A DNA stretch of 39,923 nucleotides from contig JAGXOL010000007.1 of the NCBI GenBank assembly GCA_023659895.1, forward strand, positions 1-39,923, in the 5' to 3' direction. The notes below the pieces were generated by a model. That model made no database searches. It was not told the origin of the DNA and saw nothing but the letters and a program-made list of their open reading frames with translations. Below are positions 1 through 39,923 of the stretch, piece by piece; position 1 is the stretch's first letter, and each line of letters opens with the position of its first letter. The stretch comes from Candidatus Aenigmarchaeota archaeon LH_S7. Its GTDB lineage: Archaea; Aenigmatarchaeota; Aenigmatarchaeia; QMZS01. Made by a program: the position numbers and the translations under genes.

Positions 1-13
1 ACAAGATATAATT

Positions 14-1186
14 ATGAACTTACTTATGTTTGGATGGGAGTTTCCTCCCTATGTAATAGGTGGTTTAGGGAGAGTGACTTACTGTCTATCACACGCTCTT
101 TCTAGTCTTGGTATAAAAATCACGATGGTATTACCTATAAATAAAGGATGTAATGAAGAAAAAATAAAATTAATACCTACAAATGTTTCTGTAAAGGAGA
201 TAAAAACCATGTTGAACCCTTATATGAGTGAAGAAGAATATCAACAAATTTTGGAAGGTCATGATGCAAAAATATATGGAGGAGACTTAAAAGAAGCTAT
301 TGAAAAATATACTGCAAGAGCTGTGGAAATTGGTAAAAAAGAATATTATGATATAATTCATTGTCATGACTGGATGACTTTTCCTGCAGGAATAAAACTT
401 AAAAAAGAGAGTGGAAAGCCATTAATTGTGCATGTTCATGCAACAGAATTTGATAGAAGTGGGGGTGGATACAACCTTTTTGTTTACAAAATAGAGAGTG
501 AAGGTTTTAAAGAAGCAGACAAGATTATTGCTGTATCTAATTACACAAAAAACAAGATTGTGGAAAACTATAATATTGATGAAAACAAAATTGAGGTTGT
601 TCACAATGCAATTGAAACTAAAATCAAAAAAAAGAGGAAGCCTTATAGTAAAATGAAGATTGTTCTTTATCTTGGAAGGTTTAGCATACAAAAAGGTCCT
701 GATTATTTCATCAAAGCTGCGAAAAGAGTTTTAGATTATAGGAATGATGTTTTGTTTGTTATGGCAGGTACTGGTGAACTTCTTCCGCAGATGATTGATC
801 TAGCCTGCGCTTTAAACATAGGTGACAAGATACTGTTCACAGGTCGTTTGAGTGATGAAGATGTTCAAAGAATTTACGAAAATACGGATATTTATGTTTT
901 ATCTTCAGTTTCAGAACCTTTCGGTCTTACAGTTTTGGAAGCAGTATCTAATGGGGTTCCTACAATAGTCTCAAAAAACTCAGGAGTAAGAGAAGTTTTG
1001 AAAAATTGTTTTGAAGTTGATTTCTGGGATACTGAGGAAATGGCAAACAAAATTCTTTCTGTTTTGAGATACAGGATTTTGGAAGAAGAAATCACTAAAG
1101 GAGCTTTTTCAGAGCTTAAGGAAATATCATGGGAAAAGCAAGCTTCAAAAATGATTGGTGTTTATAATTCTTTACTAAGAGATTAA
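14..1186 (+). CDS. Glycosyltransferase family 4/glycogen synthase-like
   Basis: N-terminal MFGWEFPPYVIGGLGRVTY and C-terminal SSVSEPFGLTVLEAVSNGVPTIVSKNSG motifs typical of GT-B glycosyltransferases. Confidence 0.9.
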   Translation: MNLLMFGWEFPPYVIGGLGRVTYCLSHALSSLGIKITMVLPINKGCNEEKIKLIPTNVSVKEIKTMLNPYMSEEEYQQILEGHDAKIYGGDLKEAIEKYTARAVEIGKKEYYDIIHCHDWMTFPAGIKLKKESGKPLIVHVHATEFDRSGGGYNLFVYKIESEGFKEADKIIAVSNYTKNKIVENYNIDENKIEVVHNAIETKIKKKRKPYSKMKIVLYLGRFSIQKGPDYFIKAAKRVLDYRNDVLFVMAGTGELLPQMIDLACALNIGDKILFTGRLSDEDVQRIYENTDIYVLSSVSEPFGLTVLEAVSNGVPTIVSKNSGVREVLKNCFEVDFWDTEEMANKILSVLRYRILEEEITKGAFSELKEISWEKQASKMIGVYNSLLRD

Positions 1187-1188
1187 TT

Positions 1189-2662
1189 ATGGTATCAGTT
1201 TGTTTGTATTTACATCTACATCAACCACAAAGACTCAGTAATTTTCGAATTTTTGACATAGGAAAAAATAAAGATTATTTTGATAAAGAAAAAAAATAAG
1301 ATGTATCTTGAAAGAATAATGAAAAAAAGTTATCTTCCTACGAATAAAATATTGCTTGATTTAATTAACAAAACTGATGGAAAATTTAAGGTTAGTTTTT
1401 CCATTACAAGTGTGTTACTTGAGCAACTTAAGGAATATCCTGATGTTTTGGAAAGTTTCAAAAAAATTATAGACACAGGTTGTTGCGAGTTAATAAGTGA
1501 TACTTACTATCACTCACTTGCTTCTGTTTTCTCCACAAGAGAATTCAAGAGACAAATAAGAAAACACGAGAGAAACTTGTATGATGTGTTTTCTGTTAAA
1601 CCTAAAATATTCAGGAATACTGAATTGGTTTACCAAAATGATATTGGTAAGATTGTTTCAAAATTAGGTTACAAAGGCATGCTTGCTGAAGGATGGGATA
1701 AAGTCTTAGAGTGGAGGAGTCCTTGCTTCGTGTATAAAGGAAAAAACAATAATATGAGAATTTTACTTAAACACTACAAGTTAAGTGATGATATTGCCTT
1801 CAGGTTTTCAGAAAGAAAATGGGAGGGGTGGCCACTTAATGCAACTAAGTTTGCTAATTGGGTTTCAAATCACAATGGGAATGGTAATCTCATAAACTTG
1901 TTCATGGATTATGAAACCTTCGGAGAACACCAATGGAAAGAAACAGGAATATTTGATTTCTTAAAACATTTCCCTCTTGGAATCTTGGAAAACAATGATG
2001 ATTTTGTTACCCCTACTGAAGCAATAAATAAATTTGATCCTGTGGCTGAAATAGATTTTCCTAATATAGTTTCCTGGGCAGATACTGAAAGGGATTTAAG
2101 TGCTTGGCTGGGAAACAAAATGCAAAAATCAGCTCTTTCCGAGCTATATAGATTAGAGGAAGATGTCTTAAAATATGGTAATAAAAAGCTTGTAGATGAT
2201 TGGAGAAAATTACAAACTTCAGATCATTTCTATTATATGTGCACAAAATGGTTCTCTGATGGGGATGTTCACAAATACTTCAATCCAAATAAAAGCCCTT
2301 ATGATGCTTTTATCACTTTTATGAATATTCTTAATGATTTAAAGATTAAATTAGAATATATTAAAAAAAGAAATAATATAAATATGAGCAAGAAGTTTTT
2401 GGAGTCTGTTCCTGAAGGTTCAGAATTTTACTGCAAAGGTGGAAGGATTTTTAAGAAAATAGAAGATTTAGCAGAGGGTCTAAAGAGAATGGACCAAGAA
2501 ACATTCCTACATCACGTGAGTGAAGATAGAAATGATTTTGCAAGTTGGGTCAAGGATATTGTAGGTGATGCAGCATTAGCAAGTAAAATAAAAAAGACAA
2601 AAAATCAAAAGAAAATGGCTAGGGGAGTTACTCAAAGAGTTGCGGGATTATCACTTATTTAA
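1189..2662 (+). CDS. Glycoside hydrolase family 57 (alpha-amylase-like), apparently frameshifted at an A8 run near 1289-1296
   Basis: ORF 1280-2662 lacks the GH57 N-terminus; frame 1 from ATG 1189 reads MVSVCLYLHLHQPQRLSNFRIFDIGKNKDYFDKEKK* and supplies it. Confidence 0.85.
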
Positions 2663-2770
2663 TTTTTATTTTTAGATTCTTTAATCATTACTTGTCCATG
2701 GGTCAAAGAACCCAAAGTATCATAAACCTCATTTTCAAACCAGCTGGAATTTCTAACACACAAGACAAAG
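2657..2770. repeat. Direct repeat copy 1: degenerate copy of SBDS 3' end
   Basis: Near-identical to 3782-3896 (one substitution, one 1-nt deletion seen). Confidence 0.95.
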
Positions 2771-2911
2771 GAGCAGTTATTCTAAAAAATTTAGGAGGTA
2801 AGGAACTTGCTGAGATTAAGGAAGGCTTGAAGGTTTTTTAGCTTATTTTCTAAATAAATTATGATTATTTAAAGAAAATAACTTATTTAAAGTTTTAAAA
2901 TCATTAATTTT

Positions 2912-3787
2912 ATGAAAACCGAACCAACATATTCGATTGTTGGATATGGACGAATGGGGCATATAGTTGAAGAAGTATTAAATAATAAAGATAAAAAAAT
3001 CAGTGAAATAATTGATCCCAATTATGAAGGTAAACAATGGGGACCAGATTCATTAGAAAATACAGATACTGCAATTGTTTTTGTAGATCCAGAAGCGGGG
3101 TATGAAACAACTAAAAAGGTTCTTGAAAAAGGTGTAAATGCTGTAGTTGGAACAACAAAGTTTTATCAAAATTCTGACGGAACTTTAAATCAAAAAATGC
3201 TGGAGGAATTGGGAGGAATAGCAGAAGAAAATGATGTTAGGTGCGTGTATGCACCCAACTTTTCTCCTGGTGTAAACGAATATGTCGCTGAATTAAGAAA
3301 AGAAGCACCTTTTTATTCAAAATATGGTTATGATCCTGTTGTTATAGAAACGCATCATACTGGAAAAATAAAAGATGTTTCTGGAACTGCAGTAGGACTC
3401 ATAGGACCAGCATTGCTTGAAGCCTATCCTGGCAAAGAAGGTTTAGATTTTGATATAGATAAAGCAATTTGGCCTGCGGAATATGGTGAAAAATTTGATA
3501 GTTCTCTATTAGAGGCTCCATTTAATTCAAGTGTTAAAGGAACTTCAGCAGATGAAATAAGGGGACAAGTAACTTCAGCAAAAAAACAAAATAAAATTCC
3601 AATAGTTGCAATAAGGTATGGAGACATACCGGGCAGGCATAGGGTTATTTTTATAGGAGAAACCGATACTACTGCTAAAGATAGTGTGGTTACAGATAGG
3701 AATATATTTGCTGCAGGTGCTGTGAAGATTTCAGAGCAGTTATTTGATTTAGAACCGGGGATTCATCATATAACTGAATTGATTTAA
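2912..3787 (+). CDS. dapB: Dihydrodipicolinate reductase (DapB-like)
   Basis: GYGRMG nucleotide-binding motif, VVGTTKF, APNFSPGVN, ETHHTGKIKDVSGTA. Confidence 0.88.
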   Translation: MKTEPTYSIVGYGRMGHIVEEVLNNKDKKISEIIDPNYEGKQWGPDSLENTDTAIVFVDPEAGYETTKKVLEKGVNAVVGTTKFYQNSDGTLNQKMLEELGGIAEENDVRCVYAPNFSPGVNEYVAELRKEAPFYSKYGYDPVVIETHHTGKIKDVSGTAVGLIGPALLEAYPGKEGLDFDIDKAIWPAEYGEKFDSSLLEAPFNSSVKGTSADEIRGQVTSAKKQNKIPIVAIRYGDIPGRHRVIFIGETDTTAKDSVVTDRNIFAAGAVKISEQLFDLEPGIHHITELI

Positions 3788-3896
3788 TTTTTATTTTTAG
3801 ATTCTTTAATCATTACTTGTCCATGGGTTAAAGAACCCAAAGTATCATAAACCTCATTTTTCAAACCAGCTGGAATTTCTAACACACAAGACAAAG
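3782..3896. repeat. Direct repeat copy 2 (intact SBDS 3' end)
   Basis: Matches 2657-2770. Confidence 0.95.
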
Positions 3897-4473
3897 AACC
3901 ATCATTATTCCAATTTTCCTTTAAAATTTTTCCAGTATTTTTTAACTTTCCATAGGCAGCTCCACTAAATTGGGCTGGTATCTTTATTTCAAACTTTATA
4001 TTCTCTACTGAAATTGGTAATTCTTCTTTAATTTTTTCAATGACTTCTTGAACTTGGTCATCTGCACTTTTATAATAGTTGATATTGACTCCTTTCTTGT
4101 CCATCGCATTCAAAATTCTCTCCAAAGGGTGTGGTGCCTTAGTCATAGGATTTATACTAATCCTAGATATAATTCCAGCAATCTTTTGCTTCTTTTTTTC
4201 TATTAACTCAGCCCTTAATTCCTTAGGAATTTGTATATCTCCTTCTTTCAAAATTCTCTTAGCTATTTCTTTTTTATCTGCAGTACCAAAAGTTTTGTTC
4301 AATATTTCATCAGATATTTTCTCTCCTTTCTCCACATCAGAAAAGATTTCATCTGAGACCAAAACATTATCAAGTTCTGTTTTACCTTGTCTAAAATCCA
4401 TGGCTTCTCTGGGATAAACTAAAATCTCAAAATTATTACCTTCTCTTTTCATTCTTGCAGTTACAGGATCCAT
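3784..4473 (-). CDS. Ribosome maturation protein SBDS homolog
   Basis: MDPVTARMKREGNNFEILVYP...KAPHPLERILNAM, typical archaeal SBDS. Confidence 0.93.
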   Translation of the reverse strand: MDPVTARMKREGNNFEILVYPREAMDFRQGKTELDNVLVSDEIFSDVEKGEKISDEILNKTFGTADKKEIAKRILKEGDIQIPKELRAELIEKKKQKIAGIISRISINPMTKAPHPLERILNAMDKKGVNINYYKSADDQVQEVIEKIKEELPISVENIKFEIKIPAQFSGAAYGKLKNTGKILKENWNNDGSLSCVLEIPAGLKNEVYDTLGSLTHGQVMIKESKNKN

Positions 4474-4513
4474 AATTATTCAGATTATTCTAAAAAATAA
4501 AATAAAAAAGGTA

Positions 4514-5161
4514 TTACTTTTTCTTCCTTCTTGTGGATTTCTTAATTTCACCAATATATTTTTGCGATTCTTTTGCTACAGTATCCTTTAATCCAAGTCC
4601 TAAAGCTATTGCTACACCTAAGCCAACGCTAGCTATAATAATCAACAAGATATTGTTTATTAATGATGGATTAATACTTAAGAAAGGTAGTGCTAATGCA
4701 ATTGCTACATATACTGTGAAAAAGTTCACTACTTTTCCCACTACATTTTTATATAGTCCCTCAGAACCTTTTATTTGTTCTTCAAAGAATCCACCAAGAA
4801 CGTAACCTACCACTACAATTATTGCTGCTTCAACTGCACTAGGTATGAAATATACAATTTCATTTACAAATTCTGCCAAAGGTGCAATTCCTAAGTACTG
4901 TGCTGCGGATTGGATAAATACAAGATAAATTATCCATTCACCAGCTAATCTTAATAAATTGCTTAATTTGAATCCTTTTAGTTTTACATACTTATCCACG
5001 TGCAAAGCATCTGCTAGTTTTCTGATTGCCATTCCTAATACTTTTCCTACAATGTAACCCGCTAGTAGTATTATTATTGCCCCTATTACGTTAGGGATGA
5101 AATCCACTATATTGTTTGCGAAGTTCGTAAAAAAACTGTTTAGTTGAGCTACTCCAGCCAT
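4514..5161 (-). CDS. Membrane protein with MscS-type conserved TM helices
   Basis: Repeated IPNVIGAIIILLAGYIVGK / IPSAVEAAIIVVVGYVLGG helices, GLGVAIALGLGLKDTVA. Confidence 0.8.
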   Translation of the reverse strand: MAGVAQLNSFFTNFANNIVDFIPNVIGAIIILLAGYIVGKVLGMAIRKLADALHVDKYVKLKGFKLSNLLRLAGEWIIYLVFIQSAAQYLGIAPLAEFVNEIVYFIPSAVEAAIIVVVGYVLGGFFEEQIKGSEGLYKNVVGKVVNFFTVYVAIALALPFLSINPSLINNILLIIIASVGLGVAIALGLGLKDTVAKESQKYIGEIKKSTRRKKK

Positions 5162-5203
5162 AATTATTAATATTTTTATTATTTAAAGAATTTAGTAGAT
5201 TTT

Positions 5204-5380
5204 TTAGACCTTTATTGCATACTTGCCTGGGACCGTAAAACCAAGTTCTTTAGAAATCTCACTTCCCTCTGAGTTAAATATTACTACTATCCCCTGCCAA
5301 TTCTCTGTTAGATCTTTCTTCTTGCAGATAGGGCACTCTTTCTGTTCAGTTAAAATGTGGCATTCTTTACAAGCTTTCAT
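5204..5380 (-). CDS. spt4: Transcription elongation factor Spt4 / RNAP subunit E'' (58 aa, below the ORF track cutoff)
   Basis: Translation MKACKECHILTEQKECPICKKKDLTENWQGIVVIFNSEGSEISKELGFTVPGKYAIKV; zinc-binding CxxC pairs plus NWQG and PGKYA motifs. Confidence 0.92.
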   Translation of the reverse strand: MKACKECHILTEQKECPICKKKDLTENWQGIVVIFNSEGSEISKELGFTVPGKYAIKV

Positions 5381-5408
5381 AATTTATTCTAGAATTTTTA
5401 AATAGATT

Positions 5409-5786
5409 ATGAACACCAAACTTAATAAGATCAGTTTGAGAAAAGCGAACAAAAATGACTCCTCCAAACTAGTTAAGTTTTTTGAGTCTGTTGATAAAGA
5501 TTTTGTTCCTCCTTTGTCCCAAAAGAGAGATTTAAGAAAATTGATTAGAAAAAGATTGAAAGAATACCTTATAGTTTTGGAGATGGACAAAAAAATAGAA
5601 GGAATTAGTACATTCACAGAAAAATATCATGAAGAGGATGTACCTCACATAAATGAGCTTGCAGTTATCAAGAACCACAGGCATGAGGGTTTTAGTAAAT
5701 TGCTATTGACTTACATATTTGATGTTTTGAAAAGAGAAGGGTATAAAAATGTGACCATCAGGACTTGGTCCACAAAGAAACTTTAG
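5409..5786 (+). CDS. GNAT-family N-acetyltransferase
   Basis: INELAVIKNHRHEGFSKLLLTYIFDVLKREGYKNVTIRTW. Confidence 0.7.
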   Translation: MNTKLNKISLRKANKNDSSKLVKFFESVDKDFVPPLSQKRDLRKLIRKRLKEYLIVLEMDKKIEGISTFTEKYHEEDVPHINELAVIKNHRHEGFSKLLLTYIFDVLKREGYKNVTIRTWSTKKL

Positions 5787-6361
5787 GTGTATCTTCTTCT
5801 TTTCAGCATTTTGTTGAAGGTATTAAGGATTTTTTCTGTTTCTTCTTTCTTATAACCTGACAAAAAATATTTCCAGCAATTAAATTCTGGGTGTATTGCT
5901 CTAAAATTTTGATAAAGTGTTAATAAGTCAGCTGCTTTCTGTTCTAAGTTCACAGTTTCTTTGGATAATCCAAAATCTATGAAATAAAGTTCATTGTTTC
6001 TTACAATCATGTTTGAAGTTGTTAAATCACCATGGATTATATCACCCTCATGTATCTTAGCAACCATTTCTCCTATCTCCTTGCAATACTTCTCAAAATT
6101 ATCCCTGTCCAAAACATCTTTCAGTTTCTTTCCATCAATATATTCAAGGGTTATTTTGTACTTATCAAAATCCATAATCCTTGGTACATTCAATCCAAGT
6201 CTTCTCAGGTCAACAAGTAGTTTAACCTCTTTTTTTGTTCTGCTCTTCCTCAAAAAATCATCAAGCTCTCCATTCCTGTAATTTTTCTTGATTCTCTCTT
6301 TGATCAGTTTATCATTTTCCTGGAATATTTTTGCCTCTGCACCTTGCGCTATTAATTTCAT
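5783..6361 (-). CDS. bud32: Bud32 (KEOPS) kinase
   Basis: GAEAKIF, HGDLTTSNMI, FIDFGLS motifs. Confidence 0.93.
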   Translation of the reverse strand: MKLIAQGAEAKIFQENDKLIKERIKKNYRNGELDDFLRKSRTKKEVKLLVDLRRLGLNVPRIMDFDKYKITLEYIDGKKLKDVLDRDNFEKYCKEIGEMVAKIHEGDIIHGDLTTSNMIVRNNELYFIDFGLSKETVNLEQKAADLLTLYQNFRAIHPEFNCWKYFLSGYKKEETEKILNTFNKMLKRRRYT

Positions 6362-6954
6362 ACTTTACCTACTATAAATAAATGGTCTCTCTCGTAAGGT
6401 TCCAATGTGATAGTTTCAACAATTTCAAAATCTTTTTTCAATTCTTTTAAAACATTCTCATAAGTCACCTTAACATCTTTCACTGAATCAATGGATTTTG
6501 CTTTTAGAGCCAACATAAAATAAGTTCCTTTCTTTAGGAATTTTGTGTTTCTTTTCAGAATTTCTACCGGGTCTCTCTGGGCAATGTCTTCATAAATTAA
6601 GTCAACATTTCCAATCCACCCATATTTTTCTGGAAATCTTGCATCCTCAAGTAGAGGTACAACATTTGATTTTTTCTTCACTTTTTCAACTAAATTTGAA
6701 ATTATTTTAGTAGAGATTTCAACTCCATAAATAAGTCCTTTGTCACCAACAATGTTTGAGAAATGGGAAACTGTGGTTCCATGAGCTGCTCCTAGATAAA
6801 GAACTTTCTGTCCTTTTTTTAGAGGGAAATCCTTTAGACCATTAAGAATGGCTGCTGCAGGTTTTGAGATATATGGATTCCACACTTCTATAGATTTTCC
6901 TTTTGTGGTTAACTTGTCTTTTTTCTTATAAATTCCAGGTAAGATTTGTTCCAT
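6358..6954 (-). CDS. flpA: Fibrillarin-like rRNA/tRNA 2'-O-methyltransferase
   Basis: VLYLGAAHGTTVSHFSNIVG, GLIYGVEIS, DLIYEDIAQRDPVEI. Confidence 0.95.
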   Translation of the reverse strand: MEQILPGIYKKKDKLTTKGKSIEVWNPYISKPAAAILNGLKDFPLKKGQKVLYLGAAHGTTVSHFSNIVGDKGLIYGVEISTKIISNLVEKVKKKSNVVPLLEDARFPEKYGWIGNVDLIYEDIAQRDPVEILKRNTKFLKKGTYFMLALKAKSIDSVKDVKVTYENVLKELKKDFEIVETITLEPYERDHLFIVGKV

Positions 6955-7027
6955 AATATAGAGCAGGAATTAAAAGATAATTTCTGTAATTTGCATCATT
7001 AAAATAAAAAATCTCCATTATAGAATT

Positions 7028-7783
7028 ATGATTAAAAAACTAAAACTGCCTTTTGGAATTCTTGAGAACAAAAAATTAATTCAAAAATTCTCAGAGGACC
7101 CTAAGAAAGCTGCAAAGCAGTTTTTGGAGAGCAAGGAGGAAACAGGAATTTTGGATGCTGAGCTGGAGGAATACTCCCCATACAAGAATTTTCAGAGATG
7201 GATTAATGAATTTGGGATAAATTTGGTTAACTTGAAATTGAAAAACGTGGAGAGGGAAGAGGAAGAATTAATACATGCAGCAAGAACCCACAGGGAAATA
7301 AATCATTTCATTAATGTTTTGAAAAATAGAGAGGATATATTAAAACTATACAAAAGTTATAAACAAGTTTTTGAAAATTCAGAGAAGTTGAAAGAAAAGT
7401 TGGAGGAAAAAATAAAGAAATTAGGTGAGGAAATCGCTCCAAACCTTTCTTATCTACTTGGTTCTATTCTAGCTGCTACTTTGATTGCACAAGCCAAAAG
7501 TTTAAAGAATCTCGCAAAGATGCCTGCTTCAAAAATACAAATACTAGGAGCAGAGAAATCAATGTTCAGATATTTGAAAGAGGATAAAAAGAATAAAATG
7601 CCTAAGTATGGTATAATTTATATGTGTCCTTATATTCAGGATGTGAAAAAGGAAAACAAAGGAAAAGTTGCGCGAACTTTAAGTTCAAAGATCATGTTTG
7701 CCGCCCGCCTAGATTACTTCTCAGGTAATTTTGAGGGAGACAAATTAAAGGAAAAGTTAGAGAAAGAGATAAATAAATTATAA
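7028..7783 (+). CDS. Nop5/Nop56-like C/D sRNP protein (short form)
   Basis: APNLSYLLGSILAATLIAQAKSLKNLAKMPASKIQILGAEKSMFRYL, Nop domain. Confidence 0.93.
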   Translation: MIKKLKLPFGILENKKLIQKFSEDPKKAAKQFLESKEETGILDAELEEYSPYKNFQRWINEFGINLVNLKLKNVEREEEELIHAARTHREINHFINVLKNREDILKLYKSYKQVFENSEKLKEKLEEKIKKLGEEIAPNLSYLLGSILAATLIAQAKSLKNLAKMPASKIQILGAEKSMFRYLKEDKKNKMPKYGIIYMCPYIQDVKKENKGKVARTLSSKIMFAARLDYFSGNFEGDKLKEKLEKEINKL

Positions 7784-8172
7784 ATTCTCTATTTCAGCTA
7801 GAACTTCTTCAATGTTTTCTCTTCTATTCACACAAGGATGAAAGTAAAATATTGACTCTGAATTTTGTTCTCCTACTATATAGATTTTTGGTTTTTCCTG
7901 CAAAAGGTTCAAAAGAATTGCTGCACCCAACTCAACATAACACTTACTACCTTTTCCCTTATCAGTTATCAAAATAAAAACATCACAATTTCTCACTCCA
8001 TCCATATCTTCAGCAGAGTATTCTGTTGCAAGTTCCTTATTATATTTGTAAGATTTTATTGGCTTATGCAAGGTCCAATCAGCAGTAATTTCGTGTCCTC
8101 TTTTTTTCAAGAAATCATATAATTCGCGCACTTCCTTTTCTTGAACTTAGCAGTAATATAAATGTGTTTAAT
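7778..8172 (-). pseudogene. Nucleoside 2-deoxyribosyltransferase-like protein, frameshifted and without ATG/GTG/TTG start
   Basis: Frame A IKHIYITAKFKKRK then frame B EVRELYDFLKKRGHEITADWT; shift near 8136-8139. Confidence 0.65.
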
Positions 8173-8187
8173 TGGTGGAGGTCTTGA

Positions 8188-8619
8188 CTAACTTGCTTGA
8201 GGGGATTGCGACTGCTGATAATTTTGTAATTCTGCGACTTCATTTTGTAACTGCTTTTCTAGTTCGTCCTTTTTTTTATTTAATTGGGAAATATTGTTTT
8301 TCAAGTCATTCATCTTTCTGTCCAAAAATTTCTTTACTTGCTCTTTGTTCATTTTCACATACAATCTTTTACCAATGTTAACTAAAAATGTATTCTTATC
8401 AACAACTTTTGAAGCTACGAAAATTCCAAAGCCCAGCTGAGAATAACTTTCTGAATTCTCTATGTTATCCAAAGATTCCTTAAGATTATCCAATTCACTA
8501 GAGCGATTATTCATATCTTTTAGTTGGTTATATATTTGTTCATACTCTTTATTCAAAGACTCTACTTTCATATACTTTTCTTGCATTTCCTGGTCATTAG
8601 CTCCTTGATTCTCTTCCAT
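8188..8619 (-). CDS. Prefoldin alpha-subunit-like
   Basis: Coiled coil - beta hairpin - coiled coil layout, VASKVVDKNTFLVNIGKRLYVKMNKEQV. Confidence 0.75.
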   Translation of the reverse strand: MEENQGANDQEMQEKYMKVESLNKEYEQIYNQLKDMNNRSSELDNLKESLDNIENSESYSQLGFGIFVASKVVDKNTFLVNIGKRLYVKMNKEQVKKFLDRKMNDLKNNISQLNKKKDELEKQLQNEVAELQNYQQSQSPQAS

Positions 8620-8639
8620 AAATAACCTTAAAAATTTAT

Positions 8640-10658
8640 TTAAGAGGGAGTACCTAGCCCCATCTGAACCATCTCAACAAAAGGAGCAAATATTATCAAA
8701 GAAATCGTAGAAACTGTTATATATAATATACATCCAATAATCAAATTTTTGTAACAAGTATCATATAAACTTATTTTATCTACACCTACACTTATTCCAT
8801 TGACAAACCAGGAGATAATTAGTATTGTCTCCATAGTATAAATTCCTATTGCTATTTGGAATGTGGAGGGGGCTATAGTCAGACCTTCCCACATCTTCAA
8901 AAAGAACATATATTGAGCAGCACTACCTTGCGCACTCATACTCCCAAAAACGTTCTCTATAAAACTTAACATTTGGATTATAACATAAGTCAAAGTATTC
9001 ATTATACCTGTTATCAAAGGTAATAATATCTTGGCTTGCATTTGCATGCTGCCCATAACCTCTGAGAATTTATCCTTAATTTCTTGCTGGGTTCTGTGCA
9101 AGTTATTTAAGTATTTTGCAGTGGAAAGCATAATTTCTGAAACAATTTTTGTACCTTTTTGAGATGCTTCCACAACAGCCTTCATTATGGAATAAACTAT
9201 TCTCGATGGTTCTCTTAAGATAGCTCCTTGCTCTTTATCAAATACGGCTTTTTCTAAGGTAAGATTCCTGTATTTAATATTTGTAAGTATATCTTGGAGA
9301 AAACCAACTGCGTAATGCCCTTTTAGGGTAGGTTTTATTTTTTCCAATCCCACTTCTAGAGGAATACCTCTATCTAGTTCCTGTCCCAAACCAAACAAAA
9401 CTTGCCTAAATTCGTTTTCTATTTCAATTATTTCTCTTCTCAGCTTGATTTTCTGGAAAGAACCAAAATAGAAAAAAGCAGCCAAAGACATGAAAACTCC
9501 TATTATAACTACAAAGGACTTCCATATGGTGAAATCAGCAAGGTTTATATACCAGTAATAAATAAATGGCAAGATGAGTATTATAGATGGTAGATAACAA
9601 GATAAGTAATATTTACCTATCCTAAATTTGTTTTTGGGTGGTAGATCTCGATGGAGAGAAATGTCAGGTTCCGGCAAAGTGACAACCCTTTGATCAAGAA
9701 TATTCTTTATAACAAAAATCAAAGCTAAAGGTAAGATTAAATCGTAAAAACCAAAAATAACTGATGGAGGTATTTCATTTCCCAAAAAAATAGTTAAAAT
9801 GGGTAACATGGTCAAAACCAAAGTAGGTAACAATATACCTAATGCATTGACCATCATAACAGGAGTCTTTAATTGATTCACATAAGAATTAGATTTTTCA
9901 TTTAAGGAAGTTAATATTATATCTATTGACTCATCCAACAATTCAATCCTTCTTTCCCCACTAGTATAAAGAGAATAAACAATTGTATTTATGGAATCTG
10001 CAAACGCTTTAAAATTAGTTTTCCATTTTTGCGAATATACAAGTAAAGCCTGTTCCATAGATTCATATTTTCCTATGTAAAGATCCCAAAGTATTTTTTT
10101 CATATCTAATGCTAAAGGTCCTGTTAATTTTGATGATGCAAATTTTACAGCACCTTCTAAGTTTGGAAACTCTCTCATGTAAATAACAACATGCAATATC
10201 AACATCACAATTTCTGAACCTGCTCTTAATTCAAATATTTTCCTCAATCTATAAGGGTATGTGAAAAGATAATAAACAAGAACTCCTGTAGATGCAAACA
10301 AAAAAAGACCTAAAACAAGACTTATGTAATCTAAAATCAGGGTTATGCCAATTAAAATAACAAGAATTAAAGTAGTTAATAATGTAAAGGAAAAAACTCC
10401 ACCAGGAGTCACATTAAGGTGAGCAAATTCTATGGCTTTGTTCATCTTTTTAATTGTTTTCTCATCAGGTTCTATTGGGAGAATTCTTGATGAGAGGTGA
10501 GTTAATTTTTCGTAAATTGTTTTTGGCAGTCCAGCCAATTTCTCCTCTTCATGGAAAATTTGATATTCTAATGATTTGATATCCCCTTTTACTTCTACAG
10601 GATAATCTAGTTTCTTCTTCTTTTTCTTTTTACTAATCAAAGCATTAAGAAAATTCAT
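8640..10658 (-). CDS. Type II/IV secretion system F-family membrane platform (FlaJ/TadC-like)
   Basis: Two repeated F domains with multiple TM helices (GSEIVMLILHVVIYMREFPNLEGAVKFAS; FRQVLFGLGQELDRGIPLEVGL). Confidence 0.85.
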   Translation of the reverse strand: MNFLNALISKKKKKKKLDYPVEVKGDIKSLEYQIFHEEEKLAGLPKTIYEKLTHLSSRILPIEPDEKTIKKMNKAIEFAHLNVTPGGVFSFTLLTTLILVILIGITLILDYISLVLGLFLFASTGVLVYYLFTYPYRLRKIFELRAGSEIVMLILHVVIYMREFPNLEGAVKFASSKLTGPLALDMKKILWDLYIGKYESMEQALLVYSQKWKTNFKAFADSINTIVYSLYTSGERRIELLDESIDIILTSLNEKSNSYVNQLKTPVMMVNALGILLPTLVLTMLPILTIFLGNEIPPSVIFGFYDLILPLALIFVIKNILDQRVVTLPEPDISLHRDLPPKNKFRIGKYYLSCYLPSIILILPFIYYWYINLADFTIWKSFVVIIGVFMSLAAFFYFGSFQKIKLRREIIEIENEFRQVLFGLGQELDRGIPLEVGLEKIKPTLKGHYAVGFLQDILTNIKYRNLTLEKAVFDKEQGAILREPSRIVYSIMKAVVEASQKGTKIVSEIMLSTAKYLNNLHRTQQEIKDKFSEVMGSMQMQAKILLPLITGIMNTLTYVIIQMLSFIENVFGSMSAQGSAAQYMFFLKMWEGLTIAPSTFQIAIGIYTMETILIISWFVNGISVGVDKISLYDTCYKNLIIGCILYITVSTISLIIFAPFVEMVQMGLGTPS

Positions 10659-10683
10659 AATATTAGTTTGTACAATTAGTAAG

Positions 10684-11121
10684 TTAAGAGGTTATTGGAA
10701 TGCTTAATCTTACACCTGGACAATTGATTGCTTCAACAGTCAAACTCCGTGGATTTTGTAAAGTTATTTCAAAATTAATTGTTGTTCTCTTATTTTTCTC
10801 AACTTCACTGCTTATTTCTTCTACTAATTCTCTTTGATTTCTATTTTTAACAGCATACACTTTGTAACCGCTTACCTTTCCTCCTGTGTTTTGAATAGTA
10901 AGAGTGCCTGTTTTTGTAGTTGAATTGTAATCATAGCTAGGTGCTTCCAAATTTATATTTTGGCAGGATTCTATGGTTGTTAATCTTGATTCTGTGTAAC
11001 TTGTAGCCCAAGTTCCGACAACTGCAGCGATAGCAGTACTAAAAGCTATTAACAATACACTAGCTACGATAGGTGAAATACCTTTCCGAACTCTAGGTTC
11101 GAAAAAACCTTTTAATCTCAT
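10684..11121 (-). CDS. Archaeal type IV pilin-like protein
   Basis: Class III signal peptide-like KGISPIVASVLLIAFSTAIAAVVGTW. Confidence 0.85.
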   Translation of the reverse strand: MRLKGFFEPRVRKGISPIVASVLLIAFSTAIAAVVGTWATSYTESRLTTIESCQNINLEAPSYDYNSTTKTGTLTIQNTGGKVSGYKVYAVKNRNQRELVEEISSEVEKNKRTTINFEITLQNPRSLTVEAINCPGVRLSIPITS

Positions 11122-11175
11122 AATGGTAACGCCTTTTATACTAAATTAAATAAATTTCTCAATAATATTAACTAT

Positions 11176-11311
11176 GCCACGGTGGCTCAATCGACCCTTT
11201 TATTGGTTAAGTCCATCAAAAAGCGTCGACGGAAAAATAAAGGGTTGGGGTAACTGGTGGAGCAGCGGTTTTGTAAACCGCAGGTTGGGGGTTCAAGTCC
11301 CTCCCGTGGCT
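11176..11311 (+). tRNA. tRNA-Thr(TGT) with a D-loop intron
   Basis: Exons 11176-11190 + 11254-11311 give GCCACGG TG GCTC AACTGGTG GAGC A GCGGT TTTGTAA ACCGC AGGTT GGGGG TTCAAGT CCCTC CCGTGGC T. Confidence 0.94.
11191..11253 (+). other. tRNA-Thr D-loop intron (63 nt), BHB-like
   Basis: Inner helix CGACCCUUU/AAAGGGUUG, central GCUC/GGGU, bulges AA|U and AA|C. Confidence 0.85.
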
Positions 11312-11320
11312 TAGATAAAT

Positions 11321-11506
11321 TCAATCAAAAACTAATTTCTTAACAACAAAGATCTTTCCTTCTTGGTCATCATAACAAAGTGGATGGATTGCTGTAGGTG
11401 TGTATGACTTGCTCGCCTCAAGATACTCCTTTACTTCTTTCCATGTTCCTACCTTATCATAATCTGTTAATTCCTCCAATATTTCAGAGGTTTTATATCT
11501 TGTCAT
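11321..11506 (-). CDS. Small hypothetical protein
   Basis: 61-aa ORF between tRNA-Thr and leuS; no family recognised. Confidence 0.5.
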   Translation of the reverse strand: MTRYKTSEILEELTDYDKVGTWKEVKEYLEASKSYTPTAIHPLCYDDQEGKIFVVKKLVFD

Positions 11507-11527
11507 AATTAATTTTTGTTAATTATT

Positions 11528-14356
11528 ATGGATTTCAAGAAAATTGAGAAGAAATGGCAGAAAAAGTGGGAAAATGAAAAAATATTTGAAGCTGAACCAG
11601 ATAAAAGAGAAAAATTTTTTGTAAATGTGCCCTATCCTTACACAAATGGTTATGGTCACTTAGGTCACATGCTCACTTATTTAAGGGGAGATATCATAGC
11701 TCGTTACAAAAGAATGAAAAACTATAATGTCTTGTTCACTCAAGGCTGGCATATTACTGGACAACCAATTGTTGCAGCTGCAAAAAGAATAAAAGAAGGG
11801 GAGAAAAAACAAATAGAAATGTTAAAGAAAATAGGTTTTTCCAAGAAAGAGATTGAGAAATTTTCTGATCCTATTGAATGGGTAAAATATTTTCCAAATA
11901 AATGGATAGAAGACTTCAAGAATTTGGGTTATTCCATAGATTGGAGAAGAAGTTTTGTTACAACTTATTTAAACAAGCCTTATGATTCTTTTGTGAAATG
12001 GCAGTTCAAAAAATTGAAAGAAAAAGGTCTTGTTAAAAAAGGGGAACATCCTGTTGTTTACTGCGAGAAATGTGATTTTCCTATTGGAGATCATGACCGG
12101 ATAGAAGGTGAGGGAGTTGTTCCAGAGGAAGTTATTTTAATAAAATTCAAATTAGATGAAGAGACTTATGTTCCTGTAGTTACTTACAGACCTGAAACTG
12201 TTTATGGTGTCACAAACATTTGGATCCATCCTAAAGGAAATTATGTTAAAGTAAAAGTTAATGGTAAAGAGAAATGGATTGTTTCTAAAGAGATTTTAAA
12301 GGATTTGGAGAATCAGAATTTTGAAATAAAAGAATTGGAGGAAGTTAAAGGAAAAAACCTAATTGGAAAAAAAGCAAAAAACTTGGTTAATGACAAAAAA
12401 GTTCCAATATTACCTGCAACAATTGTTGATACTAAGATGGGGACTGGAATTGTGATGAGTGTTCCTGCTCATGCACCTTTTGATGAAATTGGAATTAAAG
12501 AACTAAAAGAAAATGAGAGCTTGAGAAAGAAGTATGGTCTAAAAGAAGAAGATTTGAATTTTGATTATATTTCTTTGATGAAAATAGAAGGATATGAAAA
12601 GTTCCCTGCAGCTGAGATTAATGAAAAAATGGGTATAAAATCATCCAAAGAAAAGAAAAAGCTGGAGGAAGCGACCCAGGAGATTTATAAGAAAGAATTC
12701 CATAACGGTGTTTTAAAAATAAGCGGATTTGAGGGAAAGAAAGTTCAGGAAGTAAAAGATGAGGTAATTGAAAAGTTTTTGAAAGAAGGTGTAGGGATAA
12801 AATATTATATTCTCTCTGAAAAAGTTGTTTGCAGGTGCTTGACTGAAGCTAAAGTAAAAATTGTTAGTGATCAATGGTTCCTAAACTATAGTGATAAAGA
12901 ATGGAAGAAAAAGTCTCATAAAGTTATTGAAAGTATGAATTTTTATCCTAAGAAGATAAAAGAAAATTTCCACTACACTGTGGACTGGTTAAAGGACTGG
13001 GCTTGTAGCAGGGACAAGAGAACGGGTTTGGGAACAGCCTTACCTTTTGATGAAACCCAAATGATTGAGAGTCTGTCAGACAGCACGATTTACATGGCTT
13101 ATTATACTATTGCGAATTATCTGCAAGAAAGGAAGTTAAGGTCTAATAAAAAACTCAATGATAAATTCTTTGATTATGTGTTTTTTGGTAAGGGAGATAA
13201 TAAAAAAGTAGCTGAAGAGAATGGGTTTGATTCTAAAACATTAGAAAAAATCAGAGAGGAGTTTTTGTATTGGTATGATAAGGGTTTTGAATTGAGAAAT
13301 TCTGGGAAAGATCTGATTCAAAACCACCTAACATTTTGCATTTTTAATCATGCAGCAATTTTTCCTGAAAAAAAATGGCCTGGGGGATTTAGCACTAATG
13401 GTCATGTACTTTTGGATGGGGAAAAGATGAGCAAAAGCAAAGGGAATGTGGTTTTAATGAAAGAGGCCATCAAGGATTATCCTGTTGATGTAATAAGATT
13501 TTTGGGTGCTTATTCCGGAGATTCAGGATTAGATGATGCCAACATTGAGCTAAGAGAACACAAAGCAATACAAAGGAGATTGAAAAATTTTTATAATTTT
13601 GCTGTTTCAAACTACAATAAAGGAGGGAAAGAATACACAAATTCAGAAAGATGGCTAGAATCTGTTTTAAATAGAGTTTTGAAGACTACTGAGAAAGAAC
13701 TTGAAGGACTTAACACTAAATCTGCCTTACAGCACGGGTTTTTCGATTTGCAGAATGCAATTAAATGGTATAGGAAAAGATCTGTGGAATTTAACAAGGA
13801 ATTGATAAAAAAGTTTATTGAAACTCAGCTAAAAATCTTGGCTCCTGTTACACCTTTCCTTTGTGAAGAACTATGGGAGAAAATTGGAGGAAAGAACTTT
13901 ATTTCTTTGGAGCAATGGCCTGAAAGTGAAAAGAAAAAAATTGATCAAAGGGCTGAAGTTATTGAAAAAGTCATCTCAAACTTACTTGAAGATATTGAAA
14001 TTGTGAAAAAACTATCAAAAACCGAAAGACCTAATAAAATCAAAATAATAACCCCTAAAAAATGGAAGTATAACATGTTCTCAGAGCTGAAAAATAAGCT
14101 GGAAGAGACAAGGAATTTTGGTGATTTGATGAAGGTTGCAATGGGATTTGAGGAAGCCAAAAAAATAAGTAAAGAAATTCAGAAGGTGATCAAGAAAATA
14201 TTGGATGGTTCTTTGGGAATATTTGATTTAAAAGAGGTTGAGGTAATTAAAGAAGAGAAAGATTTCCTTAAGAAAGAGTTTGGTTGCGAAGTTGAAATTG
14301 TGGAAAGTGATGAGAAAGATAGTTGGCCAGGGAAATTTGGAATTTTAGTTAAATAA
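11528..14356 (+). CDS. leuS: Leucyl-tRNA synthetase (archaeal type)
   Basis: NVPYPYTNGYGHLGHMLTY (HIGH-like), GEKMSKSKGN (KMSKS), editing domain. Confidence 0.97.
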   Translation: MDFKKIEKKWQKKWENEKIFEAEPDKREKFFVNVPYPYTNGYGHLGHMLTYLRGDIIARYKRMKNYNVLFTQGWHITGQPIVAAAKRIKEGEKKQIEMLKKIGFSKKEIEKFSDPIEWVKYFPNKWIEDFKNLGYSIDWRRSFVTTYLNKPYDSFVKWQFKKLKEKGLVKKGEHPVVYCEKCDFPIGDHDRIEGEGVVPEEVILIKFKLDEETYVPVVTYRPETVYGVTNIWIHPKGNYVKVKVNGKEKWIVSKEILKDLENQNFEIKELEEVKGKNLIGKKAKNLVNDKKVPILPATIVDTKMGTGIVMSVPAHAPFDEIGIKELKENESLRKKYGLKEEDLNFDYISLMKIEGYEKFPAAEINEKMGIKSSKEKKKLEEATQEIYKKEFHNGVLKISGFEGKKVQEVKDEVIEKFLKEGVGIKYYILSEKVVCRCLTEAKVKIVSDQWFLNYSDKEWKKKSHKVIESMNFYPKKIKENFHYTVDWLKDWACSRDKRTGLGTALPFDETQMIESLSDSTIYMAYYTIANYLQERKLRSNKKLNDKFFDYVFFGKGDNKKVAEENGFDSKTLEKIREEFLYWYDKGFELRNSGKDLIQNHLTFCIFNHAAIFPEKKWPGGFSTNGHVLLDGEKMSKSKGNVVLMKEAIKDYPVDVIRFLGAYSGDSGLDDANIELREHKAIQRRLKNFYNFAVSNYNKGGKEYTNSERWLESVLNRVLKTTEKELEGLNTKSALQHGFFDLQNAIKWYRKRSVEFNKELIKKFIETQLKILAPVTPFLCEELWEKIGGKNFISLEQWPESEKKKIDQRAEVIEKVISNLLEDIEIVKKLSKTERPNKIKIITPKKWKYNMFSELKNKLEETRNFGDLMKVAMGFEEAKKISKEIQKVIKKILDGSLGIFDLKEVEVIKEEKDFLKKEFGCEVEIVESDEKDSWPGKFGILVK

Positions 14357-14370
14357 AAATATTTTAATAA

Positions 14371-15243
14371 ATGATAAAAATAATAATTTTTATTCTACTT
14401 CTGTTAGCAGGATATTTTATAAATAAGAAGTTTAAGTTAATAATAGTAAGAAAATTAATTAAATTCTTTCTAATTTATATAGGTCTTCCTTGTCTAGTTT
14501 TATCCTCCATTTCAGACTACAAAATAGTTGACTTTGGTTTAATATCCCTTATTATTTTATTTTCTTTTATATTGAATATAACTGTCAGCAAACTTGGAAA
14601 CAACATTCTAAATTTGAAAAATAGAGGGTCTTTTATATTATTGAATTCTTTTTCAAATGCTGGTTTTCTTGGTCTACCAATCTGCTGGATTTTATTTGAA
14701 GATGTAGGTTTATTCTATGGATCATTATATGTCTTAGTAGGAACTTTACTACATTACACCCTCGGAATATTTGTATCTATTCACTCAGAATCTAAAAAAG
14801 TTAAAAACTCTATAAAAAAAGTTCTAAGATTCCCAATTGTTTGGATATTGGGTGTAGTTTTTTTGCTAGTAATTTTTGAGGTAAATATTCCTATTCTTGT
14901 TATTAGTTTTTTTGATTTTATAGGAAAGGTAACATTGGGAGTAGCTATCTTTTATATAGGTTCAAATTTAGTAAAACCAAAAAATATAAGTAGTTTTTTC
15001 AATGAATGTTTATATGTTGCAATATTTAGATTTTTAGTATCTCCTTTGTTGATATTAATTCCTCTGTTATTCTTTGGAGTAGAGGATTATCTAATATTAG
15101 TATTAGAGGCGATGATGCCACCTGCTATAGGGAGTACAATTATTGCTGGATATTACGGACTTAACGAGAAATTATGTGCAAATATAACAACTGTTCTGAC
15201 GATTGTATTTTTATTCATTTTTTTCATACTATTTTTCATATAA
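14371..15243 (+). CDS. Auxin efflux carrier (AEC)-type transporter
   Basis: About 10 hydrophobic helices, FSNAGFLGLPI, LEAMMPPA. Confidence 0.85.
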   Translation: MIKIIIFILLLLAGYFINKKFKLIIVRKLIKFFLIYIGLPCLVLSSISDYKIVDFGLISLIILFSFILNITVSKLGNNILNLKNRGSFILLNSFSNAGFLGLPICWILFEDVGLFYGSLYVLVGTLLHYTLGIFVSIHSESKKVKNSIKKVLRFPIVWILGVVFLLVIFEVNIPILVISFFDFIGKVTLGVAIFYIGSNLVKPKNISSFFNECLYVAIFRFLVSPLLILIPLLFFGVEDYLILVLEAMMPPAIGSTIIAGYYGLNEKLCANITTVLTIVFLFIFFILFFI

Positions 15244-15465
15244 CTCTAAAGCCTCAATATATAACTGCTTTTCTGTAGTCCTTACAAATCCAATACCACA
15301 ATTTTTTGCTAGTAGGTGATCCTTTCCAATTTCTTTTGCAAGATTTCTTAACTCGGGAACTTTTATACCCAAGGCATGTTTAGTATTTATTCCAAATTTA
15401 GCCATCCCTTTTACATTTTCCGGATTTGATTGAGATTTTAATTTCTTGATAATTAATTCATATTC
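15229..15465 (-). pseudogene. N-terminal fragment of an AlkD-like DNA alkylation repair protein
   Basis: MEYELIIKKLKSQSNPENVKGMAKFGINTKHALGIKVPELRNLAKEIGKDHLLAK then unrelated sequence and stop. Confidence 0.65.
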
Positions 15466-15487
15466 CATAAAAGTATAAAAACAAGAA

Positions 15488-15796
15488 CTAACCGAACAAG
15501 GACCCAAGTCCTTCTGCTGCTTCCTCTTCTTTCTTCTCTTTATCTTCCTCTGATTCCTCTTTCTTTTCTTCTTTCTTTTCTCCCGCTTCTGCGGCCTGAG
15601 CTTGGGCAGGAGCTGCTACAGCAGACTTCAAAACCTCCTCAATATCCAAGTCTTTCAAATTCTCTGCTGTGGCTTTTACCATAGCCTTATCTGGATTTGC
15701 TCCAGTGGCTTGAACAACTTTTGTTATAGAATCCTCTGTTATTTCCTGACTTGTTTCATGTAATAGTAAAGCCGCATATATGTATTCTAATCCCAT
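15488..15796 (-). CDS. rpl12: Ribosomal protein P1/L12
   Basis: MGLEYIYAALLLHE, Ala-rich hinge and acidic tail. Confidence 0.95.
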   Translation of the reverse strand: MGLEYIYAALLLHETSQEITEDSITKVVQATGANPDKAMVKATAENLKDLDIEEVLKSAVAAPAQAQAAEAGEKKEEKKEESEEDKEKKEEEAAEGLGSLFG

Positions 15797-15826
15797 AATA
15801 GGTATAGAAAACTTTAAAATAGTTTA

Positions 15827-16246
15827 TTACTTTTTTGATTTCAATAATTCATTTCTTTCCAAATAAATTCTTAAGTGTGATTTATCTCTAAAAAATCCAC
15901 CTCCTGATTTTCTATACAAATCCTTGTAAACTTCCTTGGATACCCTATCCTGTTCCTTCAATCTTTTTAACTCAACTCTTAAAGCTCGAATTTTGAGAAC
16001 CCATCTTCTTTTTTTGGTTAATTTTGTATTTTTTCCACCTTTTCTTCTTCCTTTTCCCTTCTTCTCCATTTTTCTGATTGAGATATGAGACTTTTCAGGA
16101 AGTTTCTTTACCATTCCTTTTTTTAGTAAAGATCTGAAATCCTGAGCAGTAATAGATTCATCAATCTCCTTTTTATTCTCTGGACTAAACCATATTTTTT
16201 TTCTTCCTACTCCTAAAACACTTGCTACTAGTCTCTTTTTATCCAT
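15827..16246 (-). CDS. rpl19e: Ribosomal protein L19e
   Basis: KRLVASVLGVGRKKIWF...KGRRKGGKN. Confidence 0.95.
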   Translation of the reverse strand: MDKKRLVASVLGVGRKKIWFSPENKKEIDESITAQDFRSLLKKGMVKKLPEKSHISIRKMEKKGKGRRKGGKNTKLTKKRRWVLKIRALRVELKRLKEQDRVSKEVYKDLYRKSGGGFFRDKSHLRIYLERNELLKSKK

Positions 16247-16308
16247 AAAAATCTTTTTCTTTAAAATAATTTAAAAAGGTGATAGTTAAAAAAATTAAAA
16301 AATTAAAA

Positions 16309-17412
16309 TTAGCTACAACTTCCACTAGATGAACTTCCTGTTCCTCCTCCAATTCCTGGTGATGCTGTTGATGTGGATAATGTTTGCTCACATTCACTTG
16401 GTGGTGTTTCAAAAGCTGAACATACTACTTTTTTCAATCCTTCTGGAGATCTTGTAAAAGAAGATGCTTGCTTTTCATTCACTATCAAAGTAGGACTTCC
16501 ACGAACTCCATATTTCTGATTCAAGTCTTTATGCAATGGGAATTGTGGATATTTACCACCTAACCATGTGCTCTTGTCATTGTATAATCCTGTGATGTTG
16601 TATTTTTCATCTGTTTCCTTTACGCAATTAGCTAATGCTTCTGTGTCTATGTTAGCTTCTTCTAGACAGCTTTCATATTCTCCACTACTAACAAAACAGC
16701 TCAAGTAGTCATAGAACTTGTCTTCCTGATTTCTCTGGATGCAATATTGTCTCAAATTTCCATCAATCTCCTTCTTTCCGTGCATTACATAACCCACGTA
16801 GTCTATTTCTATATCTGCCTTGTCTTTCAACAATTTGTATACTGGTAAATAAGCTTTCTCTATCTGAAGACCATAAGGACAATAGCTCATTACAAACAAT
16901 CTCACTTCTGGTGTTTCTGCTTTTGGAACTTCTGAGCTTTGTTGTTTACCTTGGGTTTTCTCGCTTCCAGAGCTATTTATTGTTTGGGTTGTTGGTACTG
17001 CACTAGGGAATAATAAACTACCATCTTTTGTTATGTATGATTCCGCGCTCTGAGTTTTCTTACCGCTGGAAATGTTTAATGATAATTTGTACAATTCCTG
17101 TCCTTCAACTGGTTCAACATCTATTACTTTTGCTGTGATTCCTTTGGACAATAGATTCTCTGAAATGAAATTCATTGCTTTATCACTTGCTTCCTCAGGT
17201 GTTAATGCATTTGCAGATTGACTTTCTTGACTTGTGATCTGAGGCATTAAACCTGCAACAGTAAAACCTAAGAGCAATCCTACTACTAATCCAATAGCTA
17301 ACAAAGGCATTCCTTTAGTAGGAATCTTGATTGTTTTTCCTGAAGAAGATTTATGCTTACTTCCACTTTTCTTGTGCGTTCCAGATTCTTCTCCTTTTTT
17401 CTTCTTTGCCAT
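16309..17412 (-). CDS. Membrane-anchored DsbA/thioredoxin-fold protein
   Basis: N-terminal TM, RLFVMSYCPYGLQIEKAYLPVY, RGSPTLIVN. Confidence 0.85.
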   Translation of the reverse strand: MAKKKKGEESGTHKKSGSKHKSSSGKTIKIPTKGMPLLAIGLVVGLLLGFTVAGLMPQITSQESQSANALTPEEASDKAMNFISENLLSKGITAKVIDVEPVEGQELYKLSLNISSGKKTQSAESYITKDGSLLFPSAVPTTQTINSSGSEKTQGKQQSSEVPKAETPEVRLFVMSYCPYGLQIEKAYLPVYKLLKDKADIEIDYVGYVMHGKKEIDGNLRQYCIQRNQEDKFYDYLSCFVSSGEYESCLEEANIDTEALANCVKETDEKYNITGLYNDKSTWLGGKYPQFPLHKDLNQKYGVRGSPTLIVNEKQASSFTRSPEGLKKVVCSAFETPPSECEQTLSTSTASPGIGGGTGSSSSGSCS

Positions 17413-17437
17413 AAGAAAACATAGAAATTTTTTATAA

Positions 17438-17827
17438 TTACCTCTTTGATCTCTGCTTGTGTCTCCTAGGACCTTGCTTACTTCTACTTGGTTTGTGTGG
17501 TTCTGTTCTCCTAATATCCTGAATTAACAAGTTTCTATCATAGTCCATAATTTTGTTCCTTACTTCCTCTCCCTTTATATCTGCTAATCCACGGGATATT
17601 GCTTGTGCAACTGCTTCTGCTTGACCCATTACTCCTCCCCCCTTAACCTTTGCTTTTATAGTGAAATTCTCATCTTCTATTATTTTCAGAGGTTCCAGAA
17701 TTTTCAATTGGGCTATTTTAGGTAATTCCTCTAAATTTTTTTCATTAATTTTTACATTCTTATCTCCACTCACTATTTTTATCCTTGCAGTTGCTTTCTT
17801 TCTCTTACCTACATACACTTTTTCCAT
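17438..17827 (-). CDS. rps9: Ribosomal protein S9
   Basis: VYVGKRKKATARIKI, C-terminal SRSKQGPRRHKQRSKR. Confidence 0.97.
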   Translation of the reverse strand: MEKVYVGKRKKATARIKIVSGDKNVKINEKNLEELPKIAQLKILEPLKIIEDENFTIKAKVKGGGVMGQAEAVAQAISRGLADIKGEEVRNKIMDYDRNLLIQDIRRTEPHKPSRSKQGPRRHKQRSKR

Positions 17828-18243
17828 TATAACTCTTTATAACCTAAATATTTACTTAGTTCCTCAATATAAACATAACCACATTTTAATTTTGAAGCCT
17901 CTTTACCAATTTTTTTTATATCAGTTTTCTTAAACTCTTCTGGAACAGAAATAAAAACATTCACATTCTTGAGAGCTTTCCTACCTCTCTCTGTTTTATG
18001 AGGCAACATATTCCTAATAGTTCTCCTAACAATCATGTCTGGTCTGGAAGGATAAAAAGGTCCTTTCTGAGGAGTCCCCCTATTTCTCCTCTCCAAGTAC
18101 TTATTAAATATGTAATTTTTCTTTCCAGAGATTACAGCTTTCTCAGAATTAACTACAGCTACCTCTTCACCTTTCAAAGCTTTCTTAGCAACTTGTGTTG
18201 CCAGTCTTCCTAAAATAGTATCAGATGCATCTATTACTTCCAT
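17827..18243 (-). CDS. rpl13: Ribosomal protein L13
   Basis: DASDTILGRLATQVAKKALKGEEV, MLPHKTERGRKALKNV. Confidence 0.97.
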   Translation of the reverse strand: MEVIDASDTILGRLATQVAKKALKGEEVAVVNSEKAVISGKKNYIFNKYLERRNRGTPQKGPFYPSRPDMIVRRTIRNMLPHKTERGRKALKNVNVFISVPEEFKKTDIKKIGKEASKLKCGYVYIEELSKYLGYKEL

Positions 18244-18330
18244 TTTTATAATTAATTAGAAATTTTTTATAACCTAATTTTTCTACAAATTTTTATATAT
18301 AGTAGAAAAGCTAAATCTAATTGTATAAAA

Positions 18331-18453
18331 ATGGTCATGAAGAAAAAGTCTGGTTATGGGTCTTCTAAGGGAAAAACAAAAACTACAAAAAAGACTGCCA
18401 AAAAAACAACTAAGAAAGCTACTAAAAAGGCAGGTTCCAAAAAGAAGAAATGA
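18331..18453 (+). CDS. 40-aa lysine-rich basic protein
   Basis: MVMKKKSGYGSSKGKTKTTKKTAKKTTKKATKKAGSKKKK; promoter similar to the 23392 gene. Confidence 0.7.
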   Translation: MVMKKKSGYGSSKGKTKTTKKTAKKTTKKATKKAGSKKKK

Positions 18454-18498
18454 AGCTTAAATTGATTATTTTTAATTTTTATTTTTATCCCCAAATGT

Positions 18499-20400
18499 TT
18501 AGCCAACAAATCTGACTTGCTTGGTCATTTCTCTGGGTACAGGCAAAGGTTTCCAAGGCTTGTCTTTTGTTTTCTCTTTGATGTGGGAGATCATTTCATC
18601 TAAAGGCATGTTTTTTATATCCTTTTGACCTCTAAATCTTACAGGGAATGTTCCACTCTCTTTTTCCTTGTCCCCTATAACAACAATTAAAGGTACCCAA
18701 TCAATCTCTCCATCCCTGATTTTTTTCTGCACACTCTCATTCCTATCATCAATCTCCACGCGGATATTTTCTCTCTCCATTTTGTCTGCAATTTCGTTAA
18801 CAAATTCTTTGTGCGATTCTGAAACAGGGCAGAGTCTGATTTGAGTTGGTGAAAGCCACAAAGGGAAAGTTGGATGATTTCCTTTCTGTTGCTCCATATA
18901 GGTTTTTTCCAAGAAAGCATACATAACTCTTTCTATGGCTCCACTAGGTGAAAGATGCAAGATGATTGGATTTCTCTTCTTACCTTTCTCATCTGTGTAA
19001 GTGATTCCATAAGTTTCAGCATTCTCAACATCAAACTGGTCAGTTGTCAAAGCTGATGCTTTGTCCAAAGCATCCACAAAGTTCCATTCATATTTCAAAA
19101 CAAAATAAAAAAACTTGTCCTTCCACATTTCAATCAGGACAGGCTTTCCCATTTTACTGGCAAGCTCCTTAACAAATTCTTTATTCTCCCTATAAAAATC
19201 CTCAGTTATTCTTATTGCAAGCTCAAAATCATTTTCAACATTAAAACCAATTCCTTCCTGTATTTTCTTGGATAAATCTAACCTTTTCATCATCTCTTCC
19301 TTGGATTGTTCAATGTCCTTGCAAAAAGCATGGCAATCAGGCATAGTAAATCCTCTTAATCTTCTTAATCCAGCGAGCTCACCTCTTTGCTCAACACGGA
19401 AACTATATTTTGTAAGTTCATACAATCTTAGAGGTAAGTTTTTGTAGGAAATACCTGCATCATGAGCAATCAAGAATTGTCCAAAGCAAGCAGCAAATCT
19501 CAAGAAAGTTTTCTTGTTAGGGGTCTCTATAACATATTGTCTTGCTGGGAATCTATTCAAATATTTTTTCATGGAAGGGTGTTCAAAATCATACATCACA
19601 GGAGTTTCAACTTCCATTGCCCCATAATCCAAAACATTTTTGGTGACCCATTCTTCAAGCAAGGCTTTTATCATTCTGCCTTTTGGATAATATCTCAAAT
19701 TTCCAGGGTCACTTCCTGGTTCATAGTCAACCAATTCCATCTTTTTCATCAGTTTTATGTGAGGAGGCTCTTTTTCAGTTGCTCTCACTTTCTTCATTTC
19801 GTATTTCACGAATTTTTCCAGGTTCTTGTAGTTTGAGAAATCAAATCCTTTTACCTTGTCCCCATCCATCTCAATCTCATTTAATTTTCCTGAAGGTTCA
19901 AAAATGTACCATTTTGATTTTAAAGTATCTTCTTTCTTTAATGCCTCTGAAACATCTTCCTCCTCTTTCTTCTTTTTTCCTTCAGAGGTTATGACTCTGC
20001 TTAATTCTGAAAGAGGATGCCCTTTCACATTTATTTTGAAGCTCTTGTAAAATCCAAAAGGTGCTTTCCCCACCTCAAAATCATTTTTCAATTTTTCCTC
20101 TAATTTTTTCTCAATTTTCAAGGCAGTGCTCATTGGAGCTGGTTTGGACCCAAAAAGTAAATGCACATAAGGGTAAAGAATGATTTTTTTCTCATTTACC
20201 TGCTTTGCAACTTCCTTGATTTCAGTAGCAGCGTTTTCAACAACTTGCTCAATGTTTTTGTCTCCTTCTTCAGCTACCCAGAAAACAGATAAACAATCCT
20301 CAAATTCCTGCTTTTTCTGCTCTGGCATCTTTACATCTTTCAGAGCTTTTTTCGTGATTTCAAATTTTAATTTGTCTGCGTGGAGCAATAAGATTCTCAT
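18499..20400 (-). CDS. thrS: Threonyl-tRNA synthetase (archaeal type)
   Basis: MRILLLHADKLKFEITKKALKD N-terminal editing domain; class II core FRVEQRGELAGLRRLRGFTMPDCHAF. Confidence 0.97.
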   Translation of the reverse strand: MRILLLHADKLKFEITKKALKDVKMPEQKKQEFEDCLSVFWVAEEGDKNIEQVVENAATEIKEVAKQVNEKKIILYPYVHLLFGSKPAPMSTALKIEKKLEEKLKNDFEVGKAPFGFYKSFKINVKGHPLSELSRVITSEGKKKKEEEDVSEALKKEDTLKSKWYIFEPSGKLNEIEMDGDKVKGFDFSNYKNLEKFVKYEMKKVRATEKEPPHIKLMKKMELVDYEPGSDPGNLRYYPKGRMIKALLEEWVTKNVLDYGAMEVETPVMYDFEHPSMKKYLNRFPARQYVIETPNKKTFLRFAACFGQFLIAHDAGISYKNLPLRLYELTKYSFRVEQRGELAGLRRLRGFTMPDCHAFCKDIEQSKEEMMKRLDLSKKIQEGIGFNVENDFELAIRITEDFYRENKEFVKELASKMGKPVLIEMWKDKFFYFVLKYEWNFVDALDKASALTTDQFDVENAETYGITYTDEKGKKRNPIILHLSPSGAIERVMYAFLEKTYMEQQKGNHPTFPLWLSPTQIRLCPVSESHKEFVNEIADKMERENIRVEIDDRNESVQKKIRDGEIDWVPLIVVIGDKEKESGTFPVRFRGQKDIKNMPLDEMISHIKEKTKDKPWKPLPVPREMTKQVRFVG

Positions 20401-20416
20401 AAGATATAAATTAAAT

Positions 20417-20527
20417 TTATTTTTTCTTTTCAAGGTCTTTTTTGAACCTTCTCAAGGTATTTGGGACCTGCTCTGGCTGAACTTTCAGGAATTTTGCTGT
20501 TTTTCTCAGAACCTTCAATTTTCCCAT
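20417..20527 (-). CDS. Possible 36-aa basic small protein upstream of thrS
   Basis: ORF MGKLKVLRKTAKFLKVQPEQVPNTLRRFKKDLEKKK; no homology evidence. Confidence 0.35.
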   Translation of the reverse strand: MGKLKVLRKTAKFLKVQPEQVPNTLRRFKKDLEKKK

Positions 20528-20583
20528 AAATTAAAGGGATTTATTAAAATAGGATTATTTATATCCTATAAAATATAGTTTTT

Positions 20584-20607
20584 ATCACCGAAAAGTATTT
20601 AAATACT
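20584..20607 (+). promoter_or_regulatory. BRE/TATA-like promoter of the 20624 gene
   Basis: ATCACCGAAAAGTATTTAAATACT. Confidence 0.6.
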
Positions 20608-20623
20608 CTGTTATTATTTAATT

Positions 20624-21187
20624 GTGGTGAAAATGGCTGAAGAAACTCAAGCTGGGCAAAAGGGAGATAGGTTCTTTGAATATGATACAAATACTTTAGC
20701 AGAGGTATATGGTTCTCCAGTAGAAGGTTTAACAGGTTTTGGTATTGGATTAGCAGGCTTATTAAATGGTTTAACTAAAGGAGGTGAAACTAATATACTA
20801 AGTGCTAAAGTTAAGCCTTTAGAGGAGTGGAAACCAGAAAAAAAAGACCCAACAAAGGAAGATAATTTTTACTACGCAACTGGAGGCTGGCTTGCAAGTA
20901 AAACTGAATATGAATGGAAACCTATTACTTTAAGAGAAAAGAAAGAAAAACCAGCAGTTCCAAAAAAACCAGAATATCCTGGAATTGGGGAAGATTCTTT
21001 AATAAATAGTTATTGGATTGGAGACAAAGTAGGGGATATAGCTAAAAAAATAGGTAAATCTAATTTATATAAAGATAGATTAGAAAGTTATAATGCTAAT
21101 TTAGATAAAATTTTTGAATCTTTGCCTACCGAAGAAAAGGAAAAACTAAGAGAATATATTTCACGAAAACCTTTAAATTATACATAG
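20624..21187 (+). CDS. Orphan hypothetical protein
   Basis: ORF with upstream BRE/TATA-like element shared with 21335 gene; start may be ATG 20633. Confidence 0.75.
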   Translation: MVKMAEETQAGQKGDRFFEYDTNTLAEVYGSPVEGLTGFGIGLAGLLNGLTKGGETNILSAKVKPLEEWKPEKKDPTKEDNFYYATGGWLASKTEYEWKPITLREKKEKPAVPKKPEYPGIGEDSLINSYWIGDKVGDIAKKIGKSNLYKDRLESYNANLDKIFESLPTEEKEKLREYISRKPLNYT

Positions 21188-21293
21188 TCTAAGCTAATAC
21201 AAAATATAATTAGTCTATAAATCGTTTAAAAATTAGTTATTCTCCCAATTTTCACCTGAAAATTATTATTATATAGTAGAAAATATATATTCC

Positions 21294-21316
21294 ATCACCG
21301 AAAACTATAAATACTT
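21294..21316 (+). promoter_or_regulatory. BRE/TATA-like promoter of the 21335 gene
   Basis: ATCACCGAAAACTATAAATACTT. Confidence 0.6.
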
Positions 21317-21334
21317 TTAAGGTATTATATATTA

Positions 21335-22414
21335 GTGGTAAAAATGTTTGATAGAATAAAAGATAAATTGAACGATCGGAAACAAGGAAAAGAAGAGCAA
21401 AAAGTACTAGAAAATGCTTACAAAGGAGCAATAGCACAAATGGCAGAGGAAGGGAATTATGATGGAGTAAAGGTGATGTATGCTACAAGAAATATGGAAG
21501 AAGGATTAGCAAGAGATTTGGGTCTTACCAGTGAAGAAGATGGAAGATATGTTCTTGGCAAAGCAAATAACATAGGGTCTGCTTTAGTTAAAGCAGAGAA
21601 AAGCAATTATTCAGAGAAATCATTAGACCAGTTGTTAGGAGTAGGCTGTTCTTATGGAGTAGTAGCTCTTGGAGTTGCAAAAAAAGCAGGATTTATAGAT
21701 GATGATAGCAAAGCGGCAGATATTTTGGATAATATTAGTAAGAAAGCCTATGCTGAAGAAGTTGGAGAAGAGAAGCCTGAAGGAGAACCCTCTACAGGAG
21801 AAGAGAAAAAAGAGGAAGAAGTTACTGAAGAAGAACCAACACCTGAATCAACAATAGAGCTCTACAAAAAGGCAGGTGCAGATAAATTTGATGAACTTTG
21901 TTCTGGAAAAGAACTTACGAAGTATAGAGTAAAAGAAGATGTATATGGAGGAATAGAAGATACTGAAAAATATAAGAAGGTAAATGTTGTATTGAAGCCT
22001 GAACACTTTGAACAAGAATATAATGTAGAGAAAATTGGATTTTTAAAAGAAGGTGATAATGGTGAAGTAAAACTTAAGTCATTAGAAGAAAGATACACTG
22101 AGCCTTTTGCAGAAGATCATGATAAAGAAAAACCTGAAGATTGGCATCCAAGTGAAGAAAAAATGATGGGAGATTTCAAAGAATATTTAGAAACAGCTAA
22201 ATACTCAGATACTGGGGAAAATATTTTCTACAACGTAGGAGAGGAAGGAGATTTATTGAAATCAATAGTTAAGGATAAGAAGGGAGAAGAGATAAATGTC
22301 GAATATAGTACAAAGACACCAATGACAAAGGTTACAAAAGGGAATAAGTCTTCGATAGGAATAACTGGGTATATAACTGGCATTGAAGATATAAGAGAGT
22401 TAGCTAGTAAATAA
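21335..22414 (+). CDS. Orphan acidic hypothetical protein
   Basis: Long ORF with acidic E/K-rich central linker; promoter similar to 20624 gene. Confidence 0.8.
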   Translation: MVKMFDRIKDKLNDRKQGKEEQKVLENAYKGAIAQMAEEGNYDGVKVMYATRNMEEGLARDLGLTSEEDGRYVLGKANNIGSALVKAEKSNYSEKSLDQLLGVGCSYGVVALGVAKKAGFIDDDSKAADILDNISKKAYAEEVGEEKPEGEPSTGEEKKEEEVTEEEPTPESTIELYKKAGADKFDELCSGKELTKYRVKEDVYGGIEDTEKYKKVNVVLKPEHFEQEYNVEKIGFLKEGDNGEVKLKSLEERYTEPFAEDHDKEKPEDWHPSEEKMMGDFKEYLETAKYSDTGENIFYNVGEEGDLLKSIVKDKKGEEINVEYSTKTPMTKVTKGNKSSIGITGYITGIEDIRELASK

Positions 22415-22494
22415 AAATAATTTTATTTTTTAAAATTACCAATTAAAATCTAAATTATAGTTTTTTCCTGGTTAAGATTTTGGAGATCTGGCAA

Positions 22495-23208
22495 TTAATC
22501 AGGAGGAAACCCGTACTTATTTTTTAAATCGTCGTTAGAGATATTTAAATCTTCTGCAATACCATATATTTCCGTTTCTAATTTCCCCTGCTTTATTTCA
22601 ATATCATATAATCTCTCCTCACGACGCTCCTTTTTAGGACTTCCTTTTTCAAGCTTATTTATATGATCTTTTATATTCTCTATTTCACTTTTCTTACCTT
22701 TGTATTCCCTTATTTTAGATTTTAACTCTTTATCATCTTTACTAGTAATTTTTTTACCTGCTTTTTTCCAATCTTCAACAGTTTCAGCAACCTTTCCAGG
22801 ACCACCTACAACCCACTCTTTTTTTACAATTTTGCCTAAAATAAATATACCTATTGCTCCTAAGAGCCATAAAGGTATGAATCCCCAGATAAATTGTGCA
22901 ATAAAACCATACCAGCCTTGATAGATAATCACAATATAAAAAACAATTGCTAACAAACCCTTTATTTTTACTCCAGTACCTAACAAAAATAGGTTAACTG
23001 CGAAATATAAGATAATAATCAAAATCACAGAAGGAACAAGTAAGTATTCAATTAGTAATTTATCTACTGGCATTGACAGGCAGGTCGCACCCAATTTTAA
23101 CACACCGCAAATAATTTCTTGAATAGCCATAATAATCTTCTTTTTATTTAAATATTTTAATCGTGAAGATAAACGATCAAGATGTTGGTTTGACTGATGA
23201 AGAATCAT
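22495..23208 (-). CDS. Membrane protein with C-terminal charged/coiled-coil region
   Basis: Hydrophobic helices followed by charged KKITSKDDKELKSKIREYKGKKSEIENIKDHINKLEKG. Confidence 0.7.
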   Translation of the reverse strand: MILHQSNQHLDRLSSRLKYLNKKKIIMAIQEIICGVLKLGATCLSMPVDKLLIEYLLVPSVILIIILYFAVNLFLLGTGVKIKGLLAIVFYIVIIYQGWYGFIAQFIWGFIPLWLLGAIGIFILGKIVKKEWVVGGPGKVAETVEDWKKAGKKITSKDDKELKSKIREYKGKKSEIENIKDHINKLEKGSPKKERREERLYDIEIKQGKLETEIYGIAEDLNISNDDLKNKYGFPPD

Positions 23209-23391
23209 GAGGTTTCAAAATATAAACTGAATAAAAGATTGATTAAAATTTTTGTAACATCAAGTAAAGTGTTACTCCATCGTTCATCAAATGTTCATTC
23301 GATGTAATGCATTAAATTGATAATCAATTTGTAAGAAAATGTTGTGAAACACTAACAAAAACTTTTTTATATAGTAGAATGCATTTTAATT

Positions 23392-23739
23392 ATGGTAAGT
23401 AAAAAAGATATGTTGAAAGCACTCACCAAAGCAGACTTGATGAAAGTAGCAAGGGAGAAAAAAATCAAAGTAGTAAAAAGTTGGACTAAAGCAAAGATGG
23501 TAGCTGCACTTCCTTTTGATGCAATGAGGGCAGCTTACTCCAGTGCAAAACCAAAGAAAACTACAAAGAGAAAGACCACTAAAAGAAAAACTGCAAGAAA
23601 GAAGACAACTGGGAAAAAGCCAACTACAAGGAAGACATCAGGGAAGAAAACCACACAAAAGAAGACAACTTCTAGAAAAAAATCTTCTTCAAAAAGAAAA
23701 ACAAGTTCTAGGAAAAAAACTACAAGGAAGAAAAGATAA
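23392..23739 (+). CDS. Lys/Arg/Thr/Ser-rich nucleic-acid-binding protein with SAP-like N-terminus
   Basis: KADLMKVAREKKIKVVKSWTKAKMVAAL followed by (K)KTT(x)RK repeats. Confidence 0.75.
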   Translation: MVSKKDMLKALTKADLMKVAREKKIKVVKSWTKAKMVAALPFDAMRAAYSSAKPKKTTKRKTTKRKTARKKTTGKKPTTRKTSGKKTTQKKTTSRKKSSSKRKTSSRKKTTRKKR

Positions 23740-23784
23740 TTAATTTTTGCTTTTTTTATTTTTATTAATTAAAAAATAAAATTA

Positions 23785-24228
23785 TTATGGTTTATAGCAT
23801 ACAGATGGTGTAGGCGTAGTGTTACATTTCCAGTCACCTTTACCCCACCCAATTCGACAATCCTTAGGATCTTTACAAGGGGTTCCTTCTGTAATCACAG
23901 TAGCACAACATTTGTTTCTACACCAATACTTTGATACTGTATCATCTTTATATTTTGCTCTACAAACAACGAGCAAAGAATCGTCTACATTATCTCCAGT
24001 GATATCACTAGTTTTTATTTCTGCTACTTTACTTCCATTACAATTATACGTATGTTTCAATATACTACAACCTTGAGTCCAAGCATTTCCAACATCTACC
24101 GAACCCGTCTGTCTAAAAACCCCTGTAAAAAAAGCTGCTAACATAAGCAAAACCATCACTGCTAAGGCAATTATTATTACTGAATTTACGGGTAATGAAA
24201 TTCCTTTTAGTCTCATAAATATAAACAA
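23785..24228 (-). CDS. Pilin-like secreted protein with Cys-rich domain
   Basis: MRLKGISLPVNSVIIIALAVMVLLMLAAFF signal-like N-terminus, multiple Cys. Confidence 0.7.
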   Translation of the reverse strand: MFIFMRLKGISLPVNSVIIIALAVMVLLMLAAFFTGVFRQTGSVDVGNAWTQGCSILKHTYNCNGSKVAEIKTSDITGDNVDDSLLVVCRAKYKDDTVSKYWCRNKCCATVITEGTPCKDPKDCRIGWGKGDWKCNTTPTPSVCYKP

Positions 24229-24243
24229 GAACTATATATAAAT

Positions 24244-25506
24244 ATGAATATAGGGGATTATATTAGGGTTACCCAAGAAAAATCCACTTGGAAAGGAAAA
24301 ATTATCCAAAAAAAAGGAAATTATCTGACTCTGAAGCTTGATTCAGGGTATAATGCAGGAATTTTAGTGGACAAAAGAACAAAGATTAAAAAAATTAGTG
24401 GAAGTGAAGTTAAGAAACACAAGCCAATAAAATTCAAAACAAAATTTGATAAGAAAAAACCTTCGGTTTCAATATTATCTGCTGGTGGTACCATCGCTTC
24501 CTCAATTGACTACTCAACAAGTGCTATCTCTGCTGCTCATTCTGCTGAGGAAATGGTTGCTGCAGTTCCAGAACTCGCGAATTTTGCAAACATCAAAGCA
24601 AGAAAAGTTGTGGAAGAGATGAGTGAAAATATGTTACCTAAGCACTGGAAAAAAATTGCTAAGGAAATTGAAAAAGAACTAAAAAATAGTGAAGGTGTTG
24701 TTGTCACTCATGGGACTGATACTTTAGCTTACACAAGTTCAATGTTATCTTTCATATTAAGAAATCTTAATAAGCCGGTAGTGTTTACTTTTGCTCAGAA
24801 GAGTTCAGATAGGGGAAGTAGTGATAGTGCTATTAATCTGATTTGCTCAACAATAACTGCAATTCAAAAAATACCAGGAATTTTTGTTGTTGGACACGGA
24901 ACAGTAAGTGATGAGTTTTGTTTAATTCATAAGGGTAGCAAAGTAAGGAAAATGCATTCCTCACAAAGAGATACTTTTAGGTCAATAAATGATTATCCTA
25001 TTGGAAAAGTCTGGCCATCTGGTAAGATAAAATTGAACTATCAAAAAAAGATAAGTAATGAAAGAGAATTTCATATTGATGACAAAATAGAAGAAAAAGT
25101 AGGAATTATTAAAGCTTATCCTGGTTTGGACCCAAAGATTATTGATTGGTACACAGATAATAATTACAAAGGTTTAGTTATAGAGGGAACTGGTTTAGGA
25201 CATGTTAATGTGAAAGATAAATCATTATTACCAAAAATAAAAAGAGCTATTAAGAAAGGTGTTTTTGTATGTATGACAACCCAGACAATTTATGGAAGGA
25301 CTAATCCTTATGTTTACACACCTGCTAGAAAGTTATTGGATGCAGGAGTGATTTACCTGGAAGATATGTTAACTGAAACTGCTTACACGAAATTAATGTG
25401 GGTTTTGGGTCACACTAAAAATGAAGAAAAAGTAAGAAAAATGATGTTAGAAAATTTGGCTGGTGAATTTAATCCTCAATTGAAACCAGATCAATTCTTG
25501 TTATAA
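24244..25506 (+). CDS. gatD: Glu-tRNA(Gln) amidotransferase subunit D
   Basis: SILSAGGTIASSIDY, VVTHGTDTLAYTSSM, asparaginase-like fold with N-terminal GatD domain. Confidence 0.96.
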   Translation: MNIGDYIRVTQEKSTWKGKIIQKKGNYLTLKLDSGYNAGILVDKRTKIKKISGSEVKKHKPIKFKTKFDKKKPSVSILSAGGTIASSIDYSTSAISAAHSAEEMVAAVPELANFANIKARKVVEEMSENMLPKHWKKIAKEIEKELKNSEGVVVTHGTDTLAYTSSMLSFILRNLNKPVVFTFAQKSSDRGSSDSAINLICSTITAIQKIPGIFVVGHGTVSDEFCLIHKGSKVRKMHSSQRDTFRSINDYPIGKVWPSGKIKLNYQKKISNEREFHIDDKIEEKVGIIKAYPGLDPKIIDWYTDNNYKGLVIEGTGLGHVNVKDKSLLPKIKRAIKKGVFVCMTTQTIYGRTNPYVYTPARKLLDAGVIYLEDMLTETAYTKLMWVLGHTKNEEKVRKMMLENLAGEFNPQLKPDQFLL

Positions 25507-25564
25507 AAGATTATCTATTTTAGAATAATTTATGGGCCTGTAGCTCAACCGGATAGAGCGTCTG

Positions 25565-25653
25565 TCAAAACCTCGAAAAACTTTGTTTTCGGGTCCCATA
25601 AACTTTTGGTTTATGAGGAGGGTTTTATCCACAGCTAAGAGGTTTTGGACGAA
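25565..25653 (+). other. tRNA-Arg intron 1 (89 nt, position ~30/31)
   Basis: BHB: inner CAAAACCUC/GAGGUUUUG, central CGUC/GACG, bulges UG|U and AA|G. Confidence 0.88.
25571..25618 (+). repeat. Double-hairpin module shared with tRNA-Glu T-loop intron (31819-31868)
   Basis: Near-identical 48-50 nt sequence. Confidence 0.92.
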
Positions 25654-25660
25654 GCTTCGG

Positions 25661-25714
25661 AGCAACCTTTAGAAAAGGTTGCATCCAAAAGAGAAATTCC
25701 AGTAGAAAGAAGAC
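25661..25714 (+). other. tRNA-Arg intron 2 (54 nt, canonical 37/38)
   Basis: BHB: outer UCUGG/CCAGA, central CUUC/GAAG, bulges GG|A and AC|A. Confidence 0.9.
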
Positions 25715-25750
25715 ACCAGAAGGTTAGGGGTTCAAATCCTCTCAGGTCCT

Positions 25751-26374
25751 TTAATAATTGAAAACCTGCGTCCATTCTTTTTTTAGATTCTCATCACCTA
25801 TTTTGTAAGGATAACTCAGTTTTTCTATTTCTCTCAAAAGATAATCCAAGCCCTCTATCTTTATTGAATTTAACAGAGACTTTATTTCTCCTTCTTCACC
25901 AATCCTTTTGAAGATAATATAAAAGGTATAAAATTCCAGGTAATCCTCTTTGGTGATTTTTTCTTTTGAATAGATTTTCTTGGAAATTTTTTCCAAAAAA
26001 AATCTGTGCATGCCCTTCTCAAAACCATATCTTGTTGCTTTATAATCAGCAAAAAAATTTTGGACAAATTCAACAAGTTTTGGAACTTCTAATTTTTCTC
26101 TTATCTCCTTATTTAGTTCTTCTTTTTCATTTATCAGCAAGAAGAAAAAACGAGCAAAATAACCTCTAAAAAGAAAATTATTATTAAGAAAATCGTTTTC
26201 TGGGTTAATCAAAAGTTCCATATCTTCTCCAATTGTGCCATTCAAAAAATCTGTTTTATAACTCGCTGAAATAAAAATGTTATTAAACCTCAAAGGATAA
26301 TCAATTTTTGAAACCATTCTTTTTACTTCTTCCTTTAATTTTTCATTTTCTATATCCAAAACAAGTTTGGCCAT
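25751..26374 (-). CDS. Conserved-looking hypothetical protein
   Basis: 207-aa ORF, no family recognised. Confidence 0.65.
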   Translation of the reverse strand: MAKLVLDIENEKLKEEVKRMVSKIDYPLRFNNIFISASYKTDFLNGTIGEDMELLINPENDFLNNNFLFRGYFARFFFLLINEKEELNKEIREKLEVPKLVEFVQNFFADYKATRYGFEKGMHRFFLEKISKKIYSKEKITKEDYLEFYTFYIIFKRIGEEGEIKSLLNSIKIEGLDYLLREIEKLSYPYKIGDENLKKEWTQVFNY

Positions 26375-26389
26375 AATTTAATTATAGAT

Positions 26390-26665
26390 TTATATTATCC
26401 CTAATTTTACTGCTATATCTCCTGCTGGTTTGTCAGGTTTTAACTTGATTATTGCTCTTTTTTTACCTTTTCTTGTAATCAAAGTATTTACACTATCTAC
26501 TTTCGCATTAAACTCCTTCTCAAAACTCTTCTTAATCTGGTTTTTATCCAATTTTAAGTCTTTTAACTGAAAAACAATTTTGTTTTCTATTTCTATCATT
26601 CTCACAACTTTTTCTGTGGTCACCGGATATTCAACCATTTCCCAAAAACTTTTTGTATCATTCAT
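26390..26665 (-). CDS. rpl23: Ribosomal protein L23
   Basis: EYPVTTEKVVRMIEIENKIVFQL. Confidence 0.95.
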   Translation of the reverse strand: MNDTKSFWEMVEYPVTTEKVVRMIEIENKIVFQLKDLKLDKNQIKKSFEKEFNAKVDSVNTLITRKGKKRAIIKLKPDKPAGDIAVKLGII

Positions 26666-27459
26666 AGTCTATTATTCACCTCTTTCAAACTTGATTCTGT
26701 CCAGATTGTTAATCTTCCAGGAACAGCTCCAGGAGCCAATTTCTCTACATCAAGATTTTTTGCTAACTTCACTTCCAAACCAGGTATATTTTTTGCAGCT
26801 TTTTGTAAAGGACATTTATTGGAAACAACAATCAATACTCCTTTTTTCTTCCTGTACTTTCTTCCTCTGGTTTTTCCAATTCCTGCTCTTATTTTCTTTT
26901 TCTTAGTTCTTTCCAGTTCTTCATCAAGACCTAAATTTCTGAGTGTGTTCGTAACTTTTTTAGTTTTGGTTAAAGTTTCAAAATTGTCTTCCAAAACCAA
27001 AGGGACTTCTTTTAGTTTTTCAATGTTGTGTCCTCTTTTAAATATTAATTCCTTATTTTTAGAGGCAGAGATAGCACTAAACAAAGCAAGTTTCTTCTCC
27101 TTCTTGTTCATTGATTTTATGAAATTCTTTTCTGATTTAGGTGGATGGGCTTTTCTACCTTTTATTGCTTGAGGTACTTTTCTCACAACAAACATTAAAG
27201 GTCCTTCACCATGTATTCTGGGTAAGCGAGCCATTTCTCTTCCAGCCATCCTTGCTCTTGGATAAACATTACCACTCCCATGATAGTGAGCGCTTGTTCT
27301 CATACCAGCAATTTCATTTGCACCATATTTTTGTCTCCTATTTGCTTGGGATATTTTAACTGCTCTTTTTATAAGGTCTTCCCTAAGTTTATAGTTGAAA
27401 GCCTTTCCGAGCTCTACAGTTTTTTTCTTTTTTCCATCAATAAAATAAAGATTAGTCAT
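26662..27459 (-). CDS. rpl4: Ribosomal protein L4
   Basis: SQANRRQKYGANEIAGMRTSAHYHGSGN...RMARLPRIHG. Confidence 0.96.
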   Translation of the reverse strand: MTNLYFIDGKKKKTVELGKAFNYKLREDLIKRAVKISQANRRQKYGANEIAGMRTSAHYHGSGNVYPRARMAGREMARLPRIHGEGPLMFVVRKVPQAIKGRKAHPPKSEKNFIKSMNKKEKKLALFSAISASKNKELIFKRGHNIEKLKEVPLVLEDNFETLTKTKKVTNTLRNLGLDEELERTKKKKIRAGIGKTRGRKYRKKKGVLIVVSNKCPLQKAAKNIPGLEVKLAKNLDVEKLAPGAVPGRLTIWTESSLKEVNNRL

Positions 27460-27510
27460 ATTAATCTTTTCAATAAAAACTTTAAATTATGCGGGGGTAG
27501 CCAAGTCTGG

Positions 27511-27578
27511 TCAAACCTTTTATTGGTTATATTGGATAAAAAGGTTTGATCCAAAAAATCTGACCAGAAAAGGGACAA
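27511..27578 (+). other. tRNA-Leu intron 1 (D-loop, 68 nt)
   Basis: Central GUCU/GGAC, 3' junction GGAC-AA|C; internal hairpin CAAACCUUUU...AAAAAGGUUUG. Confidence 0.78.
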
Positions 27579-27627
27579 CAGGCGCAGGGTTTAGGACCCT
27601 GTCTCTCAGTGGGTTCGGCGGTTCAAA

Positions 27628-27699
27628 GGGAACTTTTAGAAAAAGTTCCATCAAAAAAAGAAAAAAAGATCTCCACCCCAAAGAAAAACGATACGGAAA
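27628..27699 (+). other. tRNA-Leu intron 2 (T-loop, 72 nt)
   Basis: Interrupts TTCAAA|T of the T-loop; contains GGAACTTTTAGAAAAAGTTCC-ATCAAAA hairpin. Confidence 0.85.
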
Positions 27700-27713
27700 T
27701 CCGCCCCCCCGCA

Positions 27714-27734
27714 CAAGCTTTTAGAAAAAGCTTG
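27714..27734 (+). repeat. Intron-type hairpin module outside the tRNA (3' flank of tRNA-Leu)
   Basis: CAAGCTTTTAGAAAAAGCTTG followed by AGCAAAAAAA; matches the end of the tRNA-Glu T-loop intron. Confidence 0.8.
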
Positions 27735-27794
27735 AGCAAAAAAATAAGGAAAAAGGAAAGCCTGACTATTTAAATAATTTAAATAAGTAATTTT

Positions 27795-28049
27795 ATGGAC
27801 GCAATGTGTAAAGATATTGTCGGAAAAACCGTGGTTTCAGAGGAAACAGGAAGGAAATTCGGAATTGTAGGAGATTTGAATTTTATAGCTGAAAGCGGAG
27901 AGTTGTTGAATGTGAGCCTAGAAGCTCCAACAAATTCAGTGGAAAAAGTTAACTTGGAAACAAATGAAAAGGGAAGTTATTTAATACCATTTTCAACAGT
28001 AAAAAGTGTAGGGGATTTTGTGATAGTCTCTGAAAAAGAGATAATTTAA
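27795..28049 (+). CDS. PRC-barrel domain protein
   Basis: DIVGKTVVSEETGRKFGIVGDL...LIPFSTVKSVGDFVIVSE. Confidence 0.8.
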   Translation: MDAMCKDIVGKTVVSEETGRKFGIVGDLNFIAESGELLNVSLEAPTNSVEKVNLETNEKGSYLIPFSTVKSVGDFVIVSEKEII

Positions 28050-28066
28050 TTTTTATTTTTTAGATA

Positions 28067-28885
28067 TTAAATCAAGAAAGATTCTATTATTGCTCCCAAA
28101 AAAATAAAAAAAACTCCAATGAAGAAAAGGAATAAAGAGTCCTTGACAACAAACATCCTATGAGTTTTATTTTCTTTATGTCTGCTTATAGCAACTGACA
28201 ACAATCCCCCTGCAATCCCCGCCAAAATATAACCTAAAAACTCAGGCAAACCATGTAAAGCATAGCTTAATAACATTGAAGGAACAAAGGGAGCACCTAA
28301 AATAGTGGGTAAAGCGTAAGAGCTGCATAATTCTTTAGCCCCTTGTCCTACTACAACACCCAAAACACTTGCATTCCATGAAATTAAAAAAATTGCTCCA
28401 CTTGAATAAAACAAAGAGAAAACAAAACAAGTAGTCATCACAAGCAGATTATTCATAAAGATTGTCAAGAAAAAACTTGGTGAATTAAAATTACCTGTTA
28501 AATCATGAACAGTTCTTATTTGGTCTGAAAATATTTGGTTAGAAAAATCAGCAGGAGCTAATAAGTAAATAGTTGCAATAGTTAAAGAAATTCCCGCCAC
28601 AATGGAAAGATAATAGATTATTATTTTTAGGTGCCTCCAAAAAAAGTTTAGTTTATAAAGGTACTCCCAAAAATGGTCATATTCTTTCTTTTTTTCTTCT
28701 CTTTTTAGGTTACTTATAGTAACAGGTAATATTGCAAGTACAATCAAGAAAACCAAAAACAAGCCCCCCTTGGATAAATAGTTTGTTAGAAGAACTGCAA
28801 TGATAGAGCCTAAAATAGCAATTATTATCACAAGATAAGGTTTTTCTCTAATCGAACTAATAGATAATAAAGATTCGAAAACCAT
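28067..28885 (-). CDS. SpoIIM (stage II sporulation protein M)-like membrane protein
   Basis: Multi-TM, FMNNLLVMTTCFVFSLFYSSGAIFLISWNASVLGVVVG, LPEFLGYILAGIAGG; internal start preferred. Confidence 0.82.
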   Translation of the reverse strand: MVFESLLSISSIREKPYLVIIIAILGSIIAVLLTNYLSKGGLFLVFLIVLAILPVTISNLKREEKKKEYDHFWEYLYKLNFFWRHLKIIIYYLSIVAGISLTIATIYLLAPADFSNQIFSDQIRTVHDLTGNFNSPSFFLTIFMNNLLVMTTCFVFSLFYSSGAIFLISWNASVLGVVVGQGAKELCSSYALPTILGAPFVPSMLLSYALHGLPEFLGYILAGIAGGLLSVAISRHKENKTHRMFVVKDSLFLFFIGVFFIFLGAIIESFLI

Positions 28886-28889
28886 AATT

Positions 28890-29498
28890 ATGAATATATT
28901 TAAATTCAAGTATAAAAAAACAAGAAGATTATTTAAATTAACTATTTTGGGTTCAATACTTTTTATATTGGTTCTCATAGCCCTACTAATAATAGCAAAG
29001 ATCTATGTGCCTACTGAGTTAATCAAAAATTTTGAAATAAAAGAATTCCTTGATGTTTATAATTATATTGGTTTATTTTTGATCACTTTCTTAGGAGGAA
29101 CAATCTTACCTTTAGGTAGTCCAGCAGCAGTTTCTGCAGCTGGTTTTTTGGGAATGGCGGAAATACCTGTAATAATTGTTGCAGCTACAGGATTTACTGT
29201 GGGTGTACTTGTTAATTATTGTCTTGCTTATAAATTAGGTGCTAATTATGCCAAGAAGAAGATATCTCCGGAGATTTATGAGGATGTGGTATTATGGTGG
29301 AACAAATGGGGTGTTCTACTTGTAGTAGTTTTCGCTTTGTTTCCAGTCTTACCTTTTGATTTAATTGCCTTGGTCTGTGGGGTTTTCAGATTTAATTTGG
29401 TTTATTTCATTTTGATTAATTTTTTCAGCAATTTGCTTAATTCATACATTTTTTTATATTTAGGAACACAAGCAAGTTTGTGGATAGGGCTAATCTAA
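28890..29498 (+). CDS. SNARE-associated/DedA (VTT domain) membrane protein
   Basis: GGTILPLGSPAAVSAAGFLG, NYCLAYKLGANYAKK, FPVLPFDLIALVCGVFRF. Confidence 0.8.
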   Translation: MNIFKFKYKKTRRLFKLTILGSILFILVLIALLIIAKIYVPTELIKNFEIKEFLDVYNYIGLFLITFLGGTILPLGSPAAVSAAGFLGMAEIPVIIVAATGFTVGVLVNYCLAYKLGANYAKKKISPEIYEDVVLWWNKWGVLLVVVFALFPVLPFDLIALVCGVFRFNLVYFILINFFSNLLNSYIFLYLGTQASLWIGLI

Positions 29499-30092
29499 AC
29501 TTAGTTTAATAAGTGTGCTTATTTCTTTTCCTCCGCTAATATCATCTATATTTCTTCCAAAATTTTTAATTATTAAATCTGTTCCTTTATCTCCTACTAG
29601 TGTTGTATTCCCATAGGTAATTAAATCCACATTATAAATATTATCCTTAGAGGTAAGATTTCTGAATTTCAAATAATAATTATTTGTAGTACCTTTTCCA
29701 TATCTAAACTCATTTACATCTACTTCTCTAAAATAAAACTTATCTTTTCCGAAAATACCTTGTGTTGAGTTACAGTTTTTGCTAAAACATACAGAAGAAT
29801 CTGAAGAATAAATTGTTCCATCAGTTAATATTGGAAAATAAATTTGATTATTTTTTGAATCAATATAGATTTTTCCTGGTAAATCAAAAACAATTTTTTC
29901 TTTATTTTTGTGGCTAATAACTCTATCCATTTTATCTGATAAAGAGAAAAGAAATGACTCTGATTTAGTTAAAGTTGGTATATCTAAATTTTCTTCTGCC
30001 ATTGGCATTCCCCAGTTGTATGCTAGGGATATAAGGAACAAATATATTCCCACAATAATAATAGAAGATATGATAGGAGCAATACCTTTCAT
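29490..30092 (-). CDS. Type IV pilin-like protein
   Basis: MKGIAPIISSIIIVGIYLFLISLAYNWG class III-like signal. Confidence 0.65.
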   Translation of the reverse strand: MKGIAPIISSIIIVGIYLFLISLAYNWGMPMAEENLDIPTLTKSESFLFSLSDKMDRVISHKNKEKIVFDLPGKIYIDSKNNQIYFPILTDGTIYSSDSSVCFSKNCNSTQGIFGKDKFYFREVDVNEFRYGKGTTNNYYLKFRNLTSKDNIYNVDLITYGNTTLVGDKGTDLIIKNFGRNIDDISGGKEISTLIKLSLD

Positions 30093-30139
30093 AAGTCTAT
30101 TTGTTTTTCTTATTCCCTTTGCGGCTGCCGGGATTTGAA

Positions 30140-30186
30140 TTCCCGAAACCTATGGATTTGGACGGAACTTTCCTCCAAAAGGTTTT
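30140..30186 (-). other. tRNA-Gly intron 2 (T-stem/loop boundary 53/54, 47 nt)
   Basis: Clean BHB core: inner AAACCU/AGGUUU, central CCCG/CGGG, bulges GG|A and AA|U. Confidence 0.9.
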
Positions 30187-30222
30187 CCCGGGTCACAAGC
30201 TTGGGGAGCTTGTATCCTACCA

Positions 30223-30269
30223 TTGTCCCTAAACAGCAAAGTATTTAATTTTTCCTTACTGTTTGTGGC
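30223..30269 (-). other. tRNA-Gly intron 1 (D-loop, 47 nt)
   Basis: Central GUCU/GGAC, junctions AG|G and AA|U; hairpin AAACAG/CUGUUU. Confidence 0.82.
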
Positions 30270-30310
30270 CTAGACCACAGCCGCATAACTAATTTATTCG
30301 AATTAATTTT

Positions 30311-31315
30311 ATGATTGAAATTGATGGTAGCTATTTGGAGGGTGGGGGACAAATAATAAGGACTTCTATTGGATTGTCTTGTGCAACAAAAGAGCCTATC
30401 CATATTTTTAATATCAGAGCTAAAAGGAAGCCTCCTGGATTAAAAGCTCAGCACTTAGCAGCTATTAAATCAGTTAAAGAGCTCTGTGATGGTAGATTGG
30501 AAAGCGGTGAAATAAGTTCTAAAGAGATTTGGTTTTATCCTGGTGAGATTAAAAAAGGAGAATTGAATGTAAAAATTTCAACTGCAGGTTCTGTTGCTTT
30601 GGTTCTACAAACAATTTTTTTAGCTTCTTTGAAAATTGAAAAAGAATTGGAAATAAGAATAGAAGGAGGAGGGACTTTTGGGAAGTGGGCGCCCTCTGTT
30701 GAATATCTAAAAAATGTTTTTCTGCCAACTTTAGAGAAATTTAAATTCTCTGCTGAGATAAAAGCTCTTAAACATGGTTTTTATCCTAAAGGTGGAGCAA
30801 AAGTTATTGCAAAAATTTTTCCTTCTGGATTGAAAGGTTACAATCTTGAGAGAAAGGTTGAGAAGATAAAAGGAATTTCAATTGCCACAAAAAACTTGGA
30901 AAAAGGTAAGGTTGGAGAGAGACAGAAAGAAAGTGCTAAAAGATTATTAAAAGATTTTGAATCAGATATAAAAACAAAATATGTTGAGTCCCTGTCAACA
31001 GGAACAGGAATTGAAATTTGGAGTGAGCCCACAAGAATTGGCGGTAATTGTTTAGGGGAAAAAGGGATAAAAGCGGAAAAGGTTGGGGTAAAAGCTGCTG
31101 AAAATTTATTAAAAGAACTAAACTCTGGTGCTATAGTAGATAAACATTTGGCTGACCAATTAGTTCCTTTCATTGCTCTAACTGGAGGAAGATCAAGTTA
31201 TTTTGCTAGGGAATTAACAAATCACACCAAAACAAATATATGGGTTACTGAGAGATTCATTAAGAGAAAATTTAATCTCAAGAAAAAAGAAAATTTGTTT
31301 GAGATTTCTGTTTAA
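30311..31315 (+). CDS. rtcA: RNA 3'-terminal phosphate cyclase
   Basis: DGSYLEGGGQIIRTSIGLSC, KRKPPGLKAQHLAAIK, GGGTFGKWAPSV. Confidence 0.96.
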   Translation: MIEIDGSYLEGGGQIIRTSIGLSCATKEPIHIFNIRAKRKPPGLKAQHLAAIKSVKELCDGRLESGEISSKEIWFYPGEIKKGELNVKISTAGSVALVLQTIFLASLKIEKELEIRIEGGGTFGKWAPSVEYLKNVFLPTLEKFKFSAEIKALKHGFYPKGGAKVIAKIFPSGLKGYNLERKVEKIKGISIATKNLEKGKVGERQKESAKRLLKDFESDIKTKYVESLSTGTGIEIWSEPTRIGGNCLGEKGIKAEKVGVKAAENLLKELNSGAIVDKHLADQLVPFIALTGGRSSYFARELTNHTKTNIWVTERFIKRKFNLKKKENLFEISV

Positions 31316-31317
31316 GA

Positions 31318-31571
31318 TTAAGCTTGTATCTTATAAACAGTATCTCCTTCTCTAACCCTATCTTTAATCCTATGGCATTCCCAGATTTTGCTTCATTAAC
31401 TTTGTCATGTTCTATTTGGATAGAATCTACTTTTTGCTGAAAATTTGTGCTTGCTCCTTCCACAGGTATTTGTTCACCTACTTTCAAAGTATCAGTAAGA
31501 CTTATTACTGCAACTCCTAGTTCTGAAAAGTAATGTGTTACTTTTCCAACAGGTTTCTTATCTACTATAAT
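31318..31571 (-). pseudogene. Translation elongation factor EF-Tu domain 2-like small protein, frameshifted
   Basis: VGKVTHYFSELGVAVISLTDTLKVGEQIPVEG...GLKI then +1 frame VREGDTVYKIQA*; no ATG start in frame. Confidence 0.65.
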
Positions 31572-31600
31572 ATATTTATATATCTAATTTCTAGAAAATT

Positions 31601-31756
31601 ATGTTATTTGTGGTTATATTGACTTCCTGTTATTTAGTTTTTTTGTTAGTCCTTTATAAGATTGTCAAGCGCAAAAATAAGAAATTAATGGAAAAATATC
31701 AGGAATATTTGGATAATTATCAGAAAATTCTGGATAAAAATAAAAAATCAAAATGA
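31601..31756 (+). CDS. Small single-TM protein (51 aa)
   Basis: MLFVVILTSCYLVFLLVLYKIVKRKNKKLMEKYQEYLDNYQKILDKNKKSK; stop abuts the tRNA-Glu 3' end. Confidence 0.55.
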   Translation: MLFVVILTSCYLVFLLVLYKIVKRKNKKLMEKYQEYLDNYQKILDKNKKSK

Positions 31757-31770
31757 TGCCTCTGCCGGGA

Positions 31771-31960
31771 TTTCCTTTTTGCTCAAGCCTTTTTTAAAAG
31801 CTTGTTTTGATGGAACTTCCTCATAAACCTTGAGTTTATGGGGCCCTGAAAAACAAAGTTTTTCGAGGTTTCTAAAAGTTCCTGCGGGGGTGCGGAGTCT
31901 CGTATCTTATTTTTCTTTGGGGTGGAGACCTTTCTTTTTTCTAAAAAGAAAGTGGTTCCC
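31771..31960 (-). other. tRNA-Glu T-loop intron (190 nt, composite)
   Basis: Same T-loop position as Leu intron 2; same start GGGAAC; contains several hairpin modules. Confidence 0.85.
31819..31868 (-). repeat. Double-hairpin module shared with tRNA-Arg intron 1 (25571-25618)
   Basis: CCTCGAAAAACTTTGTTTTTCAGGGCCCCATAAACTCAAGGTTTATGAGG vs CCTCGAAAAACTTTGTTTTCGGGTCCCATAAACTTTTGGTTTATGAGG. Confidence 0.92.
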
Positions 31961-32001
31961 TTTGAACCCGGGTCTCTGGCTCGAGAGGCCAGTATCCTTG
32001 G

Positions 32002-32016
32002 TCCGTTTTGATTTAA
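32002..32016 (-). other. tRNA-Glu D-loop mini-intron (~15 nt, boundaries uncertain)
   Basis: D-loop reads AGCTCGG[TTAAATCAAAACGGA]CCAAGGAT; no clear BHB found. Confidence 0.55.
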
Positions 32017-32059
32017 CCGAGCTAGACTACAGAGGCATAAAATAAATTTATATTAAATT

Positions 32060-32623
32060 ATGGTAATGTTTTTTTCAAGTGAGTTCGCAACCTATTTAGA
32101 ATTTGCTCTTTCCTTTGGATTTACTTTTGCTGTAGCCTTTGGAGTATTGTATATATCTAAAGTGTTTGGTGAGCCTGAAGGAAAAACTCCTAAAAGGGTA
32201 AATATTCTACTCGCAGTTATAATCAGTCTGTTTGCATCCTTTTCGGAAGCTTATGTGAATTTTTTGTTTCAGTGGATTTTTTATTTGATTGCTATTTTCA
32301 TGATTGTGTTTGTAGTTCTCATCTTCAAGAATTTGTTCTATAGTGAGAAAAGGGATGAAGAAAAGACAGTAAGCTGGCCAATGTTTGTTTCAATAGCCGT
32401 TTTGTTCTTGGTTTTCTTAGGCTCTTATCAATACATGCCTCTACCTTCAGGTCAAATTATAAGTTCTCAGGATGTTGCACTCGTGATAGGGATCGCTTTT
32501 ATTGTTTTGATTTTGGTTGTTGGTTCAAGGAAAAATCTTAATAATACCTGGGAAAATCAACAAACAACTAAATTAAAGAAATTAGCCAACCAGGCAAGGA
32601 CTGCCAAGTTGCAATTATCATAG
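32060..32623 (+). CDS. Hypothetical multi-TM membrane protein
   Basis: Several hydrophobic helices; no family recognised. Confidence 0.7.
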   Translation: MVMFFSSEFATYLEFALSFGFTFAVAFGVLYISKVFGEPEGKTPKRVNILLAVIISLFASFSEAYVNFLFQWIFYLIAIFMIVFVVLIFKNLFYSEKRDEEKTVSWPMFVSIAVLFLVFLGSYQYMPLPSGQIISSQDVALVIGIAFIVLILVVGSRKNLNNTWENQQTTKLKKLANQARTAKLQLS

Positions 32624-33707
32624 CTAAAAATAAGAAAGCTCCAATAATTACTAAGACCCAACTCGGAAGATTGAGTTCATATTCTGGTTTTCTCTCCCCT
32701 ATCCTCTTTGCTTTGCAGTACAAATACAAGACTATGATTAACAAAGGTATCATGAACAAGCTTCCTGTTATGGAAAGAATGTCAACAAATGTTGCTGCTC
32801 CTAACAAAGAAATCAGAGCAGGACTTACTGCAAGAATAAAAGATAGATTTTTGTTGCAATTCAAATCTTGGCAATAAACTTCTCTTGTTGCATTTCCCAA
32901 AGCTATAAAACCTGTACCCATCGCAAAAAAGGTAAAAGCATATCCAAAAACCAAAAAGAAAATTCCAAATTCATTAGCTAAAGCAACTGTTATGATATCC
33001 GCACTTGTTTTTCCTAAAGCACCTATACAGGTAAAAGTAAAGAACAAGTACAAAACTAAAGGTATGAACATGCCTAATAAAATGCTTTTTTTCATCTTGG
33101 ATTTTTCCATCCAGAGAATCTCTTTCATTTGTGGGACCGCAAACATACCTGAATAAGCAAAAACTATAACTCCTATTGGCATGAAAACTTCTGAGAAATT
33201 AACAACAAATAGATTATTTGGATTGAAATAAAATAGGGAAGCAAAAGAAAGAATTAAAATACTGAAAATCATTATTAAAACCAGTTTTGTCTCACTTTCC
33301 TCTACACCCTTAACACCAAAGTAAATTATTGCTGAAAAAGGGATAAAAAACATTAATTTTCCTATTATAGGATCTACACCCAAAAGCAAACTAAGTATTT
33401 TTCCGTTTCCCTCAGTGTAAGCAATTAAAGCACCATACATTGAGAATACTGCTAAAAGGGTCACGAGACCTTCTGTTTTTTTTCCAATATATTTTCCCAC
33501 AAGTCCTGGGATTTGATGTGCATCTTTTGTTCTTAAACATATTTCACCTATGATCAAAGTGGTAAGGGTCATTATTCCTCCAATTATCAACAAATCTGTT
33601 AAACCTATTAGAAATCCTGCTTCTGAAATCGCAGTGGGGAGACCTAGAACACCTGCTCCTATTATAGTTCCTATGGCTGTAAATGCTGCTTTATATAGTT
33701 TATCCAT
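32568..33707 (-). CDS. Amino acid permease (aromatic amino acid/HAAAP-like)
   Basis: AAFTAIGTIIGAGVLGLPTAISEAGFLIG, multi-TM. Confidence 0.85.
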   Translation of the reverse strand: MDKLYKAAFTAIGTIIGAGVLGLPTAISEAGFLIGLTDLLIIGGIMTLTTLIIGEICLRTKDAHQIPGLVGKYIGKKTEGLVTLLAVFSMYGALIAYTEGNGKILSLLLGVDPIIGKLMFFIPFSAIIYFGVKGVEESETKLVLIMIFSILILSFASLFYFNPNNLFVVNFSEVFMPIGVIVFAYSGMFAVPQMKEILWMEKSKMKKSILLGMFIPLVLYLFFTFTCIGALGKTSADIITVALANEFGIFFLVFGYAFTFFAMGTGFIALGNATREVYCQDLNCNKNLSFILAVSPALISLLGAATFVDILSITGSLFMIPLLIIVLYLYCKAKRIGERKPEYELNLPSWVLVIIGAFLFLAMIIATWQSLPGWLISLI

Positions 33708-33774
33708 AAACTACTCTAGATATTATTATTTTCAGTAAATCGGTTTATTTAAAAATTTAAACTCTATTTATTTA

Positions 33775-34215
33775 ATGGATCAAAGGAAGATTGTAAGAGT
33801 AGCAAGAGAAGATTTGCATGCTCATTTATCTATAGAAAGGTCCTTATGGAAAATTAGAGGGGTAGATAAAAATTTCGCTAATGCTGTTAGAGCAGCTTTA
33901 GGTCATGAAAAAAACAAGAAATTAGCTGATTTGAGTGAGGAGGAAATTAAAAAATTAGAAGATTGTGTTGAGCATCCTGAAAAATACAAAATACCTAGTT
34001 GGCTTTGTAATTACAGAAAAGATATGGAAACAGGTGAGGATAAACACTATGTGGGTTCCCAACTTATTTTGAAGATTAAGAATAGGGTTGATTTCTTGAA
34101 AAAATTGAGGTGTTATCGCGGTGTAAGGCACTGGTCTAAACTGCCTGTAAGAGGTCAGAGAACAAGAGGTCATTTCAGGAAAAGTGGCACAGTAGGTGTA
34201 AAGAGGAAGAAATAA
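33775..34215 (+). CDS. rps13: Ribosomal protein S13
   Basis: HWSKLPVRGQRTRGHFRKSGTVGVKRKK C-terminus. Confidence 0.96.
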   Translation: MDQRKIVRVAREDLHAHLSIERSLWKIRGVDKNFANAVRAALGHEKNKKLADLSEEEIKKLEDCVEHPEKYKIPSWLCNYRKDMETGEDKHYVGSQLILKIKNRVDFLKKLRCYRGVRHWSKLPVRGQRTRGHFRKSGTVGVKRKK

Positions 34216-34216
34216 T

Positions 34217-34882
34217 ATGGGAGATCCAAGGAAGTTGAGGAAGCAATGGGAAAAACCAAAACAATTGTTTGATAAATCAAGGATTGATAGGGAAAGGAAA
34301 TTGGTTAGGACTTACGGATTTAAAAGGAAGAGAGAAATTTGGAAGATAGAATACTTGTTTAAGAATTATAAAAGGAGAGCTAGAAACATTCTTGCGGATT
34401 ATAGGGAAGAAGACAAAAAAATATTGGTTAACAAGTTAGCAAGTTTAGGAATCTTATCCAAGAATTCTTCTTTGGATGATGTTTTGAACTTGAATTTAGA
34501 GAATTTTCTTGACAGGAGATTACAAACTGTTGTTCATAAGAAAGGATTAGCTAATACAGTTAAAGAAGTAAGGCAGTTAATAACTCACAAAAAAGTTTTT
34601 GTTGGTGAAAGAGTAATAGACCAACCAAATTATATTGTTTCAGTTGAGGAAGAGAAAAAAATAAAGTTGAAAGAGAAACCTAAAAAGGAGAAAAGTGAGG
34701 AAGCTAAAAGTTCTGGAGAGATAAAACAAGAAACAGGGAAAGAAAGTGAGGGAGAAATCGGAGAGGCTGAACAAAAAGAAGAATCTAAAGAAAGTGGAAA
34801 AGAGGTAAAACAAGAAGTTCAAGAAAAAAGTGGAGAAAATCAAAAAGAAAAAGACTCTGAAGGGGGTGAAAAAAATGAGTGA
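34217..34882 (+). CDS. rps4: Ribosomal protein S4 with long charged C-terminal tail
   Basis: RRLQTVVHKKGLANTVKEVRQLITHKKVFVGERVIDQPNYIV then E/K-rich tail. Confidence 0.95.
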   Translation: MGDPRKLRKQWEKPKQLFDKSRIDRERKLVRTYGFKRKREIWKIEYLFKNYKRRARNILADYREEDKKILVNKLASLGILSKNSSLDDVLNLNLENFLDRRLQTVVHKKGLANTVKEVRQLITHKKVFVGERVIDQPNYIVSVEEEKKIKLKEKPKKEKSEEAKSSGEIKQETGKESEGEIGEAEQKEESKESGKEVKQEVQEKSGENQKEKDSEGGEKNE

Positions 34883-35195
34883 AGTTACTGATAAGAATTT
34901 TCAGGAGGAAGTTATAGAAAAATCTAAAGATGTGCCTGTTTTAGTTGATTTTCATGCTGATTGGTGTGCCCCTTGCAAGATTTTGAGTCCAGTTCTTAAT
35001 AAAATTGTTCAAGAGAAAGGAGATAAATTAGTTTTAGCAAAGATAAATGTGGATAATGCACCTGAAACAGCACAAAAGTATGGAATTATGAGTATCCCAA
35101 GTGTTAAACTTTTCAAGGATGGAAAAGTTGTGGATGAATTTATTGGTAACTACCCTGAGAATTATATAAGGGGGTGGATTGACAAGAATTTATAA
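34875..35195 (+). CDS. Thioredoxin
   Basis: VLVDFHADWCAPCKILSPVL; internal Met start preferred. Confidence 0.95.
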   Translation: MSEVTDKNFQEEVIEKSKDVPVLVDFHADWCAPCKILSPVLNKIVQEKGDKLVLAKINVDNAPETAQKYGIMSIPSVKLFKDGKVVDEFIGNYPENYIRGWIDKNL

Positions 35196-35218
35196 ATTGT
35201 ATAATAGATAAAACAATT

Positions 35219-35845
35219 ATGAAAAAGAAAAATCAATTATTGCTAATTCACGGTGGGAATACTTTCAAAAATAAAAAGGATTATATGAATTTTCTAAAAA
35301 CATGTGAAATATCAATTGAGAAAAAAGTTAGGTGGAGTGGAGAATATTTAGATAAAAAATTGGATAGAGATTTTAAGATAATTAAGCCAAGAATGCCTTT
35401 GAGTGAGAACGCGAAATACAAGGAATGGAAGATTTATTTTGAAAGATATTCTCCTTATCTGAGAAACAACCTAATTTTGATTGGTGTATCACTAGGTGGG
35501 ATTTTTCTCGCAAAGTATTTATCGGAAAACAAATTTCCTAAAAAAATATTGTCTACATATTTGGTTAGCCCTCCGTTTGATGATGATTTAACTAGTGAAA
35601 GATTAGCTGGAGGATTTAAACTAAAATCAGATTTGTCAATGATTGAAAAAAATTCAAAGAAAATTAGTTTGTTGTTTTCAGAGGATGATGAGGTTGTTCC
35701 TATCTCTCATGCTAAAAAATACAGGAAAAAATTGAGAAATGCGAATATTATAATTTATGAGAGTAAGAATGGGCACTTTAGAGTAGCTAAGTTTCCAGAG
35801 ATAGTAAGGATGATAAAGAATGATATTAAAGCTAATAAAGTATAA
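35219..35845 (+). CDS. Alpha/beta hydrolase (RBBP9-like)
   Basis: LIHGGNTF, LIGVSLGGIFLAKYL, FSEDDEVVP, NGHF. Confidence 0.78.
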   Translation: MKKKNQLLLIHGGNTFKNKKDYMNFLKTCEISIEKKVRWSGEYLDKKLDRDFKIIKPRMPLSENAKYKEWKIYFERYSPYLRNNLILIGVSLGGIFLAKYLSENKFPKKILSTYLVSPPFDDDLTSERLAGGFKLKSDLSMIEKNSKKISLLFSEDDEVVPISHAKKYRKKLRNANIIIYESKNGHFRVAKFPEIVRMIKNDIKANKV

Positions 35846-35876
35846 ATAAGAATGGAAGAGCTTTATGAGGGTTATT

Positions 35877-36152
35877 ATGGAAAAATCAAAAGTTGTGGAA
35901 TTCTTGAAAGGAGAATTTATTGGAAAAAAGGTTGAGATTGTAGAAAGCAGTAATAAAGACTTGGTTGGGTTGAAAGGAAAAATTGTTGATGAAACTAAGA
36001 ATATGTTTGAAATTGAAACTCGTGGAGGGACAAAGAAAGTCCAAAAGAAAATTTGCAAGTTCAAGTTTCCTAAGGAAGGGATTTCTATTAAAGGAGAAAT
36101 AATCAATTATCGTCCTGAAGATAGATTAGTTAAAAAATTCAAAGAATGGTAG
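35877..36152 (+). CDS. rnp1: RNase P protein component 1 (p29/Pop4)
   Basis: EFIGKKVEIVESSNKDLVGLKGKIVDETKNMFEIET. Confidence 0.93.
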   Translation: MEKSKVVEFLKGEFIGKKVEIVESSNKDLVGLKGKIVDETKNMFEIETRGGTKKVQKKICKFKFPKEGISIKGEIINYRPEDRLVKKFKEW

Positions 36153-36154
36153 AA

Positions 36155-36691
36155 TCAAATTTTTTTTAACACATCATCAACTTTTTTGTGTAATTCTTCC
36201 AAAATATTATCATTCTCAATTATCTTATCCGCTAATTTAACACAATTATCTAATTGCTGGCTTGAAAGGGAGTCTGTATTTTCCATTTCTTCGTATTTCT
36301 TAAACTCCTCAAAGCTTACTTGATCTTCCTCTTTTTTCCTACTTTGAGTTCTTTTGTACCTAATTTCTATTGGTGCTTCAACACCAACCAGGTAAAAATC
36401 TTCTCTTTTTCTGAATTCTTTAATCTCTTCTGGATTTCTTATACTATCAACAACAAAAACCTTTTCATCTTCCTTCTCCAATAATTTATTTACTAAAATG
36501 GAAGATCCAAATTTTTCCCTTAAGTCATTTCCTGTTGAGATTAAATTTTCCCTGGTGATTTCCTTCCCTCTTTTTTTGATTTCATCTCTAAGAATATCTG
36601 ATAAAGAATAAAAATTGAATCCTTTCATTTTTAAGTATTTGCAAATTTCTGTTTTTCCAGCACCGTTCTTTCCAGTTAGACCAATTATCAT
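36155..36691 (-). CDS. P-loop nucleotide/dephospho-CoA kinase-like protein
   Basis: MIIGLTGKNGAGKTEICKYL Walker A; VDSIRNPEE. Confidence 0.75.
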   Translation of the reverse strand: MIIGLTGKNGAGKTEICKYLKMKGFNFYSLSDILRDEIKKRGKEITRENLISTGNDLREKFGSSILVNKLLEKEDEKVFVVDSIRNPEEIKEFRKREDFYLVGVEAPIEIRYKRTQSRKKEEDQVSFEEFKKYEEMENTDSLSSQQLDNCVKLADKIIENDNILEELHKKVDDVLKKI

Positions 36692-37224
36692 TCTTTATCC
36701 TTGTAATAATCAATAAAATATTGTTCTTTTTCCTCAAGCATATCCTTTTCCCTCCATTCAGCTATCCAATCTTTTATGTAATATTCCTTATAACTACCAT
36801 TTTTTGTCATCCCTACAAGTTTTTCCAGCCCCACGTTTATCAACATTTTCTTGCAGATGAAGCAAGGATAAGCATCCACTAATTTCTCCTCACCATTCAC
36901 AATCTGAGAACTAACCAGATACATAGTTCCTCCTAAAAGAGAAACTCCTGCTCTGGCCGCGTTTATTATGCAATTCTGTTCTGCGTGCACGCTCCTGCAA
37001 ATTTCATAATTTTTTCCAGAAGGAACACCAAGTTTTCTCCTCAAACAAATTCCAATTTCGTAACAATCTCTAACTTTTCTTGGGGCTCCATTATATCCTG
37101 TAGCAACAATCTGGTCCTTCTTTACCACAATAGCACCTATCTTAATTGACATACAAGTACTTCTTCTAGCTACTTCTGTGGCAATATTTAAATAATATTC
37201 ATCTTTACTAGGTCTGTATTTCAT
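36688..37224 (-). CDS. dCMP deaminase-like protein
   Basis: SVHAEQNCIINAA and PCFICKKML zinc motifs. Confidence 0.9.
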   Translation of the reverse strand: MKYRPSKDEYYLNIATEVARRSTCMSIKIGAIVVKKDQIVATGYNGAPRKVRDCYEIGICLRRKLGVPSGKNYEICRSVHAEQNCIINAARAGVSLLGGTMYLVSSQIVNGEEKLVDAYPCFICKKMLINVGLEKLVGMTKNGSYKEYYIKDWIAEWREKDMLEEKEQYFIDYYKDKE

Positions 37225-37249
37225 AACCTAAATTAAGTTTTTTAGTATT

Positions 37250-38530
37250 ATGGGGAGAATTCATGCGGAAGAAGTCAAAAACAAGAAAAACAAAGATGTA
37301 GTGCTAAAGGGATGGGTAAATACTGTTAGGAATCTTGGTAAAGTGATTTTTTTGGTGTTGAGAGATAGTTCTGGAGTAGTTCAGTTGGTTTCTGTAAAAG
37401 GGGAGGAAATGTTTGATAAGATTAAAAATTTAAGGAGAGAGGATGTTATTCAAGTTGAGGGAAAGGCTGTGGAGAGTGATAAAGCTCCTAATGGTGTTGA
37501 AGTACAGATAAAAAATTTTGAGGTATTGAACAAGGCAGAGGCATTGCCAATAGAATTTTCAGGGAAAATAGAAACGGATTTGAGTAAAAGATTGGATTAT
37601 AGATATTTAGATTTAAGGAACAAAAAGAACAAGATGATCTTTGAGTTGAAGTCAGCTATTGCGAATGCTGCAAGAGATTTCTTTGTAAAGAACAAGTTTG
37701 TGGAGATTCATACTCCAAAAATTGTTGGTGAGGGTGCAGAAGGGGGTAGTGAATTATTTCCTATTTTGTATTACGAGAAAGAGGGTTATCTGGCTCAAAG
37801 CCCGCAATTTTACAAACAGCTCTTGCAAGGTTGTTGTTTTGAGAAAGTCTTCGAGATAGGGCCTTATTTCAGAGCTGAGAAAAGCCATACTTCAAGGCAC
37901 ATTTCAGAGTTCTGGATGCTCGATGGGGAGATTTCCTTTATTGAAAATTATGAAGATATTACAAAACTAGTTGAGGATCTGGTTTGCTACATTTTGGATG
38001 ATGTAAAAAAGAATTGCAAGTATATTTTTGATTGTTTTGAGGTTGAGCCACCAAAATACAAGAAACCTGTCCCAAGAATTACATTAAAGGAAGCTTTTGA
38101 GATGATAGGCAAGGAAGGTGATGACTTGTCAACTGATGATGAGAAAGCATTGGGAGAAAAGATAAAGGAGAAATATGATTCTGACCTTATTTTCGTAACT
38201 AAGTATCCTTTTGAAGTAAGACCTTTTTACACCATGAAAGATAAAGATAATCCTAAATTAACTGAATCATTTGATTTTATTTTGAAAGGTTTGGAGCTTG
38301 TGACTGGAAGCCAGAGAGAACATCGTTATGATGCTTTAGTAAAACAAGCTGAGGAAAAAGGGATGAATCCTAATTCAATGAAGTTTTATATGGAAGCTTT
38401 TAAGCATGGGATGCCTCCTCATGGGGGTTTTGGTCTTGGTCTTGAAAGATTTGTGATGCAACTTTTAAATTTGGGTAATGTTAGGGAAGCGGTTTTGTTC
38501 CCTAGAGATGTGGAAAGGATGAGTCCTTAA
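37250..38530 (+). CDS. aspS: Aspartyl-tRNA synthetase
   Basis: LDYRYLDLRN, AQSPQFYKQLL, FRAEKSHTSRHISEFWMLD, GGFGLGLERFVM. Confidence 0.96.
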   Translation: MGRIHAEEVKNKKNKDVVLKGWVNTVRNLGKVIFLVLRDSSGVVQLVSVKGEEMFDKIKNLRREDVIQVEGKAVESDKAPNGVEVQIKNFEVLNKAEALPIEFSGKIETDLSKRLDYRYLDLRNKKNKMIFELKSAIANAARDFFVKNKFVEIHTPKIVGEGAEGGSELFPILYYEKEGYLAQSPQFYKQLLQGCCFEKVFEIGPYFRAEKSHTSRHISEFWMLDGEISFIENYEDITKLVEDLVCYILDDVKKNCKYIFDCFEVEPPKYKKPVPRITLKEAFEMIGKEGDDLSTDDEKALGEKIKEKYDSDLIFVTKYPFEVRPFYTMKDKDNPKLTESFDFILKGLELVTGSQREHRYDALVKQAEEKGMNPNSMKFYMEAFKHGMPPHGGFGLGLERFVMQLLNLGNVREAVLFPRDVERMSP

Positions 38531-38566
38531 ATCTTAGTAAAATTTAATAGTTTTTAAATAATTATT

Positions 38567-38821
38567 ATGGCTATAAAAGATATTGTAAAAACAGCTTATG
38601 ATAATTCTTTTAAAGATTATGAAAAACATCAAGTAAAAGATCCTCATTACGAAGCATTTTCACAAACTTATAATTTATTAGAAAGGTTATCTGATAAAAA
38701 TAAGAAAGAGGAAGGAAGAAAATATCTAAATCTACAAATTTATCGTTCATTAAGAAGGTTACTTGATGAAAACGAGAAAGATGAAGGAATAAAATATCTA
38801 AATGACTTATATTATGGTTAG
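38567..38821 (+). CDS. Hypothetical protein with internal repeat
   Basis: LLERLSDKNKKEEGRKYLN / SLRRLLDENEKDEGIKYLN. Confidence 0.6.
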   Translation: MAIKDIVKTAYDNSFKDYEKHQVKDPHYEAFSQTYNLLERLSDKNKKEEGRKYLNLQIYRSLRRLLDENEKDEGIKYLNDLYYG

Positions 38822-38960
38822 AAAGGTTATTTATAAATGCCCTAATTGTGGTTCAACAAATTTGGTTCCCCTGATGGGTTTTGAAACTGGAATGCAGTAT
38901 AACTGCCTAAATTGCGGTTATATTGGTGTTTTAAGGATTATGGAGAAAAAGAAAAAATAA
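38814..38960 (+). CDS. 48-aa zinc-ribbon protein
   Basis: MVRKVIYKCPNCGSTNLVPLMGFETGMQYNCLNCGYIGVLRIMEKKKK. Confidence 0.7.
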   Translation: MVRKVIYKCPNCGSTNLVPLMGFETGMQYNCLNCGYIGVLRIMEKKKK

Positions 38961-39000
38961 ATATATAATAATCTAGTTGTTCAATTATGGAGTGAGTATG

Positions 39001-39312
39001 GGTGGTAAGCCTTTCTTTCTACCAAAGAAGAATACAACTGCAAGAGCAAGATATAAGAGACCATGGAAAAGAATGGTAAGATGGTTTTTCAACAATCCAG
39101 AACAATGGCTGAGTATTTACCATATAAGGTCTGTAGTTGAAAGTTTATTCTCTTCTATTAATAAGAGATTAAGAAGTTTCCTCAAAAGTGTGAAGAAAGA
39201 AGCACAAAGAAAAGAGTTAGCATTGAAAGTTATTGGTTACAATACCAGACAGGTGCTCTACCTAGAATTAGGAAAATACCTGCATCTATTCCTTTGGGTT
39301 TATCTAAACTGA
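39001..39312 (+). pseudogene. Truncated IS transposase C-terminal fragment
   Basis: KKNTTARARYKRPWKRMVRWFFNNPEQWLSIYHIRSVVESLFSSINKRLRSFLKS resembles DDE transposase C-terminus. Confidence 0.7.
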
Positions 39313-39584
39313 TTGTAGAAATATTTGTTAGTTTTAGTAGAGTGTTTTGTATACTGATTTTTCTGTTTTAAAATGTTTTGATATTGAGAGGATTAATGTT
39401 TCTAAGAAGAAAGGGGATTAAGATTTGAGTAACTTCTTTGTTTATCTCTGGTCATTTAGTTGAATTATGGGATGTAGCCAATTTTATACTTAGAATTCAG
39501 AATTAAATAAAGAGAATTAGTTTCTCCAAGAAGTAAATTATATATTCCTTTACTCATTGTCATCGAAAGAAGGAGGATTCTATT

Positions 39585-39923
39585 CTATAATTCGGTCTCA
39601 AAGATTTCTTCTACATCTATTGTCCTATTATCTCTTTCTTCTATATTTTTAATTATACTCCTGACTTCTTCCTTAGAACAAATTCTTTTCTCTAAGAGAG
39701 TTCTCAAAATTGCTTTTAGCACAACAACTTTTATTCCCTTACTCTTCGCAAATTCTACAGCCTTTTTATCTAAAGAAGAAAATCTATAATTTCTCTCTTT
39801 AGCAATGCAGATACCTTCCAACTCTCCTTTCCCTAAAATTGTATTTTTAGATAGGGTCTCCAAGTAAATCTCCTGCTCTTCTGGGTTTGGGGTTAAAATC
39901 TTTACTTTTTTGAAAATTTCTTT
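39585..39923 (-). CDS. PIN-domain-like protein, truncated by the window edge
   Basis: ILGKGELEGICIAKERNYRFSSLDKKAVEFAKSKGIKVV; frame stays open to the window end. Confidence 0.6.
   Translation of the reverse strand, partial: KEIFKKVKILTPNPEEQEIYLETLSKNTILGKGELEGICIAKERNYRFSSLDKKAVEFAKSKGIKVVVLKAILRTLLEKRICSKEEVRSIIKNIEERDNRTIDVEEIFETEL

Follow-up and report, generated by a model that had tools for sequence, protein, structure and literature searches.

In the tRNAscan-SE 2.0 survey of 217 genomes, archaeal tRNA genes carry on average 0.21 introns; the Thermoproteales mean is 0.84, and the survey maximum is that of Pyrobaculum calidifontis, with 71 introns in 46 genes, or 1.54 per gene (PMC8450103). 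Intron transposition in Thermoproteales was proposed by Sugahara (2008) and Fujishima (2010), as related in PMC4033280 and PMC8450103. Introns at position 59/60 and multi-intron tRNAs are already known from small-genome archaea (PMC4090602, PMC4033280), and in Caldiarchaeum introns have been gained in conjunction with the scattering of tRNA fragments (PMC3293823). According to reviews of the splicing endonucleases, α4 and α2 enzymes cut canonical bulge-helix-bulge (BHB) motifs only, and additional loops (CSL, ASL) add breadth (PMC4033280, PMC12397907).

The window analyzed here is a 39,923-nt stretch of the genome of Candidatus Aenigmarchaeota archaeon LH_S7. A cloverleaf parser in which jumps are permitted solely at BHB-like splice sites found nine introns across all five tRNA genes of the window (Table 1). 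It recovered the same interrupted genes, and the same introns, as the original prediction, which had been read from the sequence alone. The strict-motif version of the finder overlooked the Arg, Gly, and Glu genes, which were picked up with a relaxed motif; the strict BHB motif, in which a 4-bp helix lies between two 3-nt bulges, is present in the Gly 53/54 and Arg 30/31 introns. Intron boundaries in the window are good to about 1 to 3 nt and slide where exon and intron ends repeat. The further claim that excision restores the cloverleaf also held, since ARAGORN takes all five spliced forms as standard cloverleaves with the expected anticodons; in spliced tRNA-Thr(TGT), the acceptor stem GCCACGG/CCGTGGC is fully Watson-Crick paired (7/7). 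Run on the window as it stands, ARAGORN and Rfam returned nothing but one degraded Thr tRNA, and no group I intron covariance model matched (Rfam; a tRNA match alone at E up to 1). The Arg gene illustrates what the introns contain: its 30/31 intron includes a partial copy (25568-25619, 87% identical) of the repeat described below as C, and its 37/38 intron a 21-nt hairpin (25662-25682). As a separate observation, tRNA-Gly(CCC) has C at position 33.

Table 1. Interrupted tRNA genes, their introns, and associated repeats in the window
Feature	Position	Strand	Remarks
tRNA-Thr(TGT) gene, one intron	11176..11310	+	Finder; ARAGORN takes spliced form
Thr D-loop intron, after second D-loop nucleotide, 63 nt	11191..11253	+	BHB, 4-bp central helix GCTC/GGGT
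tRNA-Arg(TCG) gene, two introns	25534..25749	+	Finder; ARAGORN
Arg intron 30/31, 89 nt	25565..25653	+	Central helix CGTC/GACG, inner helix CAAAACC/GGTTTTG
Arg intron 37/38 (canonical site), 54 nt	25661..25714	+	Central helix CTTC/GAAG
tRNA-Leu(TAG) gene, two introns	27491..27712	+	Finder; ARAGORN
Leu D-arm intron 21/22, 65 nt	27515..27579	+	Finder
Leu T-loop intron 59/60, 72 nt	27628..27699	+	Palindrome A at its start (27629-27649)
Palindrome B (CAAGCTTTTAGAAAAAGCTTG) in Leu(TAG) 3' trailer	27714..27734	+	
tRNA-Gly(CCC) gene, two introns	30121..30284	-	Finder; ARAGORN
Gly D-loop intron, 47 nt	30223..30269	-	Finder
Gly intron 53/54, 47 nt	30140..30186	-	Textbook BHB: central CCCG/CGGG, inner AAACCT/AGGTTT
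tRNA-Glu(CTC) gene, two introns	31758..32036	-	Finder; ARAGORN
Glu D-arm intron 21/22, 15 nt	31998..32012	-	Without inner helix (bulge-helix-loop)
Glu T-loop intron 59/60, 190 nt, composite	31771..31960	-	Finder
Repeat C (about 72-nt composite hairpin) in Glu 59/60 intron	31811..31883	-	Query copy for family of 22
Segment captured from tRNA-Leu gene, in Glu 59/60 intron	31869..31940	-	82% to Leu-TAG, 81% to Leu-CAA

Beyond the window, the interruption of tRNA genes is stronger than first described. The genome (56 contigs, 85% complete) was read as stretches around motif hits, and the set of interrupted tRNA genes given here is therefore a partial one. In about 140 kb of such stretches the finder called 26 tRNAs, 25 of them parsed correctly; the remaining one, Gln(TTG), was corrected by hand to a form that ARAGORN takes, and the reversed sequence gave no hit above the same score. 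With Gly(CCC), Ser(TGA), and Ser(CGA) added through a relaxed pass, 29 tRNA genes could be resolved in full; all but one of them contain introns, 51 in all or 1.76 per gene, a density above the highest value of the published survey (PMC8450103). Interrupted genes carry one to three introns, most commonly in the T-loop. Outside this set, Ile(TAT) was read by hand as having two introns, whereas initiator Met and Pro, both partly resolved, have three apiece, with Pro less sure and its anticodon-arm boundaries tentative; two further tRNA genes are truncated at contig starts. Rfam at an E value of 0.01 or better recovered 10 of at least 32 tRNAs present, and standard finders thus overlook most tRNAs in genomes such as this. 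The Rfam search is unbiased with respect to motif hits, and intron-free genes would therefore show up in it: Thr(CGT) was the only one in the assembly, and intact copies of the five window isoacceptors were absent from it at its 85% completeness.

These insertions could in principle be dead or false, products of pseudogenization or chimeric assembly. Repeats do lie at contig ends (three such ends fall within them), and tRNA fragments exist (C22:53028-53136). However, ARAGORN took 29/29 genes with the right anticodon after excision and only the intron-free Thr(CGT) before it (1/29), whereas excising equal lengths at random places produced a passing form in 794 of 8,400 trials (9.5%). No other copies of the essential isoacceptors were found, the stems are still paired, and separately assembled relatives have 59/60 introns too. 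We therefore regard this explanation as highly improbable, and the introns are predicted from their structure to be spliced in vivo.

The 59/60 intron is common to at least 22 isoacceptors, three of them parsed by hand, and follows a recurrent architecture. Its outer helix is the T-stem, and its central helix pairs TTCR (54-57) with YGRA near the intron 3' end, with the full 4 bp in 15/22 introns and 3 bp in the other 7. Base 57 covaries weakly with its intron partner (C stands opposite G57 in 4/5 cases and T opposite most A57; Fisher P = 0.04). A contiguous inner helix of at least 3 bp occurs in 6 of the 22 introns and falls short of 3 bp in 16. Nineteen introns begin with N-GGAAC, in which GGAAC is the left arm of a palindrome, termed A below, and several end with GATAYGRA. 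In most of the introns lacking an inner helix of at least 3 bp, palindrome A directly follows the bulge, where it may stack as the inner helix of the 5' splice site.

A site shared so widely also bears on why introns persist. According to the hypothesis of Randau and Soll, as cited in PMC4090602, introns, above all those of the T-loop, would be retained for their effect on integrases, whose attachment sites within tRNA genes they destroy. Common attachment sites include the T-arm, and an insertion at 59/60 interrupts it across most tRNAs simultaneously; the sharing of this site renders the idea testable. Protection of this kind would account for retention but not for the repeats, and as an explanation of the whole pattern it seems unlikely.

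What is new here, and had escaped the original prediction, is a family of palindromic repeats filling the introns. It comprises two 21-nt hairpins, A (GGAACTTTTAGAAAAAGTTCC) and B (CAAGCTTTTAGAAAAAGCTTG), and a composite of about 72 nt, C, in which A-like ends surround two hairpins and GGGGCCCC. C terminates in the inverted repeats GGAACTT/AAGTTCC and is present in 22 copies, the full-length ones 85 to 97% alike. Sixteen copies lie in tRNA introns (two of the genes being cut by contig ends), four no more than 109 nt downstream of a tRNA, and one next to a 111-nt duplicate of tRNA-Lys; thus 21/22 are at tRNA loci, and the last is truncated and far from any tRNA. Within introns, C occurs at the D-loop, 30/31, 37/38, and 59/60 sites and in both orientations. 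In the stretches read, perfect hairpins of the A/B type are confined to tRNA genes or to the 250 nt 3' of them; another six perfect hairpins, five at other places and one close to the Glu gene, are unrelated in sequence. A genome-wide pattern search with the palindrome A arm led mostly to the same places. No copy of C was found in 39 relatives, and neither viral contigs (exact patterns) nor plasmids matched the repeats. The family is therefore private to this genome among the genomes searched, and we found no earlier report of it in the open-access literature, including that on ARMAN and N. equitans.

The inverted ends of C, its 22 copies, and their similarity are reminiscent of a MITE-like element mobilized by a transposase in trans and aimed at tRNA loci. 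Nevertheless, near-total confinement to tRNA loci, repeated units with similar spacers within one intron, and the lack of matches in viral contigs and plasmids speak against such an element, to which we give little credence. A somewhat better candidate, though still a doubtful one, is transposition of the kind proposed for Thermoproteales, whereby whole introns move, either guided by a BHB-like target structure or through reverse splicing followed by reverse transcription, and carry the palindromes along. Its published signature, similar introns across unrelated tRNAs (PMC4033280, PMC4090602), is present here in phylogenetically different tRNAs, and the recurrence of one site in at least 22 isoacceptors with shared intron ends fits it. 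However, the moving unit did not prove to be the whole intron: the repeats also lie in 3' trailers and alongside parts of exons from neighboring tRNAs, a pattern not produced by intron-only movement, and the occurrence of C at four kinds of site in both orientations argues against a fixed intron as that unit. The Glu 59/60 intron provides a trace of another route. Over 72 nt it matches the Leu(TAG) gene at 82% identity, in a segment that spans the end of the T-loop intron, the 3' T-stem, the 3' acceptor, and the start of the trailer. This captured Leu end, the Lys fragment, and the trailer copies together favor DNA recombination, by way of the repeats that the loci share, over movement of whole introns, a suggestion drawn from two captured or duplicated fragments.

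We thus consider it probable that these are working tRNA genes with BHB-type introns, and that the palindromes gathered in introns and trailers and spread mainly by recombination and local duplication. The pre-tRNAs would be cut by the tRNA splicing endonuclease and their halves rejoined by RtcB. At 59/60, the T-stem would serve as the outer helix and TTCR/YGRA as the central helix; the intron would usually begin one base before GGAAC, and palindrome A could replace the inner helix. Neither the BHB nor the tRNA body is disturbed by a hairpin that folds on itself within an intron or 3' trailer, and for this reason lineage-specific A, B, and composite C may have accumulated there, passing among tRNA loci mainly via DNA recombination and local duplication. 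More tentatively, the repeats might be an undescribed selfish palindromic element that lives almost wholly in the discarded parts of pre-tRNAs, is rendered harmless by splicing, spreads between tRNA genes, and is processed by an α4-type endonuclease tolerant of relaxed BHB or bulge-helix-loop motifs without the ARMAN or crenarchaeal specificity loops. This bolder version is possible but rather doubtful. The repeats are a marked, countable intermediate for archaeal tRNA intron gain.

The splicing machinery encoded by the genome makes the relaxed motifs harder to explain. There is one tRNA_int_endo gene (PF01974; C33:49006-49278 region), specifying an α-type single subunit of 223 aa whose active-site Tyr, His, and Lys align to M. 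jannaschii 1a79 (E = 1.5e-28). Ten of the 11 members of the genome's family have one PF01974 gene per genome, with M. jannaschii 1a79 the closest match, and no second subunit was found across these 11 members, whereas elsewhere in the class there are families with a pair of adjacent endonuclease genes or with two-domain proteins. Across the family, the endonuclease is extended at its N terminus by a Lys-rich stretch that varies in length. It also has a short insertion between the catalytic Tyr and His, which is shared with the 3iey chain, presumably the catalytic endonuclease subunit of N. equitans; in sequence comparison, no insertion of ASL length stands at the ASL place. From these features the enzyme looks to be of the α4 type, a homotetramer built from one kind of catalytic-type subunit of about 180 to 220 aa. 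An RtcB ligase is also encoded (E = 3e-170). No RNase P RNA match was found in this genome, nor in several incomplete relatives; N. equitans itself has no RNase P. Relaxed 59/60 motifs alongside a sole α4-looking enzyme are a testable puzzle. Reviews tie noncanonical tRNA introns to broad-specificity endonucleases, and this genome, which exceeds the reported record of introns per tRNA and in which an α-type enzyme alone was found, tests that tie directly.

The class to which the genome belongs comprises at least 16 families with small genomes (about 0.5 to 1.9 Mb). Rfam detects 6 to 20 tRNAs in all 11 family members; in other families it detects 4 in G025, 8 in G031, and 20 to 44 in many. The finder recovered 59/60 introns in G002, G003, G025, and G031 and intron-free tRNA genes in G018, G020, and G030. 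Since 59/60 introns occur in other families, tRNA disruption goes beyond this one genome and reaches through part of the class. The small-genome class and the single α-type endonuclease, in place of the crenarchaeal two-subunit enzyme, agree with the original prediction that multiple noncanonical BHB introns occur here outside Thermoproteales. The DPANN-like affiliation proposed with it is likely, as judged from genome size and content. An independent expansion of tRNA introns is plausible, but ARMAN-1/2 and Nanoarchaeum are already known to have multi-intron tRNAs (PMC4033280), and further families of this class have them as well.

Among described systems, Thermoproteales such as Pyrobaculum offer the closest likeness, with up to three introns per tRNA, noncanonical sites, and similar introns in unrelated tRNAs. 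Unlike P. calidifontis, at 1.54 introns per gene, this genome reaches 1.76 with a strong concentration at 59/60; its introns consist of palindromic repeats that also occupy trailers, and it has a single α-type enzyme instead of the crenarchaeal two-subunit one. ARMAN-1/2 and Nanoarchaeum equitans are also archaea with small genomes, and their tRNAs include ones that are split or carry several introns, but their enzymes differ, being a three-unit ε2 form in ARMAN and heteromeric in N. equitans (PMC4033280). Nanoarchaeon Nst1 is similar in that the gene for the catalytic endonuclease subunit alone was found, yet introns interrupt only 2 of its 41 tRNAs (PMC3655853), in contrast to the 51 introns in 29 resolved genes here. 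Finally, the tRNA-Thr locus of Caldiarchaeum combines intron gain with scattered tRNA fragments, ascribed to mobile-element integration and recombination (PMC3293823); what is seen there at one locus extends here genome-wide and with palindromic repeats.

TAT immediately precedes the mature 5' end in most of the tRNA genes found, and this direct abutment suggests that their transcripts would be leaderless or carry a 2-nt leader. RNase P RNA was not found in the genome, the assembly of which is 85% complete.

A34 in anticodons is unusual among archaea; here, a tRNA-Leu gene and, on an uncertain parse, possibly a tRNA-Pro gene specify it. The tRNA-Ile gene carries the anticodon TAT, and tRNA-Ile(TAT) has been reported in place of Ile2(CAU) in Nanoarchaeum and Korarchaeum (PMC8450103).

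Three contigs (C12, C17, and C18) start within tRNA-associated repeats, which therefore probably broke the assembly. Separately, tRNA-Lys(TTT) has a partial duplicate adjoining a copy of repeat C, the composite palindromic repeat.

Features and their coordinates (G000, genome under study; C11, C22, and C52, its contigs)
Feature	Location	Detail
tRNA-Leu gene	G000:C11:4720-4948	Anticodon AAG
tRNA-Pro gene	G000:C52:1733-2062	Anticodon possibly AGG
tRNA-Ile gene	G000:C11:12280-12617	
Partial tRNA-Lys(TTT) duplicate	G000:C22:53028-53136	111 nt, 95% identical
TAT at tRNA 5' end (example)	Window 25530-25534	
RNA 3'-terminal phosphate cyclase gene	Window 30311-31312	Directly adjoins tRNA-Gly(CCC) gene
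Small protein gene	Window 18332-18454	Lys/Thr-rich, histone-H1-like product
Small protein gene	Window 23392-23739	Lys/Thr-rich, histone-H1-like product

The splicing endonuclease bears an N-terminal extension throughout the family (L015 and the family loci L126, L131, L137, L140, and L143-L147), which varies in length from 24 to 148 aa of open frame and is Lys-rich in this genome. Two-gene or two-domain types of the enzyme occur in other families of the class.
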